A stretch of DNA of 64,000 bases. It comes from a virus. The stretch covers positions 1-64,000 of IMG/VR virus record IMGVR_UViG_3300046694_000296. One strand, written 5' to 3'. Both the position numbers and the translations under genes were made by a program. This document shows, piece by piece, positions 1 through 64,000 of this stretch; the first letter of the stretch is position 1; each line of letters starts with the position of its first letter. Below the pieces are notes generated by a model. That model did not search any database, was not told the DNA's origin, and saw only the letters and a list, made by a program, of their open reading frames with translations.

Positions 1-1
1 C

Positions 2-760
2 ACCCTGCCGGACGCAGAGTTCTACGACGTGAACGACGAGCTGGATGAATCGGCTGGCACGTTCACCGAGGTCGTGGCGAAGCTGCGCATCCTCGCTGGT
101 GACGTGGACGTCGACAAGTTCCTGCAGGAAACCGAGTCCGACACGAACGATCAGCGCGCAACGCAGATCGGTCTGAAGGCGAAGGCGGTTGCCCGCAAGT
201 TCAAGCGCACGATCGCCCAAGGCGACGCGACGGCCAACGCGAAGGAGTTCGACGGTCTGCCGAAGATGGTGTCGGCCGCTCAGACGCTCGACGCAGGCGG
301 TGCTGCAAACGGCGCGGCGCTCACGCTATCGATGCTCGATGAGCTCGGCGATGCGGTCATCAACGGCGCGGACGCATACGTGATGCGCCCGGGCACGATC
401 CGCGCATACCGCTCGTTGCTGTATGCAACCGGCGGCATCCAGCCGGCGATGGTCGAAGTGCCGAACTTCGGTCAGGCGATCCTCGGCCACAACGGTATCC
501 CGATTCTGCGTAACGACTTCCTGTCGAACGCGGAAACGAAGGGCACCAACACGAACACCTGTTCGGTGTATGCAGTGCGCCTGAACGAACTGGATGGCTT
601 TCACGGCCTCTGGGGCGGCAAGCAAGCGGGTATCCGCGTCGAGGACATCGGCACGGTGCAGAACAAGGACGCAGACCGCATCCGCGTGAAGTGGTATTGC
701 GGTTCGGCGCTGAAGAGCACCCGCTCGCTGGCGCGTCTGCGCGGCGTGACGAACGTCTAA
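2..760 (+). CDS. Major capsid protein, C-terminal part (5' end outside window)
   Basis: The frame is already open at base 2, so the gene starts upstream and the GTG at 29 is not its true start. About 250 residues are visible. The composition, the stretch of moderate-length loops and the ending in a basic strand (SLARLRGV) suit an HK97-fold coat protein; this is family-level recognition, not a motif match. It is followed by connector, tail-completion and tail-tube genes in the usual siphovirus order, which supports the call. Gene end is at TAA 758-760, 14 bases before the first copy of the dispersed palindrome. Confidence 0.75.
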   Translation, partial: TLPDAEFYDVNDELDESAGTFTEVVAKLRILAGDVDVDKFLQETESDTNDQRATQIGLKAKAVARKFKRTIAQGDATANAKEFDGLPKMVSAAQTLDAGGAANGAALTLSMLDELGDAVINGADAYVMRPGTIRAYRSLLYATGGIQPAMVEVPNFGQAILGHNGIPILRNDFLSNAETKGTNTNTCSVYAVRLNELDGFHGLWGGKQAGIRVEDIGTVQNKDADRIRVKWYCGSALKSTRSLARLRGVTNV

Positions 761-776
761 ACTTCGTCTGCGAAGG

Positions 777-794
777 TAAGTCACCCGTGACTTA
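777..794 (+). promoter_or_regulatory. Dispersed palindrome, copy 1 (perfect)
   Basis: TAAGTCACCCGTGACTTA is a perfect inverted repeat; with flanking bases the arms are 10 bp (775-784 and 787-796) around CC. Unlike later copies it runs into TACCTAGCG instead of a TATACT box, and a strong terminator follows 14 bases later. Confidence 0.75.
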
Positions 795-807
795 CCTAGC
801 GTAAAAT

Positions 808-838
808 AAAGGGCGTGGGCTTCGGCTCATGCCCTTTT
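808..838 (+). terminator. Rho-independent terminator or attenuator with UUCG loop
   Basis: A 13-bp stem (808-820 with 825-837, two G-U pairs) closes a TTCG tetraloop, and its 3' side merges into TTTT (835-838). It sits between palindrome copy 1 and the next gene's ribosome site, so it either ends the capsid transcript or attenuates transcription that starts at the palindrome. Confidence 0.8.
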
Positions 839-856
839 GCACATCAGGAGTCACAT

Positions 857-1330
857 ATGAAGATCAAGATGGTCCAGCCGGGCTACGAGCAGTTCACGGG
901 CAACTTTGGCGGCGTCGAGTTCGTCGATGGCGTCTCGGTGGTCGATGTCGCGCCGATGATCGCGACGCGCATCGCCAACGTCGTGCGGGTCGAGAACGCC
1001 GAAAATGGCGTGAACCCGTCGGCCTCGCAAACGGCGCTCGACAGCTACTCGACGCCGATGGCGTTGCGCCCGCAAGATGTCCCGGCCGCCAAGCCCCAGA
1101 AATACACCGAAGCCGAGCTCGAAGTGATCGCCAGCAAGGAAGGCATCAAGGGCGTGCGCAAGATCGGCGATACGTTCGGCGTGAAGGCGACCGGCATCGC
1201 CGAGCTGATCGCGCTCATCCTGCGCGCGCAGGCGCCGGACGAGAAGGCCGACTTCCTGGGCGAAGTGCCCTCGGACGTCGTGAAGGCAGAAGAGCCGGTC
1301 GTCGAAACGCCGGCCCCAGCCGCGGAGTAA
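857..1330 (+). CDS. Small head-region structural protein, unknown
   Basis: 157 residues. The ATG at 857 is preceded by AGGAG at 847-851 at normal spacing, so the longer frame beginning at 815 (inside the terminator) is rejected. The middle carries a helical segment (about residues 94-127: YTEAELEVIASKEGIKGVRK) resembling the SAP/Rho-N-like helix pairs seen in small capsid-adjacent proteins, and the tail is Ala/Pro/Glu rich. Position directly after the coat protein suggests a head decoration or connector role; function is not recognised from sequence. Confidence 0.6.
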   Translation: MKIKMVQPGYEQFTGNFGGVEFVDGVSVVDVAPMIATRIANVVRVENAENGVNPSASQTALDSYSTPMALRPQDVPAAKPQKYTEAELEVIASKEGIKGVRKIGDTFGVKATGIAELIALILRAQAPDEKADFLGEVPSDVVKAEEPVVETPAPAAE

Positions 1331-1333
1331 GAC

Positions 1334-2122
1334 ATGGAACGGTATCTCGCCGCAGCGGACGTGAGCGTGACGATCGCGCTCGTGGATAGTGCGGGCAACG
1401 CGTTCACGCCGTCCTCGGCGAGCTACCGCGTGCTCGATGAAGAGGGCACGGCGCTGCTCGAAGCGGCGCCCGTGCCTTACCTGGACCCGAACGGCGGCCC
1501 GCTCGGGATTCTGATTGGCGCCGATCTGAACGTGCTGCCAGCGGGCGCCGTGCGCGCGCTGCGCGTGGTGGAGGTCATTGCGAAGACCGACGCCGGCACG
1601 CGTCTGGTCACCCAGAGCTACATGATCGAGGCGAGCGAGCCGCTCGTTGTCGGCGTCAACTCGTTTCAGACCATCACGAAGGCCGAATTCGTCGCGATGG
1701 ACATTCCGAACCTGCCGGGCTGGACGGCCGCCGACCGGGCCGCGCGCGCCGCCGCGCTGATCCAGGCCCGTGAGAACCTCGGCCAGCTGCGCTACCGTTA
1801 CCGGTTCGACGACAACTGGATGAACTACGTGATGCCGGAGTTCGCGCTCTACTCGATCACGACACTCACGCCCGAGGAATACCTGGGGCTGCCCGCGCCG
1901 TTTCGCCGCAACCTCGAACGCGCACAGGTAATCGAGGCCGACGACCTGCTTAACGCCGACCCGGTGCTGGAGAAGCGGCGCGCGGGCATCGTCTCCGAGA
2001 CGGTGGGCGACTCGACCACCTCCTTTAACCCCGTGCGACCCAACCGCGGCCTCGTGTGCCCGCGCGCCATGCAGGAGATGACGCGCTACGTGCTGCGCCG
2101 CACCCGCCTGAGCCGAGTATGA
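1334..2122 (+). CDS. Probable head-tail connector protein
   Basis: 262 residues, starting 3 bases after the previous stop and ending in a 4-base ATGA overlap with the next gene, so it belongs to one translationally coupled operon. The N-terminal 110 residues look beta-rich; the C-terminal half is helical with a paired Arg/Tyr segment (LRYRYRFDDNW). In siphovirus order this slot is normally a connector or adaptor. No catalytic motif is visible; the call rests mainly on position. Confidence 0.5.
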   Translation: MERYLAAADVSVTIALVDSAGNAFTPSSASYRVLDEEGTALLEAAPVPYLDPNGGPLGILIGADLNVLPAGAVRALRVVEVIAKTDAGTRLVTQSYMIEASEPLVVGVNSFQTITKAEFVAMDIPNLPGWTAADRAARAAALIQARENLGQLRYRYRFDDNWMNYVMPEFALYSITTLTPEEYLGLPAPFRRNLERAQVIEADDLLNADPVLEKRRAGIVSETVGDSTTSFNPVRPNRGLVCPRAMQEMTRYVLRRTRLSRV

Positions 2123-2880
2123 AAAACGTCATCATCGACACGATGGGCGAGTTCGCCGCATCGCAGATCATCGGATACCAGAGCGCGCTCGCGGGCCTGG
2201 TCACCGAGGCCATGAACCCGAACCCGCAGCCGCGGCGCGTGCTGCTCGCGACCATCCAGCGCATGCAGGCGACTACGCTCACGGCGCTCGCCGCGGTGTT
2301 CGACACAGCCGTCACCGATGTCGCGCACAGCGCGGTCGTGAACGCCTACCCCGACACGCCCGATCACGTCGCGGCACAGGTCGCGACCGACGCGCGCGCC
2401 ACGCGCGACGCCGCGCTTGGCACCGTCTCGCAGGCGCTCGCCCGGGATGCAGAGGTCGCGCACGGTCGGATTCGTGACTTTCATCTGAAGGTTGAGATGC
2501 TGCTCGCCGCGGGCGGACGTGGCTACAGCTCGGCGGTGATTGCCGCGGGCATCAGCGAGCGCACGCGCGGCATCACCTTCGGGCAGACCGACACGCTGGG
2601 GCGCCGCTGGAAGAGCTCGCAATTCGTCTCCGCGACGCTCAAGGGCGCCTTGCAGGGCATCTACGCAGACGCGTTCGTGCGCGCCGCCGCAGCGCACGGG
2701 GCAAGCTCGGTCGCGCTGCAGTATGCGGACCCCGAGCACGAGGGTCACGGGCAGATCATCCCGTTTGCCGAGAGCGACGACGCGCCCGGGTATCTGTCCC
2801 TGCGCAACGAGCTTTTTCATCCGAACTCGCGCGCGACGCTCGCGCGGGTGGAAGGGGGCGGCGATGTTCCGGGGCAATAA
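2119..2880 (+). CDS. Virion morphogenesis protein, unknown
   Basis: 253 residues. The ATG at 2119 overlaps the preceding stop (ATGA) and is chosen over the in-frame start at 2056 that would overlap more. The first 135 residues are predicted helical and Ala-rich; the C-terminal part ends with an HPNSRATL-like sequence that faintly recalls the histidine segment at the end of SPP1 gp7-type head morphogenesis proteins. It overlaps the next gene by 17 bases. Treat as an unassigned head/connector component. Confidence 0.5.
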   Translation: MKNVIIDTMGEFAASQIIGYQSALAGLVTEAMNPNPQPRRVLLATIQRMQATTLTALAAVFDTAVTDVAHSAVVNAYPDTPDHVAAQVATDARATRDAALGTVSQALARDAEVAHGRIRDFHLKVEMLLAAGGRGYSSAVIAAGISERTRGITFGQTDTLGRRWKSSQFVSATLKGALQGIYADAFVRAAAAHGASSVALQYADPEHEGHGQIIPFAESDDAPGYLSLRNELFHPNSRATLARVEGGGDVPGQ

Positions 2881-3205
2881 AAACTGCCAGATCGCGCTGG
2901 CCGGCGAGCGCAACCTCTACGGCGAGGAGACGCCCGGCACGAGCAAGACCGAGCGCTGCGCGGTTGTGGAACTCGTCCAGAAGGTGTCGGTGACCAACCA
3001 GCGCTCGCAGATGGCGGGCTCGATGGCGCACGCCGAGGATCTCGGGGTCACCGCCAAGATCAAGCTGGAGCCTGGCACGACGGCCGTGCTCGGCGCGCAA
3101 CTCACGGTCGATGGGGTGGCGCTGCGCATCGTCTCGATCACGCCGAAGAACACCACCTTCGGGCGCCTGGACCACTACGACGTGGAGTGCGCGCCGTGGG
3201 CCTAG
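2864..3205 (+). CDS. Head-closure / adaptor-type protein
   Basis: 113 residues, beginning inside the end of the previous gene (ATG at 2864, stop of the neighbour at 2880). The sequence is short and beta-rich, ending in a strand-turn-strand (VDGVALRIVSITPKN) like small stopper proteins that sit between connector and tail. Size and place just before an HK97 gp10-like gene fit a head-closure role; no diagnostic motif is visible, so this is an inference from order. Confidence 0.5.
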   Translation: MFRGNKNCQIALAGERNLYGEETPGTSKTERCAVVELVQKVSVTNQRSQMAGSMAHAEDLGVTAKIKLEPGTTAVLGAQLTVDGVALRIVSITPKNTTFGRLDHYDVECAPWA

Positions 3206-3654
3206 TCAAAAGCAACTTCAACCCGGAGCTGCTGGCGGTGAAGCTGAACCGCACGGGTGACACTGCCGCGCGCAAGATTCTCGCGGTCATGCGCGAGGAG
3301 GGCGACCGTATCGTCGAAGAGGCGCGCGCGAACGCGCCGGTCGATGACGGCGAGCTCGAGGAGGCCATCGAAGCGGTCGAGAACCGCAGCGGCGCCAACG
3401 GCCGCGTGGTGGTCACCGTGCAGGTCGATCCGAGCGCCGTCGATAGCAAAGGCACGCCCGTCATGCAATACGCGCGGGTGATGCACGAAGCACTCGCGCC
3501 CTACGGCACGGGCGCATTCAGCCTCGGGCCCGCCTCGCGCGCGAAGGATGGCGGCGGCGGGCGCGTCGGGGGCAAGTTCATGGAGCGCGCGATGCGTTCG
3601 CGCATTGGCGAGATGGGCAAGAGAGTCAAGCAGATCGTGAAGGAGTCGGCGTAA
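3196..3654 (+). CDS. HK97 gp10-like tail completion protein
   Basis: About 152 residues from GTG 3196 (GTG 3187 is the alternative, adding three residues); both overlap the previous stop. Family features are the helical N-terminus with RIVEEARANAPVDDGEL, the YARVMHE segment near the middle, a glycine-rich GPASRAKDGGGG stretch and the GGKFMERAM helix, which together match the HK97 gp10 family of head-tail joining/tail completion proteins. Ends in TAATG coupling with the next gene. Confidence 0.75.
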   Translation: MGLVKSNFNPELLAVKLNRTGDTAARKILAVMREEGDRIVEEARANAPVDDGELEEAIEAVENRSGANGRVVVTVQVDPSAVDSKGTPVMQYARVMHEALAPYGTGAFSLGPASRAKDGGGGRVGGKFMERAMRSRIGEMGKRVKQIVKESA

Positions 3655-4040
3655 TGCACCTGGAACCGATTGCGGCGTTGCTCGAGCAGGAAGGCATCGG
3701 CACGCGCGCGAAGACGATTTTCATCAACACGATGCGCCTCGAGGACACGGGCATCCTCCTCAAGCCCGACTACCGGGGCACGGCGATCGACCCGGAGCTG
3801 CCGGGCTACTTCAAGGGCAGCTTTGCGCTCGTCGTGCGCGCGAAGAGCTACTCGGCGGGCGCGGCGCTTATCAAGCGGGCGATGGACGCGCTCTGGATCG
3901 AGGGCGAGACGACGCTCGCAGACGGCATGCTGGTCAAGTGGTGCCGCGCACGCACGCTGCCGATCAACTACCCGGTGCCGGCCTCGGGCGTCACCGAGTT
4001 CGTGGCTAACATTGACTGTTGCTATGTCGAGCCTGTATAG
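3654..4040 (+). CDS. Tail terminator / minor capsid-type protein
   Basis: 128 residues. The opening helix (LEPIAALLEQEGIG), the loop DTGILLKPDYRGTAIDPELPGYFKG and the C-terminal strand VANIDCCYVEPV match the small phage proteins annotated as minor capsid or tail terminator that cap the tail tube at the head end. It is coupled to the previous gene and is the last gene before the tail tube protein, the expected place for this role. Confidence 0.65.
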   Translation: MHLEPIAALLEQEGIGTRAKTIFINTMRLEDTGILLKPDYRGTAIDPELPGYFKGSFALVVRAKSYSAGAALIKRAMDALWIEGETTLADGMLVKWCRARTLPINYPVPASGVTEFVANIDCCYVEPV

Positions 4041-4041
4041 T

Positions 4042-4059
4042 TAAGCTACGAGTTACTTA
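4042..4059 (+). promoter_or_regulatory. Dispersed palindrome, copy 2
   Basis: TAAGCTACGAGTTACTTA lies in the 53-base gap before the tail tube gene. The left half also pairs with CGTAGCTT just downstream, giving an AAGCTACG/CGTAGCTT inverted repeat around the palindrome. Confidence 0.65.
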
Positions 4060-4093
4060 CCGTAGCTTGGTCCTCTTTGCAAAGGAGTTTTGA

Positions 4094-4609
4094 GTGGCAA
4101 GCGATACAAAGAACGTAAAGATGGGCGTCTGCCTGGTCTATTACAAGGGCGTGGATCTGGGCTACACCCAGGGCGGCGTCCAAGTGACCGTGACCACGGA
4201 AACGCACAAGACGAACGTGGACCAGTTCGGCAAGACCACCGTCAACGAGCAGATCATGAGCCGTGACGTGTCGGTGAAGGTGCCCTTGGCGGAAACCACG
4301 CTGGAAAACCTCGTCACGACCATGCCGGGCGCGACGATCAGTGGCACGGGCTCGGACAAGAAGGCGATCGTCACGACCGGCGTGGGCGTGTCCCTGCTCG
4401 ATCTGGCGGGCGAACTGCGTCTGCACCCGAAGGGCATCCCGGCCGACGACTACAGCGAGGACTTCGTGATCCCGCTGGCGGCGACCTCGGGCGGCCTGAA
4501 CTTCGCCTACGAAGTCGAAAAGGAACGCATCTTCGACGTGACCTTCCAGGGCTACCCGGACCCGGCCACCGAAGAGCTGTTCCAGATCGGCGGCGCGCCG
4601 ACGCCGTAA
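4094..4609 (+). CDS. Major tail tube protein
   Basis: 171 residues from GTG 4094, preceded by AAAGGAG. The protein is beta-rich with regular alternation (GVQVTVTTETHKTNVDQFGKT, SVKVPLAETTLENL, FAYEVEKERIFDVTFQGYPD), typical of lambda gpV-like tube subunits that stack in hexameric rings around the tape measure. Standing alone between two palindrome copies, it may be transcribed separately at high level, as expected for an abundant subunit. The next genes are the tail chaperones and the tape measure. Confidence 0.75.
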   Translation: MASDTKNVKMGVCLVYYKGVDLGYTQGGVQVTVTTETHKTNVDQFGKTTVNEQIMSRDVSVKVPLAETTLENLVTTMPGATISGTGSDKKAIVTTGVGVSLLDLAGELRLHPKGIPADDYSEDFVIPLAATSGGLNFAYEVEKERIFDVTFQGYPDPATEELFQIGGAPTP

Positions 4610-4612
4610 GAA

Positions 4613-4630
4613 AAAGTTACGCGTTACTGA
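4613..4630 (+). promoter_or_regulatory. Dispersed palindrome, copy 3
   Basis: AAAGTTACGCGTTACTGA starts a few bases after the tail tube stop and is followed directly by the GGCCGGCG hairpin. Degenerate in the outer bases, but the central GTTACGCGTTAC is intact. Confidence 0.6.
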
Positions 4631-4634
4631 CCAA

Positions 4635-4653
4635 GGCCGGCGAAACGCCGGCC
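4635..4653 (+). terminator. GC-rich hairpin after tail tube gene
   Basis: GGCCGGCG (4635-4642) and CGCCGGCC (4646-4653) form an 8-bp stem with an AAA loop. No U-tract follows, so it may be an mRNA-stabilising 3'/5' hairpin rather than a strict terminator. Confidence 0.55.
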
Positions 4654-4674
4654 TGCCTACATCGGATACCCATC

Positions 4675-5016
4675 ATGAGCAACGTGAAAGTCCTGAATCT
4701 CGACACTCTGCCGACCAGCGCGCCGCAGCGCGTGGTGACCATCGGCGGCGTCGAATACCCGGTGAAAGAGATGGACGTCGAGGGCTTCATCGAGACGAAC
4801 CTCGCCGCCGACCGCCTGAAGGATCAAACCGACCCGAAGGTGCAGATCGAGGAAATGATCGCTTCGATCAAGCGCGCGGTGGAGATCCCCGACGCGGTGC
4901 TGAAAAAGCTTTCGCTGGAAAAGCTCGGCGTGCTGGTCGCCTTCCTGCGCGGTCTGTTCGACCCCGACAAGAAGGACGTCGAGGGCGCCGAAGGCGGAGA
5001 AGCTGAAAAAAACTGA
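4675..5016 (+). CDS. Tail assembly chaperone, short form (lambda gpG-like)
   Basis: 113 residues. Compact helical protein with an acidic C-terminus (DPDKKDVEGAEGGEAEKN). It lies between tail tube and tape measure and ends at TGA 5014 immediately after an A AAA AAC slippery heptamer. This is the arrangement of gpG, the chaperone that coats the tape measure protein during tail assembly. A fraction of ribosomes is expected to slip and make the longer product listed separately. Confidence 0.8.
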   Translation: MSNVKVLNLDTLPTSAPQRVVTIGGVEYPVKEMDVEGFIETNLAADRLKDQTDPKVQIEEMIASIKRAVEIPDAVLKKLSLEKLGVLVAFLRGLFDPDKKDVEGAEGGEAEKN

Positions 5017-5357
5017 CGCCGCCGGGTGAGGAGAAAGAGCAGGAGCTCGACTTTAGTCTGCTCTTCACCCGGGTTCAGCGGCATTACCGCATGACGTATT
5101 GGGAAGTGATGAGACTTCCCATTCGCGCTTTCTGGACCCTGAACCGCAACATCAACCGGCTGCTCGCGGAAGAAGACCTCCGCGCCCTGATGCTGCACAC
5201 GGCCCGCCAAAGCCGAGAGGGCGCGCAGGGCCATGAAACCAAGCTCCGAGCCGAGCTCTATCAGACGGAAGAGAAGCGATTCGATCCGCTGAACGAGGAA
5301 AGAGACGAAACGGGCTTCGCGGAGCTTAAGGCGATGGTGGCCCGTCCGACAAAGTGA
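4675..5357 (+). CDS. Tail assembly chaperone, -1 frameshift product (gpGT-like)
   Basis: The heptamer A AAA AAC at 5007-5013 is read as AAA AAC in the zero frame. Slipping one base back puts the ribosome into the frame of CTG 5013, which stays open through 5014-5090 and joins without a stop to the frame of the downstream reading frame ending at TGA 5357. The fused product would be about 227 residues: 113 from the first frame and 114 from the second. The extension begins LTPPGEEKEQ and contains LLFTRVQRHYRMTYWEVMRL, a T-like domain. An independent start at ATG 5091 is therefore unlikely. Confidence 0.85.
5007..5013 (+). promoter_or_regulatory. Programmed -1 ribosomal frameshift site
   Basis: A AAA AAC in phase with the upstream gene (codons AAA 5008, AAC 5011), with the zero-frame stop TGA directly behind it at 5014. 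Confidence 0.85.
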
Positions 5358-5369
5358 CACAGGACGAAG

Positions 5370-8300
5370 ATGGCAAGCAACCTCGAAAACATTGGCTACA
5401 ACCTGATTCTTGACGACTCGGGTTTTCGCGTCACGGCTCAATCGACCGCCGCCCAGCTGAAGGCGCTCGAAGCGCAGTTCGCGACCACGGGCCAGGGCGT
5501 GAAGGCCATCGAGGCGAAGATCAACTCGGCCGGGGTTGCTTTCCATCAGTGGGTCACCACCATCGGCGCGGTCAAGTTCGCGCTGATGGACATCGATAGC
5601 GTGTTCCTCTCGCTGCCGCGCTCGATCATGGACACCGCGGGCGAGCTGGAGAAGCTCACCACCGTCCTCAAGGGCCTCTCAACTGCTGCGACCGACGCCG
5701 GCCGTAACGCCGACGCCGCGCTCGGCAAGCAGTTCATCCTGAACCTCGAACAGAACGCGCCGTTCAAGCTCGGTGCGCTCACGGACGCGTTCGTCAAATT
5801 CAAGACGGTCGGTATCGACCCCACGAAGGGGTCGCTGGAAGCGCTCGTCAATCAGGTTGCCAAATACGGCGGCGGGTCCGAGCAGCTGAAGAGTGCGTCG
5901 CTCGCGATTCAGCAGATGGCGGGCAAGGGCACCGTCTCGCTGCAAGAGCTGCGCCTGCAGCTGTCGCAGGCGATTCCGAATGCCGCACAGGCAATGGCGA
6001 CCGGCATGGGCATGTCGATGGCCGCGCTCACCAAGGCGATCAGCACGGGCTCCGTGCAGTCGGCGGGCGCCATCAACAAGATGCTCGCGGTGTTTCAGAA
6101 CGACTCGATGGGGGCGGCCGCGCAGCAGATGCGCACCTGGCAGGGCGAAATCGAAAAGCTGAACGTGCGCTGGGAGCTTTTCAAGAACGACGTCGCCGAA
6201 GCTGGCATGTTCGACGCCGCGAAGGCCGAGCTCGAAGAGCTCATGAAGCTCTTCGGCACGCCGCAGGCAAAAGCGTGGGCGACCGACCTGTCCGCTTCGT
6301 TCACGACCCTCATCGGCCTCTTTCACAGTGGCCGGGAGGCGCTCACTGAATACCTTCCGCAGTTGGTGACGCTCGGCAAGGTGCTGCTCGCAGTGTTCGG
6401 CACGAACATGGTCGGGAACTTCCTGGCCGGCATGCGCAATGCGCTCGTGGGCATGAACGCATCGTGGCGCGAATACGCCGCCAACGCGATCATCGCTCAG
6501 GATGCGGTCGCGGCCAAGCAGCTGACGGTCACCGAGCAGATCCTCGCCGCTGACGCGCAGCGCCGCGCGAGCATCGCGCAGGAAAGCGAAATCCGGCAGG
6601 AAGCGCTCGCCAAAGAGATCGGCGACAACCAGAAGCTCATTGCGGCCAACGCCGAGCGCTATGCCGCCGCCGACGCCGCGCGTCACGAGGAGTATGCGAA
6701 GGAAGTCGCCAACAATGAGGCGGTTCTCGCGCAGAAGATTGCGCTCTTCGAGGAGCTGCAGGCGCGCGAAGTCGCCGCCACGCAGTTCGTTGTCGCCGAG
6801 CAATACAAGCGCGCCCAGATGGGCATGGCGAGCAACGCTGCGACCGCCGCCGAATACGCCGCGCAAGACGCCTATACCGCCAAGCTGGAACAGCGCCTCG
6901 CCTCGATGCGCGCGGAGATCGCGCTGCTCGAGCAGGAGACGGTCGCCATCCTCACGCGCAACAATGCGCTCAAGCAGGCGATCGCGCTCGAGACGGAAGC
7001 GATCGTGGCGACCAACGGGCTGACCGCGGCCACCAGCGCTGAAAACGCCGCGCTGGTTGCGAAAAACGCCGCGCTTGCGACTGCAATCACCGCCGAGCAG
7101 GCGGCCGTCGCCAATATGGCCGAGATGACGCGCGGCGCGGCGATGCTCGAGTCCGGCATCATGAAGCTCAAGTTTGCCTTCAACGCGATGGGCGGCTGGA
7201 TCACGGTCGTATCGGCCGCGATCATTGCCGGCATTGCGCTGTGGGAAAAGTATCGCGACACCGCCGCGCAGGCCGCGCGCGCCGCCGTCTCGGCTGCGAC
7301 GCTCAACAAGGCGATGCAGCAAAACAAGGTCACGCAGGGCCAGATCGACGACGCGGACTCGGGCATCAAGAACAAGAAGGCCGAGATCGGCAACATCGAC
7401 ACGCAAATCTCGATGCGCAAGTCGGGGCTGGACGAGCAAGGCAACTGGGTCGGCCGGGTGGGAGACGACGACCCCGAGATCAAGGCGCTGAAAGCCAAGC
7501 GCCAGGCATTGCAGGGCGAGGTGAACAGCCTCTCGGACGTGCGCAAGCAGGCGCAGAGCTCGCTCGACAAGGCGAATTCGGTGCTGGAGAGCCACGCTTA
7601 CGCGCAAGGGCTCCAGGAAAAGTCCGACGAGGAGCTGCGCACGCTGTCGGCTGCGCGTGCGAAGCGCATCGCCGACATTCAAGACGATTTCAAGGATCGC
7701 CTGAAGACGGTCAAGGTCGGCTCCGACCAGGAGAAGGCGATCCTGCAGCAGCAGGCCGACCAGTTGAAGGCGGTCGAGGTGGACATCACCGCGCAGCGCG
7801 TGGCAACGCTCACGCAACGCCGCGACGCGATCAACGATCAGATCAAGAAGGGCTTCGTCGGCAAGGATGCGCAGGCCCAGATGGCTGCGGCCGCGACCGA
7901 GCAAAAGCGCCTGAACGACGAGATTTCGCAGGCGCAGTCGAGCATCGACGCGCTCAACGCGCCCAACCAGATCGGCACGAAGGGTAAGAAGACCGGCAGC
8001 GCGAAGCCGCCGACGGACCTCTTTGCCAAGAAGAACGCCGACATCAGGTCGCAGCTCGAGCAGGCGAAGGCGCAGCTCGCCCAGATCGTCTCGGGCGCCT
8101 CCGAATACGACCAGATCCGCACGCAGGCTGAAGCGAAGATCCGCGCGCTCTGGGAAAACGGCGAACTCGACACGAAGGGTCACGGTAAGGATGCGAAGAA
8201 CACCCGGCCGGACTTCAACGGCTCCAAGGTGCAAGGGCTCATCGACGACGAGACGATGCTCCAAATCACGGAGAACGCCAAGCAGCAGATGGAGTCGCTC

Positions 8301-9854
8301 AAGGGCAAGCTTGCGCCGCTCGCCGAGCAGTATCAGGAAAGCATCACCAAGCTGATGAACGGCGACGTCACGACGCCCGACTCGGACTCGAACAACGGAC
8401 GCGGCGCAATCAAGTTCCTCGAAAAGCTCGCCACCAAGTCGACCGAAGCGGCCAAGGAGATCGCGCCGATCGTCGACTACATGAAGCGGGTCCAGCTCGC
8501 GGCCGACCAAATCGACCTCGTGAACTTCACGCGCGACATCGTGAAGAAGGACCAGGAGACGCAGGCGGCGCTCATCGAGAACGCGCGGGACCGCCTCAAC
8601 GCGCAGATCGCGCTTGAGAACGACGCGTGGGAGAAGGCGGCCAAGGCGCGGCTCGACAAGGTGAAGGCCGACGGCAAAGACCCTTCGCAGGAAGAGGGGC
8701 TGATCGCCGCCGCGCGTGTCACGCGCGACCTGGACAACATGAGGAAGCTGCGCACGCCGATGCAGCAGCTTGCGATCGACTGGCAGGACACGACCGAACA
8801 GATGCGCAAGAAGACGACCTCGTGGTCCGAGTCCACGATCGACGCCTTCGTGAACGTCGCCAAGACCGGCAAGCTCAACTTCGGCAACCTGCTCGAAACC
8901 ATCGGCACCGACATTCTGCGCATTGGCCTGCAGAAGTCGATGGGCGGCGGCCTGCAGCAGCTTTTCGACGGCCTCACCAATAAGGTGACGGGCGCGTTCG
9001 GGGGCAACGGCAAGAGCGATGCGGCGTCTGCCGCCGGCGAGGGTGTCGCGGGCGCGCTGCCGGCGTTTATTAAGGGTCCGCTCGAAAAGGTGGGTGACCT
9101 CTTCACGTCGCTCTTTGGCTCGGGTGAGAAATACAGCACGACGCTCGAAGACAACGTGAAGAACCTGATCGTCGGCCAGACGACTCAGACGAGCACGCAG
9201 AACTCTCTGGTCACGCTCGGCCAGGCGGCGCAATACGTCGCGGCCGCGCTCGCCTCGATCCAGGCGACCTCGGGCGGTGGCGGCGGTGGTATCGGCGGGG
9301 CGCTCGGCTCGATCGCGGGCGCGCTCGCGTCCGCCTACTTCGGCGGCTCGGCCACGGCCACCGACGGCATGCTCGCGCAGACCGCCTCGATGCAGTCCTC
9401 GAGCACACTCATGGGCGTGCAGGGCGGCACCAACACGCTCGGCAACTGGAACTACACCGGCGGCCAGATGAGCAACCAGTATGCATTCGCGGACGGCGGG
9501 ATCATGACCCAGCTGGGACCGCTCGCGCTGCGCAAGTATGCCAACGGCGGCATCGCCAACAGCCCGCAGGTCGCGGTCTATGGCGAAGGCAGCATGAACG
9601 AGGCGTTCGTGCCGCTGCCCGATGGCCGCAGCATTCCCGTGACGATTACCGGCGGCCAACAGCAGCAGAGCGGCGCGGCCGCAGGCGCCGGCGGCGTGAC
9701 GGTCAACGTCATCAACCAGACCGGCCAGTCGGTGTCGGCGCAGCAGCAGGGCCAGCCCCGCTTTGACGGCAAGTCGATGATCCTCGACGTCGTGCTGACC
9801 GCCGCCAGCCAGCCGGGCTCCTTCCGCGACGGACTCAAAGGCGCACTTCGATGA
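5370..9854 (+). CDS. Tape measure protein
   Basis: 1494 residues, the second-longest protein of the window, directly after the chaperone pair. The N-terminal 300 residues carry the tape-measure domain (for example residues around 105-215 with FKTVGIDPTKGSLEALVNQVAKYGG and LSQAIPNAAQAMATGMGMS). Residues about 340-590 and 640-900 are long Ala/Glu/Gln helices with coiled-coil character. A hydrophobic segment near residue 610-625 (WITVVSAAIIAGIALW) may act in membrane passage during DNA ejection. The end is Gly/Gln rich. Its length sets tail length; by rule of thumb this predicts a tail longer than 200 nm. Confidence 0.9.
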   Translation: MASNLENIGYNLILDDSGFRVTAQSTAAQLKALEAQFATTGQGVKAIEAKINSAGVAFHQWVTTIGAVKFALMDIDSVFLSLPRSIMDTAGELEKLTTVLKGLSTAATDAGRNADAALGKQFILNLEQNAPFKLGALTDAFVKFKTVGIDPTKGSLEALVNQVAKYGGGSEQLKSASLAIQQMAGKGTVSLQELRLQLSQAIPNAAQAMATGMGMSMAALTKAISTGSVQSAGAINKMLAVFQNDSMGAAAQQMRTWQGEIEKLNVRWELFKNDVAEAGMFDAAKAELEELMKLFGTPQAKAWATDLSASFTTLIGLFHSGREALTEYLPQLVTLGKVLLAVFGTNMVGNFLAGMRNALVGMNASWREYAANAIIAQDAVAAKQLTVTEQILAADAQRRASIAQESEIRQEALAKEIGDNQKLIAANAERYAAADAARHEEYAKEVANNEAVLAQKIALFEELQAREVAATQFVVAEQYKRAQMGMASNAATAAEYAAQDAYTAKLEQRLASMRAEIALLEQETVAILTRNNALKQAIALETEAIVATNGLTAATSAENAALVAKNAALATAITAEQAAVANMAEMTRGAAMLESGIMKLKFAFNAMGGWITVVSAAIIAGIALWEKYRDTAAQAARAAVSAATLNKAMQQNKVTQGQIDDADSGIKNKKAEIGNIDTQISMRKSGLDEQGNWVGRVGDDDPEIKALKAKRQALQGEVNSLSDVRKQAQSSLDKANSVLESHAYAQGLQEKSDEELRTLSAARAKRIADIQDDFKDRLKTVKVGSDQEKAILQQQADQLKAVEVDITAQRVATLTQRRDAINDQIKKGFVGKDAQAQMAAAATEQKRLNDEISQAQSSIDALNAPNQIGTKGKKTGSAKPPTDLFAKKNADIRSQLEQAKAQLAQIVSGASEYDQIRTQAEAKIRALWENGELDTKGHGKDAKNTRPDFNGSKVQGLIDDETMLQITENAKQQMESLKGKLAPLAEQYQESITKLMNGDVTTPDSDSNNGRGAIKFLEKLATKSTEAAKEIAPIVDYMKRVQLAADQIDLVNFTRDIVKKDQETQAALIENARDRLNAQIALENDAWEKAAKARLDKVKADGKDPSQEEGLIAAARVTRDLDNMRKLRTPMQQLAIDWQDTTEQMRKKTTSWSESTIDAFVNVAKTGKLNFGNLLETIGTDILRIGLQKSMGGGLQQLFDGLTNKVTGAFGGNGKSDAASAAGEGVAGALPAFIKGPLEKVGDLFTSLFGSGEKYSTTLEDNVKNLIVGQTTQTSTQNSLVTLGQAAQYVAAALASIQATSGGGGGGIGGALGSIAGALASAYFGGSATATDGMLAQTASMQSSSTLMGVQGGTNTLGNWNYTGGQMSNQYAFADGGIMTQLGPLALRKYANGGIANSPQVAVYGEGSMNEAFVPLPDGRSIPVTITGGQQQQSGAAAGAGGVTVNVINQTGQSVSAQQQGQPRFDGKSMILDVVLTAASQPGSFRDGLKGALR

Positions 9855-10216
9855 GCTACACGACACTTCCGCACAACGACCTGCTGGACTCGAGCAAATT
9901 CCAGCAGGAGAAAGAGAACCCCGCGATGGCCTCCAAGATGGACGGAGGCTACGTGGTCACGCGCCCGAAGCACACGCGAAAACCCCGGCGCACGTTCACC
10001 TGCGGCTTCACCGACTTCACCGACGCGCAGCGCGCCGACATCGACGCGCACTTCGACGCGATGCACGGCGGCAGCGCGATCTTCTACTTCGTCCACCCGG
10101 TGAGCAAGGAGACGGTCTACGTGCGCTTCTCGACCGACTCCACGCTGCAGTGGTCGTATTCCGGCTCCGGGCGCATGCCGCTCTGGAGCGTCACTTTCAA
10201 ACTCGAAGAGGCGTAA
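9851..10216 (+). CDS. Minor tail protein, lambda gpM-like
   Basis: 121 residues, ATGA overlap with the tape measure stop. Recognised from the order tape measure - M - L - K and from features of the family: a central RRTFTCGFTDFT strand, an alpha segment AQRADIDAHFDAMHGG and the closing MPLWSVTFKLEEA strand. gpM-like proteins join the distal tail tip to the tube. Confidence 0.75.
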   Translation: MSYTTLPHNDLLDSSKFQQEKENPAMASKMDGGYVVTRPKHTRKPRRTFTCGFTDFTDAQRADIDAHFDAMHGGSAIFYFVHPVSKETVYVRFSTDSTLQWSYSGSGRMPLWSVTFKLEEA

Positions 10217-10852
10217 ATGCCAAACCTGATTTCCGTTGCGAGCATCATCGAGAAGAACAAGATCGGCTCGGACGTCCCGTATCTCGCCTTCATCGACGTA
10301 GGCGTGATCGACCCGACCACGGGCGACGTGTCCGAGACGCTCTACTACGTGAACAACACCGAGGCGGTGGTCCGGCAGGGCATCACGTATTCGCCCATGC
10401 AGTTCTCGCTGGAGCTCAAGACACAAGCGGGCGCCGCGCCCCAGATCACCGTGTCGCTCATCGACTACACGCGCGCGGTGATCGAGAAGATGAACAACTA
10501 CGGCGGCGGCACCGACTTCCCGGTGACAATTCGCGTGTGCCAAACGGGTGGGCTGAACGACACGCCCGATGTCGAGGAGCACTTCGTCATCACGCAAGGC
10601 GCGGTGGACAACTACGTCGTCACCTGGACGCTTGGCGCCGAGAACGCGCTCACCAAGCAGTTCCCGCGCCGGCTGCAACGGCGGGACTTCTGCCAGTGGG
10701 TTTACAAGGACGGGCGCACCTGTCGCTACAACGGCTCGCTTGCATCCTGTGACCGCACGCTTGCCGGACCACTCGGCTGCCGCGCGCACAACAACGTAAT
10801 CAACTTCGGCGGCTCGCCGAATCTGGTTTCAAGCAACCTCGTTGTCGCGTAA
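10217..10852 (+). CDS. Minor tail protein, lambda gpL-like, likely iron-sulfur
   Basis: 211 residues, starting on the base after the previous stop. The C-terminal third has the gpL pattern of cysteines: FCQWVY, RTCRY, ASCDRT and PLGCRAHNN, four cysteines spaced as expected for the [4Fe-4S] ligands known in lambda gpL. The N-terminal domain is beta-rich (tail tip hub contact). The end overlaps the start region of the K-like gene. Confidence 0.8.
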   Translation: MPNLISVASIIEKNKIGSDVPYLAFIDVGVIDPTTGDVSETLYYVNNTEAVVRQGITYSPMQFSLELKTQAGAAPQITVSLIDYTRAVIEKMNNYGGGTDFPVTIRVCQTGGLNDTPDVEEHFVITQGAVDNYVVTWTLGAENALTKQFPRRLQRRDFCQWVYKDGRTCRYNGSLASCDRTLAGPLGCRAHNNVINFGGSPNLVSSNLVVA

Positions 10853-10853
10853 A

Positions 10854-11246
10854 ATGGATAAGTCACCCATTACATATGTTGACCTGATCGGGACACCCTT
10901 TCGGCGCGGCGCGCGCGGGCCAGACGAGTTCGATTGCTACGGCCTCGTCAAGTTTCTGATCGAGCGCGCCACGGGCCGCGAAGTGCCGGATTACCAGAGC
11001 CCGACGGACAGCGGCGCGACGCACGCGCTAATGATTACCTCGCGCGAGTTCTGGCACCGGCTGCCCGGCCAGCAGGTCGGCTCGATGGTGTTCTTCCGGA
11101 TCGGCCGTGAGGTCTGTCATGTCGGATATGTAATAAGTAACGGGTTATTCATTCACGCGTGGGAGCCATCGGGCGGCGTAACGATCGAGCGGCTCTCGGA
11201 GTGGGAAAAACGGATCGACGGGTTCTATGAATACATCGAAGGCTAA
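10854..11246 (+). CDS. NlpC/P60 tail-tip peptidase, gpK-like
   Basis: About 130 residues from ATG 10854 (a TTG at 10842 is the longer alternative). The NlpC/P60 catalytic Cys is C28 in DEFDCYGLV and the His is H89 in CHVGYV. Lambda gpK-type proteins assist assembly of the tail tip and may cut peptidoglycan cross-links. The lambda JAMM/Mov34 metalloprotease half found in longer gpK proteins is absent here. The start codon region carries palindrome copy 4. Confidence 0.8.
   Translation: MDKSPITYVDLIGTPFRRGARGPDEFDCYGLVKFLIERATGREVPDYQSPTDSGATHALMITSREFWHRLPGQQVGSMVFFRIGREVCHVGYVISNGLFIHAWEPSGGVTIERLSEWEKRIDGFYEYIEG
10859..10876 (+). promoter_or_regulatory. Dispersed palindrome, copy 4 (inside start of gpK-like gene)
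   Basis: TAAGTCACCCATTACATA overlaps codons 2-8 of the K-like gene. Two mismatches in the right half; may be decayed or a weak site. Confidence 0.4.
11134..11151 (+). promoter_or_regulatory. Dispersed palindrome, copy 5 (intragenic)
   Basis: TAAGTAACGGGTTATTCA lies within the K-like gene, about 75 bases before the J-like start. Only partial in the right half; it could be chance. Confidence 0.3.
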
Positions 11247-14200
11247 GGCGGCACCGCAATTCATCAAGGTTCGACGGATCACCAACCCGTTCGAGCCGAT
11301 GCGCGACGTGCGCGAAGAGCAATGGAAGTGGCGCAAGACCTACACGCTTGATCGCTACCTGCCGCTGGTCGAGGCAGCCGACTGCGTGGTGTCGCTCAAC
11401 GGCCGCGCGATCGAGCGCGAGAAGTTCGCCAAGACTCGCCTGCAGCCGAACGATTTCATTGTGATCTGCCCGGTGCCGCGCGGCGGTGGCGGCAAGGGCA
11501 TCTTCCGTATCGTCGGGATGATCGCCATCGCGGTCGCCTCGGTCTACACGGGCGGGCTCGCCGCGATGGCCTATACCGGGGCGGCAACAGTGGGCGCCGC
11601 GACCGCGACGATGGGCGGGATGATGGCGATGGCCGCGGCCTCGGCTGCCGTGACGATCGCAGGCTCGATGCTGCTCAATGCGATCCTGCCGCCGGCGGTG
11701 CCTACTGTCTCGACCGGCAGCGGCCTGGCCGCGAGCTCGACCTATGGTGTCGATGGCGCGAAGAACACTGCCGACGAGATGCTGCCGAACCCGGTGGTCT
11801 ACGGCAACTTCCGCATGGCCGGCAACGTGATCGGCGTGCATACCGAGGCTGCCGGCAACAGCCAGATCCTCTACATGCTCATTAATGCCGGGGAGGGGCC
11901 GATTGCGTCCATCTCCGACATCAAGATCAACGACCGCGCCCTCTCCGAATACACGGAAGTTTCGGTGCAAACGCGCCTGGGCGACGCGCAGCAAACGCCG
12001 ATCGACTGGTTCAGCTCTGTCATCACGCCCTATTCGAAGCAGTTGAAGCTCCCGGCCGACGGCACCTACCTCAATTTCACGACGCAGGGCAACGTCGAGG
12101 CGGTGCGCCTCGACTTCAACTTCCCCTCGGGCCTCTTCTCGGTCAACACGAAGAACGGCGACATCCAGAACAACTCGGTGGCGCTCGAAGCCGACTACCG
12201 GGTGGCGGGAAGCAACTCTGCGTGGACGCCATTCTCGGCATCGGCCCCGCGCTACGTCACCGCGCGCGTGCAGCCGATCACGAATGTCGGCGTGGGTAAC
12301 GTGCCCGGCGCGCTCTACGATGGGATGACCTACCAGTTCGACGGCACGCAGGTCATCACGGACCTCAACATCACGACCAACGACGGCCAGGTGCTCGACA
12401 CCGTGCGCGCCGCGGTGATGGCGAAATTCGGCAGCTACGTGGGCCAGCAAGTGAGCGAGTGGCCGGTCGCACAGGCGGGCGCGGTGAGCATGACCGTGAG
12501 CATCCCGGCCGGCACCGCCGCGCTTGTCGTGACCGAAGCGCTGCGCTCGACTGCGCGGCGCACCTATCTCTCGCCGCAGCTGCAATCGGGCAAGTATGAA
12601 GTGCGCGTGCGGCGCAATCCGAACTACGTCGACTACTCGTCCAACTCGAGCGGCAAGAAGATTACGACCGACACGAGCACGACCGCCTCGTCGGACTGCT
12701 ACCTCGGCGACCTGAACGAGGTCGTCTACGAAGGCGTCGGCTACAACCACACGGCGCTGCTCGCGATCCGCGTGAAGATGGACGACCAGATCAGCGGCGT
12801 GCCGACGGTCACCTTCAAGCACGGCGGGCGGGTCATTCCGACCTACACGCGCACCAACGGCGCGGTAAGCCAGATCAACCAGGCGAGCAACAATCCGGCA
12901 TGGGTGTTGTGGGATGCCCTCACGCACTGGCGCTACGGCGGGGGCATCGACCCTAGCCGCCTGGACCGCTCGGCCTTCTTCGATCTGGCCGAACACTGCA
13001 CGGCGAACAGCTTCACCTTCGACGGCGTGTTCGATACGAACATGAACATGTGGGACGCGTGCCAATACATCGCGCGCGCGGGCCACGCCCAGCTCGTGCC
13101 GGTCGGCACGCGCTACTCGGTCATCATCGAGCGCGCGTCGAACCCCGTGATGATGTTCGGCATGGGCAACATCGTCGAGGGCACGTTCAAGCAAAGCTGG
13201 ATGAGCCGCACCGACCGCGCGACTGAGGTAGACGTCACCTTTTTCGACCAGGACGACGACTACAAGCAAAAGACCGTAAAGGTTGCCGACGCGTCCGCCG
13301 CGCTCGAAGGCCGCCCGCAGAACGCCGCGGCAATCACCGCCTACGGCGTGGTCGACATTCAGCGTGCATACAAAGAGGGCGCGCTCCAGCTCAACATCAA
13401 CCGCTACCTCACGCAGACCTGTGAATGGCAGTCGCCGATCGAATCGATCGCGTGCGCGGCGGGCGATGTGGTGCTCGTGCAGCACGATCAGCCCGCATGG
13501 GCCGAGTCGGGACGTCTCGCGCCGGGCAGCACCTCCACCGTCATCAAGCTCGACAAGACGGTCACGATGGCCGCCGGCAAGAGCTACAAGCTCCTCATGC
13601 TCGCCAACACTGCCGTGCGCGGCACAGGCAGCGTGCGCTCGATTGGCGATCAGTTCATCGGCGTGCTGGGCACGCCCACGAACTACCGCGTGCGCCGCAT
13701 CCGCAATTCGGCAGGCGTCGAAACGGGCGTGACCGCGGTTGTCTCCGATGGCGTCTATGTCGAATCGACCGCGGGCTTTGCCGTGGGGCAGGGCGTCACC
13801 TTCTACGACACGGACGTGATCGAGGATCACGATGTGATTCTGCGCACGGGCGACACCGACACGGTGACGCTTTCGAGCGGCCTGTCGTTTGTGCCGGACG
13901 CATTCACGAACTACATGTTCGGCGAGACGACGAAGGTCAAGAAGCCCTTCCGCATCACCGAAATCTCGCTTGGGTCGAGCGATATGCACCGCGCGATCAA
14001 GGCGCTCGAGTATATCGAGGCGGTCTATGACCTGTCGTCATACGACGAAGTGGCAACGGGCCTCACGCCGCCGGCGCTCGACCCCTCGCAGGCGGCGATC
14101 GGCGTCGTGCAAAGCCTGACCGCGTATGAGGAAACCTACGTGCAGGGCGCGCAGATCCTCTCGCAGGTGCGCACGACGTGGGCGCAGCCGGTCGCTGGCA

Positions 14201-16812
14201 ACTACGCGGGCGCGAAGGTCTTCGTGCAGAAGAATGGCGGGGCATTCAACCTCGCGGGCACGGTCCGGGCCGACACGAGCTTCATCGTGCCGGGCGTGCA
14301 AAAGGGCGACCAGCTGACCATCAAGGCGCAGGCGTTCGACATCTGGGGCAAGGACTCGTCTTACGACCAGTCGCCGATGGTGAGCTACACGGTGATCGGC
14401 ACGGTGACGGCGCTTTCGACCGCCGTCGTCTCGGGCGCCGATTACCTCTGGGCCGGGCGCGACTGCAAGCTCTTCTGGCGCTACAACTCGGTGACAGCCT
14501 CGTTCGAATTCGGCAGCGAGCCGAATGGCGCCGATTCGGGCGCGCGCGACCCGCACTTTCTCGACTACGAGATCCGCGTCTATGAGAAGCCCAACTACGG
14601 CACGAAGAACCAGAAGCTCCTGCGCACCGAGCACACGACGGACAACTCGTATATCTACACCTACGAGAAGAACTTCGCCGACGGCCTGCACCGGGAACTT
14701 GTGTTCGAGATCGCCGTGCGCGACCAGTTCGGCAACATCGGCAAGGCAGCCGTGCTCGACTGCTACAACCCGCCGCCGACCGTGCTGACGGCGTCCACCA
14801 GCGCGAATTTCGAGAGCATCACGCTCAGCTTCACGCACAGCGACGACACGGACTACGCCGGCGCGCGCATCATGCTGCGCTGGTCAGGCGACGTCGGCGC
14901 GCCGACTACGCCCGCCTACGACGGCCCGGACACGACCGTGCTGCTCTCGGGCCTGATGTTCAACGCGGACTACTACCTCACGATCATCCCGTATGACGCA
15001 TTCGGGCTGGACAAGACGATTCCGTCCAACGAGATCCACGTCCACACGCCGTTTCTGGACGTAGAGGCGATCGCCGAGGGCGTTCTCAAGGACAGCCAGC
15101 TCATCCCGGCGCTGAAAACGCGCATCGATCTGGTGGACGCGCCCGAGTCGATCATCGGCTCGGTCAACCAGCGTCTCGCGGACGCCAAGTCGAAGCTCTC
15201 GGGCGACCTGACGGCTGCGATCTCGCAGGAACAGCAGCTCCGCCAGGGCGCGGACAACAGCATGGCCGCGCAGATCACGACGCTCGTGTCGGCAAGCAAC
15301 GCCAATACCGCGGCGATCATCTCTGAGCAGACCGTCCGCACGACCGCCGACGCCGCGCTCTCGACGCGAATTGACACGCTCGCGGCGAACACCGGCAGCA
15401 ACACGGCGGCAGTGCAGGCCGAGGCTACTGCGCGCACGAACGCCGACGCCGCGCTCGCGACGCAAATCAACACGGTCGCGGCCGCCTACGGGGTGGATGC
15501 GACGAACCTGTGCGCGAACCCGGTCGCAGCAGGCGGGCTAAACACCGGCTGGAGCTCGGTGACGGCCCTCGCGGGCACCGCCGGCGACGTGCCGCTTGGG
15601 GCGCCTGCCGCCTACGTGTTTCGCTCGAACATTCGAGACAACCCCTACTCGACACGCACGGTCAACGTCTCGGGCGGCCAGTCGCACTATCTGGAGATGC
15701 GCGCGGCGACCCCTGTGGCAGCCGTCAACATCTCGCTCGGGCTGAAGTGCTCGGGCGCCGGCAAGTCCGATACGTGGGTGTGGGCCGGGTCGCTCGCGGC
15801 GACTTCGACCTGGACGCGCCTCGCAGGCAACGTGACGATCCCCGATGGCTACACAAGCGCGCAGCTTTACGTGCTGATCGACTTCGGCGCGGGCGTGAAC
15901 AACGACAAGAACCGCTGGTATTTCACGGACGTCGAGTGGCGGCCTGCCTCGCAAGTTCAGCCGGCGATGGCGGCGATCAGCGTCGAGCAGACCGCGCGCG
16001 CGAGTGCCGACGGGGCGCTTTCCACCCGCATCGATAGCGTGAACGCCTCGCTTGGCACGACCAACGCGAACGTGCAGACGGAAATCAACGCGCGCGTGTC
16101 GGGCGACAGTGCGAACGCGAGTTCCATCACGCAGATCAACTCGACGCTCGGCGGCCACACGGCCTCGATCAGCACGCAGCAGAGCTCGATCAACGGCCTG
16201 AACGCACAATATTCCGTCAAGATCGACAACAACGGCTTGGTGACGGGCTTTGGCCTCGCGAGCTACCCGATCAACGGCGGCATCGTGTCGGAGTTCGCCG
16301 TCCACGCGCAGCGCTTCTCGGTGTGGATTCCGGGTTACCCCGGCATTCAGCCGTTCACGATCGGCGTGGTCTACGGGCAGCCGCGCGTCATCATCAGCAA
16401 CGCGCTGATCGGCGACGCCTCGATCGACAACGCCAAGATCGGCGACGCGCAGATCAACGGCGCGAAGATCGCTTACGCGGCGATCAACACCGCACACATC
16501 GGCGAGGCACAGATCGATACGCTGCGCATCGGCCAGAACGCCGTCACGACCGGCGTGTTCGCGCAAGGCGGCTCGAACCTCCAGGTGAGCTACTACTCGT
16601 CGGGCGGCTCCTGCACGATTCACTTCTCGGCGCCATTTTCGGCGGTCACCCTGTCTATCGACGGTGCGCAGCGCGCCAACTATGACACGGGCGGCGTCTC
16701 GGGCTACTACGCCGCCTATGTCGCGGGGTTCTACGTGGTTACGCTCGCGCCGGGCTGGCACACGATCAAGACCTCGGGCAACCAACTCGCTATTTTTGAG
16801 GCAAAACGATGA
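11227..16812 (+). CDS. Central tail-tip / host-specificity protein (gpI-gpJ fusion)
   Basis: 1861 residues, beginning inside the K-like gene. Residues 1-90 resemble lambda gpI: a ubiquitin-like segment (VVSLNGRAIEREKFAKTRL, then PNDFIVICPVPRGGGGKG). Residues 95-160 are a Gly/Ala-rich hydrophobic stretch. From about residue 170 the protein is a gpJ-type baseplate hub with fibronectin-like beta repeats (around 960-1290). After a coiled-coil linker (about 1290-1420) there is a lectin-like domain (about 1425-1575), then repeats of IGDA-type turns and a beta-rich tip. It should form the tail spike trimer contacting the receptor. In lambda, I and J are separate genes; here they are one polypeptide. 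Confidence 0.85.
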   Translation: MNTSKAKAAPQFIKVRRITNPFEPMRDVREEQWKWRKTYTLDRYLPLVEAADCVVSLNGRAIEREKFAKTRLQPNDFIVICPVPRGGGGKGIFRIVGMIAIAVASVYTGGLAAMAYTGAATVGAATATMGGMMAMAAASAAVTIAGSMLLNAILPPAVPTVSTGSGLAASSTYGVDGAKNTADEMLPNPVVYGNFRMAGNVIGVHTEAAGNSQILYMLINAGEGPIASISDIKINDRALSEYTEVSVQTRLGDAQQTPIDWFSSVITPYSKQLKLPADGTYLNFTTQGNVEAVRLDFNFPSGLFSVNTKNGDIQNNSVALEADYRVAGSNSAWTPFSASAPRYVTARVQPITNVGVGNVPGALYDGMTYQFDGTQVITDLNITTNDGQVLDTVRAAVMAKFGSYVGQQVSEWPVAQAGAVSMTVSIPAGTAALVVTEALRSTARRTYLSPQLQSGKYEVRVRRNPNYVDYSSNSSGKKITTDTSTTASSDCYLGDLNEVVYEGVGYNHTALLAIRVKMDDQISGVPTVTFKHGGRVIPTYTRTNGAVSQINQASNNPAWVLWDALTHWRYGGGIDPSRLDRSAFFDLAEHCTANSFTFDGVFDTNMNMWDACQYIARAGHAQLVPVGTRYSVIIERASNPVMMFGMGNIVEGTFKQSWMSRTDRATEVDVTFFDQDDDYKQKTVKVADASAALEGRPQNAAAITAYGVVDIQRAYKEGALQLNINRYLTQTCEWQSPIESIACAAGDVVLVQHDQPAWAESGRLAPGSTSTVIKLDKTVTMAAGKSYKLLMLANTAVRGTGSVRSIGDQFIGVLGTPTNYRVRRIRNSAGVETGVTAVVSDGVYVESTAGFAVGQGVTFYDTDVIEDHDVILRTGDTDTVTLSSGLSFVPDAFTNYMFGETTKVKKPFRITEISLGSSDMHRAIKALEYIEAVYDLSSYDEVATGLTPPALDPSQAAIGVVQSLTAYEETYVQGAQILSQVRTTWAQPVAGNYAGAKVFVQKNGGAFNLAGTVRADTSFIVPGVQKGDQLTIKAQAFDIWGKDSSYDQSPMVSYTVIGTVTALSTAVVSGADYLWAGRDCKLFWRYNSVTASFEFGSEPNGADSGARDPHFLDYEIRVYEKPNYGTKNQKLLRTEHTTDNSYIYTYEKNFADGLHRELVFEIAVRDQFGNIGKAAVLDCYNPPPTVLTASTSANFESITLSFTHSDDTDYAGARIMLRWSGDVGAPTTPAYDGPDTTVLLSGLMFNADYYLTIIPYDAFGLDKTIPSNEIHVHTPFLDVEAIAEGVLKDSQLIPALKTRIDLVDAPESIIGSVNQRLADAKSKLSGDLTAAISQEQQLRQGADNSMAAQITTLVSASNANTAAIISEQTVRTTADAALSTRIDTLAANTGSNTAAVQAEATARTNADAALATQINTVAAAYGVDATNLCANPVAAGGLNTGWSSVTALAGTAGDVPLGAPAAYVFRSNIRDNPYSTRTVNVSGGQSHYLEMRAATPVAAVNISLGLKCSGAGKSDTWVWAGSLAATSTWTRLAGNVTIPDGYTSAQLYVLIDFGAGVNNDKNRWYFTDVEWRPASQVQPAMAAISVEQTARASADGALSTRIDSVNASLGTTNANVQTEINARVSGDSANASSITQINSTLGGHTASISTQQSSINGLNAQYSVKIDNNGLVTGFGLASYPINGGIVSEFAVHAQRFSVWIPGYPGIQPFTIGVVYGQPRVIISNALIGDASIDNAKIGDAQINGAKIAYAAINTAHIGEAQIDTLRIGQNAVTTGVFAQGGSNLQVSYYSSGGSCTIHFSAPFSAVTLSIDGAQRANYDTGGVSGYYAAYVAGFYVVTLAPGWHTIKTSGNQLAIFEAKR

Positions 16813-17183
16813 ACGACATGACGCAAACCGCCTTTGTGATGGCGGACGCGACCGGCAAGATCACCCAGCGCATGAGCATGCCGCGCTGGATGGCTGAGCA
16901 CCAGGCGCCGCCGGAGGGCGGCTGTCTCGTATTCGAAGACGGCGACCTCGACGCTGACTACGTGAAGGAGGGCGCAGTCGTGCCGCGGCCCGCCAACTCC
17001 GCGACGCTCTCGGGCGCGACGCTCGAAAACCTGCCGGTGCCGTGCACGGTGACGGTCGAAGGGGTCGAGCACGCATGCGAGGAGAGCACCGCCGAGCTCT
17101 CGTTCAGTCACCCGGGAACCTACCCGGTCACCGTGTCGGCCTGGCCGATGCTCGACGCCACGTTTGAGGTGATCCAGCCATGA
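16809..17183 (+). CDS. Tail-fibre-region accessory protein, unknown
   Basis: 124 residues, ATGA overlap with the J-like stop. The N-terminal 55 residues resemble small assembly-type proteins with a proline segment (HQAPPEGG); the C-terminal 60 residues (PCTVTVEGVEHACEES, FSHPGTYPVTVSAWP) read like a bacterial Ig-like fold. Likely a tip or fibre accessory; function not recognised. Confidence 0.5.
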   Translation: MNDMTQTAFVMADATGKITQRMSMPRWMAEHQAPPEGGCLVFEDGDLDADYVKEGAVVPRPANSATLSGATLENLPVPCTVTVEGVEHACEESTAELSFSHPGTYPVTVSAWPMLDATFEVIQP

Positions 17184-17368
17184 AGATCCACACGAAGATC
17201 GATGTCGCGCCACGGCGCGCCGCCGACTACATGCCGATTGGCGAGCAGCTCGATGCGCTGATGAAGGGGTTCGCGGCGCTCCAGGAGGCGGGCATCGCGC
17301 TGCCGGCCGAGACGCTCGCATGGATCGAGCACTGCCAGTCCGTGAAAAACGCACACCCAAAGGCTTGA
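17180..17368 (+). CDS. Small tail-region protein, unknown
   Basis: 62 residues, again coupled by ATGA. Mostly one amphipathic helix pair (EQLDALMKGFAALQEAGI, ETLAWIEHCQSVKNAHP). Such short proteins between tip and fibre genes are common in phages with proline-rich accessory proteins, where they bind to tail tip assembly. No known motif. Confidence 0.5.
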   Translation: MKIHTKIDVAPRRAADYMPIGEQLDALMKGFAALQEAGIALPAETLAWIEHCQSVKNAHPKA

Positions 17369-17380
17369 TTAGATTGCCGG

Positions 17381-22375
<4,995 letters not shown>

Positions 22376-22386
22376 CAGGAGCAACG

Positions 22387-22851
22387 ATGAAAGTAGCGTT
22401 TTTTAAAGGGCGGCACCCGGGCATCAAAGGCTGGCTGGGTGTCATGACGAAGTGGTGGACGGACGGCCCCTATAGCCATGCGGAGCTGGTGGTGGGCGAG
22501 ACGCCCGACGGCAAGAGCATCTGCTGGAGCTCGACCTACCTCGACCGCGGCGTGCGCCAGGCCGAGCTCGAGCTGAACCCGGCCGACTGGGACGTGCGCG
22601 AGTTGCGTCTCACGTCCGCGGAGCAGGCCGCCGCGCTCGCCTGGTTCGAGCAGCATGCAGGCGAACCGTATGACGTGCTGGGCTTGCTCGGCTTCGTGTG
22701 GCGGCGGGAGGAGGGCGCAAAGAGCAAATGGTTCTGCTCGGAGGCGGTCGCGGCGGCTCTCGGCTGGCCGGAAGCCTGGCGCTTTGATCCGAACACGTTC
22801 GCTGCGATCCTCAAGCCGGTGCAAGTCGAGCCGCAGGGGGTTCCGGCATGA
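22387..22851 (+). CDS. Permuted papain-fold (YiiX-like) hydrolase
   Basis: 154 residues from ATG 22387 with AGGAG ahead (the frame opens at GTG 22372). The family features are an N-terminal histidine, H31 in PYSHAELVVG, and a late cysteine, C117 in WFCSEAVAAAL, the reverse order to NlpC/P60 and typical of the YiiX/YebB permuted enzymes. Substrate is unknown: peptidoglycan peptides or lipid amide bonds. It sits after the fibre genes and before the lysis block, so it may be a virion-associated or cell-entry hydrolase. Confidence 0.65.
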   Translation: MKVAFFKGRHPGIKGWLGVMTKWWTDGPYSHAELVVGETPDGKSICWSSTYLDRGVRQAELELNPADWDVRELRLTSAEQAAALAWFEQHAGEPYDVLGLLGFVWRREEGAKSKWFCSEAVAAALGWPEAWRFDPNTFAAILKPVQVEPQGVPA

Positions 22852-23393
22852 CCTACGCGATCCTGACACTCGTCAACCTGCTCTTCACGGCGCTCGCGAT
22901 GGTGCTCGCGCCGGTCGTCGCGATCTTCTGCAAGGACGACGGCTACCTGCCGAAGTGGCTGTCGTGGTTTCAGACTTTCGACGCGCCGCTCGACGCGGGC
23001 ACGCGCGACGCCTACCCGGGGTTCGATCCAGGCAACTCCCGCTGGTGGAACCGCACGAAGTGGCTCTGGCGCAATCCCGCCTATGGCTTTGCTTACTGGC
23101 CGCTCGGGCAAGTGTTCGACCCCGCGCAATGGATCGTGACCAAGTTCGAAAGCGGTGCCGACTACACGAATTTCCATGCGCGAACGCGCGACGGCCGCCT
23201 CTGGTGCGTGAGCTACAACGGCGCATTCGGGCAATGGAAGCTCGGCTGGAAGGCGTGGAACTACTTCGACGGCATGGACGAGCACGGCAACGCCAAATGG
23301 AAGGGCGCGCCGTGGGGTCCGGAGTGGCGCGTGCCGATCTGCTTCACGCCGAACGTCGTCAAGGCCATCACGCGGCTTTTCTCTAAGGCGTAG
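22848..23393 (+). CDS. Membrane-anchored phage protein, unknown
   Basis: 181 residues, coupled to the previous gene by ATGA. One N-terminal membrane segment (residues 4-27), then a Trp-rich soluble domain with many aromatic residues (NRTKWLWRNPAYGFAYWPLGQ, WRVPICFTPN). Similar unnamed proteins occur beside hydrolase genes in other phages. Possibly an inner-membrane or entry factor; not recognised beyond that. Confidence 0.55.
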   Translation: MTYAILTLVNLLFTALAMVLAPVVAIFCKDDGYLPKWLSWFQTFDAPLDAGTRDAYPGFDPGNSRWWNRTKWLWRNPAYGFAYWPLGQVFDPAQWIVTKFESGADYTNFHARTRDGRLWCVSYNGAFGQWKLGWKAWNYFDGMDEHGNAKWKGAPWGPEWRVPICFTPNVVKAITRLFSKA

Positions 23394-23394
23394 A

Positions 23395-23412
23395 TAAGTT
23401 ACGAGTCACTTA
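23395..23412 (+). promoter_or_regulatory. Dispersed palindrome, copy 7, with consensus TATAAT
   Basis: TAAGTTACGAGTCACTTA followed by TATAAT at 23414-23419. The hexamer 17 bases upstream is TAGATA, a poor -35. An imperfect hairpin follows at about 23427-23445. Confidence 0.8.
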
Positions 23413-23477
23413 CTATAATGGTGGATAGGCGGTCATCCCGACGGCCCTCCCACTTCCCACATTCACAGGAGCCATAC

Positions 23478-23816
23478 ATGGCAATCAACAAGGACATCAC
23501 CCAGGACGCTACCGGCGTCGTCGTCGGTTTTCACGTCGTCCAGAGCGTCACGCTCGACAAGGCCGGCCAAACGGCTACGGCCGCTGTGGTGAGCTACGTC
23601 TCCGCCGACGCAAAGGCTGCGGGCAAGCAGATGGTCGGCATGCCGACGCATATCACCGTCGCGGGCCTGCCGGGCGACAAGGAGAACGCCTTCAGCTTCG
23701 TCGAGAAGCAGCTGGTGGCCTCTGAACCGGCCGACGCCGACAAGACGAACCTCGTCTACGGGTTCGGCGGTGCGCGCTACATGTTCGCCGACGGCAAGGT
23801 GGTCGCGGACGTTTGA
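23478..23816 (+). CDS. Small unknown protein with own promoter
   Basis: 112 residues from ATG 23478, AGGAG at 23467-23471. Beta-rich, no membrane segment, no cysteines; the pattern VVGFHVVQSVTLDKAGQTATAAVVSYVSADA suggests a compact beta-sandwich such as a decoration or capsid-stabilising protein. It is monocistronic, between palindrome copies 7 and 8, with the best -10 box of the family, so it may be highly expressed. Confidence 0.55.
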   Translation: MAINKDITQDATGVVVGFHVVQSVTLDKAGQTATAAVVSYVSADAKAAGKQMVGMPTHITVAGLPGDKENAFSFVEKQLVASEPADADKTNLVYGFGGARYMFADGKVVADV

Positions 23817-23818
23817 AA

Positions 23819-23836
23819 TAAGTAAGCGGTGACTGG
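23819..23836 (+). promoter_or_regulatory. Dispersed palindrome, copy 8
   Basis: TAAGTAAGCGGTGACTGG, directly after the previous stop and upstream of the lysis block. No clear -10 follows at the usual position. Confidence 0.55.
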
Positions 23837-23898
23837 ACAAAGGCGGTGCAGAATTGTTAACATCGCCTCTTCACACCATTCCGCGAGAGAGCGACGGC

Positions 23899-24228
23899 AT
23901 GAGTTTCGACCCGAAAGACCAGGAGAACCTGATGACCATCGCCCGAGAAGTTGCCAAGGCGACCGTTGATGAAATGGGCCAGCGCCTGGACGAACGCGAC
24001 AAGAAGTTGCGCGAGAGCATCGTCGAGGACGTCCGAAAGGAGCTGAAGTCCTACTTTGGCGACCAGTCGGCCTCGCAGCACATGATCGAGCACTCGCGCA
24101 TTGCCAAGTTCCTCACCTGGGTGGACGGGCTCGGCAACAGCTTCTGGAGCTCGGTCATCAGCAACGTCATCCGGTCGGCCATCGCCGGCGCATTCGCGGT
24201 TTTCGTCTACACCAAGTGGAAAGGCTAA
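23899..24228 (+). CDS. Small membrane protein of lysis block (holin-class candidate)
   Basis: 109 residues from ATG 23899. Residues 1-60 form a charged amphipathic helix region; residues about 85-105 are a single membrane segment (VISNVIRSAIAGAFAVFVY) ending in KWKG. Proteins with a cytoplasmic helix and one C-terminal membrane segment are found as accessory holins or holin regulators next to endolysins. Which of the two membrane proteins here is the main holin cannot be told from sequence. Confidence 0.6.
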   Translation: MSFDPKDQENLMTIAREVAKATVDEMGQRLDERDKKLRESIVEDVRKELKSYFGDQSASQHMIEHSRIAKFLTWVDGLGNSFWSSVISNVIRSAIAGAFAVFVYTKWKG

Positions 24229-24232
24229 CCCC

Positions 24233-24556
24233 ATGCGTTTTCTGAACTCTCTCAAGACCCTGCTGGACGATCGGCTCGTCATCATGGCGGTCCCAGCGTT
24301 GCTGGTCCTCATGACCGATCTGCCAGTGCTCTTCAGCTTGGGCTATGCAGTGGCGATCGTGGTCGCGATCGTCGCGGTGGCCCACTCTCTGCGCCTCTTG
24401 ATCCTGCCGCACATCAAGATGGGCGAACTGGTCGGTTCGGCGCAGATGTCGCCAATGGCCTCCGCAATCATCTTTGCCACCGTGCTCAGCTTCATGGGCT
24501 TGATCGTGCATTCGATGGTTGCCTGGATTCAGGCCGCTGCCGGCCATGTTGCCTAA
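24233..24556 (+). CDS. Holin candidate
   Basis: 107 residues from ATG 24233, four bases after the previous stop. Three hydrophobic segments (about 16-35, 37-58, 75-98), basic N-terminus, and a direct overlap of 11 bases with the endolysin gene. This is the normal topology and position of a class I holin that permeabilises the inner membrane at lysis. Confidence 0.7.
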   Translation: MRFLNSLKTLLDDRLVIMAVPALLVLMTDLPVLFSLGYAVAIVVAIVAVAHSLRLLILPHIKMGELVGSAQMSPMASAIIFATVLSFMGLIVHSMVAWIQAAAGHVA

Positions 24557-25160
24557 GCTCGCGTCCCTTTACGTGCCCGTGCTCGCAGCGCAGATTACCG
24601 CGCTGTGGCCCACGATGCCCGCCCCGTCAACGCTCGCCGCGCAGGTCGAGCAAGAGACATGCGTCTCGCTCACGTCAACCCGCTGCTGGAACCCCAAGAC
24701 CGAGCTCAAGACGAGCCGCGAATACGGGTTCGGCCTCGGCCAGCTCACCATCGCCCCGAAGTTCAACAACTTCGAGGCAGCGAAGGGCTGGGACAAGTCG
24801 CTCAAGACCTGGAAGTGGGAAGACCGGTTCGACCCGACGATGCAGCTCCGCGCGCTCGTCGCCTACGACCGCAACCTCTTTAACTCGATCAAGTTCGGCG
24901 CGACGCCCGACGACCGCCTGCAGTTCACCTTCTCGGCCTACAACGGCGGGCTCGGCGGCGTCATCAACGACCGGCACGTCTGCATGGCGACCAAGGGCTG
25001 CAACCCCGAAAAGTGGTTCGGCAACGTCGAGAAGACGAGCCTGAAGGTGAAGACCGCCGTCAAAGGCTACGGCCAGAGCTTCTTCGAAATCAACCGCGGC
25101 TACGTGCGCTCGATCTGGTTCGATCGGCGCCAGCGCTACACCTTCATGGAAGCGAAATGA
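24546..25160 (+). CDS. Endolysin, lytic transglycosylase/lysozyme-like
   Basis: 204 residues from ATG 24546. Muramidase-type features are the acidic catalytic region AAQVEQETC (E35 or E37), the GFGLGQLT segment and FSAYNGGLGGV, the Gly-rich helix typical of goose-type and transglycosylase folds. No classical cleavable signal is seen, although residues 5-21 are hydrophobic; release through the holin is the simplest model. Ends in a 4-base overlap with Rz. Confidence 0.8.
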   Translation: MLPKLASLYVPVLAAQITALWPTMPAPSTLAAQVEQETCVSLTSTRCWNPKTELKTSREYGFGLGQLTIAPKFNNFEAAKGWDKSLKTWKWEDRFDPTMQLRALVAYDRNLFNSIKFGATPDDRLQFTFSAYNGGLGGVINDRHVCMATKGCNPEKWFGNVEKTSLKVKTAVKGYGQSFFEINRGYVRSIWFDRRQRYTFMEAK

Positions 25161-25750
25161 GAAACGCCGCACTGATTCTCCTCGCCGCGCTCGCGGTGTT
25201 CCTCGCCGGCGTCATGGCCGGCATGTCGCATTCAAGCACCTCGGCGCTCAAGCAGGAAGTGAAGGCCGAGCACGTCACCGCTCAGCAGAACGCGACGAAC
25301 GTCGCCAAGGCCCAGGACGCGAGCGTGAAGGTCGAGGCGAAGACCGCGGCCACGGCGGCCGCCGTTGACACCAACAAGGTCCAGATCAAGAAGCGCGTCA
25401 CCGCGCAGATTCAGCGGCAGGCCGCTGTCACCTCTACGGAGAACCACCCCGATGCTGCAAGTCCTGAAACGAGCACTGCTGGCAACAGCTGCGGCTTTAG
25501 TCTCGACGTTGGCACTGTGCGCATGCTCAACGCCAGTCGTCAAGGAACCGCTTTTGATCCCGCCCGCGGCGGCAATGAAGCGAGCGACGCCGCTCCAGCC
25601 CTTTGCTTTACCGACTTCATCGACGCCGACCAGGACCTGACGAAGCTCTACCTCGATTTGTCCGAGCGCCACAACGCGCTCGTTGATTCGGTGGAGCAGT
25701 TCCAGTCCGAGCAACGCTCCCGGCTCGGCATCAAGGAACAGAAAGACTGA
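25157..25750 (+). CDS. Rz: i-spanin (Rz-like)
   Basis: 197 residues. One N-terminal membrane segment (residues 4-22) followed by a long Ala/Lys/Gln periplasmic helix and a C-terminal helix (LYLDLSERHNALVDSVEQFQ). The gene follows the endolysin and contains a second reading frame for an outer-membrane lipoprotein, the standard nested Rz/Rz1 arrangement. Together they disrupt the outer membrane after peptidoglycan is cut. Confidence 0.8.
   Translation: MRNAALILLAALAVFLAGVMAGMSHSSTSALKQEVKAEHVTAQQNATNVAKAQDASVKVEAKTAATAAAVDTNKVQIKKRVTAQIQRQAAVTSTENHPDAASPETSTAGNSCGFSLDVGTVRMLNASRQGTAFDPARGGNEASDAAPALCFTDFIDADQDLTKLYLDLSERHNALVDSVEQFQSEQRSRLGIKEQKD
25452..25640 (+). CDS. Rz1: o-spanin (Rz1-like lipoprotein) nested in Rz
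   Basis: 62 residues in the +1 frame within Rz. The N-terminus is a lipoprotein signal (KRALLATAAALVSTLALCAC) with lipobox LCAC, giving a mature peptide of about 40 residues that is proline-rich (PVVKEPLLIPPAAA, TPLQPFALP). These are the diagnostic features of Rz1. The mature peptide should be tethered in the outer membrane and pair with Rz across the periplasm. Confidence 0.85.
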   Translation: MLQVLKRALLATAAALVSTLALCACSTPVVKEPLLIPPAAAMKRATPLQPFALPTSSTPTRT

Positions 25751-25755
25751 GCACC

Positions 25756-25780
25756 GGCCCGGCACACGTCGGGCCTTTTT
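25756..25780 (+). terminator. Rho-independent terminator of the virion/lysis block
   Basis: GGCCCG (25756-25761) and CGGGCC (25770-25775) with an 8-base loop, followed by TTTTT. Confidence 0.85.
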
Positions 25781-25800
25781 ACTTCCGAGGAGCACTACTG

Positions 25801-26550
25801 ATGGCAAAGCAACCCCGACGCGCCGAACAACAACCGCGCAATTCTAAGCGCCGCACCGAGACGATGCTGAACGAGCTCGAGATGGAGCAGAAGGTGCCGT
25901 TTCGCGCGCCGCCGCCCTTGGCGCCAAAGACCGACTCGCAACGCCGCTACATGAACGCCATCAAGCACTTCCGGCTCGTCTTCGGCACGGGGCCGGCCGG
26001 CACAGGCAAGACCTACATTGCGGGCGCCATCGCCGCACAGCGCCTCGCCGACAAGGAGATCGAGAAGATCGTGATCACCCGGCCGGCGGTTGACGCGGGC
26101 GAGAGCCTGGGTTTTCTGCCGGGAGAGCTCGAGGAGAAGTATGGCGTCTACATTCAGCCGTTTCGCGACGTGCTCGATGAGCGGCTCGGCAAGAGCTTCG
26201 TGGACTACCTGCTGCGCACCGGCCGCATCGAGGCTGCACCGCTCGCATTCATGCGCGGCCGCACCTTCAAGAATGCGCTGATCGTGCTCGACGAGGCGCA
26301 GAACACGACGCCCACGCAGATGAAGCTGTTCCTCACCCGCATCGGCGAGAACTGCACCGTGGTGGTCAACGGCGATTTGAAGCAGAAGGACATTTCCGGC
26401 CCGAGCGGCCTCGAGGATGCCCTGAAGCGCCTCTCGTTCATTCCGAGCGTCAAGGTGGTGGAGTTCGGCCGCAAGGATGTCGTCCGCAGCGGCCTGGTTC
26501 AAGAAGTGGTGGAGGCGTATGAACAAAACGAGGCACTCGCCTATACCTAA
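25801..26550 (+). CDS. phoH: PhoH-like ATPase
   Basis: 249 residues, RBS GAGGAG. Walker A is GTGPAGTGKT (residues 62-71), Walker B ALIVLDEAQN (159-168), with ITRPAVDAGESLGFLPGEL between them, all characteristic of PhoH. The 45-residue N-terminus is basic. PhoH proteins are RNA-associated helicase-like ATPases frequently carried by phages; their exact role in infection is unsettled. No partner YbeY-like gene is present. Confidence 0.9.
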   Translation: MAKQPRRAEQQPRNSKRRTETMLNELEMEQKVPFRAPPPLAPKTDSQRRYMNAIKHFRLVFGTGPAGTGKTYIAGAIAAQRLADKEIEKIVITRPAVDAGESLGFLPGELEEKYGVYIQPFRDVLDERLGKSFVDYLLRTGRIEAAPLAFMRGRTFKNALIVLDEAQNTTPTQMKLFLTRIGENCTVVVNGDLKQKDISGPSGLEDALKRLSFIPSVKVVEFGRKDVVRSGLVQEVVEAYEQNEALAYT

Positions 26551-26608
26551 AAGGCACGACACAGCGCAGCTTCGGCATCTAAGGCATCGTTGATCGCTTT
26601 GCAGGGCA

Positions 26609-26631
26609 GCGCGTCAAGCATCAAGACGCGC
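26609..26631 (+). other. Hairpin in the gap after phoH
   Basis: GCGCGTC (26609-26615) pairs with GACGCGC (26625-26631), 9-base loop, no U-tract. The rest of the 190-base gap holds a TTGACA at 26678 within GACACCAGTGTC, a short palindrome, but no convincing -10 at the right distance. Confidence 0.5.
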
Positions 26632-26744
26632 CGGTTCGCCGGGCGCGACCGTGCCGAGCGGCTGAGTATTAAAGGTATTGACACCAGTGTCGTTATCTAT
26701 CGTTACGGCCTTGTAGCCTCCAAACAACGAATTAGAGAAATGTG

Positions 26745-27302
26745 ATGTCACTGATACCTTGTCCCGAATGCGAAGCTGAAGTCAGCACCAATGCCGCCGC
26801 GTGTCCCAAATGCGGGAATCCTTTGGCGTTCAAAACGGCAGAGCCGCTGAAGAAAATGCCCAGTCGGCTATTTGAGGTGGTCCGTGGAGCGGTAATAATC
26901 CTCCTTGCGTTCATCGCAATTCATTTTTACGTGGAATACGCAGGCAAGCAAACGACTACGAGCGTCGAACGCGAGCCCGCCGCGCGACCTGCCGTAACAG
27001 TCACCGCGGTCAGACTGCTGCACGACTACCAGGAGAATGAAGTAGCGGCTGACGACTACTACAAAGGGCGCGGCGTGTCCGTGGACGGAATAGTCCAAGG
27101 CATTAAGAAGGATTTTAGGGACAACACGTTCATTCAACTTCGCACCGCAGAACGGTTCTCACCAGTTCACGCCTACATTAAAGCGAGCCAAGGGAAGGTC
27201 GCGGCAGACCTTGAACGAGGAGATAAGGTTCACGTCGACTGCACTGGAGCTGGAATGATTGTTGGCTCGCCGATCCTGAACAACTGCGACGTATCGCGCT
27301 AA
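26745..27302 (+). CDS. Zinc-ribbon, membrane-anchored OB-fold protein
   Basis: 185 residues. Two CxxC pairs at the N-terminus (PCPECEAE, CPKCGNP) form a zinc ribbon; residues about 47-63 are one membrane segment; the periplasmic part (about 80-185) resembles the tRNA_anti-like OB-fold group (GRGVSVDGIVQGIKKDF, GDKVHVDCTGAGM). Base composition is lower in GC than its neighbours and the gene stands alone in the gap between phoH and the replication genes, so it may be a cargo gene acquired from a host. Confidence 0.6.
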   Translation: MSLIPCPECEAEVSTNAAACPKCGNPLAFKTAEPLKKMPSRLFEVVRGAVIILLAFIAIHFYVEYAGKQTTTSVEREPAARPAVTVTAVRLLHDYQENEVAADDYYKGRGVSVDGIVQGIKKDFRDNTFIQLRTAERFSPVHAYIKASQGKVAADLERGDKVHVDCTGAGMIVGSPILNNCDVSR

Positions 27303-27364
27303 ACCACTTCAGGCACCGAACCCTCCCCGGGCCGCGTGATCTTGTAGGAAGGAGGGGAGTGGAA

Positions 27365-27475
27365 CACTTGGGGCTCGGAAGCGCGTCCCTCTATATCTAT
27401 CCCATTTTCAATTCTTTCTATACTGATAAGTAGAAGCTTATTTTAATTTAGGGAACCGCGAGGAAGCCCCAAGTG
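27365..27475 (+). other. Long-range inverted repeat enclosing a promoter-like box and a start codon
   Basis: CACTTGGGGCT (27365-27375) is exactly complementary to AGCCCCAAGTG (27465-27475), whose last three bases are the GTG start of the next gene. The AT-rich interval contains TATACT at 27419-27424. Confidence 0.6.
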
Positions 27476-28174
27476 ATCCACCACACCACGTTTTACGGCA
27501 AAGAACTGACGGTCGCGGACTGCGAAATCCTCGCGCTGACCCGCGTCGATCCCTCGCTGCGGGCGGCCGAGAGCCTGCTTTTCGGCCGCAAGTGGTTCGA
27601 CTACCGCGTCTTCCACCCCGTGCAAGCCACCTATCTCTTCGCCCACGAATACGCGGAAAGCACCAAGCGCGCATACGCCCGCCAAAAAGACATTCGCACA
27701 GTCGCGGGCGTGCAGGGGTTCGATGTCGAAAAGCTTTTCGAGAACCGCGAACTCTCCGCGATGTGGCGGGCACGTCAATCCTTTGATGCGATCGGCTGCC
27801 GCTACGACTTCGCCATCGACTTCATCATGAGGCGATTCTGTGAGCGCGGCTGGAGAGTGTGCCCCCGGCCCAACCAGCTCTACGCGGAGGAGGTCGTGCT
27901 CGACGTGCGCGACGCCTGGCAGCGCGAGTGCAAGGCAAAGATGCAGATCGCCAAGCAAGAGCGGTTCGATGCGCGCCGCTACACCGGCCACCCCGACCAG
28001 AAAGCCTACCAGGCGTGGCAAGTCGATCAGGTCAAAACCCGCGGCGGCAACCGAGCCATGCTGCTCGGACGACTGCTGCAGGAGAACGTGCTCGCCGAAG
28101 CGGTAGTGAGCGCGGCATTCGGCGAGGCGACCCTCTTACAAGCACGCAAGTTCGTTGTCTCATCCAATAAGTAA
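27473..28174 (+). CDS. Unknown phage protein
   Basis: 233 residues from GTG 27473 with GAGGA ahead. No membrane segment. Two regions stand out: an aromatic/His-rich middle (DYRVFHPVQATYLFAHEYAES) and a basic C-terminal half (RDAWQRECKAKMQIAKQERFDARRY). Possibly nucleic-acid binding, as it precedes the Hfq-like and helicase genes, but no family is recognised. Confidence 0.55.
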   Translation: MIHHTTFYGKELTVADCEILALTRVDPSLRAAESLLFGRKWFDYRVFHPVQATYLFAHEYAESTKRAYARQKDIRTVAGVQGFDVEKLFENRELSAMWRARQSFDAIGCRYDFAIDFIMRRFCERGWRVCPRPNQLYAEEVVLDVRDAWQRECKAKMQIAKQERFDARRYTGHPDQKAYQAWQVDQVKTRGGNRAMLLGRLLQENVLAEAVVSAAFGEATLLQARKFVVSSNK

Positions 28175-28185
28175 TTCGTTACTAT
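28168..28185 (+). promoter_or_regulatory. Dispersed palindrome, copy 9, with TATACT
   Basis: TAAGTAATTCGTTACTAT; the -10 TATACT is 28183-28188. The position 17 bases upstream is TCATCC, no -35. Confidence 0.75.
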
Positions 28186-28236
28186 ACTGGTGAGCAGACG
28201 ACCTAACGTCTCATTCAATTCAACCCGGAGTTTCAC

Positions 28237-28689
28237 ATGAGCCTTACCCCCGAACAAGCCCGCGCCGAACAAGTCGCATATGGCCGCTCGACGCTGCGCG
28301 CCAACCCCGACTACCCGCGTCGCATTCAGCAACCCGCACGCGAAGGTTACGGCTCGCGCCCGCCGCTCGCACGCAAGCCGAACACCGGTGGTCACGACGT
28401 GATCCTGAAGGCGATGCAAGAGGGCGGCCAGAAGGCGACGATTATCACGCAGGGCGACGGCGTTGCGTTCGAAGGCGTCATCACGGGTCGCGACAAATAC
28501 ACGATCACGCTCAAGACGGCGCACCCGGACAAAGAGCGTGCGGCTGCGGGCGAGACGGTTCGCCGTGTGTTCTACAAAAGCGCCATCGAGCAGTTCTGGG
28601 GCGAAGAGGTCCGTCGCAACATTCACGACACCGAGCGCGACGAAGAAGGCTTCCGGTCGCTCGCTGAAATGACCAAGGCGGTGAACTGA
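28237..28689 (+). CDS. Hfq/Sm-like protein
   Basis: 150 residues. Residues 51-112 match the bacterial Sm fold: helix VILKAMQEGGQ, strands KATIITQGDGVAFEGVITG (Sm1-like; Gly at the usual turn), YTITLK, then VRRVFYKSAIEQF, where YKSAI stands for the Hfq Sm2 signature YKHAI. The N-terminal 50 residues are basic and disordered and the C-terminal tail is acidic. Hfq-type hexamers bind A- and U-rich RNA. It is coupled to the helicase gene by an overlapping ATG. Role in RNA control or replication is inference. Confidence 0.7.
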   Translation: MSLTPEQARAEQVAYGRSTLRANPDYPRRIQQPAREGYGSRPPLARKPNTGGHDVILKAMQEGGQKATIITQGDGVAFEGVITGRDKYTITLKTAHPDKERAAAGETVRRVFYKSAIEQFWGEEVRRNIHDTERDEEGFRSLAEMTKAVN

Positions 28690-30077
28690 TGACCGCAGCC
28701 GCTCCCGCACTCACCGTGGTGCCGGCGGCGAGGGCGGTCGAGGAACCTCCCAAGTTCAACTTTGACGCGGAGTTCCAGGCACGCATCGCCGCGCTGACGC
28801 TGCGCGACACGACCTTCAACGGAATGGTCGACGGGCTTATCCGTCCCGAATATTTCGAGTCGGAGATCGAAGCCTACCTCGTGGGCACGACGCTGCGTTA
28901 CTTCGGCAAATACAAGAAGGCGCCCTCGGGCTTGCCGATCTACGCCTCGCTCATTCGCGAGGACATTGATTCGAAGGTGCTGCCGAAGAACCTCGCGGCT
29001 GCCGCCATCGGCCGGCTGAAGGAGCTTTTCACCGAAGACATCTCGGATCGCAACTACGTTGTCGATCAGATCGCTACCTTCGCCCGCCACCAGGCGGTGC
29101 AAGAAGCGATGTTCAAGGCGATCCCGATGCTCGACAAGGGCAACTTCGATGCGATCTCCACGCTCATGCGTGGCGCGCTCGACGTGGGCGCGACGACCGG
29201 CGACGACGAGTATGACTACGGCGCCGAGATCGACAGTCGCACGGCCACGCGCTTGCAGCGCGCCGCGGGCACCGCGCCGCCGAGCGGGATCACGACCGGT
29301 TACAAGGTGATCGACGAGCTCCTGTATCACAAAGGCTGGGGGCGCAAGGAGCTGCAGGTGATTCTCGGCGGCCCGAAAGCGGGCAAGACGACGAGCCTGA
29401 TCGACTTCGGCCTGAACGCATGGGCCGCTGGCTACAACGTGCTGTATGCGTCGTGCGAAGTGGGCAAGGACGTCATCAGCGCCCGGATGGACGCGAACGT
29501 CTCGCAGACGCTCTTCAAGGAGCTCGACCACCACACGCACGAAGTCCGGCAGAAGGTGTCGGACTACGTGAGCAAGTGCCTGCGATCGGACGGCACGAAG
29601 TCGGCATTCAAGGTCCACGAATACCCGACGGGCGGGCTGAAGCCTTCGGAGCTGCGGCGTCTCCTCGAGCGCTACAAGGCGAAGGGCGTCAAGTTCGATC
29701 TGGTGATCGTCGACTACGCCGACATCATGTGCCCGGAGCGGCACACCGACAGCGCCATCGAGAACAGCAAGTCGATTTACGTGGACCTGCGCGGTATCGC
29801 CATTCACGAAGACTGTGCGGTGCTGACGGCAACACAAGCGAACCGGGTAGGGGCGAGCGCGAACGTCATCAAGATGGATCACGTCGCGGACGACTTCAAC
29901 AAGGTCCGTATTGCTGACCTCATGATTTCGATTAACCGCACCGACGAAGAGCGCGCAGCGGGCCGGGCCCGGTTGTTCTTCGCGGCGTCTCGCAATCAGG
30001 AGGGTGAATTCACCATCGAGATTGAGCAGGCGCTTGACCGCATGAAATTCATCACCCGAGTCCTCGGGTTCGTTTAA
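28689..30077 (+). CDS. dnaB: DnaB-like replicative helicase
   Basis: 462 residues. An N-terminal DnaB-type helical domain (to about 170) is followed by a RecA-fold core: Walker A GGPKAGKTT (227-235), catalytic region LYASCEVG (252-259), Walker B FDLVIVDYAD (336-345) and the TATQANR motif. The arrangement next to a DnaG-like primase matches a replisome operon. The helicase should unwind the phage replication fork ahead of the DnaE-type polymerase encoded downstream. Confidence 0.85.
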   Translation: MTAAAPALTVVPAARAVEEPPKFNFDAEFQARIAALTLRDTTFNGMVDGLIRPEYFESEIEAYLVGTTLRYFGKYKKAPSGLPIYASLIREDIDSKVLPKNLAAAAIGRLKELFTEDISDRNYVVDQIATFARHQAVQEAMFKAIPMLDKGNFDAISTLMRGALDVGATTGDDEYDYGAEIDSRTATRLQRAAGTAPPSGITTGYKVIDELLYHKGWGRKELQVILGGPKAGKTTSLIDFGLNAWAAGYNVLYASCEVGKDVISARMDANVSQTLFKELDHHTHEVRQKVSDYVSKCLRSDGTKSAFKVHEYPTGGLKPSELRRLLERYKAKGVKFDLVIVDYADIMCPERHTDSAIENSKSIYVDLRGIAIHEDCAVLTATQANRVGASANVIKMDHVADDFNKVRIADLMISINRTDEERAAGRARLFFAASRNQEGEFTIEIEQALDRMKFITRVLGFV

Positions 30078-30087
30078 GGAGCACGTT

Positions 30088-30426
30088 GTGAAAGAGCGTT
30101 CGTTGATCCTGATTTACCGCGACTGGACAGCCCTCAAGGCGTTTCGTGATACGCACCGCCTTTACGGCGCAATCCCTGCACGCGCCGATCGCCTGCAGAC
30201 CGACCTGATGGGTCGCATGGCGTTCGACTTCATGCTGGTGGACACCGAGCTCGCGCCGCACTGGGAGGACGAGCTCAATCGCCGTCAGTGCGTGCATGTG
30301 GTGCCGGTCGTGCGGCTGCGCTACCGCATCGTCGAGGCAATCGCCAACACCGTCGAGCGCGTGCTGCACCGCATTATCGCGGCCTTCTGCGTCGATCGCT
30401 GCCGGCGCGTGCGGGTGGTGCGGTGA
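30088..30426 (+). CDS. Small unknown protein between helicase and primase
   Basis: 112 residues from GTG 30088, preceded by AAGGAGC. It has an N-terminal strand and a helix-strand pattern (FDFMLVDTELAPHWEDELNRR, HVVPVVRLRYRIVEAI) and a very basic Arg/Cys end. Overlaps the primase start by four bases. Could be a helicase loader or primase cofactor by position only. Confidence 0.5.
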   Translation: MKERSLILIYRDWTALKAFRDTHRLYGAIPARADRLQTDLMGRMAFDFMLVDTELAPHWEDELNRRQCVHVVPVVRLRYRIVEAIANTVERVLHRIIAAFCVDRCRRVRVVR

Positions 30427-31520
30427 ACGACGATCTCGGCGAGCTCCTCGAGCGCGTCGACATGGCTGCCTATCTCGACCGCGAGGGCATCTCCTACCGG
30501 GAGACGCACGGACGGTCGGGCCAGCAGTTGAACATTCGCGAGTGCCCGCTGTGCGGCAACAGCGATTGGAAGGTCTACGTCAATGCTGAGTCGGGCGTGG
30601 GCAACTGCTTTGCAGGCTCCCACCCGGCTGAAGAGCGCTTCTTCACGAAATACAAGTTCATCCGTGCCCACCTCGGCTCGCCGATGGGCGGTAAGGTGGT
30701 CGATCACATTCGCGTGTTCGCGCGTGAAATGGGCTGGCGGCCCGCGCGACGCGTCTCAGCCAAGGTCGAGAACGCACCGGGCGCGTGGGAGTTGCCCAAG
30801 CACGTCACGCTGCCGCACAACGGGCAGAACATGCCGTATCTGGAGAACCGCGGGATCGACTCGGAGCTCGCCGCCTATTTTCACCTCGGCTACTGCGCGA
30901 ACGGGGCGAGCTTCCGATACCTGTCTGAGCGTGGCTGGGCCTCGCAGGACTGGTCCCGTCGCATTCTGATCCCGGTCTATGACCTCGACGGCAAGATCGC
31001 GACCTTCCAGGGGCGTGACGTGACGGGCCGGGCAGAAAAGAAATACCTGTTCCCGCCGGGCATCGACGGCTCGGGCGTGCACCTGTTCAACGGGCTGAAC
31101 GTCCGCGACACGAGACGTATCGTGGTGGGTGAGGGCGCATTCGACGTGGCGGCGACCAAGATCGCGCTCGACGGCGACGCCGAGCTGCGCGACGTGGTGC
31201 CGGTGGGCACCTTCGGCAAGCACCTCTCCTCGGGCAGCGAGAACAGCCAGCTCGCAAAGTTCCAGACGTTGAAAGAGCGCGGCGTCGAAGAGGTAACGCT
31301 CATGTGGGACGGCGAGGTCCAGGCCACCGACGACGCGATTGTGGCGGGCCTGCTGCTCAAGTCAGTCGGCTTGCGCGTGCGCGTGGCGATGCTGCCGGCA
31401 GGGTGCGATCCGAACGAGGTGTCGGCCGACGTAGTGCGCCAGGCGTTCTACCAGGCGAGGCTGCTCGACCGCCGCTCGGCGCTGGAAATCATGACGCTTC
31501 GTCGCAAAATGAATGGATAA
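30423..31520 (+). CDS. DNA primase, DnaG-type with zinc finger and Toprim
   Basis: 365 residues from GTG 30423 (start shared by overlap with the previous stop). Zinc-binding residues C41, C44 (CPLCGN), C62 and H67. The Toprim core has E237 in VVGEGAFDV and D296 in LMWDGE. The short helicase-binding domain of cellular DnaG is missing. Makes RNA primers for the DnaB/DnaE replisome. Confidence 0.85.
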   Translation: MNDDLGELLERVDMAAYLDREGISYRETHGRSGQQLNIRECPLCGNSDWKVYVNAESGVGNCFAGSHPAEERFFTKYKFIRAHLGSPMGGKVVDHIRVFAREMGWRPARRVSAKVENAPGAWELPKHVTLPHNGQNMPYLENRGIDSELAAYFHLGYCANGASFRYLSERGWASQDWSRRILIPVYDLDGKIATFQGRDVTGRAEKKYLFPPGIDGSGVHLFNGLNVRDTRRIVVGEGAFDVAATKIALDGDAELRDVVPVGTFGKHLSSGSENSQLAKFQTLKERGVEEVTLMWDGEVQATDDAIVAGLLLKSVGLRVRVAMLPAGCDPNEVSADVVRQAFYQARLLDRRSALEIMTLRRKMNG

Positions 31521-31535
31521 GTTACGCGTTACTAT
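31518..31535 (+). promoter_or_regulatory. Dispersed palindrome, copy 10, with TATACT
   Basis: TAAGTTACGCGTTACTAT overlaps the primase stop; TATACT is at 31533-31538. Confidence 0.8.
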
Positions 31536-31568
31536 ACTGTTACATAACGATAAATCAGGGAGGGCGAA

Positions 31569-32045
31569 ATGCCAGGTTGTCAGATTCGCCGCAGGTTTTC
31601 GCACCACAAGCTCGGCACGAAGGCTTATCAGGTATGGGAAGTCCAGCACAACAACGCCGTGGTCGTGGTCTTCCAATACGGCTCTTTCACGATGGGTCGC
31701 GACGCGGTGACGATGGGCGGCACGATCGACGTGAACGAAGCGATGCACCCGATGAACGCCGACATGTTCGCGACGAAGAAGGTCACCGAGAAGAAGCGGC
31801 GCGGCTATGAGGAGTGGGTCGTCGAGACGTGCCCGTGCAGCGGCTACAACGACTTCCGCGAGATCCTCCAGACGGCATTCGGCAGCGGAAAGGCCAGCAC
31901 GATCGTCGCGAAACTGGATCAGTTCAACCTCGCTGTCGGGTCCAACCCCGCGCCAACGGTCGATCCCGAAAATGATGACAAGGGCAAAGCGAAAGCGCCC
32001 GCAATCGAAATCGAACAATCCTCGCCCGAATGGGGCAGCTGGTAG
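31569..32045 (+). CDS. WGR-like protein with C-terminal SPEWGSW tail
   Basis: 158 residues, RBS GGGAGG. The N-terminal 60 residues (KLGTKAYQVWEVQHNNAVVVVFQYGSFTMGR) have the strand-turn-strand and Gly-Ser-Phe-Gly pattern of WGR-type nucleic-acid-binding domains; this is tentative. The C-terminal linker is charged and ends with SSPEWGSW, a tail shared with the protein encoded at 59459-60370. It leads an operon with an unknown protein and the DNA ligase, so a role at DNA ends is plausible. Confidence 0.5.
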   Translation: MPGCQIRRRFSHHKLGTKAYQVWEVQHNNAVVVVFQYGSFTMGRDAVTMGGTIDVNEAMHPMNADMFATKKVTEKKRRGYEEWVVETCPCSGYNDFREILQTAFGSGKASTIVAKLDQFNLAVGSNPAPTVDPENDDKGKAKAPAIEIEQSSPEWGSW

Positions 32046-32056
32046 GAGAGAGAGTG

Positions 32057-32734
32057 ATGACCACCGAAACCGCCGTCGAAGCAAAACCGATTCTGCCGCC
32101 GTCCGTGTCTGCGGACGCGAAGCGCAACGCCTTCTACACGAAGTGCCCGGAGCAGCAATCGACCAAGCCCTACGCGATGTGCCAATACATCGCGGCCAAT
32201 CAGGGCGACGACTCGATCAAGACGCTCTACGGCGATTGTCTGAGCGCGATTCACCGCGGCCGCTGCGTCGCGGTCGGTATGCGCGAGGAAGAGGAGCTCA
32301 AGGGCCAGGCAATTTACTTCGTCGAGCGCGTCAAAGGCGAGGCGCTGGTCGCCGCGCAGACGACGTGGGCCGCAAGCGCGCCGAAGCGCGGGTATCAGCG
32401 CAACAAGTATTCAGAGGGCGCGAGCTTGCAGCCCGCGCCGCGCGTCGCTATCCCGCGCCCGAGCACGCCTGCGCCCGCACCGAAGAAACCCGCGTTCGAG
32501 TTCGACGGCAACATCTACGCCGCCGCGCTAAACGCCGCAGTGAAGAAGGAGCGCAACGCAACTAACGATCAGGCTACGCCTGCAAAGGTGACGCCCGCCG
32601 CTGCCGCGCCGGTCGCACCGACCCCGGCTCCCCAGCCGGAAGCCGCACCCGCACCCATCAACATGACCAGGCGCGCGGGCGAGTCGCCTCTCGAAATGGC
32701 TCGCCGCCTTCGCGCACAACAAGGGAGTAAGTAA
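32057..32734 (+). CDS. Unknown protein with long Ala/Pro linker
   Basis: 225 residues from ATG 32057 (GAGAGAG upstream). The N-terminal 90 residues contain four Cys in a small domain (YTKCPEQ, AMCQYIAA, YGDCLSA, HRGRCVAV) that may bind metal. The rest is low-complexity Ala/Pro with a basic end, typical of phage proteins that tether to partners. Coupled to the ligase gene; palindrome copy 11 overlaps its end. Confidence 0.5.
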   Translation: MTTETAVEAKPILPPSVSADAKRNAFYTKCPEQQSTKPYAMCQYIAANQGDDSIKTLYGDCLSAIHRGRCVAVGMREEEELKGQAIYFVERVKGEALVAAQTTWAASAPKRGYQRNKYSEGASLQPAPRVAIPRPSTPAPAPKKPAFEFDGNIYAAALNAAVKKERNATNDQATPAKVTPAAAAPVAPTPAPQPEAAPAPINMTRRAGESPLEMARRLRAQQGSK

Positions 32735-32745
32735 CACATGACTTC
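32728..32745 (+). promoter_or_regulatory. Dispersed palindrome, copy 11, over the ligase start codon
   Basis: TAAGTAACACATGACTTC includes the ATG of the ligase (32738-32740) and the stop of the previous gene (TAA 32732-32734). Bound protein would block elongation or initiation of the ligase gene. Confidence 0.6.
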
Positions 32746-34168
32746 GATGACATCCTGCCAGGCATTCAAGGCGATCGAGAAAATCGCCGCGACGTCCCGC
32801 AAGAAAGACAAGGAGGCGATGGTCAAGCAGTTCCTCGCCTTCGACACGTTCAAGCGCGCGATCATCGCCGCGCTCGACCCGCTCGTGACCTACGGCATGC
32901 AGCAGGTGCCGGATCGCATCGACGGCGCAGCACCGGGCGCCAACACGTTCGAGAACGCGCCGATCTGGGAGACGCTCGACAAGCTGGCAAAGCGCACGCT
33001 CACCGGCAACGAAGCGCGCGACGAGGTGCAGCGCCTGATGACCTTCCTCACGCCCGAGTCGGCCGAGCTCTTCAAGCGCATCATCCGCAAGGACTTGCGT
33101 GCGGGCTTTTCCGAATCGACCGTCAATAAGGCATGGAAGGGCCTCATCCGCGAGTTCCCCTACATGCGCTGCGCGCTGCTCAAGGATGCGAAGCTCGACA
33201 CCTGGACGTGGGCCGAGGGCGTCATCTCGCAGGAGAAGGCCGACGGCATGTTCATGAATATCGACCACGAGGAGGGCGGTGTGGTCCGCATGACTAGCCG
33301 GCAGGGCACGCCATTCGATGTCGATGCGTTCGGCGAGTTTGCGGATCGCGTGCGTGCGCTGCTCACGCCGGGCACGCAGACGCATGGCGAGATGGTCGTG
33401 TTCGTCAATGGCAAGCTCGCTGCGCGTGAAATCGGCAACGGCATTCTGAACCGCGTAGCCGCGGGCGGCGCGTTCGGCCCGGACGAATCCCCGCTGTTCT
33501 ACGCATGGGATCAAATCCCGCTGGCTGCGGTCGCGCCGAAGGGCAAATACGAAGTCGGTTATCGCGATCGGCTGGTCGCGATGGCGGCGGGCCTGAAGAA
33601 AGGTGTGCCCACGCTCCAGCTCGGTCAGGCGATGATGATTCAGGTGATCCCGACGAAGCTGGTCAAATCGCTGGAAGAGGCGATGGTTCACTACCGCGAG
33701 CTGCTGGCGAAGGGCAAGGAAGGCACCATCATCAAGAACGGGGCCGCGATCTGGCGCGACGGCACGAGCAAGGAGCAGATCAAGCTCAAGCTCGAAGTGG
33801 ACGTCGATCTGGTCATCACGGGCATCGCACCGGGACGCGTGGGGACGAAAAACGAAGGCCGCGCCGGCGCGTTCAACTGCTCGAGCTCGGACGGCCAGCT
33901 GCGCGTCGATGTGACGGTCAAGAACGAGGATCTCCGGACCGCGGTTGACGCGAACGGCGATGACTTCATCGGTCGCATCATCGCAGTGCGGGCGAACGCG
34001 GTGATGAAGCCGAGCGAGAGCAGCGAGTTTCATTCGCTCTTCCTGCCGCGCATGGTCGAGGCGAGCTACCGGACGGACAAGAGCGAAGCCGACAGCCTCG
34101 AGTCGATCCTCGCACAGTTCGACGCCGCGGTCGGCGCGTCGCCGGCGAAGGTTGCGGAGGCCGCCTGA
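32738..34168 (+). CDS. ATP-dependent DNA ligase
   Basis: 476 residues. Nucleotidyl-transferase motif I is EKADGM with K167 as the lysine that takes AMP. Later motifs are visible as EGTIIKNGAAIWRDG and KLKLEVDVDLVITG (motifs IV and V). An N-terminal helical domain of about 130 residues precedes it, and there is a C-terminal OB-like domain. Seals nicks in lagging-strand and recombination products; phage ligases of this size are common in T4-like DNA replication sets. Confidence 0.85.
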   Translation: MTSMTSCQAFKAIEKIAATSRKKDKEAMVKQFLAFDTFKRAIIAALDPLVTYGMQQVPDRIDGAAPGANTFENAPIWETLDKLAKRTLTGNEARDEVQRLMTFLTPESAELFKRIIRKDLRAGFSESTVNKAWKGLIREFPYMRCALLKDAKLDTWTWAEGVISQEKADGMFMNIDHEEGGVVRMTSRQGTPFDVDAFGEFADRVRALLTPGTQTHGEMVVFVNGKLAAREIGNGILNRVAAGGAFGPDESPLFYAWDQIPLAAVAPKGKYEVGYRDRLVAMAAGLKKGVPTLQLGQAMMIQVIPTKLVKSLEEAMVHYRELLAKGKEGTIIKNGAAIWRDGTSKEQIKLKLEVDVDLVITGIAPGRVGTKNEGRAGAFNCSSSDGQLRVDVTVKNEDLRTAVDANGDDFIGRIIAVRANAVMKPSESSEFHSLFLPRMVEASYRTDKSEADSLESILAQFDAAVGASPAKVAEAA

Positions 34169-34169
34169 G

Positions 34170-34385
34170 ATGGAACAGCTGACTCTCCCTGCGATCCTCG
34201 CAGCGTCGCCGGCGCCCTGGACCTCGCAGGTGAACTTCGACGGCATCGGCGGCTGCCGCATGATTGATGCGAAGGGTGCCGAAGTGCCGCTGCTGTCTAT
34301 AATCGCGTTCGCGGGCATTCTCACCGCGACCATCGCCATGCAGAAGGCTTCACAACAGCCCGCGCAGGCACAACAGCCCGCATAA
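34170..34385 (+). CDS. Small membrane protein, unknown
   Basis: 71 residues from ATG 34170, one base after the ligase stop. One hydrophobic segment (PLLSIIAFAGILTATIAM, about residues 44-61) and a polar Gln/Ala tail with repeats of QQPAQA. No function recognised. Confidence 0.45.
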   Translation: MEQLTLPAILAASPAPWTSQVNFDGIGGCRMIDAKGAEVPLLSIIAFAGILTATIAMQKASQQPAQAQQPA

Positions 34386-34405
34386 CACAGCGCGTTGCAC
34401 CACAG

Positions 34406-34430
34406 AAAGCCCGGCCAAGAGCCGGGCTTT
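34406..34430 (+). terminator. Terminator after ligase operon
   Basis: AAAGCCCGGC (34406-34415) and GCCGGGCTTT (34421-34430) form a 10-bp stem with a CAAGA loop and a short U end. Confidence 0.75.
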
Positions 34431-34461
34431 CGCCGTTGCGGAACGTCGAAGCGGGGCCGTA

Positions 34462-34494
34462 TCATGTGCGCAATTCAGGAGAAAGGGCACATGA
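34462..34494 (+). other. Inverted repeat covering the start codon
   Basis: TCATGTGC (34462-34469) pairs with GCACATGA (34487-34494), which contains the ATG of the next gene; the loop carries the ribosome site AGGAGA. TATCAT at 34460-34465 resembles a -10 box overlapping the left arm. Confidence 0.5.
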
Positions 34495-34889
34495 CCTACA
34501 AGACCTTCACGCTCGGCGACCTACGCACGCTGCTCGCGCCGCTACCGACCACCCGCAAGCAAGCAGTTCTCTACACGCTCGACACGCGCGGCACGCTCGA
34601 CTACACGACCGTCCTCGGCTGGAAGGAGGCGCTGCGCACGCCCGCGAGCGAGTTCGCGAAGGACATCATTCGCGCACAGCCGCGCCACCTGCGCCTGGAC
34701 TACGTGTTCTGGGAGTATCACGAGACGGGCCAGGCCGCGCCGCTTTTCGGGCTCGAGGATAGCCTGCGGGAAGTGACGATGGGACGGAGCTTTGGCGAGC
34801 TGCAGGAGCTCTACGACCGAATGATCTGGATCGACAGCAGGGTGGAAGCGGAGCACTTCGTGCACACGCTGCTCAAGGAGCTGAATTAG
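34491..34889 (+). CDS. Unknown phage protein
   Basis: 132 residues from ATG 34491. Helical and acidic (SFGELQELYDRMIWIDSRVEAEHFVHTLLKELN) with no known motif. It is isolated after a terminator, with its own leader hairpin, and its end converges on the toxin gene of the opposite strand with a 4-base overlap. Probably regulated on its own; function unknown. Confidence 0.55.
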   Translation: MTYKTFTLGDLRTLLAPLPTTRKQAVLYTLDTRGTLDYTTVLGWKEALRTPASEFAKDIIRAQPRHLRLDYVFWEYHETGQAAPLFGLEDSLREVTMGRSFGELQELYDRMIWIDSRVEAEHFVHTLLKELN

Positions 34890-35158
34890 AGATTGCGCCG
34901 GCGTGCGTGCAGGACGTTCAAGATGTCGATCCGCTTTAGCATGATGCGGTAGACGACGATGTAGTTCGGCAGAACGACCATCTCTCGCGTGTTCGGCCTG
35001 CGGCCCTCGCGATAGACATAGGGGTGATCGGGAAGTGTGGCGGCCGCAGCAAGGATCGTCTCTTGCACGAAATCTGCGGCGTCGATGCTGTCTTTGCTTA
35101 TGTGTTCGTGGATTTCGTCGAGTCGGCGTTCAGCACGCGGGGTCCAGTTAACCACCAC
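34886..35158 (-). CDS. ParE/RelE-family toxin
   Basis: 90 residues from GTG at 35158 (upstream GGAGA supports this start). Fold markers are WTPRAERRLDEIHEHI, the strand TREMVVLPNYIVVYRIM and the C-terminal DILNVLHARR, the normal ParE/RelE pattern. The gene overlaps the antitoxin stop by 11 bases. ParE proteins poison gyrase and RelE proteins cut mRNA; sequence alone does not decide, though the length and LHARR ending are ParE-like. Likely role is plasmid addiction in the prophage state. Confidence 0.85.
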   Translation of the reverse strand: MVVNWTPRAERRLDEIHEHISKDSIDAADFVQETILAAAATLPDHPYVYREGRRPNTREMVVLPNYIVVYRIMLKRIDILNVLHARRRNL

Positions 35159-35345
35159 GCGCTTTTCTCCGCTCTGCGGCACGCGCGCGCAGGTTCGCGA
35201 CAACCTGATCGTGCGGGATCAACTCGCCGCGATCAGCTTCAGCCAGGCCCGCTTCGACCTCTTCACGGAACCACTTGTCGTAGGCTTCAGCCTCTTCCTT
35301 CGTGTCATGCCCGCTGACGGCGGGTTCGGTCCAGATATTTCCCAT
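35148..35345 (-). CDS. Antitoxin partner
   Basis: 65 residues, start ATG at 35345. Pattern DKWFREEVEAGLAEADRGELIPHDQVVANLRARAAERR is common to the antitoxins that pair with ParE-type toxins, with acidic middle and basic tail. It is upstream of the toxin as expected. A promoter fits on the - strand: GTGACG (35393-35398) and TATCAT (35370-35375) with 17-base spacing. Confidence 0.8.
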   Translation of the reverse strand: MGNIWTEPAVSGHDTKEEAEAYDKWFREEVEAGLAEADRGELIPHDQVVANLRARAAERRKARGG

Positions 35346-35566
35346 GAGTCACCTCATTCAGATGCCTTCATGATAGCGCGTGCAGCTTGGCACGTCACCG
35401 CGTCGTCTGCGGCGTGAACCCCTACCTGGTCGTGTTTGTTGATCATCGTTCTTCCTATGTCGTATTGATCAGGAGAAACGTGCTCGCGCTTGACGAAGCC
35501 ACGATAGAATAAAGCGCACCCACCGTCGCGGCCACGTGAGCCGTATGTTCAGCAAAGGCAGATGAC

Positions 35567-36115
35567 ATGAGCGTTGAGGAAGCAAAAAAGAGAGCGCTGG
35601 CAATCGTTCGGGAAAAGGGGCTGGACGTCGCCCTGATAACCGCGTTCCTTGAGACGCGGCATTACGCATCGTGGAGCAAACGGGACGATTTCGCCAAATA
35701 CAATATTGGCCTGTCGAACATATCTGGCGGACCGATGCCCGTGACGGTCGGATTCGCGAGCGGGAACGGCAACTCTGTGACAGCACAGCTGGACGGCATC
35801 GTGTTCACGCTGCGGGGCGTGTGGTATCTGCCTATGTCGTTTGATAGCAGTATCGCGACCGACATCTATGAAGGCGTCGAACTGTTGCTCGGTAACGATG
35901 TCGTGCTTGCTGGGGTGTATCAGGCGCGTGACCACGACGCGTGCATCCCGGCTCAATTTTCGCTGGTCAGCGTTGAGGGTTACCACTCAAGTCCGACGGC
36001 GGAACAGCTGCTCACGAAAATTTCAGATTTGATCAAGGCACACAAAGCGAAGCAAGCGGCCGAGCGCCAGGCCGCGGAAACGGAAAAGTATCGTGGCAAG
36101 TTCTCCTTTGACTAG
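35567..36115 (+). CDS. Unknown protein
   Basis: 182 residues from ATG 35567. A soluble alpha/beta protein with a beta-rich middle (GPMPVTVGFASGNGNSVTAQLDGIVFTLRGVWYLP) and a Lys/Ala/Glu helix at the end (KAHKAKQAAERQAAETEKY). GC content is lower than the phage average, suggesting recent gain. Single gene in + orientation within the mostly - strand plasmid block. Confidence 0.5.
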   Translation: MSVEEAKKRALAIVREKGLDVALITAFLETRHYASWSKRDDFAKYNIGLSNISGGPMPVTVGFASGNGNSVTAQLDGIVFTLRGVWYLPMSFDSSIATDIYEGVELLLGNDVVLAGVYQARDHDACIPAQFSLVSVEGYHSSPTAEQLLTKISDLIKAHKAKQAAERQAAETEKYRGKFSFD

Positions 36116-36241
36116 GAGTTCCTCTGCGGTTTTCTTTTCACGCCTGCACAGGCTAGTTGACATAATACAAATTATCACCGTTTTGGGGCCAGATCATTTT
36201 TTGTCGTCCATGAGCTGGACAAGGCCGGGGAAGCATTAGCG

Positions 36242-36904
36242 TTATTTTTGCTTGTCCGGTTTCAGTTTTATGCCTTGCAGTATGCACATAGCCTCCCTAA
36301 GGTCGTCACCTTCTCGTTTCGGCCGCGCTGCTCGCGCTGCTCGCGCTTCTGGGGTGCACACATCCGCCGAGGTCAGCTTTGTCGCTGAGGCGGGAGCGGG
36401 TGCGCTTGCTGGTGCGATTGGGGGTGCGCTTGCAGTTGCGGGTGCGGTTGCAGTTGTGGGTGCGGGTGCGGGTGCGGGTGGAGAACCTACAGCCTTGGGT
36501 GGTGGACCGGGAGACGGCTCAGCCGGCAGCAACCTATCTAACATCGCCATATACAACTCGGCCTTCTTATCCTTGTCGATGTTGTCTCTCGACATCATCT
36601 GGCAAAAGAGATAGAGCAGTCGATACTTTACATTCGCCTGCTCCGATGTCGGCACGTCGGCGAGATTTTGCGTCACCTGACTCATGTTCCTCTCAACGTT
36701 CCCGCCGATGTCTACAATCTTGTATAACGTTTTTGCTCCGGCGCGAGCCTTTTCCTCGGACCTCTGTGTGAGTTGGATGCGCGGGTCGAGTGGAGAGCAA
36801 TCGTAGACGGGATCGTCGGCCAGCGCTTCGGTAGGACAAGCGACGGCGAAAACCGAAAACGCCGCAGCCGCGATGGAACGTTCCGTGTTCTTCAAATGAC
36901 GCAT
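36242..36904 (-). CDS. Secreted protein with Pro/Ala-rich linker (possible conversion gene)
   Basis: 220 residues from ATG at 36904. N-terminal signal sequence (KNTERSIAAAAFSVFAVAC, then PTEALADD) with an A-L-A cleavage site; AVAC could alternatively act as a weak lipobox. The mature domain (about residues 30-130) has four to five cysteines in total, then a long Pro/Ala/Thr spacer, then a Cys-containing C-terminal motif (DVCTPEARAARAARP and DDLREAMCIL). The opposite orientation to the virion genes and the export signal suggest expression from the prophage that modifies the cell envelope. No family is known to me. Confidence 0.55.
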   Translation of the reverse strand: MRHLKNTERSIAAAAFSVFAVACPTEALADDPVYDCSPLDPRIQLTQRSEEKARAGAKTLYKIVDIGGNVERNMSQVTQNLADVPTSEQANVKYRLLYLFCQMMSRDNIDKDKKAELYMAMLDRLLPAEPSPGPPPKAVGSPPAPAPAPTTATAPATASAPPIAPASAPAPASATKLTSADVCTPEARAARAARPKREGDDLREAMCILQGIKLKPDKQK

Positions 36905-36951
36905 GATGTTTGCCCCTGCTAACTGGCATTGCCTGTCGGCAAAAAAAGACT

Positions 36952-37248
36952 TTACGCCACCCGGCACCACCATGATTGAGCGTAGGCAGTTCCGTCCACA
37001 AACTCAATGCCAGTCAGCACAAACCCGAGCGGACCCATCCATGACAGCGCTGCGTCGTGCAGCGGCGGGAGCGGCTGCGGATCAGCTGCGCCGCCGGTCT
37101 GAAAGCGCGCGATGTTGGTGTAGCGGTTCAGCGCCGAGGACTTTTCCTGGCCGACCACCATGTCGCCCCGAACACCGGGCGCTCGCTGGACGTCGGCGTG
37201 ATCTTGCGCCTTGCCGCGCACGCGCATGGGTGTAGCTTGAATCAGCAT
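36952..37248 (-). CDS. Unknown small protein
   Basis: 98 residues, start ATG at 37248. A plausible single domain (GDMVVGQEKSSALNRYTNIARF, ALSWMGPLGFVLTGIEFVDG, QSWWCRVA). It reads like small accessory proteins of proteobacterial plasmids. No motif of known function. An overlapping alternative frame (37082-37315) is less protein-like. Confidence 0.5.
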   Translation of the reverse strand: MLIQATPMRVRGKAQDHADVQRAPGVRGDMVVGQEKSSALNRYTNIARFQTGGAADPQPLPPLHDAALSWMGPLGFVLTGIEFVDGTAYAQSWWCRVA

Positions 37249-37250
37249 AA

Positions 37251-37670
37251 TTACCAGATGCGTTGAATTGCTGTGACCAGCGTGGCCGCCGCGAAAATAA
37301 ACGCGTAAAAAGCAATCATGGCTTTGACGATGCCAAGTAAGTGCCGGGTCGCGCGGCCCGTTCGTCGTGCCAAAATTTCGACGCCAGGGTCGACGGCCTT
37401 CTCCTCGGTTGTCTTCTGCTCAATTTTTGCGAGAGTTCCGTCAATGAGAGTCTGCTGCGGCTCGCTGACCTCCCGTCTTAACTCTTTCAGCTCGGCTACC
37501 AACTCGTTCATGTCCTTCTGAATTCTCGCTGCTTTCTCGTCTCGGAGCTTCTCAATCTCCAGCAGCCCTTTTTTGATCGTTATTGCACTAGAGAGGATTG
37601 TCGCAATTCCGACCAATGGGACGACGATTGCCGCTAGCACTTTAAGGACGTCGATCAAGCTATCGGGCAT
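37251..37670 (-). CDS. Two-segment membrane protein with coiled coil
   Basis: 139 residues, three bases upstream of the next gene on this strand. Membrane segments at both ends (about 7-28 and 113-135); between them a Lys/Glu coiled coil (KKGLLEIEKLRDEKAARIQKD). This topology, with both ends in the membrane, is seen in small phage superinfection or membrane-stress proteins, but nothing here proves that role. Confidence 0.55.
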   Translation of the reverse strand: MPDSLIDVLKVLAAIVVPLVGIATILSSAITIKKGLLEIEKLRDEKAARIQKDMNELVAELKELRREVSEPQQTLIDGTLAKIEQKTTEEKAVDPGVEILARRTGRATRHLLGIVKAMIAFYAFIFAAATLVTAIQRIW

Positions 37671-37679
37671 GGTAACAAC

Positions 37680-37895
37680 TCAAAAATTCGATTCCAGCCA
37701 TGCCCTCGCCCACGCGATCCCGCGCTCGAAGGCCGCGGCCTCGGTGTCGAAGTAGCCGATGTCGGTGAAGTGGAAAATGTGCCCCATGTCGTCCTCGCCC
37801 AACGAGCCTCGCTCGACCTCGACCCACGCGTGCCAGTGATGGCCCTTCTTTTGGGGAACCGAGTGGATCGTCCACTCGTGATGCTCGACCTTCAT
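37680..37895 (-). CDS. Small unknown protein
   Basis: 71 residues, start ATG at 37895. His/Trp-rich beginning (HHEWTIHSVPQKKGHHWHAWVEVERG) and a helical end (EAAAFERGIAWARAWLESNF) give a compact beta-beta-alpha shape. Similar orphan proteins are common on proteobacterial plasmids and phages; function unknown. Confidence 0.55.
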   Translation of the reverse strand: MKVEHHEWTIHSVPQKKGHHWHAWVEVERGSLGEDDMGHIFHFTDIGYFDTEAAAFERGIAWARAWLESNF

Positions 37896-37927
37896 TGAAA
37901 ACTCTCCACAGGCTTACCCACCGTTTC

Positions 37928-37936
37928 TGTGGATAA
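37928..37936 (+). promoter_or_regulatory. DnaA box (perfect)
   Basis: TGTGGATAA equals the reverse complement of TTATCCACA. It lies just downstream of the initiator gene end. Confidence 0.65.
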
Positions 37937-37968
37937 GTCGATACGTTCGGGCCTGACAGTTAGTTGCA

Positions 37969-38712
37969 TCAAAGCGGCAGCGTGCCTTGGGGATTGCGCC
38001 GGAATTCGAACCGAATGTCCGTCACCTTGCGCCCCTCCTTAATCGGCGACCACGTAATGTCCCATCCGTCTTTCTCCTGCAACTCCTTCACGGCGACCTC
38101 GATGATCTGCTTGCGAGCGTCCTTGAAGTTCTGCAGATGGCTCGGCTTCGCGTCCATCGCGTGCAGGAAGTCCTTGATGGGCATCTGACGCCAGCCGGTG
38201 TCTTTGAACTGCATGAGGAGCTCGAGCAGCCGCCACGAGTAGATCGAGCGAAGCTCCGACGCCTGGCGCAAGAGATAGGTCGTGTGGTTGCCTCGCAGCA
38301 CCATCAGATACGGCGTCGCTTCCGGCGAGAAGCGCAGCTCCACCCACCCTGCCCTGTCCACGTAAGTCGCCCCGCTCACCCACCGATCCTTGTGGGCCGC
38401 GATCGCACCGCGCTGCACCGGCTCGGTCCAGGTGATCCATCGCTCCGCGAGCCCCTCGACGCCGGACTTCAGTTGCTCGTAGGCGGTCGTGGGATCGAGA
38501 TTGAATGTCTCGGCGTATTCCTTCGCTGTCAGTCGCACCTTGTAGCGGTTGTGACTGTCAAGGCGCACACTGTCGATCTTCGCGGCGCACGACTTGACGA
38601 TGCGCTGCTCGGCAAGCGTCTTGAGCCCATGCGAGGCGACCAGGAGGTCGTTGTGCATGGAGACGTGTCGATCAACGAGACTCAGCCCAGGAGTGGCGTG
38701 CTTGAGCTTCAT
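37969..38712 (-). CDS. Plasmid replication initiator, Rep_3-type
   Basis: 247 residues. Two winged-helix units: the first around residues 1-110 (HNDLLVASHGLKTLAEQRIVKS, TAKEYAETFNLDPTTAYEQLKSGVEGLAERWI), the second around 145-240 (SIYSWRLLELLMQFKDTGWRQMPIKDFLHAM, then KDARKQIIEVAVKELQ). This is the pattern of iteron-binding initiators (RepA/RepB/RepE type). Its ATG abuts the iteron array, so Rep can bind near its own promoter. It should drive theta replication of the circular prophage form. Confidence 0.85.
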   Translation of the reverse strand: MKLKHATPGLSLVDRHVSMHNDLLVASHGLKTLAEQRIVKSCAAKIDSVRLDSHNRYKVRLTAKEYAETFNLDPTTAYEQLKSGVEGLAERWITWTEPVQRGAIAAHKDRWVSGATYVDRAGWVELRFSPEATPYLMVLRGNHTTYLLRQASELRSIYSWRLLELLMQFKDTGWRQMPIKDFLHAMDAKPSHLQNFKDARKQIIEVAVKELQEKDGWDITWSPIKEGRKVTDIRFEFRRNPQGTLPL

Positions 38713-39138
38713 TGGGAGGAATTCCGGTTTCGCGGGAGCGGCTTATTGGGAGTGATCGGATTTTGCACCCCCTTTTCTCCTTTGTCACTGGGAGGATTTC
38801 CGATTCAATGGGAGGAAAACCGGGTTACTGGGAGGATTTCCGGGTCCGGGAGCCTGTGCATAACCCTACTTCGACCGGCTTTTCTCCCAATGCGTGACCG
38901 GTCGCCCTCCTACTTTGACCGGTCGCCCACCCATTTAACCCGGAATCTCTCCCATTACCTGCCTGCAAACCCATGCTGGGTAAGGCTTTGAGCCGTATAC
39001 AAACGTTTAAGAACGTATACAAACCACGCGCGAGTAGGCTGTGAACAACTTCTCGCATCTCTTTGATTACCCGGGATTCCTCCCAATCCAAATATCCCGG
39101 GAATCCTCCCAATTCGCGTAACCCGGAAATTCTCCCAA
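38711..39138. repeat. Iteron origin of replication
   Basis: About 20-bp units with core TGGGAGGATTTCCGGGTT. Direct copies start at 38711, 38743 (weak), 38786, 38807 and 38827, the last three spaced 20 bp apart. Inverted copies are at 38877 (weak), 38936, 39068, 39093 and 39119. Between the two sets lies an AT-richer stretch with two copies of CGTATACAAAC (38994 and 39014). A one-mismatch DnaA box TGTGCATAA is at 38855. The region has no convincing gene. Confidence 0.85.
38895..38928. repeat. Short direct repeat in the origin
   Basis: TGACCGGTCGCCC occurs at 38895-38907 and 38916-38928, 21 bp apart, each containing the palindrome GACCGGTC. Different from the iterons; perhaps a second protein site. 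Confidence 0.65.
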
Positions 39139-39175
39139 TAGGACAAGTCCTAAAAGGCAGTCTGCAAAGGGGTGG

Positions 39176-39547
39176 TCAGTCCATGCCCAGGCGCTTCTTC
39201 TCGCGCGCGACTTCCTTGGCTACCGCCTCGGCGATGAAGTCGTTCTTGGTCTTGCCGAGCGCGAAGCAGAGCAGGTTCAAATCCTCCTTCAGCGCTGGCG
39301 GGATGCGAACCGGCTGCTGCACCGGCGTCTCCTTCTTCGGCAGCGCCGCGCGGATGGCCTGCAGATCCACACCTTTACCCACGCGAACCGGCGCCCTCCT
39401 CTCTGCAACGACCACCGGCTCAGGTGCTTGGTCCTCTATCTCCCCCGCCTGAGCTGCGGGCGCCGGCTCATCAATGGCCGCCGTCTCTGCATTCAGGCTG
39501 TCGAGCCACGCTTTGCTTTTCGGTGCGCTCATCGGGTCTTTGCTCAT
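39176..39547 (-). CDS. Ribbon-helix-helix partition partner (ParB-like)
   Basis: 123 residues, coupled to parA by a 4-base overlap. The N-terminal 75 residues are disordered Pro/Ala; the C-terminal 45 residues (VRIPPALKEDLNLLCFALGKTKNDFIAEAVAKEVARE) form a ribbon-helix-helix DNA-binding domain. With a ParA of the short type, such proteins bind the centromere and stimulate the ATPase. No separate ParB is present, so this is the best candidate for that role. Confidence 0.75.
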   Translation of the reverse strand: MSKDPMSAPKSKAWLDSLNAETAAIDEPAPAAQAGEIEDQAPEPVVVAERRAPVRVGKGVDLQAIRAALPKKETPVQQPVRIPPALKEDLNLLCFALGKTKNDFIAEAVAKEVAREKKRLGMD

Positions 39548-40200
39548 GAAAACACTCCAAGGTAAAGGTCTTTCATTTCGTTGGCAGCGGCACTATCCCA
39601 ATCCCGGCCCGAGAGCTCGGACACCGCCCTCCCCTGCGCATTGGCGAACTTGTAGGTTTCACGCGTCGCGACCAGCTTCGTCAGGACCGGCAGCTTGTCC
39701 TCGAACGGCTCCAACTGTTTGATCATCGACTTGGTGAAGCGCTTGCGCGGATCGGCCTGATTGAGCACCACGCGAATGTCGATCTGGCGTTTGTAGCTGC
39801 CGACCAGTGCGTGTAGATCGGGCACCGTGTCGAGGTCCATCTGCGACGGGATCAGCGGCGCGAGCACCTTCTCAGCGACGGCCAGGCCGTAGCGGAAGCC
39901 GTCCGAGTCCTTGCCGCCGACGTCGATGAAAACGTCCTGATACTGATCGGTGAGACGATCGAGCACCTCGGCGAATTCCTGCTTCGTGATCGGCTTGCGC
40001 GGTTCCCACCGCTCGACATGGACCTGCGGAAGAGCCGGGTCGTTAGCGCGGCGTGCCGCCCACTTCGCGGTGCTGTTTTGTCCGTCGAGGTCGAATACGG
40101 CAACCGTGCGCTTGAGCGATGCCCGGATCGCTGCCAAATTCTGGGTGAAGGTAGATTTGCCCACGCCTCCCTTCTCTGTTCCCACCATAATTACGGCCAT
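39544..40200 (-). CDS. parA: ParA partition ATPase
   Basis: 218 residues from ATG at 40200. Deviant Walker A EKGGVGKST (residues 9-17), second motif VAVFDLDGQNS, Walker B region DVFIDVGGKDSDG. No N-terminal HTH, so it is a small type Ib-like ParA that works with a separate DNA-binding partner. Together with the RHH protein and nearby palindromes it should segregate the low-copy prophage. Confidence 0.9.
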   Translation of the reverse strand: MAVIMVGTEKGGVGKSTFTQNLAAIRASLKRTVAVFDLDGQNSTAKWAARRANDPALPQVHVERWEPRKPITKQEFAEVLDRLTDQYQDVFIDVGGKDSDGFRYGLAVAEKVLAPLIPSQMDLDTVPDLHALVGSYKRQIDIRVVLNQADPRKRFTKSMIKQLEPFEDKLPVLTKLVATRETYKFANAQGRAVSELSGRDWDSAAANEMKDLYLGVFS

Positions 40201-40317
40201 AGAAGCCTCGATTGAATGTGTGAATTGTGCGTAGAGTAAAGGCTTGCGCCCCACACTTCAAGTAGATTATGAGCATTTGGAACTACGTCGGAGCAATGCA
40301 AGCCACTATTCAACCGA

Positions 40318-40367
40318 GGTATCAAGGTATGTTGGTATCAAGATACCAACCGAGGTATCAAAATACC
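40318..40367. repeat. Triple palindrome, candidate centromere (parS) or parA operator
   Basis: Three 14-bp units of GGTATCAARATACC type: 40318-40331 (imperfect), 40334-40347 and 40354-40367. The middle one extends to a perfect TTGGTATC/GATACCAA palindrome. It lies about 120-170 bases upstream of the parA start codon. Confidence 0.7.
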
Positions 40368-40611
40368 GCCGGACGGAGAAACGCCGTTGTAGCCGAAGCA
40401 AGGTAGATCGGTCTGAGGCGAGGCAACGCGCAACTAAGTTTGTTTGGTCAGTAGGTCGGTCTGCCGAGAGCGAGCGTGAGACGATTCTCTCTATTGTGCG
40501 AGCGCGCACACAAGCCCCAACGCTACAGAGAGATCAATCGATGGCCCTAAGAAGCTGGCAAGGTGAGAGTAAAGCTTGATCGGCAGAACGCGATCAAAGA
40601 AGGGACCAGCC
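40368..40611. other. Non-coding stretch, no clear feature
   Basis: Apart from degenerate repeats of TCGGTCTG (near 40410 and 40458) I see no gene, hairpin or promoter here. Confidence 0.5.
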
Positions 40612-40641
40612 AAACAAAAAACCCACGTCTGAGCGTGGGTT
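40612..40641 (-). terminator. Terminator of the XRE regulator gene
   Basis: AACCCACG (40620-40627) and CGTGGGTT (40634-40641) form the stem. Read on the - strand it is followed by a T-run, matching the end of the regulator gene. Confidence 0.8.
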
Positions 40642-40675
40642 CATATCCAACAAGTATGCGCCAATGGGTGCTCCC

Positions 40676-41095
40676 TTATTTGTCTGTTCGCTTGTTGTAA
40701 TCCTTCAGAACATGGCGAATTGCTCCATTGAACTCAGGATCGTCAAAGTCCACGTCAGCACCTTTGAGCTCTTCCGAGACTATCCGCTGGAAGTCTTTCT
40801 GCGATTTCGTCACGAACTTGTCGCCGAGCACCTCGTCGATGACCTTCCATGCATCCGGCATGTATTCGTTCATCACGAGCTTCAGTAAGTGCGCCGGATC
40901 GACTCCCAACACGATCGCCATTGCTCGGACCTTGTTGATCGGCAGCTTGGTCTTGCCTTGCTTGAACAGCGTGATGACGTTGCGGTTCGGATATTCGAGC
41001 GCATCGCATATCTCAGCCTGCGTCTTGCCGCTCAAGTCGATCGCGCGAGTGATGTATTCCGCCACCGAGAGTGGCTGCTGTTTCTTCGTGGTCAT
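40676..41095 (-). CDS. XRE-type transcriptional regulator, candidate immunity repressor
   Basis: 139 residues. The helix-turn-helix lies at about residues 24-52 (KTQAEICDALEYPNRNVITLFKQGKTKLP). The rest is helical and acidic-basic mixed, without the peptidase domain found in LexA/CI-type repressors, so induction by self-cleavage is not expected. The gene is single, on the - strand, and reads from a region with a degenerate copy of the dispersed palindrome (41111-41128). That makes it the prime candidate to bind that family. The alternative is a simple plasmid copy-control protein. Confidence 0.65.
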   Translation of the reverse strand: MTTKKQQPLSVAEYITRAIDLSGKTQAEICDALEYPNRNVITLFKQGKTKLPINKVRAMAIVLGVDPAHLLKLVMNEYMPDAWKVIDEVLGDKFVTKSQKDFQRIVSEELKGADVDFDDPEFNGAIRHVLKDYNKRTDK

Positions 41096-41110
41096 GTTTC
41101 CCCCAGATTG

Positions 41111-41128
41111 TTAGTAATTAGTGACATA
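41111..41128 (-). promoter_or_regulatory. Dispersed palindrome on - strand, before the XRE gene (copy 12)
   Basis: Read on the - strand it is TATGTCACTAATTACTAA, two to three bases off the family consensus, followed by TAACAAT. Fits autoregulation of the XRE gene. Confidence 0.55.
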
Positions 41129-41280
41129 CAGATTGTGAGAACAAATTGGTAACCGCTAACTTTCCCTCATGTGTTTGATTATAGAACGCAAAATTGGTTG
41201 CCGAGAAAAAAACACTGCCGATGCTGATGGCGATGCTGTTTGCTGAAGTTGCATCGTGTTCGGTCGCGCACACTACAATA

Positions 41281-41298
41281 TAAGTTAGACGTTACATA
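41281..41298 (+). promoter_or_regulatory. Dispersed palindrome, copy 13
   Basis: TAAGTTAGACGTTACATA in the divergent gap, upstream of the + strand block, followed by AACAAGTGACG, an extra half site. Confidence 0.65.
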
Positions 41299-41337
41299 AC
41301 AAGTGACGTAATTCTAACCCTACCGAGGAGTTGCCTG

Positions 41338-41577
41338 ATGTTGCAGAATTTCACCATCGTGTCCCTGAGCCAAGACCAGGCGATCGTTCTGTTGGCCGAG
41401 ACGATCGAGGCCGGGAGCACGTTGGATGGGGGTTCGGTGCAAACGACCGTATGCCGTCATCCCGCGATTGGCGAGCTCATCCTGGTCCAGAACGCACTCG
41501 GGACGTCTGCCGTAGCACTCGACAAAGCCCAAATTCCTGCGTTAAGTGATTGGTTATCTCCTAGTCTGACCCATTGA
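41338..41577 (+). CDS. Small unknown protein, first gene of the + strand block
   Basis: 79 residues with a strong ribosome site (GAGGAG) 7 bases before the ATG. Alpha/beta, ending in DKAQIPALSDWLSPSLTH. It lies just past the divergent control region, where early control genes often sit. No motif is recognised. Confidence 0.6.
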   Translation: MLQNFTIVSLSQDQAIVLLAETIEAGSTLDGGSVQTTVCRHPAIGELILVQNALGTSAVALDKAQIPALSDWLSPSLTH

Positions 41578-41650
41578 GCGCCAAGACGCGACCGTTAGAC
41601 TTTTGTCTATCGAATTAAAACCGTTGTTTTTTCTCAATAGGGGAATGACC

Positions 41651-43954
41651 ATGCAGGTGAACAATCGTGTCCTCGTGATGCGCGAGGCGATCACCAAAAT
41701 TGTGCCGATGTTAACTCAACGCTCAGTGCGCGTGACGCAGCAAGGCACGCAAGCATTCGTTGAATACCACGGGACCACGCTGGAGGTGAAGCGCGTCAAC
41801 CTGCCGTATATCCCCGAAGACGCCAGCGACCAACTGCTCGACGCGACGCAGGGCTTCCTCGATCACGAGGTCGGCCACGTCCTGTTCACCGAGCAGCGCT
41901 TTGTGAAAAAGGCCGCGAAGCTCAAGGTCCACTCGCTGCACAACATGGTCGAGGACACGTTCGTCGAGCGGAAGATGGGCGAGAAGTTTCCGGGCTGCGG
42001 CTCGAACCTGACGCGCATGCACGGGTTCTTCCTCACCGAATACATCGACACTCAGCTCGCCGAAAAGCCCGAGCACTCAGCCGCAATCCTGATGGTGGTT
42101 GCGATTCGTGCATGGGCGGGCCAGCCCGCCTTCGTCGACTACATGAAAGACAAGTGGGAGTTGATGAAGGACGTCGTTGACCGTCTCGGTGCCGACTTCC
42201 CGAAGATGGTCCGGGGCGTAGACAGCACCGAGCAGGCGCTCAAGGTCGCGATCGAAGCGAAGAAGCGCCTCGAACCGAAACCGCAGCCGACGCCGCCCGC
42301 GCCGCCGATGACCCCGCCGCCGGCACCGCCCGAGCCGCCGAAGTCGAGCACGCCGCCCGAAGAGCCGCAAGAACCGCAGCAGGGCGGCCAGGGTGACGGC
42401 GAGCCCGACGAGGAAAACGAGAACGACGAGCCGCAGCAGCCCAACGACATGCCGAACTTGGGCGAGCCGGAACCCGAGCAGAGCGCGCCGAGCACCCCGC
42501 AGCCGGAAGGTGACGACGAGGACGACGAACCGAAGGGTGAGGAAGAACAGGAGCCCAACGGTGAGGAGGTTCAGGAGCCGGAACCCGAGCCGACGCCCGA
42601 AGCGGGTGACGAGGAAGACGAGCCCGCACCTGCGCCGAGCAACGAAGCGGGCGATGAGTCCGACGAGGGCGAAGGTGACGACAGCGACGACGAGGATGAA
42701 AACTCGAGCGGTGGCATGTCGGGCGAGGAAGGGGAGAACGACAGCGACGCCGAAGACGAAGGTGCACCGAGCGGCGCGGGTGACGGTCTGCCCGGCGGTG
42801 AGCAGTCTGAGGACAGCGCCGAGAGTGACTCGGGCGACGCAGGTGGTGAGGACGAGAACGGGGCCGGTCAGCAGGACGCGGGCGACCAGCACGGTCACGG
42901 CACGCCGGAAGCAGGGGAGGGCGATCCGACCGGTGGGCGCGATCCGAACGACGATCGCGACTTCATGAAGGAGCTCGAGGACGCTGATATCAAGGAGTTC
43001 GACGAGGCTGCGGCCGAAGCGCTCTCGAAGCAAGCCGTCGAAGCGACCAAGGGCGCGGATTACACCGTGTTCACCCGCGATGAGGACGTGATCGGCGTGC
43101 TCGAAGTGCCGGAGGAGTTCGGGCAAGAGACGGTCACGCACATGCAATCGAAGGTGGACCACATGATCGGCCCGCTCCAGAAAGACCTGCAGCGCGCCAT
43201 TGCTGCCCGCTCGCAAGCAATCTGGACAGGTGGGCACCGGCGCGGCCAGCTGCACGGTGCCTCGCTTGCCCGCGTGCTGACCGGCCGCGAAGACGTGTTC
43301 CGCCAGAAGCAGGTGTCGCGCACGAAAGACGTCGCCGTGTCGCTGCTCGTCGATGGCTCGGGCTCGATGTGGCAGCACGGCAAGATCAAGGTGGCCTCAT
43401 ACGCCGCGTATGCGCTCTCGGCCGTGCTCGACAACATCGGCATCACCAACGAGGTGCTCGCCTTCAGCACGAACGAGTTCAGCTACGGCACGCTCAAAGC
43501 GATGAGCGAGGAGGCCAGCCAGCACCGCCTGCGTTACTCGCGGGGCGCCGCACTTGAGATCCGCATCCTCAAGTCGTTTGCTGAGCGCATGACGCCGATC
43601 GTGCGCCGTCGCTTCGCGCTGCTCTCGCAGGGTGATGCAATGATGCAAGAGAACGTCGATGGCGAGAGCGTGCAAATCGCGAACCACCGTCTCCAGCAGC
43701 AGCGCGCGACGCGCAAGGTGATGATGGTGCTCTCGGACGGGATGCCTGCGGTCAACGGGCACCGTGCCCCGATCCTCGCGAAGCACCTCAAAGAGGTCGT
43801 CAAGCAGATCGAGAAGCGCGGCACCGACGTCGTAGCGCTCGGCATTCTCGACCCGTCGGTTAAACAGTTCTACGACCGCGCGCTCGTCCTGAATTCGGTC
43901 GAGGAGCTGCCGTCGCTGGTCATGAAGGAACTTCACCGCCTCCTGGTGCAGTAA
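41651..43954 (+). CDS. CobT-like VWA protein with HEVGH metallopeptidase-type N-terminus
   Basis: 767 residues from ATG 41651 (AGGGGAA upstream; an ATG two codons earlier is also possible). N-terminal domain has HEVGH (72-76) and downstream NMVEDTFVE (98-106), the spacing of a zinc peptidase with a Glu third ligand. Residues about 210-440 are a very acidic Pro/Asp/Glu linker. C-terminal 230 residues are a von Willebrand A domain with the MIDAS motif DGSGS (from D568). The pair with the next AAA+ gene parallels CobT/CobS and MoxR/VWA chaperone systems, not cobalamin synthesis, as no other corrin gene is present. Confidence 0.75.
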   Translation: MQVNNRVLVMREAITKIVPMLTQRSVRVTQQGTQAFVEYHGTTLEVKRVNLPYIPEDASDQLLDATQGFLDHEVGHVLFTEQRFVKKAAKLKVHSLHNMVEDTFVERKMGEKFPGCGSNLTRMHGFFLTEYIDTQLAEKPEHSAAILMVVAIRAWAGQPAFVDYMKDKWELMKDVVDRLGADFPKMVRGVDSTEQALKVAIEAKKRLEPKPQPTPPAPPMTPPPAPPEPPKSSTPPEEPQEPQQGGQGDGEPDEENENDEPQQPNDMPNLGEPEPEQSAPSTPQPEGDDEDDEPKGEEEQEPNGEEVQEPEPEPTPEAGDEEDEPAPAPSNEAGDESDEGEGDDSDDEDENSSGGMSGEEGENDSDAEDEGAPSGAGDGLPGGEQSEDSAESDSGDAGGEDENGAGQQDAGDQHGHGTPEAGEGDPTGGRDPNDDRDFMKELEDADIKEFDEAAAEALSKQAVEATKGADYTVFTRDEDVIGVLEVPEEFGQETVTHMQSKVDHMIGPLQKDLQRAIAARSQAIWTGGHRRGQLHGASLARVLTGREDVFRQKQVSRTKDVAVSLLVDGSGSMWQHGKIKVASYAAYALSAVLDNIGITNEVLAFSTNEFSYGTLKAMSEEASQHRLRYSRGAALEIRILKSFAERMTPIVRRRFALLSQGDAMMQENVDGESVQIANHRLQQQRATRKVMMVLSDGMPAVNGHRAPILAKHLKEVVKQIEKRGTDVVALGILDPSVKQFYDRALVLNSVEELPSLVMKELHRLLVQ

Positions 43955-43993
43955 ATCTTCCCGCAGGTGAATCACTTTGCCTGCATAGGATAG

Positions 43994-44034
43994 TAAGTGG
44001 TGACTTGACGTAGCCAAGAGTAACCACTTACTAT
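43994..44034 (+). promoter_or_regulatory. Inverted pair of palindrome half-sites with -35 TTGACG
   Basis: TAGTAAGTGGT and ACCACTTACTA form an 11-bp inverted repeat (43991-44001, 44024-44034). Between them lie TTGACG (44005-44010) and, 18 bases on, TACTAT (44029-44034). This is a variant of the dispersed element with a real -35. Confidence 0.65.
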
Positions 44035-44089
44035 TTCACCTGTAGCGAATCACAACCAATTTTAATTTTTCTCTGCATCGGAGGATTCA

Positions 44090-45301
44090 ATGAGCGATAC
44101 CGGCGACAAGATCTCTTGCCAGGAGTGCGGCGCGCTGACCCACGCGATCCAGTTGCACCTGCCGGAAGCCCACCCGGGCATGACCCTCGCCGACTACCAG
44201 GCGAAGTTTCCCGAAGCACCTGTGCTGTCCGAGCGCGCGAAAGCCGAGCTCGAGCGCCAGCGTGTCGCAAAGGCCGCTGCAGCGCCCGCAGTCACCGCCT
44301 CGATGGCCGGTAGCGCGCTGCCCGCTAACGTGGTCGCGCTGAACCCCGACGGCAAGACGACCGCCGCGATGCACGAGATCTTCGGCTTGGTCGATGGTCA
44401 TGGGAAACCTGTCGCAGCTGCCTTGAGCTCGCGCAAGGAACCCGTGCCGGTCACGATCTTCGCCTCCCCGCGCGACGCCGACATGGTGCCCGAGATCGAC
44501 GCAGGCTTCATTTTCGACATCGAAAACCTGAAGAATGCGCTGATGGCGATCGAGCTCCGCAAGAACCTCTACGTGTGGGGTCACGCCGGCACCGGTAAGA
44601 CGACGCTGATCGAACAGGTCGCGGCGCGCACCGGGCGTCCGGTCATTCGGGTGCAGCACTCGATCGGCACTGAAGAGTCGCACGTCCTCGGTCAGTGGGT
44701 GGTGCGTGGCGGGCAGACCGAGTTCCAGCCGGGCTTGCTCCCGCTCGCGATGCGCAACGGGTGGACCTACCTCGCGGACGAATACGACTTCGGTAACCCC
44801 GCGGTCCTCGCGGTCTACCAGCCGATTCTCGAACCGGGCAAGAGCCTGGTCATCAAGGATGCGCCCGACGAATGGCGCGTCGTGAAGCCGCACGAGAACT
44901 TCCGCTTCGTCGCAACGGGCAACACCAACGGTTCCGGTGACGACACGGGCCTCTATCAGGGCACGCAGATTCAGAACGCCGCGAACTACGACCGTTTCGG
45001 GATGGTCCTCGAAGCCGCCTACATGAAGCCGGAGCTCGAGTCGGCGATTCTCGTGCAGCGCTGCCGGATTCAGAAGAAGAACGCCGACTCGCTGGTCGAT
45101 TTCGCAAACCGCGTGCGCGAAGCCTACAAGAACAAGGAGATCGGCAGCACGATCTCCCCGCGATGCCTGATCGACGCGGCCGACATCGGTCTGCGACGCG
45201 CGAACTGGCGCGCGGGCGTGACGCTCTCCTTCATCAACAAACTCTCTGCGGTAGACCGCGCTGTCGTCGACGGCGTTGCATCGCGCATCTTCGACAAGTA
45301 A
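44090..45301 (+). CDS. cobS: CobS-like AAA+ ATPase (MoxR class) with zinc finger
   Basis: 403 residues. Residues 8-46 form a MucR-like finger: C10, C13, H23, H28 followed by GMTLADYQAKFPEAPVLS. AAA+ core: Walker A GHAGTGKTT (164-172), Walker B around YLADEYDF, sensor FVATGNTNG. CobS-type hexamers drive a VWA partner, here the gene just upstream. Phage CobS proteins have been noted in other lineages; the client is unknown. Confidence 0.85.
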   Translation: MSDTGDKISCQECGALTHAIQLHLPEAHPGMTLADYQAKFPEAPVLSERAKAELERQRVAKAAAAPAVTASMAGSALPANVVALNPDGKTTAAMHEIFGLVDGHGKPVAAALSSRKEPVPVTIFASPRDADMVPEIDAGFIFDIENLKNALMAIELRKNLYVWGHAGTGKTTLIEQVAARTGRPVIRVQHSIGTEESHVLGQWVVRGGQTEFQPGLLPLAMRNGWTYLADEYDFGNPAVLAVYQPILEPGKSLVIKDAPDEWRVVKPHENFRFVATGNTNGSGDDTGLYQGTQIQNAANYDRFGMVLEAAYMKPELESAILVQRCRIQKKNADSLVDFANRVREAYKNKEIGSTISPRCLIDAADIGLRRANWRAGVTLSFINKLSAVDRAVVDGVASRIFDK

Positions 45302-45306
45302 TCGGA

Positions 45307-45324
45307 TAAGTAACAGGTAACTAT
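45307..45324 (+). promoter_or_regulatory. Dispersed palindrome, copy 14, over the sigma-like start
   Basis: TAAGTAACAGGTAACTAT runs into TATCAT, whose last bases are part of the ATG at 45326. A transcript from here would lack a leader, so this copy is more likely an operator than a promoter for that gene. Confidence 0.6.
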
Positions 45325-45325
45325 C

Positions 45326-45964
45326 ATGCAATTGGCCCAATCGACTGTAACGAATGCCCGCACCTCCACGCGCTACGAGGACCACACGGGGATGCTGCAC
45401 AAACTGGCAAAACGCGGCTGGGGCCGGTTGCAGGAGGCAGGGCTCTCCCTGCCTTACGACGACGTGTTCCAGCAGATGTGCGAGTCGTTCGTGAAGTGTC
45501 AGGCGACCTACAAGGCTGACACCGGCTTCACGTTCTCGGCGTATTACGGTCGCTCGATCTGGAACAACTTCAACAAGTGGGCCGAGCGCCAGATCGAGGA
45601 AAAGCACACGCTTGGCCTCGTCTCGGTCGAGTCGCTGTGCGGCGCTGACGATGAAGGGGAGGGCGACGCCTACGAATTCATCGAGCAAGAGGACGAAGAC
45701 GACACGCCCGAAGATCGCCTGGCCGCGCGTCAGGAGAGCCACCGGCTCGCCCGCATGCTCTCGGACGACGCGAAGCGCATGGTGGCGCTGCTCGCGCACC
45801 AGACCCCGGCGCTTGAGCGCTGGATGGAGGAGCGCAACGCCCGGATGCTCAAGAAGACGCATCACATCAATCTGTGGCTGCTCGGCGAGTTCCTCGGTTT
45901 CGACCGCAACAAGACGAGCCGCCTGCGCCTGGAGCTCGAACGCGTCTACGGCGTGGAGCTGTAA
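45326..45964 (+). CDS. Sigma-70-like factor
   Basis: 212 residues. Residues about 45-90 match sigma region 2: DDVFQQMCESFVKCQATYKAD, TGFTFSAYYGRSIWNNFNKWAE, with the FxxY and WxxN pattern of the core-binding and -10-contact helix. An acidic linker (DEGEGDAYEFIEQEDEDD) follows, then a region-4-like helix-turn-helix at the C-terminus (WLLGEFLGFDRNKTSRLRLELERV). It could switch transcription to phage promoters. Divergent enough that a DNA-binding protein of another kind cannot be ruled out. Confidence 0.65.
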   Translation: MQLAQSTVTNARTSTRYEDHTGMLHKLAKRGWGRLQEAGLSLPYDDVFQQMCESFVKCQATYKADTGFTFSAYYGRSIWNNFNKWAERQIEEKHTLGLVSVESLCGADDEGEGDAYEFIEQEDEDDTPEDRLAARQESHRLARMLSDDAKRMVALLAHQTPALERWMEERNARMLKKTHHINLWLLGEFLGFDRNKTSRLRLELERVYGVEL

Positions 45965-46578
45965 TGAGCCACCCTAGCTGCTTCGGGCTGCCGTCGGTAT
46001 TCGCGGCCGGCACGCAGACCTGCACGGCGTGCGCCTCCCGCGCGCTATGCGTGCCCGCCTGCTACTCGATGCTCGTGTCGCTCTCCGAGAAGATCGATGT
46101 GGCGGCACCGCTCGCGCAGCTAGAGCGCACGGCCAAGGTTGTGACCGCGCAGTCGATACCCGCGCCCACGGTCGAAACGACGATCGCGGCGCCCGCACCT
46201 GCCGCGGTGCGCGTGAACCTGGAGTGCGGTGCGCGCGAGCAAGAGTTGCTTGCGAGCCTGCCTGTTCGCGCGCAGAAGGTCATGCGCCCGCTTCTGAAGC
46301 GCGGCGGTGACGCACGCGCACGCCTCGCGCTCGCGAAAGGGCAGAACCCCTTCGACGGGCGCGGCCCGCAGTGGTTGCGGCTTGCGGGCGAGAAGCTCCT
46401 CGCCGGCGGCTTCACGAAGGGCGACCTGCGCCGCGCCTACATCAACGAATACGGGTGGTCGGAAGCGACCGCCTTCTCGCGCGTGTCCATCGTGGTGTCG
46501 GTGATTCCGGCGCTGCGTCTGGGCCGCGTCGCGGGCGATACGGTGCTTCGCACGCCAACGCCCGCCCGCGATCATTGA
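45964..46578 (+). CDS. Unknown Cys-cluster protein
   Basis: 204 residues, TAATG coupling with the sigma-like gene. N-terminal cluster of cysteines (SCFGLPS, CTACASRALC, PACYSM) may bind zinc or iron-sulfur. The middle is a Pro/Ala linker; the C-terminal half contains a helical wing (GGFTKGDLRRAYINEYGWSEATAFSRV) that suggests DNA contact. Operon position between the sigma-like factor and the polymerase suggests a role in control or replication. Confidence 0.5.
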   Translation: MSHPSCFGLPSVFAAGTQTCTACASRALCVPACYSMLVSLSEKIDVAAPLAQLERTAKVVTAQSIPAPTVETTIAAPAPAAVRVNLECGAREQELLASLPVRAQKVMRPLLKRGGDARARLALAKGQNPFDGRGPQWLRLAGEKLLAGGFTKGDLRRAYINEYGWSEATAFSRVSIVVSVIPALRLGRVAGDTVLRTPTPARDH

Positions 46579-46609
46579 TACATCAACCCATTCACCGCAG
46601 GAGCTCAAG

Positions 46610-49600
46610 TTGAATATCAAGCATCTGCTTTCCGCGAGGTCGGACTTCTCGCTCGGGGAGTCCACGCTGCAGGTCGGCACCCTGATCGAAACCGCGAAGG
46701 CACAGGGTTACGAGACGGTTGCGCTGGTGGACAACATGTCCATCTCCAACATGGTCGCGTTCACGGACAAGGCGAAGAAAGCGGGGATCAAGCCGATCGT
46801 GGGCTGCACGATCCGCATGGTCGACGATCCGACCTACCGCAAGCCGCCGAAGGCGTCGGGCGAGGTCGAGCGTCCGAACCCGCTCGTCATGCTCAAGGTC
46901 TACGCGAAGACCGACGCGGGCCTGCGCAGCCTCATGAAGCTGCTCTCCAAGGGCAACAGCCCGGAATACTTCTACTATCACTCGCGGGTGGGCCTCGAGG
47001 ACGTGCTGCAGCTGGAAGAGTGCGCGGTCGCGACCGGTGACTTCTACGGCCTGTTCCATCACAAGCGGTGGGAGGAGATCGCGTATCGCCTGAGCGAGAA
47101 GTTCGGCCGCGACTTCTGTGTGGAGTTCGTGCCCGGCGCGACGCCGCTGCACAAGACGCTCAACAAGCTCGCGCTCACCTGCCTCGACCGCTTCACCGCG
47201 ACGCCGATCGGCACCTGGCCCGCGCTCTATGCGACCGACGATCAGGCCGACAGCCTCGACGTGCTGCGCGCGATTCTCGGCAACAACAAGATGACCGACC
47301 GGTGGCTGAACAAGCCCTACCTGCGGAACTTCTCGGTGCGCGCGCCGGGCGATCTGGTGAAGGCGCTCGTCGCCGAAGGCTTGCCCGCGAAAGAGATCAT
47401 CAAAGGCAACCAGGCGCTTGTCGATTCGTGCACGTTCGAATTCAAGAAGCTCGACCCGTGCCTGCCGAAGATGGCAGAGGACGAGTTCAAAGCGCTCTGC
47501 GCCGAAGTCGCGAAGGGCTGGGCGCAACGCTTTGCGGCGCCCGTGCTCGGGCACAAGCCGGAACCCGAAGAGCTGCCGCAATACAAAGCGCGGCTCGCCT
47601 ACGAGCTCGACGTGCTCCGCAAAATGGGCTTCTCGGGCTACTTCCTGCTCGTGCAGCACATCGTCCAGTGGAGCAAGCAAAACGGAATTTTGGTCGGTCC
47701 CGGCCGCGGGAGCGTTGGCGGTTCCCTCGTCGCTTACCTGATGGGAATCACGGACGTCGATCCGATCCGCTTCAATCTGCTGTTCGAGCGCTTCATCAAT
47801 CCGGAGCGTCTCGACTTGCCCGACGCCGACCTCGACTTCATGTCCAAGCGCCGGCACGAGGTGATCGATTACATCGCCACTCACTTCGGGCGCGAGAACG
47901 TCGCGGGCGTGTCCAACTACAACACGATGGGCGCCGCGGGCGTGATGCGCGATACGTCGCGTGTCCACGAACTCAACCCGTTCGACTATGCCTGCTCGAA
48001 GCAGATGGAAAAGCAGCACGGGGTGTCGCTCTCGCTGGAGGAGTCGGCCGCGATCGTGCCAGAGATCGACAAGTTCAAGGGCAGCTTCCCGGACATTTGG
48101 AAGCACATGGTGAACCTCGAAGGTGCCGCGCGCGGTCTTGGGCAGCATGCAGCGGGCGTCATCGTCGCGGGCGAGCCGATCGTCAACCGCGCCGTGGTCG
48201 AAACCCGCACGGGCGGGCCGGTCTGCAATTGGGACAAGCGAACGGTCGAGGACTTCGGGCTCATCAAGATGGACATTTTGGGCTTGACTAACCTCGACGT
48301 GATGAAGCTCGCCGCCGACTACATCAAGGAGCGGCACGGCAAGACGATCGACTTCCTGCGGCTGCCGCTCGACGACAAGAAGGTGCTGGAAGCATTCGGG
48401 CGGGGCGACACCACGGGCGTGTTCCAGTTCGAGTCGCCCGGCATGCGCCGGCTCTTGCGTGAGATGGCGCTATCGGGCGCGGTGACGTTCGACGATCTGG
48501 TGGCGGTGGTCGCGCTGTATCGCCCGGGTCCGCTCGACGCGGGTCTGTGCGACGACTACGTGGCGATCAAGCAGGGTTCCAAGCAGCCGTATTACGAGCA
48601 CCCGAACATGGCCCCTGCGCTCAAGGACACCTACGGGGTGATCGTGTATCAGGAGCAGGTGATGCAGATCGCGCGTGACCTGGCGGGCTTCTCGATGGCG
48701 GGCGCCGACCATCTGCGTAAAGCGATGGGTAAGAAGGACAAGGAGAAGATGGCCGAAATGCGCGACAAGTGGGTGGCCGGTTGCGTGTCGCACTCGGGCA
48801 TGACCGAAGGCTCGGCCAATGCGCTCTTCGACAAGATCGAAGTGTTCGCCGGATACGCCTTCAACAAATCGCACTCAGTGGAGTATGCGGTCATCAGCTG
48901 GTGGACGATGTGGCTGAAGGTCAACTACCCGGCCGAATACTTTGCGGCCTCGCTCACTGAGATCGACAAAGAAGAGAAGCGCGAGCCGCTCGTGCAGGAT
49001 GCGCGGCGCATGAGCATGCAGGTGTTGCCGCCCGATATAAACCGGTCAAGCGCCCGGGTAGAGATCGTGGGCGAGGATAAGCTCTACGCCCCGTTCCAGG
49101 CGCTCAAGGGTTTATCCGAGAAGGCGGCAGGCTACATCGTAGACGCACGCATAAAGTGGGGCAAGCCGTTCGCGAACCGCACCGACTTCGACGCCGCAAT
49201 GAAGGCGGCAGGCTACACCGGCCGGCACATCAACCAGGCGGTCAAGGACAAACTCGTGCTGATCGGTGCCTTCGCCGAGTGCGAGGGCGACAAGGTGCCC
49301 GCCATGCACCCCGATCGGCTGAAAAACCGCATCGAGCTACTGCCAGGTTTCACGGTCGATACTGTGAAAGCTGACCGAACGCTTAACGCTGAGCACCTCG
49401 CCTTGCTGCAATTGGTGCGCATCGGTGAGGAGACGCGCTCGTGCGAGAAGTGCTCGCTCAAGGGCGGCTGTCACCCGATGCCGCGCATCGGGAAGACGCC
49501 GAAGTTCATGGTCGTGTCCGACAACCCGAACTGGCAGGAGGAAAAGGCAGGGAAGCTCCTCGAAGGCGATAACGCGAAGCTCGTCATCAACGCGTTGAAG

Positions 49601-49954
49601 GAAGCGGGGCTCTCGGCACAGGACGGGTATTTCACGACGCTCGTGAAGTCCGGCAAGCCGAAGGATCAGAAGACGCTCACGAACGAACAGATCAACGGTT
49701 GCTCCGAATACCTCAAGCGCGAGCTGGAGATTCTCAAGCCGCCGGTGGTCGTGACACTCGGGAGCAACGCGGCGCGCTTCTTTGCGCCGGGCGTGAAGGG
49801 CGGCTCGATGGAGCTCGCGGGCAAGGTCATCTTCGACCCGAAGCTCGACGCCTCGATTGTTTTTGGCATCAACCCGGGGCAGATTTTCCATGACCCGGGC
49901 AAGTATTCCGTTTTGCAAACCGTGGCCGCGAAGGTGGCCGACCTTATCACCTGA
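46610..49954 (+). CDS. dnaE: DNA polymerase III alpha-type (DnaE) fused to UDG-4-like domain
   Basis: 1114 residues. A PHP domain (residues 1-200) has lost most of its metal ligands. The polymerase core carries the palm PDADLDF (D407 and D409 as metal ligands) and GPGRGS. Residues about 905-1114 are a separate domain: CEKC (C945, C948), VVSDNPNWQEEKAGKLL, VVTLGSNAARFF and another Cys at 1031, like family-4 uracil-DNA glycosylases; the usual catalytic GE.PG motif is altered to SDNPN. Cellular DnaE ends with OB and tau-binding parts, which this fusion replaces. It is the phage replicative polymerase; the UDG-like domain may be a DNA scanner rather than an active enzyme. Confidence 0.85.
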   Translation: MNIKHLLSARSDFSLGESTLQVGTLIETAKAQGYETVALVDNMSISNMVAFTDKAKKAGIKPIVGCTIRMVDDPTYRKPPKASGEVERPNPLVMLKVYAKTDAGLRSLMKLLSKGNSPEYFYYHSRVGLEDVLQLEECAVATGDFYGLFHHKRWEEIAYRLSEKFGRDFCVEFVPGATPLHKTLNKLALTCLDRFTATPIGTWPALYATDDQADSLDVLRAILGNNKMTDRWLNKPYLRNFSVRAPGDLVKALVAEGLPAKEIIKGNQALVDSCTFEFKKLDPCLPKMAEDEFKALCAEVAKGWAQRFAAPVLGHKPEPEELPQYKARLAYELDVLRKMGFSGYFLLVQHIVQWSKQNGILVGPGRGSVGGSLVAYLMGITDVDPIRFNLLFERFINPERLDLPDADLDFMSKRRHEVIDYIATHFGRENVAGVSNYNTMGAAGVMRDTSRVHELNPFDYACSKQMEKQHGVSLSLEESAAIVPEIDKFKGSFPDIWKHMVNLEGAARGLGQHAAGVIVAGEPIVNRAVVETRTGGPVCNWDKRTVEDFGLIKMDILGLTNLDVMKLAADYIKERHGKTIDFLRLPLDDKKVLEAFGRGDTTGVFQFESPGMRRLLREMALSGAVTFDDLVAVVALYRPGPLDAGLCDDYVAIKQGSKQPYYEHPNMAPALKDTYGVIVYQEQVMQIARDLAGFSMAGADHLRKAMGKKDKEKMAEMRDKWVAGCVSHSGMTEGSANALFDKIEVFAGYAFNKSHSVEYAVISWWTMWLKVNYPAEYFAASLTEIDKEEKREPLVQDARRMSMQVLPPDINRSSARVEIVGEDKLYAPFQALKGLSEKAAGYIVDARIKWGKPFANRTDFDAAMKAAGYTGRHINQAVKDKLVLIGAFAECEGDKVPAMHPDRLKNRIELLPGFTVDTVKADRTLNAEHLALLQLVRIGEETRSCEKCSLKGGCHPMPRIGKTPKFMVVSDNPNWQEEKAGKLLEGDNAKLVINALKEAGLSAQDGYFTTLVKSGKPKDQKTLTNEQINGCSEYLKRELEILKPPVVVTLGSNAARFFAPGVKGGSMELAGKVIFDPKLDASIVFGINPGQIFHDPGKYSVLQTVAAKVADLIT

Positions 49955-49970
49955 CACTCAAGGAACAAAC

Positions 49971-50639
49971 ATGAGCACCGATACGCTCTCGATCGAAGAA
50001 ATGGCTGCCCTCGTCGGCGACCTGGAGAACCCGCCCGTCGCCGGCGCGAACGCCGCAGTGACCACGCCCACCGTAGCGGCTGCCGCCAATGCGCCGGCCG
50101 CCACCACAGCGCCGGCGCCCGCGGTCACGAAGTCGGGCCTGAAGGTCTTCGTGGACGTGGCGCAGCTCAAGAAGGATCTGCAGGTCAACCCGAACGATCT
50201 GGACGATGCGGTCATCAGCCAGGCACCGATGTTCGTGCATTACGCGCAGCAAGCCGCGTATGCGCGCCGCCAGTATGAGAAGGCGAAGCTCGCGGCCGAC
50301 ATCCTCGAAAGCCAGCTCGATAGTGCCTGGCGCAAGAAGCTCGCGGAAGACGGCGGCAAGGTGACCGAGAAGATGGTCGAGAACGCCGTCAAAGCGGACC
50401 CGCGCTATGCCAACGCGCAGAACCAGATCATCGAGGCGCGCGCGCTTTTCGACATCGCCAACGATGCGCGCGAAGCCTACATGCAGCGCAAGGACATGAT
50501 CGTGCAGGTGTCGGTCGATCGCCGTCGCGAGCGTGAAGGGCAGCTGCGCATCCTCGCCGCGAAGGAAGGCGAGAACGCTGTGCAGTCGGGCCGCGAAGCC
50601 GCGCTCGCCGCCGAAGCCGCTCGCCGCCAAGCCGCCTGA
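49971..50639 (+). CDS. UvsY-like recombination mediator candidate
   Basis: 222 residues from ATG 49971. After an Ala/Thr/Pro N-terminus (to residue 55) there is a helical domain with the order seen in UvsY-type proteins: QAPMFVHYAQQAAYARRQYEK, DILESQLDSAWRKKLAE, VTEKMVENAVKADPRY, then MQRKDMIVQVSVDRRRERE. The next genes are gp32-like and RecA-like, the partners a mediator loads. No sequence motif is unique, so this rests on pattern and context. Confidence 0.5.
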   Translation: MSTDTLSIEEMAALVGDLENPPVAGANAAVTTPTVAAAANAPAATTAPAPAVTKSGLKVFVDVAQLKKDLQVNPNDLDDAVISQAPMFVHYAQQAAYARRQYEKAKLAADILESQLDSAWRKKLAEDGGKVTEKMVENAVKADPRYANAQNQIIEARALFDIANDAREAYMQRKDMIVQVSVDRRREREGQLRILAAKEGENAVQSGREAALAAEAARRQAA

Positions 50640-50667
50640 AGGATCTTTCAACCTTTTCGAGGTCCGG

Positions 50668-50685
50668 TAAGTGACGCGTTACTAT
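50668..50685 (+). promoter_or_regulatory. Dispersed palindrome, copy 15, with TATACT
   Basis: TAAGTGACGCGTTACTAT with TATACT 50683-50688. A hairpin follows at 50708-50723 (GTGAC/GTCAC), and a lone half-site GTGACTTAC is near 50743. Confidence 0.8.
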
Positions 50686-50785
50686 ACTTGACGATGCAGG
50701 GCGAGACGGTGACGAAGCTGTCACAGCCTCGTCCGCAAAACCTGTGACTTACTACCTCCAAACTCTGACTAAGGAAACAAAAACC

Positions 50786-51826
50786 ATGTCTACTCAAGCT
50801 CTGATGGAACTGCTGCAAAAGCGCAAGGCTGCAACCGGTGGTCAAAAGACGATCAAGCCGAAGGCTGGTCGCAACCGTTACCGCATCCTCCCGGGATGGC
50901 GCACGAACGGTGACCCGACGTTCTTCCATGACTTCGGCCAGCACTTCATCAAGGACGCGGCGGGGCAGGTGAAGGCGGTCTACATTTGCGCGGACAAGAC
51001 CTTCGGTCGTCCGTGCGAGGTGTGCGATGCGGTCGCGCAGGGCATCCAGATGTCCACCGACGACGTGCAGAAGAAGCGCGTCGAGGAAGCGAAGTCGAGC
51101 GGCCGCGTGCTGCTCAACGTCCTCGAGCTCGACGGCACGCAGCCGACGGTGCCGCAGATTCTCGAAGTCGCGCCGACGGTGTTCAACGGCAAGAAGGGCG
51201 TGGGCGGCATCATCGCGCTGTTCGACGAATGGCCCAACATGCTCGACCCGAACACCGGCAACGACATCATCGTCGAAAAGTCGGGCGCGGGCCTCGACAC
51301 GGCCTACAGCGTGCAGATCGCGGGTGCCTCGAAGCCGGTTCCGGCCGAAGCGCTCACGAAGCTGAACGATCTCGACGCCTACGTGATGCAGGAAAACGCG
51401 CAAGCGCAGCAGCGCGCTCTCGCCTCGGTGCGTCAGGTCGCGGGCCTCCCGGCCCCGACGCAGACCTACCAGCCGGCCGCAGCACTCCCGGCAGGTGCGT
51501 CGAACGTCTACACCGCGCAGGGGGCGACACCGTGGGAAGCCGACGAGACGCTCGACATCGGCACGCTCGCGAACCCGGCAGTGGCCGCAGCAGTTGCGAC
51601 GCCCGCTCAGCCGGTCGCAGCAGCGCCGGTGCAGCCCGCAACTGCCGAAGTGGCAGCGGCGGTCGCAGCGGTCGCCACGCAGGTTGCGCAGCCGGTGGCA
51701 GTCGCACAGCCCGCAGTCGCGACGCCTGCACCCGCAGCAGTGGCCCAGCCCGCAGTTGCAGCAGCCCCGGCTGCCGCAGCAGGCACGGGCGACCCGGAGC
51801 TCGACGCTCTGCTCGCGGGCCTGTAA
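50786..51826 (+). CDS. gp32-like single-stranded DNA-binding protein
   Basis: 346 residues from ATG 50786. The N-terminal 180 residues carry the gp32-type core: YRILPGWR, FFHDFGQHFI, KTFGRPCEVCDAV with a zinc-type Cys pair. Residues about 215-330 are an Ala/Pro/Val-rich linker. The end DPELDALLAGL is acidic-hydrophobic, the usual partner-docking tail of SSBs. It should coat ssDNA at forks and cooperate with RecA and the mediator. Confidence 0.8.
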   Translation: MSTQALMELLQKRKAATGGQKTIKPKAGRNRYRILPGWRTNGDPTFFHDFGQHFIKDAAGQVKAVYICADKTFGRPCEVCDAVAQGIQMSTDDVQKKRVEEAKSSGRVLLNVLELDGTQPTVPQILEVAPTVFNGKKGVGGIIALFDEWPNMLDPNTGNDIIVEKSGAGLDTAYSVQIAGASKPVPAEALTKLNDLDAYVMQENAQAQQRALASVRQVAGLPAPTQTYQPAAALPAGASNVYTAQGATPWEADETLDIGTLANPAVAAAVATPAQPVAAAPVQPATAEVAAAVAAVATQVAQPVAVAQPAVATPAPAAVAQPAVAAAPAAAAGTGDPELDALLAGL

Positions 51827-51847
51827 TCGAAGCCTGATGTAACGACC

Positions 51848-51873
51848 AGCGGCGGGGCTCACACCTCGCCGCT
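51848..51873 (+). terminator. Hairpin after the SSB gene
   Basis: AGCGGCGGGG (51848-51857) against CCTCGCCGCT (51864-51873), short AT-rich 3' end; weak terminator. Confidence 0.5.
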
Positions 51874-51894
51874 TCTCATTGAGAGGTTTCGATA

Positions 51895-52833
51895 GTGGCA
51901 AACACATTCCTTGTTGACGCGAACTCCATCGGTCGCGCATCGCATTCCGGCACCGTGCTCACGGTCGGCAAGTTCCAGACGCAGGCGGTCTTCGGGTTTG
52001 TGCGCTCAATGGGCGCGCTGTATCGCGACTATCCGGCGTTCGAAAAGTCATTCGTGCTGTGGGACGGACGCGCGGACTTTCGTTACGCGATCCACCCCGG
52101 CTACAAGGGCAAGCGCAAAGACGCGCTGGTCGATCCGGTAAAGGCTGCTGAGCGCGCGGCATACGACGCACAAGTGCCCTTCATCAAGAAGGCGCTCGAT
52201 CTGTTGGGCGTGCCACAGATGGTGAACGCCGAGCGCGAAGCAGACGACCTCGGGGGCTTTCTCGTGCCGCGCTTGACGAAAACGGGGAAGGTGCTGCTAG
52301 TCACGGGCGACACCGACTGGTGGCAGCTCGTCGGCCCGAACTGCGATTGGTTCGATCCTCGCAAAGCGGGCATGTATGTGTCGCTCGAAGACTTCTTCCA
52401 GAAGACCGGCTACTTCACCCCGGACGAATACATCGAGGGCAAGGCGCTGATCGGGGATACGACCGACGACATTCCGCCGGCCGGCGGCATCGGTAAGAAG
52501 GGCGCACCGGAGTTCATGGCGCAGTTTCGCTCGATGCAGAAGTTCCGCGACATGTGCGACGCGGGCGAATTTCAGCCGAAGCTCAAGAAGCACGTCGAGC
52601 TGTGGAAGGGCGAGAGCCGCCGCAACTGGGACAGGAACATGCAGCTCATGGACCTGCGCAACGCGCCCGCACCGGACCCGGCGAAGACCACGATCACGCA
52701 GGGCACGCTCAACGAGGATGGGTTTCGCGCGCTGTGTGAGCGCCTCGCATTTCGGTCGATTCTCGCGCAATGGGATCACTTCATGACCCCGTTTCGCCAA
52801 CGTTACCAGGCGCGTCTCGCGCGCGCCGCTTGA
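51895..52833 (+). CDS. 5'-3' exonuclease, FEN / T4 RNase H type
   Basis: 312 residues from GTG 51895. Metal-site motifs: FLVDANSI, LWDGRADFR, EREADDLGG, LVTGDTDWWQLV and IGDTTDDIPPAGGIG, the last being the helix-hairpin-helix. It removes RNA primers and flap ends on the lagging strand so that the phage ligase can seal them. Confidence 0.85.
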   Translation: MANTFLVDANSIGRASHSGTVLTVGKFQTQAVFGFVRSMGALYRDYPAFEKSFVLWDGRADFRYAIHPGYKGKRKDALVDPVKAAERAAYDAQVPFIKKALDLLGVPQMVNAEREADDLGGFLVPRLTKTGKVLLVTGDTDWWQLVGPNCDWFDPRKAGMYVSLEDFFQKTGYFTPDEYIEGKALIGDTTDDIPPAGGIGKKGAPEFMAQFRSMQKFRDMCDAGEFQPKLKKHVELWKGESRRNWDRNMQLMDLRNAPAPDPAKTTITQGTLNEDGFRALCERLAFRSILAQWDHFMTPFRQRYQARLARAA

Positions 52834-52845
52834 AGGACAAAGAAC

Positions 52846-53100
52846 ATGGACGACATTGTGATTGAAAAGCACGTCCCGCCGCCGAAGGCAGGACACGGTT
52901 CATGGGGCAGCGTGCTCGCCCGCATGGAGGTCAACGACTCGTTTGTCGCTGACGACGAGAAGGCAGCGCGCGGGGCGATTCGCACCGCGGCCGCGCGCCT
53001 GAACATCGCCCTGACGATCCGCAAGGAAGTGGACGCAGACGGGAAACTTATCGAAGGAAAAATGCGCGTGTGGCGCATCGAAAAGGAGCAAGCAGAATGA
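52846..53100 (+). CDS. Small unknown protein next to RecA
   Basis: 84 residues. A short central helix pair (DEKAARGAIRTAAARLNIALTIR) followed by strands (GKLIEGKMRVWRI) gives a compact winged shape. It overlaps the start of RecA, so it is translationally coupled. Perhaps a RecA or DNA-fork accessory; no match known. Confidence 0.5.
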   Translation: MDDIVIEKHVPPPKAGHGSWGSVLARMEVNDSFVADDEKAARGAIRTAAARLNIALTIRKEVDADGKLIEGKMRVWRIEKEQAE

Positions 53101-54155
53101 GCATCGCAGACGATCTGGCAAAAGCAATCATGGGTGCAGTGGGTGAGTCCGACGCCGAGCTCGAGGTTCCCGGCTACATCGACACCGGCTACGAGCCGCT
53201 CAACGAGATCCTCTCGGGCGACCCGAAGAACGGCGGCATCGCGATGGGTCGCATCTTCGAAATCTTCGGCCCGTCATCGTCGGGCAAGACGTGGCTTGCC
53301 ACGCAGCTCATGAAGCAGGCGCAGGTGATGGGCGGCATCGCGCTGTTCATGGACCACGAACTGACCTTCCAGCAGCCGTTCGCTGAGAAGTCGGGCCTCA
53401 CGACGGAGTTCCCGTGGTTCATCTACAAGCGCCCCGATACGTGGGAAGCCTCGAACACGATGGCTCTGCAAGCGGCCGACGCGATTCGCAAGAGCAAGAA
53501 GCTCGATCCGCTGGCGCCCATCGTAGTCGTGTTCGATTCGGTCGCCGCGATGATCCCGCAGTCCGTGTTCGAGAAGGGCATCACGGACTACAACATGAAC
53601 GACACGACGGCGCTCGCTCGCGTGTCCTCGACGACGCTCAAGTCCATCAACCAGCAGTCGGCGAAGATGAATGTGACGATCGTCTACCTGAACCAGATCC
53701 GCACGAAGCCGGGCGTGGTCTACGGTGACCCGACGACGACCCCGGGCGGCTCGGCGTTCGAGTTCTATGCCACCGGCCGTCTCGCGTTGGGCAAGAAGTT
53801 CATCAAGGCGAAGGTCAACGGCAAGGACGAGATCGTCGGACAGCTGATGGGCATCGAGACGAAGAAGAACAAGCTGGCTCGCCCGCGTCAAGAGGTCGAT
53901 CTGCGCCTGCAGTTCCTCGACGATGGCATGACGACCGTGAACCTGACGCTCTCGCTGCTCGACCACGCGGTCGCCGTGGGCAAGCTGAAGAAGCTCTCCA
54001 CGGGCCGCATCGAGTGGATCAACGGGTCGAGCTACCCGCCGGGCCAGCTCGCGGACATGATCGACAAGGGCGGCCTGAAGACGGCGCTCCTGCACGTCAT
54101 CTACCCGAACCACTACCCGGCGCCCGCAGTCGCCCCGGTCGCGGCAGCAGCCTAA
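53097..54155 (+). CDS. recA: RecA/UvsX-like recombinase
   Basis: 352 residues from ATG 53097. Walker A GPSSSGKTW (about 58-66), followed by VVFDSVAAMIP (Walker B), and the NQIRTKPGVVYGDPTTTPGG loop L2 with the Gly-Gly ssDNA contact. The C-terminal lid ends in PAPAVAPVAAAA. Promotes strand exchange for recombination-dependent phage replication and repair. Confidence 0.9.
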   Translation: MSIADDLAKAIMGAVGESDAELEVPGYIDTGYEPLNEILSGDPKNGGIAMGRIFEIFGPSSSGKTWLATQLMKQAQVMGGIALFMDHELTFQQPFAEKSGLTTEFPWFIYKRPDTWEASNTMALQAADAIRKSKKLDPLAPIVVVFDSVAAMIPQSVFEKGITDYNMNDTTALARVSSTTLKSINQQSAKMNVTIVYLNQIRTKPGVVYGDPTTTPGGSAFEFYATGRLALGKKFIKAKVNGKDEIVGQLMGIETKKNKLARPRQEVDLRLQFLDDGMTTVNLTLSLLDHAVAVGKLKKLSTGRIEWINGSSYPPGQLADMIDKGGLKTALLHVIYPNHYPAPAVAPVAAAA

Positions 54156-54162
54156 CCCATCC

Positions 54163-54204
54163 CGCTCCCTATACTCGAAAGCAGGTCAATCGAGATAGGG
54201 AGCG
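54163..54204 (+). other. Ribosome-site hairpin with embedded TATACT
   Basis: CGCTCCCTAT plus CTCGA (54163-54178, one unpaired A) pair with TCGAG plus ATAGGGAGCG (54190-54204). The right arm holds the GGGAG ribosome site of the next gene (ATG 54209). TATACT at 54170-54175 lies in the left arm. Confidence 0.75.
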
Positions 54205-54208
54205 CGCG

Positions 54209-54568
54209 ATGGAACAACACGTAATCGAATTTGCGCCGCCGGCCGAAGGGCTCGACGGCGTTTCTGTTTTCAACACCTTTCGCCTCGGGCGAGTGTGGCA
54301 CGAACGTCTGAAAGAGGGCGACGAGGTGTTCCTCATGTGGGCGAAGAAGATGCAGGTGTTCGGGCGCGCGACGGTCGGCCCGGTGCACAAGGGCAAGCTC
54401 AGGGAGCTCGCCGAAGCGCACGCGCGGTTCAACCACAACCAGACAGCGAACCCCGACACGGCGGGCGCTGCGGATCGTCTGATCGCCAACATGACGAAGC
54501 GCTATGGGCCACACATGGTTCACGACAATAAGCTTTCGACAGTCATTTATTTGCAGAGGATCGAATGA
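54209..54568 (+). CDS. Unknown protein, possible PUA/ASCH-like fold
   Basis: 119 residues from ATG 54209. The pattern SVFNTFRLGRVWHERLKEGDEVFLMWAKKMQVFGRATVGPV recalls ASCH/PUA-like RNA-binding beta-barrels, where WHERLKEGDEV is the typical turn. Its ribosome site is locked in a hairpin, so translation is probably timed. Starts a run of three small overlapping unknown genes. Confidence 0.45.
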   Translation: MEQHVIEFAPPAEGLDGVSVFNTFRLGRVWHERLKEGDEVFLMWAKKMQVFGRATVGPVHKGKLRELAEAHARFNHNQTANPDTAGAADRLIANMTKRYGPHMVHDNKLSTVIYLQRIE

Positions 54569-54816
54569 TCGACATTCCAATCGAACTACCCGCGGGGTGG
54601 CGGGCATCGCGCTTTGACGACGACTGCATCATGGTCTGCGCGCCGGGCCTCGGTCGCGTCGCCGTGACCATCAACGTGAAGGAGCGCTCCTTCGTTCTGG
54701 GCGCGCTGCGTCCGCGTCGCACCGTGCTCGGCGTGGACGTCTATCGCGGGCGCGGCTGGCAGGCGCAACTCTACACGGCCGCCGTCGAAGCATTGCAGAG
54801 GTCGCTCAATGGCTGA
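54565..54816 (+). CDS. Small unknown protein
   Basis: 83 residues, ATGA coupling to the previous gene. Beta-rich with paired strands (GRVAVTINVKERSFVLG, RTVLGVDVYRGRGWQAQL) and a closing helix. No motif of known function. Confidence 0.5.
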   Translation: MIDIPIELPAGWRASRFDDDCIMVCAPGLGRVAVTINVKERSFVLGALRPRRTVLGVDVYRGRGWQAQLYTAAVEALQRSLNG

Positions 54817-55252
54817 GCTCAAGGTCAAAGAGTGGAAGCCCTCGACCTGCGGCAAATTCCAGTGCGCCAAGGTCAAGAAGGGCCACAGCCTCTACGGCGA
54901 GATCCGCAAGTATCCGAACGGCATGTCGATCTACTGGGCCTTTCGCAAGCCCGACGAGGTGTTCGTGGAGCTCGACGCCTGGGCGGTGGATACCGAGACG
55001 ATCTCCGTCATGAAGAGCCGACGCGTCACGCACATCGGCATTCTGGTGAGCAACGGCGACCAATACCTCACGCGCATCGAGACGATGACCGACAAGGACA
55101 AGGGCGCCGTGGTCCTGAACTACAGCAAGCACAAGGGCGCTCGCGGCAAGTTCGGCGCGCGCCAGTGGTATCTGCCGCGCTCGCAGTTCGTGCAGCAACT
55201 CGCGCCGCCGGAGTCGACGCTGGAGCAGATGAAGATCAGAGGGCGCAGATAA
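54809..55252 (+). CDS. Unknown basic protein
   Basis: 147 residues, 8-base overlap with the previous gene. Positive charge is spread along the chain (KVKEWKPSTCGKFQCAKVKKGH, then NYSKHKGARGKFGARQWYL), consistent with nucleic-acid binding. Part of the three-gene unknown set after recA. Confidence 0.5.
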   Translation: MAELKVKEWKPSTCGKFQCAKVKKGHSLYGEIRKYPNGMSIYWAFRKPDEVFVELDAWAVDTETISVMKSRRVTHIGILVSNGDQYLTRIETMTDKDKGAVVLNYSKHKGARGKFGARQWYLPRSQFVQQLAPPESTLEQMKIRGRR

Positions 55253-55267
55253 GTAAGCCGTTACGTG
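55250..55267 (+). promoter_or_regulatory. Dispersed palindrome, copy 16
   Basis: TAAGTAAGCCGTTACGTG; ends close to a TACAAT (55273-55278) and a small hairpin TCATT/AATGA in front of the next gene. Confidence 0.65.
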
Positions 55268-55308
55268 TTTGCTACAATCGGTCATTCTGAAATGAGGGAA
55301 CCAACACG

Positions 55309-55716
55309 ATGATTCTAGCCAGTGCTCTGCTGTGCCTTACTTTGAACGTGTATCACGAAAGCCGGGACCAACCCATCCTCGGGCAATACGCCGTCGCCGC
55401 CGTCACCATGAACCGCGCGGGCGACGATCCGGCCAAGGTCTGCGAGGTCGTCACGCAGCCGCATCAATTCAGCTGGACGACCACTAAGCTCGCGCGCGAC
55501 CGCAAGGGCTGGCGGCTCAAGACGGCGGGCGTGCCCAAAGACGACTTCGCCTGGATGATCGCGAGCCGCATCGCCTACAACACGCTCACCGGCAAGAAGA
55601 TCGACCTCACGCGCGGCGCGACCTACTTCCACACGAAAGCCGTGCGCCCAAGCTGGCGCGAGAAGTTCATCCGGGCTGTCACCATCGGCGACCACGTTTT
55701 TTATCGCGTCACGTAA
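55309..55716 (+). CDS. Cell wall hydrolase, SleB/CwlJ-type
   Basis: 135 residues. Recognised by TLNVYHESRDQPILGQYAVAAVTMNRAG and later ATYFHTKAVRPSW, the hallmarks of the SleB hydrolase_2 group; the Glu in YHESR is the proposed catalytic residue. No full signal peptide is evident, although residues 1-12 are hydrophobic. It is about 30 kb from the lysis block and flanked by two palindrome copies, so it might act in entry, in prophage cell-wall remodelling or in superinfection control rather than lysis. Confidence 0.75.
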   Translation: MILASALLCLTLNVYHESRDQPILGQYAVAAVTMNRAGDDPAKVCEVVTQPHQFSWTTTKLARDRKGWRLKTAGVPKDDFAWMIASRIAYNTLTGKKIDLTRGATYFHTKAVRPSWREKFIRAVTIGDHVFYRVT

Positions 55717-55731
55717 GCAACGGGTTACTAT
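55714..55731 (+). promoter_or_regulatory. Dispersed palindrome, copy 17, with TATACT
   Basis: TAAGCAACGGGTTACTAT with TATACT 55729-55734, upstream of the next membrane-protein gene. Confidence 0.75.
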
Positions 55732-55788
55732 ACTGTCACCTGTAGCGCACAAGTTTCTCACCTTTCAACCACTCAGGAGTCACACCGC

Positions 55789-56337
55789 ATGTCCATCGCC
55801 TCGTTCTTCTCGAAGCTCTTTCTGCACGCCGCCTCATGGGCGGTGCTGCTCTACGGCCTGCTCGCCCCGGCGCACGGCTACGAAAATCTCGCCGTGTTCG
55901 CGTTGGGCATGATTTCGGTCATGGGCCTCATCAGCACGATCGTCGGCGGCGGCGTCAGTTCGCTCGACGTGCCGGGCAGCTTCTTCGGCAAGCTCATGTT
56001 CCGGGCCTTCCAGATCTCGGCCGCGCTATTGGTCTTTGTCCTCGCCGAGCACGGGCACTTCGTAGCCGCCACGCTCATGACCCTCATGTGGTTCGTGCGA
56101 CAAGCCGCTTTCCGTGAAATGCGCATGCGCGAAAAAGCCTTCAAGGAGATTCTCAAGGAAGCGGCCGCCCGGTTCGACGAATTCGACGAGCAGATCCGCG
56201 CCGGGAAAGAGGTCGAGCAACCTGCATTCGGCACGAAAGCGACCACGGCCCAGGTGAAGGTCAATCCGAACGCCGCCCGTGACCCCGCCTTCGGTTATCC
56301 GTTCACCCCGAGCGACATCGCCGCGACCAGCGCGTAA
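55789..56337 (+). CDS. Polytopic membrane protein, unknown
   Basis: 182 residues. Four hydrophobic segments (about 12-28, 33-55, 70-85, 88-103) followed by an amphipathic Arg/Glu helix (MRMREKAFKEILKEAAARF) and a polar tail. Same operon position as exclusion-type proteins in other temperate phages, but no signature supports a function. Confidence 0.55.
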   Translation: MSIASFFSKLFLHAASWAVLLYGLLAPAHGYENLAVFALGMISVMGLISTIVGGGVSSLDVPGSFFGKLMFRAFQISAALLVFVLAEHGHFVAATLMTLMWFVRQAAFREMRMREKAFKEILKEAAARFDEFDEQIRAGKEVEQPAFGTKATTAQVKVNPNAARDPAFGYPFTPSDIAATSA

Positions 56338-56355
56338 CGCATCACCAGCAGTAGA

Positions 56356-56378
56356 AACAGGGGCCGAGTGCCCCTGTT
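56356..56378 (+). terminator. Hairpin before SbcD gene
   Basis: AACAGGGG (56356-56363) pairs with CCCCTGTT (56371-56378). No U-run. A second hairpin CGTCAT-GAAA-ATGACG lies at 56394-56409. Confidence 0.55.
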
Positions 56379-56435
56379 CAGCTTCCAGAACTTCGTCATG
56401 AAAATGACGCAATCGAATTCAGAACGAGGGAAACC

Positions 56436-57500
56436 ATGCAGCCATACGGGGTGCTTTCCGATTCACATTGTCACGACTGGTCCGCATTCGCGACCGAAAA
56501 CGACGACCTGATTAATACGCGGCTCGCAGTCATCCTCGACGAGATCGAGCGGTGCGCGGCCGAAGTGCACAAGGTGGGCGGGGATACCGTCTACCACGCG
56601 GGCGACCTGTTCCACGTTCGCGGGCGCATCGCGCCGAGCGTGCTGAACCCGACGCGGGATCGCTTCGAACACATCTACCGGACCTACGGCGTGAAGTTCC
56701 GCCTGCTCCCGGGCAATCACGACCTGGAACACAAGCACAGCAATCGCGTGGGCAACGCCATCGAGGCGATGCGCAGCCAGTGGGTCGAGGTCGGCCACGA
56801 CACGCAGGTGTTCGCCGAGCACAACGTCCTGATGGTCCCGTGGGTCGAGGGTGTCGCGGATCTGAAGAAGCGCCTCGAGTTGGAGCGCGACAACCTGCTC
56901 ACGCAGGGCGAAGACCCGGCCAACTACAACCTCATCATCCATGCGCCGATCGACGGCGTGATCGAGGGCTTGCCCGACCACGGCCTCACCGGCGAGTGGC
57001 TCGCAGCGCTCGGCTTCAAGCGGGTGTTCAGCGGCCACTATCACAACCACAAGGAGATCGCGCCCGGCAAGGTGTGGTCGGTGGGTGCCACGACGCACCA
57101 GACATGGGGTGATACCGGCAGCAAAGCGGGCTTCCTGATCGTTTCGACCGAGGACGTGAAGTGGCACTGCTCGCGCGCGCCGCACTTCGTGGACATCGAA
57201 GCGGGCATGGACCCGAGCGAAGTCGCGCTGCGCTGCGACGGCAACTACATTCGCGTCAAGGTCAGCAACGCGAAGCCTTCCGAGGTCAGCGCGATCCGCG
57301 ATGGTCTGATGAAACACGGCGCGCTCGGCGTGAACGTGAACGTGGTGAAGGTGCCGACGACGGGCCGCGCATCGACGAGCACAGTGAAAGCGGGCGCATC
57401 GGTCGAGGTGCAGGTGACGGATTACATCAAAGCGGCGGGCTTCGAGCACGCCGATCTGGTCGCGCAGGGCGCGATCAGTGTTCTCGCGGAGGCAGTGTAA
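56436..57500 (+). CDS. sbcD: SbcD/Mre11-like nuclease subunit
   Basis: 354 residues. Metallophosphatase motifs in order: LSDSHCHD (D9, H11), YHAGDLFH, LPGNHDLEH and FSGHYHNH. It resembles T4 gp47 and SbcD. Works with the next gene product as a DNA-end nuclease at breaks and replication ends. Starts after a leader hairpin and is coupled directly to the SbcC gene. Confidence 0.85.
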   Translation: MQPYGVLSDSHCHDWSAFATENDDLINTRLAVILDEIERCAAEVHKVGGDTVYHAGDLFHVRGRIAPSVLNPTRDRFEHIYRTYGVKFRLLPGNHDLEHKHSNRVGNAIEAMRSQWVEVGHDTQVFAEHNVLMVPWVEGVADLKKRLELERDNLLTQGEDPANYNLIIHAPIDGVIEGLPDHGLTGEWLAALGFKRVFSGHYHNHKEIAPGKVWSVGATTHQTWGDTGSKAGFLIVSTEDVKWHCSRAPHFVDIEAGMDPSEVALRCDGNYIRVKVSNAKPSEVSAIRDGLMKHGALGVNVNVVKVPTTGRASTSTVKAGASVEVQVTDYIKAAGFEHADLVAQGAISVLAEAV

Positions 57501-59462
57501 ATGGAAATTCTCAAACTTCGGGCAGTCAACTTCCTGACGCTCGGCGACTCGGGCGACCTGTTGCTCAAGGACCGCGGGCTCGTCCTCATTCAGGGCGTGA
57601 ACAAGGACGACACATCAACCGAATCGAACGGTGCGGGCAAGAGCTCCATCGCCGACGCACTGTGCTGGGCGCTCTTTGGCGCGACCGCGCGCGAAGAGTC
57701 CGGTGATTCGGTCATCAATGAGAAGGCGAAGAAGGGCACCTACGTGTCCGTCGTCGTGCAGGACGGCGAGACGATCTACGACATTCGTCGCCACCGCAAG
57801 GACAAGCAGTTCAAGAACGCGACCACAATCACGCGCTGGAACCCGGCCGTCGAGTATCAGAACGGCGCGCAGGGCGAGCGCATCGAGAAGGGCACCGAGA
57901 AAGAGATCCAGCTCCAGATCAACGAGATCGTCGGCTGCAACTACGACGTGTTCAAGTCGGCGATCTACGCGGGCCAGGAGGACATGCCCGACCTGCCGAA
58001 AATGACCGACAAGCCGCTCAAGATGCTGATCGAGAAGGCGTCGGGCATCGAGCGGCTCGAATCGGCCTACAACATCGCGAACCGCAAGCACGACGAGGCG
58101 AAGGCGGCGGTCGAGTCGGTCAACACGAAGATGGGGCTCTTGGAGAACCAGATCGTCAACTGGAAGGTGTCGGTTGCGCAGCTGGAGACGCAGCACGCAC
58201 AGTTCGAGGCCGCGCGCCCGAGCGTGCAACAGCAGTTCCTCGACCAGGCTGCGGCTGCCGCCGATGCGCTCAAGAAGAACTTCGCCGCCTATCAGGGACT
58301 CAACGAGGCCGCAGCAGCGAAGGAACGCGACGAGTTGCAAGCGATCCTCGCAGATCACCGCAAGTTCACCGACCAGCGCGACCAGCTGCTCAAGGCAGAG
58401 CATGCGGCGTCGCGTGCGTATCACGCCCGGAAGGGCGACTTCGAGCGCGCCCGCGCGCAAGTGTTGGCAGCGGTCGAAGCGGTGAAGAACGCGCCGGCTG
58501 CGATGGAAAAGCCCTGCACCGAGTGCGGCAAGCCCCACACCGCCGAAGAGAAGGACGAGTTCGTCGCGCACCAGACCAAGCGCGCGAAGGAGCTGAGTGT
58601 CACCGCCGGTCAGATCCAGACCGAGGTGACGGAGCTGCAGAACGTCGCGGCCGCCGCCGGGAAAGAGCTCGAAGAGTTTACGGCGACGATCCCTGACGTG
58701 TCGGCGACCAGCACCCGGCTCGCGCAGGTGCAGCAGACACTCACCGCGTGCCAGCAGTTGAAGAACGTGATCCAGCGTCAGAAGGCCGACCACGATCGTC
58801 TGAAGGAAGAAGGGCAGAAGGCGCTCGTCGCGGTCAACCCGCACCAGTCGGCGATCGACATGGGCCGGGAGAACGTCGGCAAATGCGAGCAGGCGATCGA
58901 CAAGCTGAAAGCCGACGCGGCCGAGCGCATCAAGGCGGCCGAGGTTGCCGCGAGCGTCGCGAAGGTGTTCAGCCCCGGTGGCGTGCGCGCGCAGATTCTT
59001 GATACGGTGACGCCGTTCCTGAACGACCGCACGAGCGACTACCTCTCCGCGCTCTCGGACGGGAACATCAGCGCCGTCTGGTCGACGCTCACGACGACCA
59101 CGAAGGGCGAGCTCCGCGAGAAGTTCAACATTGAAGTCGAGAACGCCACGGGCGCAAAGTCGTTCGGTGGTCTGTCGGGCGGGGAAAAGCGCAAGGTGCG
59201 GCTCGCGACGATGCTCGCGCTGCAAGACTTGGTTGCCTCGCGCGCGACGAAGCCGCTCTCCCTCTGGGTGGGCGACGAGATCGACGATGCGCTGGACGCA
59301 GCGGGCCTCGAGCGCCTCATGACCGTGCTGGAGCAGAAGGCGCGCGAGAAGGGCACCGTGCTCATCATCAGCCACGAGTCGCTGTCCGATTGGTGTGACC
59401 AAATCGCCACCGTCACGAAGGAGGGCGGGCAATCGACGGTCAGCGGGGCGCTGTCGGCATGA
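57501..59462 (+). CDS. sbcC: SbcC/Rad50-like ATPase
   Basis: 653 residues. Walker A STESNGAGKSS at the N-terminus (about 34-44), long Ala/Lys/Glu coiled coils (about 170-330 and 345-490) around a zinc hook CTEC (about 336-339), then the ABC signature GGLSGGEKRKV and the D-loop region near the end (WVGDEIDDALD). T4 gp46-like length. It partners with the SbcD-like nuclease. Confidence 0.9.
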   Translation: MEILKLRAVNFLTLGDSGDLLLKDRGLVLIQGVNKDDTSTESNGAGKSSIADALCWALFGATAREESGDSVINEKAKKGTYVSVVVQDGETIYDIRRHRKDKQFKNATTITRWNPAVEYQNGAQGERIEKGTEKEIQLQINEIVGCNYDVFKSAIYAGQEDMPDLPKMTDKPLKMLIEKASGIERLESAYNIANRKHDEAKAAVESVNTKMGLLENQIVNWKVSVAQLETQHAQFEAARPSVQQQFLDQAAAAADALKKNFAAYQGLNEAAAAKERDELQAILADHRKFTDQRDQLLKAEHAASRAYHARKGDFERARAQVLAAVEAVKNAPAAMEKPCTECGKPHTAEEKDEFVAHQTKRAKELSVTAGQIQTEVTELQNVAAAAGKELEEFTATIPDVSATSTRLAQVQQTLTACQQLKNVIQRQKADHDRLKEEGQKALVAVNPHQSAIDMGRENVGKCEQAIDKLKADAAERIKAAEVAASVAKVFSPGGVRAQILDTVTPFLNDRTSDYLSALSDGNISAVWSTLTTTTKGELREKFNIEVENATGAKSFGGLSGGEKRKVRLATMLALQDLVASRATKPLSLWVGDEIDDALDAAGLERLMTVLEQKAREKGTVLIISHESLSDWCDQIATVTKEGGQSTVSGALSA

Positions 59463-60370
59463 ACGCAAAGATCGCGGCGGGTCTGAAAGCCCGCCAGTTC
59501 AGCAACCGCGACGAGCTCATCTGGACCCCGCCCTCGAAGCCGCAGACCGTGGAGGAGTTCCAGAAGGAGTATATGACCGTGATCTCCACCCCGCGGCAGT
59601 TGGGCAAGAGCCACTTCGACGAGGAGTTCAAGAAGTTCGCCGTCGAGCAGATTGAGAAAGCGACGAGCAAGGCGCTCACGGGCGCGACGCTCACCGCGAG
59701 CACGATCACTGTGCCTCCGGTCACGCTCACCGCGGAGGAGCTCAAGAAGCAGTATGAAGAGTTGCGCAAGCTCGCGATGTCCGGATCGCCGGCACCGTGG
59801 GCGCCACCGCCCGCAACCGGCGGCGGGCTGCTTCGCCAGCCGACCGTGTTGGGCGCCGCGCCCGCACCGAAGAAGCCGGGCGTGCTCGACAGCCTTGTTA
59901 CGAGCGCCACCGAGTTCACACGATTTCAGGAGAAAAACCAGATGACAGATGCAGAGAAGGAAGCGGCGAAAGCAGTCGCCGCAGCGATCAACGGGCTGCT
60001 CACGCCGTCGGGTGCGGGTCCGTTCAAGCTCACCGGCCCGGCGCAATTGACGATCAAGACGCGGCAGGGCCAATACAAGAAGAAGGCGTTCATGGGCGAT
60101 GAGGAGATACGCCTCACGACGAGCTATGCAGGCTCGCGCGACGGCGTGATCTGCGTGTTCAAAAACACCGTGCCCGTCGAATACGCCGCGATCGAGATTC
60201 CGCTGATGGAAGCGCGCGAGCTTCTGTCGGGCTTTTCGAAATACGTCGATTCGCTCAACATTGCGGACATGGACAACATCGTCGCGGGCATCGAGCAGAA
60301 CATCGCGCAGGCGGTCGCCGTCGAGCGCGAAGAGGCAATGGCTGTATCCCCCGAGTTTGGTAGCTGGTAA
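59459..60370 (+). CDS. Unknown protein with internal start and SPEFGSW tail
   Basis: 303 residues, overlapping SbcC by 4 bases. The N-terminal 130 residues are helical; Pro-rich spacer at about 115-145; the C-terminal 140 residues form a separate domain. An in-frame ATG at 59942 with AGGAGA eight bases ahead could yield that 142-residue domain alone. The last residues VSPEFGSW resemble the tail SPEWGSW of the protein at 31569-32045. Between nuclease and resolvase genes, it may be a recombination factor. Confidence 0.55.
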   Translation: MNAKIAAGLKARQFSNRDELIWTPPSKPQTVEEFQKEYMTVISTPRQLGKSHFDEEFKKFAVEQIEKATSKALTGATLTASTITVPPVTLTAEELKKQYEELRKLAMSGSPAPWAPPPATGGGLLRQPTVLGAAPAPKKPGVLDSLVTSATEFTRFQEKNQMTDAEKEAAKAVAAAINGLLTPSGAGPFKLTGPAQLTIKTRQGQYKKKAFMGDEEIRLTTSYAGSRDGVICVFKNTVPVEYAAIEIPLMEARELLSGFSKYVDSLNIADMDNIVAGIEQNIAQAVAVEREEAMAVSPEFGSW

Positions 60371-60381
60371 AGGAAAAGAAC

Positions 60382-60987
60382 ATGAAACTGAAGATAGTTG
60401 GACTCGATCCGTCTTTGACCCACACGGGCATCGCGATCATGGAATACGACACGATCACGGGCACGCTCGGCACGCCGGAGCTGCGCCTGATCGTGACCGA
60501 GGGGCAGGGCAAGAAGAAGGTGGTGCGCCAGAACTCGGATGACGTGCGTCGCGTGCGTGAAATCGTCAAGGGTGTGCATGACGCCTGCAATGGCGCGCTC
60601 TTCGCCGTCTCTGAGATGCCCACGGGCGCGCAGAGTTCGCGCGCTGCGTTCGCGTTCGGCATGGTGATCGGCGTGCTCGCCGGCTTGCCGGTGCCCATGA
60701 TTCAGGTCAGCCCGCTCGAAGTGAAGCTGGCAGCGGTCGGGCACAAACAGGCCGCGAAGGAAGAAATGATTGAGTGGGCACACCAGAAGTATCCGGCGGC
60801 GAACTGGCTGCGTCACGAGAAGAACGGTCGCGTCAAAACCAAGCTCGGCTTCAAGGAATGGAAGGCGGGCGATTTGGTGAACGACAACGAGCACCTGGCC
60901 GATGCCATCGCGGTCGCCGAAGCCGGGTTGCTCACCGACCAGTTCAAGCAGGCGGTGGCGATGCTGTCCTTCGCGAAGGCAGCTTAG
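60382..60987 (+). CDS. RuvC-like Holliday junction resolvase
   Basis: 201 residues. RNase H-fold acidic residues: D9 in GLDPSLTHTGIA, E in SEMPTGAQSSRAAFAFG, and D in NEHLADAIAVAEAG. The order and the ends match RuvC-type resolvases of large phages. It should cut branched DNA before packaging. Confidence 0.8.
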   Translation: MKLKIVGLDPSLTHTGIAIMEYDTITGTLGTPELRLIVTEGQGKKKVVRQNSDDVRRVREIVKGVHDACNGALFAVSEMPTGAQSSRAAFAFGMVIGVLAGLPVPMIQVSPLEVKLAAVGHKQAAKEEMIEWAHQKYPAANWLRHEKNGRVKTKLGFKEWKAGDLVNDNEHLADAIAVAEAGLLTDQFKQAVAMLSFAKAA

Positions 60988-60988
60988 T

Positions 60989-61000
60989 CCCGGAAGCGGG
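60989..61000 (+). other. Small hairpin before nrd operon
   Basis: CCCG-GAAG-CGGG. A TATACT without palindrome follows at 61010-61015. Confidence 0.4.
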
Positions 61001-61063
61001 CAGCCAACCTATACTGAAGAGGGAAGGGGTCGCGAGCAGCGGCTTATTTTTTGGCTTTGCTGT

Positions 61064-61081
61064 AGAGTAACCACTGACTTA
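61064..61081 (+). promoter_or_regulatory. Dispersed palindrome, copy 18, with TACAAT
   Basis: AGAGTAACCACTGACTTA with TACAAT 61080-61085, the likely promoter of the nrd operon. Confidence 0.65.
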
Positions 61082-61119
61082 CAATCCATTCCCCCTCCGA
61101 ACGAACCCGAGAAACATAC

Positions 61120-63393
61120 ATGCAAGTTATCAAGCGCGACGGCTCAAGTGAGCCGCTGGACATTGCCAAGATTCAAAAGTGCGTCGAATGGGCCTGTGCG
61201 GGCCTGAACGTGTCGCAATCCGAGCTCGAAACGAGCGTCGGCGACATGCTGTTCGATGGCATGAGCACCCAAGACATTCACCGCGCGACCATTCTCGCCG
61301 CCGCGGGCCTGATTTCCCTCGCCGCGCCGGACTACACGTTCGTCGCCGCGCGCCTCCTGAAGCAACAGATTTTCAAGGAGTCGGTGGGCTCGATCGCCTA
61401 CCCGCATTTGTCCGACTACATCGGCGAGGCCGTGCTGAAGGAAAAGCTGACCCCGGAGATGACCGACGGCCGCTTCGACCTGGAGCTGCTCAACGACGCC
61501 ATCGTGCCGGATCGCGACTACCAGTTCGACTACCTGGGCCTGCAAACGCTTGCCGACCGCTACTTCATCCGTGAGACGCCCGACGGCCGCATCATGGAGA
61601 TGCCGCAGCACTTCTTCATGCGCGTCGCGATGGGCCTGGCGCTGCGCGAGGGCGACCCGACCGAGCGTGCCATCGAGTTCTACACGGTCCTCTCGCGCTT
61701 CGAGTTCATCAACTCGACGCCCACGCTGTTCAATTCGGCGACGCTGCACCAGCAAATGTCCTCGTGCTACGGGAACATGGTCGGCGACACGATCGTCTCG
61801 GACGCGGATGACCACCCCTACAACTCGATCTACGGCGCCATCACCGAGTGCGCGCTGCTCTCGAAGTATGCCGGCGGCATCGGGACCGACTGGACCCCGG
61901 TGCGCGGCAAGAACAGCTACATCAAGGGCACGAACGGCAAGTCCTCGGGCGTGGTCCCGTATCTGAAGGTCTACAACGACACCGCGGTCGCCGTGAATCA
62001 GGGCGGCAAGAGGAAGGGCAGCTTCGCGCCTTATCTCGAAACGTGGCACCCGGACCTTCCCGCCTTCCTGCAGCTGCGCAAGAACACCGGCGACGAGCAT
62101 GCCCGCGCGCACGACATTTTCCCGGCGAACTGGATTCCCGACCTGTTCATGGAGCGCGTCGAAGCGAAGGGCAAGTGGCACTTCTTCGATCCGCACAGCT
62201 ACCCGGAGCTGCATGAGCTCTACGGCGACGCCTTCAAGGCGCGCTACGAGGAGCTGGAAGCGGCCGGCGCATACGTGGGCGAGGTCGAGGCGCTCTCCCT
62301 GTGGAAGGACATGCTGACCGCCTTGTTCGAGACGGGCAATCCGTGGATGACGTTCAAGGACGAAATGAACCGTCGCAATCCGCAGAGCCACGACGGGGTG
62401 ATCCACAACTCCAACCTGTGCACCGAGATCGCGCTGAACAACTCGCCGACGGAAACGTTCGTCTGCAACTTGGGCAGCGTCAACGTGGTGCGCGTGAACC
62501 CGTTCGACCACCCGAAGCGCTTCCGCGAGGTCATCCAGACCGCGATGCGTATGCTCGATAACGTGATCGACATCAATTACTACCCGAGCGACCGCGCCAA
62601 AAAGTCGAACCTGCGTCACCGGCCGGTGGGTCTGGGCCTGATGGGCTTGACCGATCTGATGGCGCAAAAGGGCATCGATTGGGAGTCGCAGGCGTGCCTC
62701 ACGATCAACGACGAGTTGCTCGAAGCGCTGTCGTTCCATGCGATCAACGCCTCGGTGGACCTGGCGGTCGAGCGCGGCGCATACAGCACGTTCGTCGGTT
62801 CGAAGTGGCATCAGGGCATTCTTCCGATCGATACGGCGCGCGACCAGTCGCAATCCGGCGTGTTCGATTGGGAGGCAACCCGGGCACGCGTGAAGCGCCT
62901 CGGGATGCGCAACTGCAACACGATGGCGATCGCACCGACCGCGACGATCAGCAACATCATCGGCGTGACCCCGTGCATCGAGCCGAACTTCGAACTGTTT
63001 TTCTCCAAGAAGAATATGGGCGGCAAGTTCCTCGTGCTCGCACCGTCGCTGCGCTACGCGGCGCCCGGCTACACGGTCAAGACGTGCTTTGACATTGACC
63101 CGGACTGGATCGTGGACGCAGCAGCGCGCCGCCAGAAGTGGATCGACCAGGCACAGTCGACCAACATCTGGATCAAGGCGGGCACGAAGGGCAAGCGCCT
63201 GTCCGACATTTACATCGGTGCGTGGAAGAAGGGCCTGAAAACCACCTACTACCTGCGCAGCCAGTCGGCAGAGGACGCGGACAAGCAGCCCGAACCGACC
63301 TACTCGACGCAGCCGGTGGTCGACGTGATGGAGCAAGACGTCTCGGCGGGCCTGTGCTCGATCGAGAATCCGGACTGCCAGTCCTGCCAGTAA
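61120..63393 (+). CDS. nrdA: Ribonucleotide reductase class I alpha subunit
   Basis: 757 residues. The ATP-cone is at residues 1-90. Active-site cysteines: C216 (SSCYGN) and C434 (NLCTEIAL), with N432 and E436. The C-terminal pair lies in CSIENPDCQSCQ, the redox-active tail that needs thioredoxin or glutaredoxin. It supplies dNTPs for phage replication, with NrdB encoded two genes downstream. Confidence 0.95.
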   Translation: MQVIKRDGSSEPLDIAKIQKCVEWACAGLNVSQSELETSVGDMLFDGMSTQDIHRATILAAAGLISLAAPDYTFVAARLLKQQIFKESVGSIAYPHLSDYIGEAVLKEKLTPEMTDGRFDLELLNDAIVPDRDYQFDYLGLQTLADRYFIRETPDGRIMEMPQHFFMRVAMGLALREGDPTERAIEFYTVLSRFEFINSTPTLFNSATLHQQMSSCYGNMVGDTIVSDADDHPYNSIYGAITECALLSKYAGGIGTDWTPVRGKNSYIKGTNGKSSGVVPYLKVYNDTAVAVNQGGKRKGSFAPYLETWHPDLPAFLQLRKNTGDEHARAHDIFPANWIPDLFMERVEAKGKWHFFDPHSYPELHELYGDAFKARYEELEAAGAYVGEVEALSLWKDMLTALFETGNPWMTFKDEMNRRNPQSHDGVIHNSNLCTEIALNNSPTETFVCNLGSVNVVRVNPFDHPKRFREVIQTAMRMLDNVIDINYYPSDRAKKSNLRHRPVGLGLMGLTDLMAQKGIDWESQACLTINDELLEALSFHAINASVDLAVERGAYSTFVGSKWHQGILPIDTARDQSQSGVFDWEATRARVKRLGMRNCNTMAIAPTATISNIIGVTPCIEPNFELFFSKKNMGGKFLVLAPSLRYAAPGYTVKTCFDIDPDWIVDAAARRQKWIDQAQSTNIWIKAGTKGKRLSDIYIGAWKKGLKTTYYLRSQSAEDADKQPEPTYSTQPVVDVMEQDVSAGLCSIENPDCQSCQ

Positions 63394-63403
63394 CCTAAAA
63401 GGA

Positions 63404-63423
63404 AGGGCCGGGAAACCGGCCCT
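63404..63423 (+). other. Hairpin between nrdA and the next gene
   Basis: AGGGCCGG-GAAA-CCGGCCCT, a stable 8-bp stem with GNRA-type loop, without a U-run. It may tune expression within the operon. Confidence 0.6.
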
Positions 63424-63431
63424 CGTTACCT

Positions 63432-63695
63432 ATGAGCAATGTCATCGACCTCGGCGCGCGCCGCGCCGCCAAGAAAGCACCCGAACCTATCGCCGAACCC
63501 GCAGCACCGTTGCCCGCGGCAATGGAGCAGGCGATCGAGCAGAACTTCGCGCAGATCGGATTTGCGCACTCGCTCGTCGGCCAGGCGCTTCAGTTCTACG
63601 CCAATCAGGGCTTCGATCATGGTCAGCGCGCACGGACTGCGCTCGCGGCGATGCACGGCGCTATCGAACTCGTTCACGGAGAGTCACAAGCATGA
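63432..63695 (+). CDS. Small unknown protein inside nrd operon
   Basis: 87 residues. Basic start (NVIDLGARRAAKKAPEP), then helical with GFDHGQRARTALAAMHGAIELVHG. ATGA coupling with nrdB. Might be an RNR accessory, but no known motif is seen. Confidence 0.55.
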   Translation: MSNVIDLGARRAAKKAPEPIAEPAAPLPAAMEQAIEQNFAQIGFAHSLVGQALQFYANQGFDHGQRARTALAAMHGAIELVHGESQA

Positions 63696-64000
63696 AAACC
63701 GCAGTTCAGATCATCAACGAACGCCGGCTCGCCTTCGGCCCACGCAGCGAGCTTATGGCAATCTCGCCGGCCAAGCACAAGTGGGCGCGGGACGTCTGGA
63801 AACAGATGCTCGCAAACAATTGGGGGACGCACGAGACGGACCTGACGGAAGACGGCCCGTGCTTTCAGCGCCGGCTCACGGAAGGGGAGAAGTTCGCCTA
63901 CGAGAGCGCGCTCGCGTTCGCCTCGAACCTCGACGGGTTCCAGCTGCACTCGCTCGCCAACGTCGAGGCGTGCATTACCTCGCCCGAGGTGGAGATGTGC
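63692..64000 (+). CDS. nrdB: Ribonucleotide reductase beta subunit, N-terminal part (runs off window)
   Basis: 103 codons are in the window. LAFGPRSELMAISPAKHKWARDVWKQMLANNW, then EDGPCFQRRLTEGEK and SNLDGFQ fit the start of class I NrdB proteins, which hold the tyrosyl/metal radical site further along. Partner of the nrdA product encoded upstream. Confidence 0.85.
   Translation, partial: MKTAVQIINERRLAFGPRSELMAISPAKHKWARDVWKQMLANNWGTHETDLTEDGPCFQRRLTEGEKFAYESALAFASNLDGFQLHSLANVEACITSPEVEMC

Follow-up and report, generated by a model that had tools for sequence, protein, structure and literature searches.

The 18-bp palindromes scattered through this phage genome are very probably the dispersed operators of one HTH repressor, encoded at 40676-41095, which we infer to dimerise, to bind them and to repress the lytic genes in the lysogenic state. 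The palindromic repeat family is confirmed: in the window, by which we mean the whole 64,000-nucleotide stretch analyzed here, a search for TAAGTNACNNGTNACTTA allowing up to three mismatches returned 19 matches against 0.19 expected (the average over 100 shuffled controls, none of which exceeded 2), in agreement with the roughly 19 copies of the original prediction. That list was nevertheless incomplete; a matrix (PWM) scan gave 22 units in the window, since it added the units at 41146 and 41293, and 39 units in the genome of ~108.9 kb. Of these, 36 are intergenic in a genome that is only 15% non-coding (p 9e-27, an enrichment of the order of 1e-26). The family also survived the shuffled-genome control by which it might have been refuted. 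The metagenomic source record consists of two ~80%-identical genomes joined together. Among the 38 mappable units of genome A, 34 are kept in genome B and 34 in G002; the specified bases are mostly better conserved than the N positions, and they stand above the flanks in most columns.

A unit without mismatches (777-794, in register in B and G002) lies in the leader of the gene that follows the major head gene, and after it come units at 4042-4059 (one mismatch, orthologous in B and G002), 4613-4630 (two mismatches, orthologous), 10859-10876, 11134-11151, which precedes the tail fibre J gene (11227), 17381-17398 (one mismatch), 23395-23412 (no mismatches) and 23819-23836. Further units precede the DnaB-type helicase operon (28168-28185, within which the upstream gene ends), cover the point at which the DNA ligase gene begins (32728-32745), and lie before the SSB operon (50668-50685) and ribonucleotide reductase (61064-61081); the primase gene takes its stop codon from the TAA of the unit at 31518-31535, and the genes upstream of 55250-55267 and 55714-55731 likewise end on the TAA of those units. 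The mismatch search and the matrix agree on these units, with additional support from ortholog comparison (10859, 11134, 17381, 23819, 32728) or from the -10 register (23395, 28168, 31518, 50668, 55714). The coordinates originally given were correct for 18 of 19 copies, the copy placed at 43994 being out of register; the true units there are a pair before CobS, 43990-44007 and 44017-44034, found by the matrix and 27 bp apart, with orthologs of the second unit and the pair and its spacing kept in B and G002. The strand and “facing” that had been assigned to the copies are meaningless for a palindrome.

The protein at 40676-41095 (minus strand; PHROG transcriptional regulator), which the original prediction had already pointed to, is a short XRE/lambda-repressor-like HTH protein homologous to the “putative repressor” of Cyrano, and is our proposed master repressor. 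Its AlphaFold model (pLDDT 74.6, and 85–89 over the HTH) shows a predicted HTH domain of five helices with the 434/P22 fold; Foldseek matched the model to P22 c2 (TM by target 0.82), 434 Cro, the DdrO N-domain (both about 0.8 by target) and Stl, all with E-values above 0.001. No LexA-like protease domain was seen in its 139 residues. Two units lie close upstream of the gene in this genome: 41111-41128, found by mismatch search and matrix 25 bp from the start codon, and 41146-41163, found by the matrix and orthologous in B, the 35-bp spacing from the first to the next being preserved in B and G002. In 17 of 19 genomes the 300 bp preceding the HTH start contain a unit. A further unit at 41281-41298 (mismatch search and matrix), with TACAAT just upstream, sits at the divergent promoter of a small ORF and the CobT operon, and is overlapped by a weak unit at 41293-41310 (three mismatches, matrix score 13.9). 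The small ORF (41338-41577, plus strand, 79 aa) is matched by an ortholog in the corresponding position in 15 genomes, and an HMM built from one clade recovers every member of the other; we take this conserved gene, divergent from the repressor, as a candidate antirepressor. No unit is found between 32.7 and 41.1 kb, an interval that includes the whole plasmid-maintenance block (34886-40254, minus strand), with its ParE/PaaA2 pair, Rep3 initiator and ParA (Pfam matches).

In the plasmid state, the repressor would occupy about 38 units per genome. Units with a visible -10 overlap either the stretch just upstream of it or the start-site region, so that RNA polymerase would be kept off the lytic leaders, and the operons for head, tail, replication and nucleotide metabolism would be silenced while the unit-free maintenance block would stay on. 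The two units upstream of the repressor gene would provide autoregulation, and the third, covering the divergent promoter of the small gene and CobT, would form a switch. In the Cyrano lysogen the repressor is expressed 10-fold above background (PMC9928086), and the lysogen-expressed genes are modestly depleted of operators: 2 of 13 are operator-led, compared with 54 of 109 (p 0.018 with a 60-bp operon gap), although the result varies with the definition of an operon (p 0.2 for directly adjacent genes, 0.011–0.068 for other gaps). These data also bear on whether the HTH protein or another factor uses the units as activator sites to turn genes on in lytic growth. The units do adjoin -10 elements lacking a good -35, as in activated promoters, but those of class II cover the start site, downstream of the -10, a position from which activators seldom act. 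That units occur upstream of the repressor gene and are missing from the maintenance genes is in keeping with repression, and the Cyrano lysogen expresses its repressor, whereas the majority of operator-led genes are absent from the expressed set. We consider activation highly improbable.

A recognizable -10 is found beside about a third of the units, and many units have none. The original prediction of a -10 at a fixed place held in part: the hexamer begins exactly at unit base 16 in 15 cases, including TATACT at 28168, 31518, 50668 and 55714, but the full range is base 16–22 (TATAAT starts at base 20 in the unit at 23395) or -8 to -4 (counted over three genomes). Each of these two registers is compatible with steric exclusion of polymerase, and since the -10 occurs on either side, the unit is not itself a promoter. 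A separate CTATA[AC]T -10 class exists, which is strongly intergenic and of which 12 of the 16 copies in genome A adjoin a palindrome; it is the operator's partner, distinct from the palindrome itself. The other option first put forward, a phage-specific promoter class, would have as its reader the divergent sigma-70-like factor encoded at 45326-45964 (plus strand; PF04542, E 0.0019), whose top 50 structural matches are all sigma factors and which has a unit immediately before its gene (45307-45324, mismatch search and matrix). The association of the CTATA[AC]T class with the palindromes speaks for this option, as does the lack of a conserved -35 at 17-bp spacing, which was correctly noted by inspection. 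However, the unit is symmetric and shows two -10 registers rather than a single fixed distance, and the sigma-like gene does not track the palindrome: it was undetected in Cyrano, pJN2-26 and SSU5, all of which bear palindromes, and is present in BUCTxx99, which has none. Judged by this distribution the sigma-like protein is not the reader of the palindrome, and we regard the promoter-class option as very unlikely.

The dispersed-operator option, by comparison, is supported by the co-occurrence of HTH gene and palindrome among relatives. Nineteen of 20 related genomes that keep the HTH gene have about 30–55 intergenic palindromes whose sequences are clade-specific, matching the clades of their repressors, and of 12 further genomes picked solely by an HTH homolog, 11 yielded the same frame de novo as their top intergenic palindrome. 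Neither HTH nor palindrome was found in nickie and BUCTxx99, and the nickie-like hairong has no palindromes. There are two exceptions: no palindrome was detected in G018, which carries both the HTH and the core genes, and SSU5 has palindromes but no detectable HTH gene, which is best read as loss. HTH homologs occur in 13 bacterial genomes, with the palindrome only at L088, the sole locus also holding the phage core; in the stretches examined at the other 12 loci, CobT, ligase and primase are missing, and these loci resemble other elements. Counting palindromes more loosely (6-base arms, one mismatch) failed to separate genomes and was dropped as insensitive. Residue 37 of the recognition helix (N or K) matches operator base 6 (A/mixed or C, respectively), a match that counts as one unreplicated event because the K type is a single clade.

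Phages are known to borrow host regulators, and the units might in principle be sites for a host transcription factor. Yet within one host genus the Rhizobium phages X66/B1VFA and RHEph10/Y2_11 have different HTHs and, matching them, different palindromes, whereas the same frame recurs in HTH-sharing phages of distant hosts; a host factor is therefore a remote prospect. An RNA hairpin or terminator would explain an inverted repeat located in untranslated leaders, but positions 6/13, 1/18 and 2/17 are complementary as often as, or less often than, in arm-shuffled controls, which places the constraint on DNA half-sites rather than an RNA stem; what is conserved is individual bases and not their pairing. 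As the arms do not covary and an Rfam search was empty, we reject an RNA element, for which the probability is negligible.

Repression from dispersed operators has precedents. P1 has one repressor and 22 operators dispersed over its genome (PMC8546580), and resembles the present system in being a phage-plasmid, in having a single repressor and in its autoregulation through operators at the repressor's own promoter (both proposed here), and in the small protein, Coi in P1, that is encoded next to the repressor and expressed from a promoter under its control. The P1 C1 operator is, however, asymmetric and of 17 bp (ATTGCTCTAATAAATTT), in contrast to an 18-bp palindrome of other sequence in about 38 copies, the short HTH protein is unlike C1, and no P1 record was among the repressor matches in a tblastn search of the phage collection. 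The best reading is of lysogenic silencing that follows the logic of P1 C1 but uses another protein and a symmetric site. Cluster A mycobacteriophages such as L5 carry 20–30 repressor sites per genome, with clade-specific motifs that track repressor divergence (PMC6550527), and a comparable dispersion of about 20–50 units per genome raises the question of whether the units are “stoperators” that block elongation, not initiation. The L5 sites are asymmetric, 13–14 bp, monomer-bound, oriented with transcription and mostly away from promoters (PMC6550527), while the units described here are symmetric and about a third have a recognizable -10 alongside; we think a stoperator role unlikely. The lambda, 434 and P22 immunity repressors share the HTH fold, symmetric promoter-overlapping operators and a divergent switch, but have few operators per phage, where here tens would serve one repressor.

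By its gene content, the host element is a phage-plasmid of SSU5/nickie/RHEph10 kin: DnaE-type polymerase, primase, CobS/CobT, SSB, exonuclease, RecA-like and SbcCD genes form a core in order (PHROG), and Rep3_N, Rep3_C, a ParA-like ATPase and the ParE/PaaA2 pair provide for replication and partition. Its DnaE shares 36–46% identity with the best records along the full length, 57 records reach at least 80% coverage, and the genome is syntenic with X66 and Cyrano; a megablast search of phages with part of the window revealed no near relative. SSU5-like phage-plasmids are common in enterobacteria and are known carriers of resistance genes (PMC9600943). The open-access literature yielded no account of how they stay silent and no published description of operators in this group, which is weak evidence of absence. 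For a large phage-plasmid group the present analysis puts forward a repressor, its operators across some 20 genomes, a candidate antirepressor and a proposed master switch that is now testable. It yields predictions of which phage-plasmids are mutually exclusive and how they are induced, and offers a chance to study the joint specificity change of one protein and about 40 scattered sites. It is quite possible, though we hold this tentatively, that a supergroup of ~105–120-kb phage-plasmids from Enterobacteriaceae, Rhizobium and uncultured hosts owes its control to a single fast-diverging immunity module of three parts: an XRE repressor, 30–50 symmetric operators whose sequence changes across the whole genome along with the recognition helix, and a small conserved antirepressor facing the repressor (mostly 60–84 aa), Coi/Cro-like in action but resembling neither.

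The SSU5-like phage-plasmids (SSU5, Cyrano/pLF82 and pJN2-26) have a related core order with DnaE, CobS/CobT, Rep and ParA, and in Cyrano and pJN2-26 an HTH “putative repressor” lies beside CobT, as it does here. They share the TAAGT half and have about 30 palindromes, but in the enterobacterial version the arms are 4 bp closer (TAAGTA..TACTTA). The SSU5-like phage-plasmids also carry a second dispersed palindrome, AAACAANTTGTTT.

The dispersed 18-bp palindromes are putative operators for a dimeric HTH repressor, with a logic like that of P1 C1. The repeat is real, as originally predicted: TAAGTNACNNGTNACTTA is matched 19 times (up to 3 mismatches), where shuffles give 0.19, and the whole record holds 72 matches versus 3 for the reversed pattern. 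This source record, G000 (215,656 bp, the window covering bases 1-64000), consists over 1-215656 of two syntenic genomes end to end, about 80% identical, with a 127-bp repeat at the record ends; it most likely comes from an assembly running through two related circular genomes and is likely chimeric, in which case the stated genome size is twice the true figure. We took bases 1-108,902, window included, as genome A and the remainder as genome B. Genome A carries a set of siphovirus head and tail genes, replication and metabolism genes (DnaE-type polymerase, DnaB-type helicase, primase, ligase, SSB and exonuclease), genes for a RecA-like protein, SbcCD, ribonucleotide reductase and CobS/CobT, and plasmid genes encoding a Rep3 initiator, a ParA-like ATPase and a ParE toxin/PaaA2-like antitoxin pair (window 34886-35345, within the plasmid-maintenance block). 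Across the length of the protein, its DnaE shares 36-46% identity with the DnaE proteins of the Rhizobium phages RHEph10 and X66, Pseudomonas phage nickie, Stenotrophomonas phage BUCTxx99 and the phage-plasmids SSU5 and Cyrano; judged by its sequence, genome A is a phage-plasmid of this kin.

A symmetric matrix scan finds 39 units (single copies of the palindrome) in A and 38 each in B and a related genome, G002; 36, 35 and 34 of them, respectively, are intergenic although the non-coding share of each genome is only 10-15% (binomial p 1e-26 or lower); genes were called with a purpose-written simple codon-usage caller, so that a few could be misassigned. Measured from the centre of a unit, the following start codon is a median of 54-61 bp away, and in genome A the stop codon of the preceding gene falls inside 7 units; the operator TAA doubles as the upstream stop codon in the units at window 31518, 55250, 55714 and others. 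Among the 38 mappable A units, 34 have a counterpart in register in B and 34 in G002, against matching shares of 0.30 and 0.34, respectively, for random intergenic points. Between A and G002, most specified bases are 0.81-1.0 identical (exceptions: base 11, 0.69; base 17, 0.77), the N positions 0.46-0.69 and the flanks 0.77. In A, B and G002 alike, the two units before the repressor gene lie 35 bp apart and the pair before CobS 27 bp apart.

Complementarity between the arms (positions 1/18, 2/17 and 6/13 in the window-type unit) is no higher than with right arms dealt at random, and at 6/13 it is lower, which argues against an RNA reading of the palindrome. The constraint acts on each half-site, as with a protein dimer on DNA. 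The deficit at positions 6 and 13 is seen in units of the related genomes G002, G007 and G014 (sequence stretches L076-L081, L140-L145 and L182-L187), as if one A-type and one C-type half-site per unit were preferred.

The proposed repressor is a 139-aa HTH protein (window 40676-41095, minus strand); two units precede its start by 25 and 60 bp, and others lie at the divergent promoter. Its model (pLDDT 74.6; 85-89 over the HTH) matches P22 c2, 434 Cro, DdrO and Stl with TM by target of up to 0.82, in matches that span about 64 residues with E above 0.001. Relatives adjoin CobT in Rhizobium phages and also in Cyrano; the Cyrano gene bears the annotation "putative repressor", and its transcription in the lysogen exceeds background 10-fold (PMC9928086). 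Beyond the units at 41281 lies a 79-aa gene (window 41338-41577) that is divergent from the repressor. A related small gene of roughly 47-84 aa occupies the same place in 15 genomes, and a window-clade profile retrieves all ten other-clade members from the full protein set (E 7e-6 to 0.075); Cyrano and pJN2-26 have 70-aa genes at the corresponding place, their kinship to the window gene being unproven. P1 Coi is a small protein expressed from a repressor-controlled promoter beside c1 and inactivates C1 (PMC8546580); position alone suggests a Coi-like role for the small divergent gene, a candidate antirepressor.

The -10 hexamer had been predicted to lie at a fixed place, beginning at base 16 or later of the unit. 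This held in part: TATA[ACT]T starts within bases 16-22 of the unit, in 15 cases exactly at base 16, or else at -8 to -4 ahead of it. With a -10 on either side, the unit overlies the start site or the sequence immediately upstream of the -10, and both placements would exclude polymerase; neither suits the alternative in which the unit would act as a promoter element and keep its -10 at a constant place. We saw no conserved -35, in agreement with the predicted absence of a conserved upstream hexamer. Genome A does hold an intergenic CTATA[AC]T class (16 intergenic copies, 3 coding), and 12 of the 16 adjoin a unit. A rival, unlikely reader of the palindrome is the product of window 45326-45964 (plus strand), which a weak Pfam region 2 match and its fold matches (50 of the best 50 being sigma factors, none below E 0.01; model pLDDT 67.5) mark as a divergent sigma-70-like factor. 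Its presence does not track the palindrome: a profile detects it in BUCTxx99, a genome that lacks the palindrome, and gives no match in Cyrano, pJN2-26, SSU5, nickie or G018. This factor, common to many of these phages, may be a candidate reader of the CTATA[AC]T promoters without a -35.

The HTH gene and the palindrome tend to occur together. In 11 of 12 further virus contigs picked only for encoding an HTH relative, the top de novo intergenic palindrome is AGTCA-N4-TGACT or its TAAGT-N8-ACTTA frame, counting ATAGT-N8-ACTAT in G007. With refined matrices, each of 20 genomes has 29-55 units, 728 of the 832 in total being intergenic, with probable false units and a lower intergenic share in G003, G008 and G009. 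The dispersed palindrome was found in 19 of 20 genomes with the HTH; in G018 (L199-L202) we could not identify it, yet the HTH and the family CobS/CobT and DnaE are there. AAGTAAG and ATTAATA are intergenic-enriched words in G018. Neither HTH nor palindrome was found in nickie or BUCTxx99, nor the palindrome in the nickie-like hairong; in the stretches covered (L089-L100), loci with an HTH relative from Rubrivivax, Roseovarius, Noviherbaspirillum and others lack both phage core and palindrome. SSU5 (NC_018843), namesake of the group, has 29 operator-like palindromes, and no HTH gene was found in it, the gene caller placing none at the corresponding position (about 41.8-42.7 kb); this would fit a phage that lost lysogeny.

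The genome A block of toxin-antitoxin pair, Rep3, ParA and repressor sits in an 8.4-kb stretch without units, and its counterpart ranks second among the unit-free gaps of B by size and first among those of G002. Of 13 Cyrano genes reported as expressed in the lysogen (repressor left out), 2 lie in unit-led operons, compared with 54 of the other 109 genes (p 0.018 when operons are defined by a 60-bp gap; 0.011-0.2 under other definitions), which is supporting, not decisive, evidence for repression in the lysogen. P1 C1 shares the network logic of one repressor and dispersed operators, but its 22 operators are asymmetric and 17 bp long (PMC8546580), whereas the site here is symmetric, promoter-linked and paired with a different protein. 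Less close in logic are the Cluster A stoperators, which are asymmetric, oriented and mostly off promoters (PMC6550527), unlike the symmetric, promoter-linked site here. No published account of operators in this phage-plasmid group was found in the open-access literature; dispersed operators are a known kind, and what seems new is this variant, how widely it extends and the switch.

The palindrome sequence follows HTH clade: TAAGTAAN4TTACTTA in the Rhizobium phages X66 and B1VFA (41 copies, control 0), TCAGTCAATA-type in the Rhizobium phages RHEph10 and Y2_11, and TAAGTA..TACTTA in the enterobacterial group. Unit base 6 is C (0.94-0.99) where the repressor has Lys in place of window Asn37 (ten genomes) and A or mixed where it has Asn (six genomes); contacts of Lys to G and of Asn to A are well known. 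Since the Lys-type repressors form a single clade on the DnaE tree (from which G008, one Lys genome, was left out), the link counts as one event. Cyrano, SSU5 and pJN2-26 (L033-L038, L058-L069) also carry a second dispersed intergenic palindrome, AAACAANTTGTTT, in about 11-14 copies per genome.

Follow-up and report, generated by a model that had tools for sequence, protein, structure and literature searches.

A CobT-like protein with zincin-like and VWA domains and a CobS-like AAA+ ATPase in an SSU5-like phage-plasmid: a candidate remodelling machine outside the vitamin B12 pathway

The window analysed here, a stretch of 64,000 nucleotides, lies inside an SSU5-like phage-plasmid whose virus record totals 215,656 bases. 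Within it, two genes on the plus strand follow one another, encoding a zincin-like/VWA protein that is CobT-like (41651..43954, 767 aa) and a CobS/MoxR-type AAA+ ATPase (44090..45301, 403 aa), and the first-pass annotation, which had placed a CobT-like and a CobS-like gene side by side, was correct in coordinates, residue numbers and gene order. The pair is surrounded by genes for a helicase, a ligase, a ParA-like protein, an HTH regulator, a sigma-like protein, an exonuclease and DnaE, the last of which carries a C-terminal UDG-like domain. Sequence searches returned as the best relatives SSU5-like phage-plasmids of Rhizobium, Pseudomonas, Acinetobacter, Klebsiella, Aeromonas, Salmonella and E. 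coli, and every SSU5-like phage-plasmid examined in full keeps the gene order cobT-cobS-(small genes)-dnaE. Y. pestis pMT1 is named as an SSU5-related type. Features described below are on the plus strand unless stated otherwise.

The protein encoded at 41651 matched PHROG 1576 with an E value of 5e-179 and Pfam CobT_C with an E value of 2.7e-32 over residues 549-766. Its N-terminal zincin-like domain (residues 1-205; 41651..42265) is supported by an AlphaFold2 model and by PF06213, the CobT N-domain family, which matches the N-domains of 51/51 phage members. Reading from the ATG at 41651, HEVGH falls at H72-E73-V-G-H76 (41864..41878), in a helix of residues 60-79 supported by sequence, model and conservation, and the same protein reads DGSGSM from D568, which bears out the earlier observation that the VWA protein also carries HEVGH. 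Downstream, N98-x2-E101-D102-x3-E106 (41942..41968) lies in a helix of residues 94-112 identified by model and conservation, with E101 and E106 present in 55/55 proteins; we infer that E101 is likely the third metal ligand. Both elements of the zincin criterion, an HExxH motif and a downstream acidic ligand, are thus present. The domain is followed by an acidic, proline/glycine-rich linker of 255 residues (42266..43030), recognized by its composition (34% D+E and 3% K+R over residues 209-458), and then by a CobT-type VWA domain (43295..43948) supported by Pfam and conservation, in which the MIDAS residues D568-G-S-G-S and D696 are invariant across 58 relatives.

The AAA+ protein matched Pfam AAA_5 (3.4e-17) and CbbQ_C (3.5e-7), and its Walker A motif GHAGTGKT (G164-T171; 44579..44602) and Walker B residues D230-E231 (44777..44782) are conserved, with G164, G167, K170 and both Walker B residues invariant in 52 relatives. 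Judged by the features of the MoxR class, an AAA_5 and CbbQ_C ATPase with Walker A and B motifs adjoins a VWA gene with an intact MIDAS. At the N terminus of the ATPase is a candidate Ros/MucR-like zinc finger, C10-x2-C13-x9-H23-x4-H28 (44117..44173), which matched the ROS_MUCR profile below threshold, with an E value of 0.013 for the whole protein; the first 87 residues alone matched PF05443 with an E value of 8e-4 and 19.9 bits, below the 25.4 cut-off, and their sole match among PDB sequences at E <=5 was the Ros DNA-binding domain 2jsp (E 0.13). The MucR-like finger reported previously has a profile match, a sub-threshold one. Among the 52 AAA+ relatives, C10 is found in 48, C13 in 38, and H23 and H28 in 43.

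Viral cobS and cobT are repeatedly cited as vitamin B12 auxiliary metabolic genes, and CobS/CobT homology together with the presence of the CobN family in Synechococcus elongatus could be taken to mean that the viral proteins recruit host CobN and boost cobalamin synthesis, as is commonly annotated and as was proposed by Liu et al. 2021 (PMC8651126), who described viral cobST clusters. However, the window proteins scored far below the equivalog cut-offs, with 107 bits against 759 for CobT (TIGR01651) and 144 bits against 558.6 for CobS (TIGR01650). CobN was not found anywhere in the 215,656-base record by a profile search that did detect the family in the Synechococcus elongatus control, in agreement with the earlier statement that other cobalamin genes are absent near the pair, and CobN was likewise absent from 18 of the 26 bacterial genomes that carry the pair, including those of Xenorhabdus, Morganella, Buttiauxella, Kluyvera and Desulfovibrio. 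On the equivalog cut-offs and the absence of CobN, we rejected membership in the aerobic cobaltochelatase CobNST. Also against the metabolic role is the conserved HExxH, for which we know of no role in chelation; the homologous N-domain of Sphingomonas CobT has DAFALR at the site of the phage DHEVGH, and 9uka_G, a solved relative of that CobT, is likewise without HExxH at the equivalent position. We regard the metabolic role as very improbable.

In the AlphaFold2 model of residues 1-215 (pLDDT 89.8, pTM 0.82), three strands are followed by the HEVGH helix and then by the N98-x2-E101-D102-x3-E106 helix, an arrangement that, as modelled, would fit a zincin core. A PDB fold search with the N-domain gave 75 matches, the best with an E value of 0.79 and all taken as noise, and phmmer against PDB gave chance matches only. 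YfcM came up in the PDB fold search with a probability no higher than 0.10. In the viral structure library BFVD, the domain matched VWA/CobT proteins of phages and haloarchaeal viruses, with weak matches to SprT-like zincins. Since no PDB fold match was significant, zincin membership rests on the motif and the secondary structure.

The extent to which HExxH is retained was determined in two samples. In the first and broader one, drawn from viral and genome contigs, the HE motif was part of one search pattern, and the count of 56/58 proteins with HExxH overstates conservation because the sample was partly chosen by the motif itself. The second sample was collected with VWA patterns alone, independently of HExxH, and comprised 55 non-redundant proteins, one of which ends before the motif; H72, E73, H76 and E101 were all present in 53/54 complete relatives, and HExxH was kept in relatives down to 28% identity. 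The lone exception reads QEVAK, as do Acinetobacter phage-plasmids, and further losses were seen in Nickievirus (SEISK and SEIAK) and in Stenotrophomonas phage BUCTxx99 (REVST), while two contigs carry HEVAR. Loss of the histidines was coupled with D102 to S in Nickievirus and with N98 to S and D102 to E in Acinetobacter, in both cases with the MIDAS retained, and lineages lacking the histidines still keep E73 and E106. The pair is under strong purifying selection, with dN/dS relative to the closest relative (L011) of about 0.1 for the N-domain, about 0.19 for the VWA domain and 0.12 for the AAA+ protein. As judged from the sequences, HEVGH in the 41651 protein is not a chance motif.

The first-pass annotation had made its reading depend on HEVGH being conserved in close homologues, and this held for 53 of the 54 proteins but failed in Nickievirus, the Acinetobacter phage-plasmids and BUCTxx99. 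Because HExxH was lost in several lineages, cleavage is dispensable there and catalysis is not universally needed, and because the histidines were lost while the rest of the protein was kept, proteolysis cannot be the sole role of the N-domain. These losses, in at least three lineages that kept the MIDAS and the AAA+ protein, would suit an N-domain that is a non-catalytic docking module of a pure AAA+ remodeller, with HExxH kept for structure or metal binding, as would the persistence of E73 and E106 in such lineages and the N-domain without HExxH in genuine CobT. Retention of HExxH in 53/54 proteins, in relatives as low as 28% identical and alike in phages, IncC plasmids and ICE-like loci, argues against that possibility, which we consider unlikely. 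Our prediction is that the peptidase is probably active in this phage.

An AAA+ relative accompanies the VWA gene in nearly all loci, and these extend well beyond SSU5-like elements. In cyanophages and pelagiphages, genes annotated as "peptidase" directly upstream of cobS encode HEVGH, N-x2-ED and a VWA MIDAS; the cyanophage CobS proteins are without the finger. HExxH was also found on CobT-like proteins of Roseobacter phage CRP-810, Vibrio phage ICP2 and Gordonia phage Monty, the last with uninformative neighbouring genes, and Listeria phage P70 has a CobS-like AAA+ protein, with HExxH not found in the three nearby ORFs checked (gp52, gp54 and gp57). IncC plasmids carry a block ordered AAA+ - ssb - bet - exo - DUF3150 - VWA, whose VWA protein reads HEAAH...NVLEDCRIE (HEAAH in pKAZ3), and of the plasmids with a match to the related V. 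fluvialis protein, 946/1075 were conjugative. Loci of the Desulfovibrio type contain the AAA+ gene and frequently DUF3150, with Erf, a RecE-like exonuclease and a primase also found, and one such ICE-like locus has Tra genes. The earlier description of a phage machine was thus too narrow, as the pair also occurs on IncC conjugative plasmids and in ICE-like loci. Overall, most neighbouring genes serve replication or recombination, among them polymerase, ligase, helicase, clamp, SbcCD-like nuclease, Bet/Exo and Erf/RecE. In the literature we found no functional study of the pair; deletions in SXT of s067, s068 and s070, candidate relatives beside bet/exo, reduced transfer 10-fold or less (PMC2791158) and are suggestive.

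This distribution bears on a role in virion assembly, in which the pair would fold or assemble tail or head proteins and the metallopeptidase would process structural proteins. Conjugative plasmids produce no virions, and the occurrence of the pair on IncC plasmids and in Tra-bearing ICE-like loci, as well as the location of phage copies inside replication modules, weighs against such a role. For it stand the core status of cobS in T4-like cyanophages and the matching architecture published by Iyer et al. 2021 (PMC7824862), in which group 2.2 jumbo phages pair a MoxR AAA+ protein with a vWA cochaperone that has a metallopeptidase fused to its N terminus, and which was proposed as a virion-assembly machine; the same paper cites a requirement for MoxR-vWA in archaeal virus tail assembly. 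We judge a role in virion assembly to be unlikely, and a DNA-linked remodelling protease powered by the AAA+ protein is favoured because virion-less conjugative plasmids carry the pair and the phage copies are situated in replication/recombination modules. Gene neighbourhood, which is indirect evidence, and the Ros/MucR-like finger point to this DNA link, and we put the chance that the clients function in DNA replication or recombination at about even.

Upstream of the AAA+ gene, two AAGTNACNNGTNACTT palindromes (43991..44033) overlap a sigma70-like promoter (44005-44034). The palindrome is common to many intergenic sites, and its extended form gave 20 hits versus 0.47 expected. A divergent HTH regulator on the minus strand (40676..41095) adjoins degenerate copies at 41112-41309 and is likely a phage repressor; an HTH regulator occupies the same place in the gene order of an Acinetobacter phage-plasmid. 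An intergenic hairpin between the pair genes (z -4.6) was rejected as a terminator and read as paired operators. The palindromes, taken with the divergently oriented HTH regulator, suggest that a repressor controls the pair and that it is expressed in the lytic phase. An early-type position near a putative repressor, and the occurrence of the pair in unrelated phages and conjugative plasmids, would accord with a counter-defence or host take-over machine that acts on a host defence or nucleoid protein by unfolding or cleaving it. But inspection of the genes around the pair turned up neither a neighbour nor a partner linked to defence, and the pair is retained throughout several phage groups, as most anti-defence genes are not; we hold this explanation to be doubtful, slightly more so than virion assembly.

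Taken as a whole, the pair is very probably an AAA+ motor with a zincin-like adaptor and not a chelatase, and the best overall explanation, which we hold with somewhat better than even confidence, is a MoxR-class AAA+ remodelling machine with an adaptor/peptidase. In the proposed mechanism, the 41651 protein would serve as adaptor/peptidase to an ATP-driven ring formed by the 44090 protein; the VWA MIDAS would dock on the ring or on the client, following the precedent of CobST, NorQD and midasin, the flexible acidic tether would bring the N-terminal zincin-like domain to the client, and that domain would cut the client in most lineages. We infer that the pair binds metal, cleaves protein, is physically coupled and acts on nucleoprotein complexes. 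The motor-driven protease suggested in the first-pass annotation is a reasonable reading of a zincin-like motif, a VWA domain and a CobS-like motor placed outside the cobalamin pathway, tempered by the loss of the histidines in several relatives, and such a reading is plausible and has more support than the B12 annotation. Single mutations could tell the protease reading apart from those of a scaffold or a chelatase, whether made in a histidine, in the glutamate or in the MIDAS.

More speculatively, and with a low probability in our estimate, a single mobile-element family of zincin-VWA proteins and CobS-like motors would act on protein-DNA complexes in phage and plasmid replication or recombination, with bacterial cobaltochelatase CobST as kin whose N-domain would be peptidase-dead; the logic would be comparable to that of Wss1/SPRTN with Cdc48. 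If this were true, hundreds of phage "cobS/cobT" B12 genes would be misannotated. On the evidence as a whole, and apart from this speculation, we argue that the pair acts on proteins rather than corrins, and it is common to phages and to IncC, a major resistance plasmid group.

Compared with known systems, the pair shares with CobS/CobT (PDB 9uka series and 21vu) an identical domain order, a homologous N-domain and common VWA and AAA+ families, whereas CobS/CobT is without HExxH and acts with CobN, and the phage proteins fall under both equivalog cut-offs; the comparison suggests that CobT may carry a degenerate peptidase-like domain. The cyanophage "peptidase" T4-GC 146 with cobS T4-GC 150 (S-PM2, P-SSM2 and S-SSM5) and the corresponding genes of pelagiphage HTVC008M similarly set an HEVGH/N-x2-ED/VWA protein near a CobS-like AAA+ protein, but the cyanophage AAA+ protein is fingerless, the pair is sited between gp46/47 and gp45/44, and the VWA domain has diverged. 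The IncC cluster has the same N-domain signature (HEAAH...NVLED..IE), a low-complexity linker, a VWA domain and a CobS-like AAA+ protein, and differs in its additional DUF3150 partner, in the ssb-bet-exo genes that split off the AAA+ gene and in the lack of a virion. As MoxR-vWA-metallopeptidase systems (PMC7824862) and viral cobST clusters (PMC8651126) were already published, the pair cannot be called wholly unassigned, the term first given to it being "unassigned". The jumbo-phage pair (ASV44728/ASV44729, likened by description) likewise joins an AAA+ MoxR gene to a vWA gene with an N-terminal metallopeptidase, but it was published without mention of CobS/CobT and with a proposed virion role, whereas the pair described here belongs to an SSU5-like phage-plasmid, bears a Ros/MucR-like finger and has relatives on conjugative plasmids.

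The palindrome AAGTNACNNGTNACTT recurs throughout the window (positions 778, 4043, 4614, 17382, 23396, 23820, 28169, 31519, 32729, 43991, 44018, 45308, 50669, 55251, and 55715), with most copies lying in intergenic regions and often followed by TATACT or TATAAT. The extended palindrome, GGATAAGTNACNNGTNACT, yielded 20 matches versus 0.47 expected, and relatives also carry palindrome copies in the gap between the zincin-VWA (cobT) and AAA+ (cobS) genes. The AAGTNACNNGTNACTT set resembles a genome-wide operator or stoperator array for the phage repressor, the putative product of a divergent HTH gene.

Directly 3′ of the AAA+ gene lies a gene (45326-45964, plus strand) whose protein weakly resembles sigma-70 region 2, and RHEph10 has an annotated sigma factor at the matching position. 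Further downstream on the same strand, a DNA polymerase III alpha subunit (46610-49954) carries a C-terminal family-4-like uracil-DNA glycosylase domain (UDG Pfam, 5.7e-13), a fusion also annotated in RHEph10.

The full 215,656-base record appears to comprise two ~107-kb phage genomes, related but distinct, arranged head to tail. Window 1-64000 was 83-90% identical to the region from about 107 to 215 kb at the places sampled, and the record ends match each other over 127 bases. Such a record would be either a cointegrate or an assembly that fused two coexisting phages.

Among plasmids and ICE-like loci, DUF3150 is a recurrent third gene alongside the AAA+ and zincin-VWA genes, as at L161 (4651-5928), L009 (4415-5863), and Desulfovibrio-type loci; a scan of neighbours placed it in 6 of 63 proteins, and none was seen in phage-plasmids. 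As for cyanophage CobS, the finger is absent from the N-termini of L007, L008, and L166, and that of S-SSM5 gave a sub-threshold HTH_23 match (E = 0.029). Since the cyanophage N-terminus lacks the finger but looks helix-turn-helix-like, the comparison hints at one motor bearing different DNA-binding heads.
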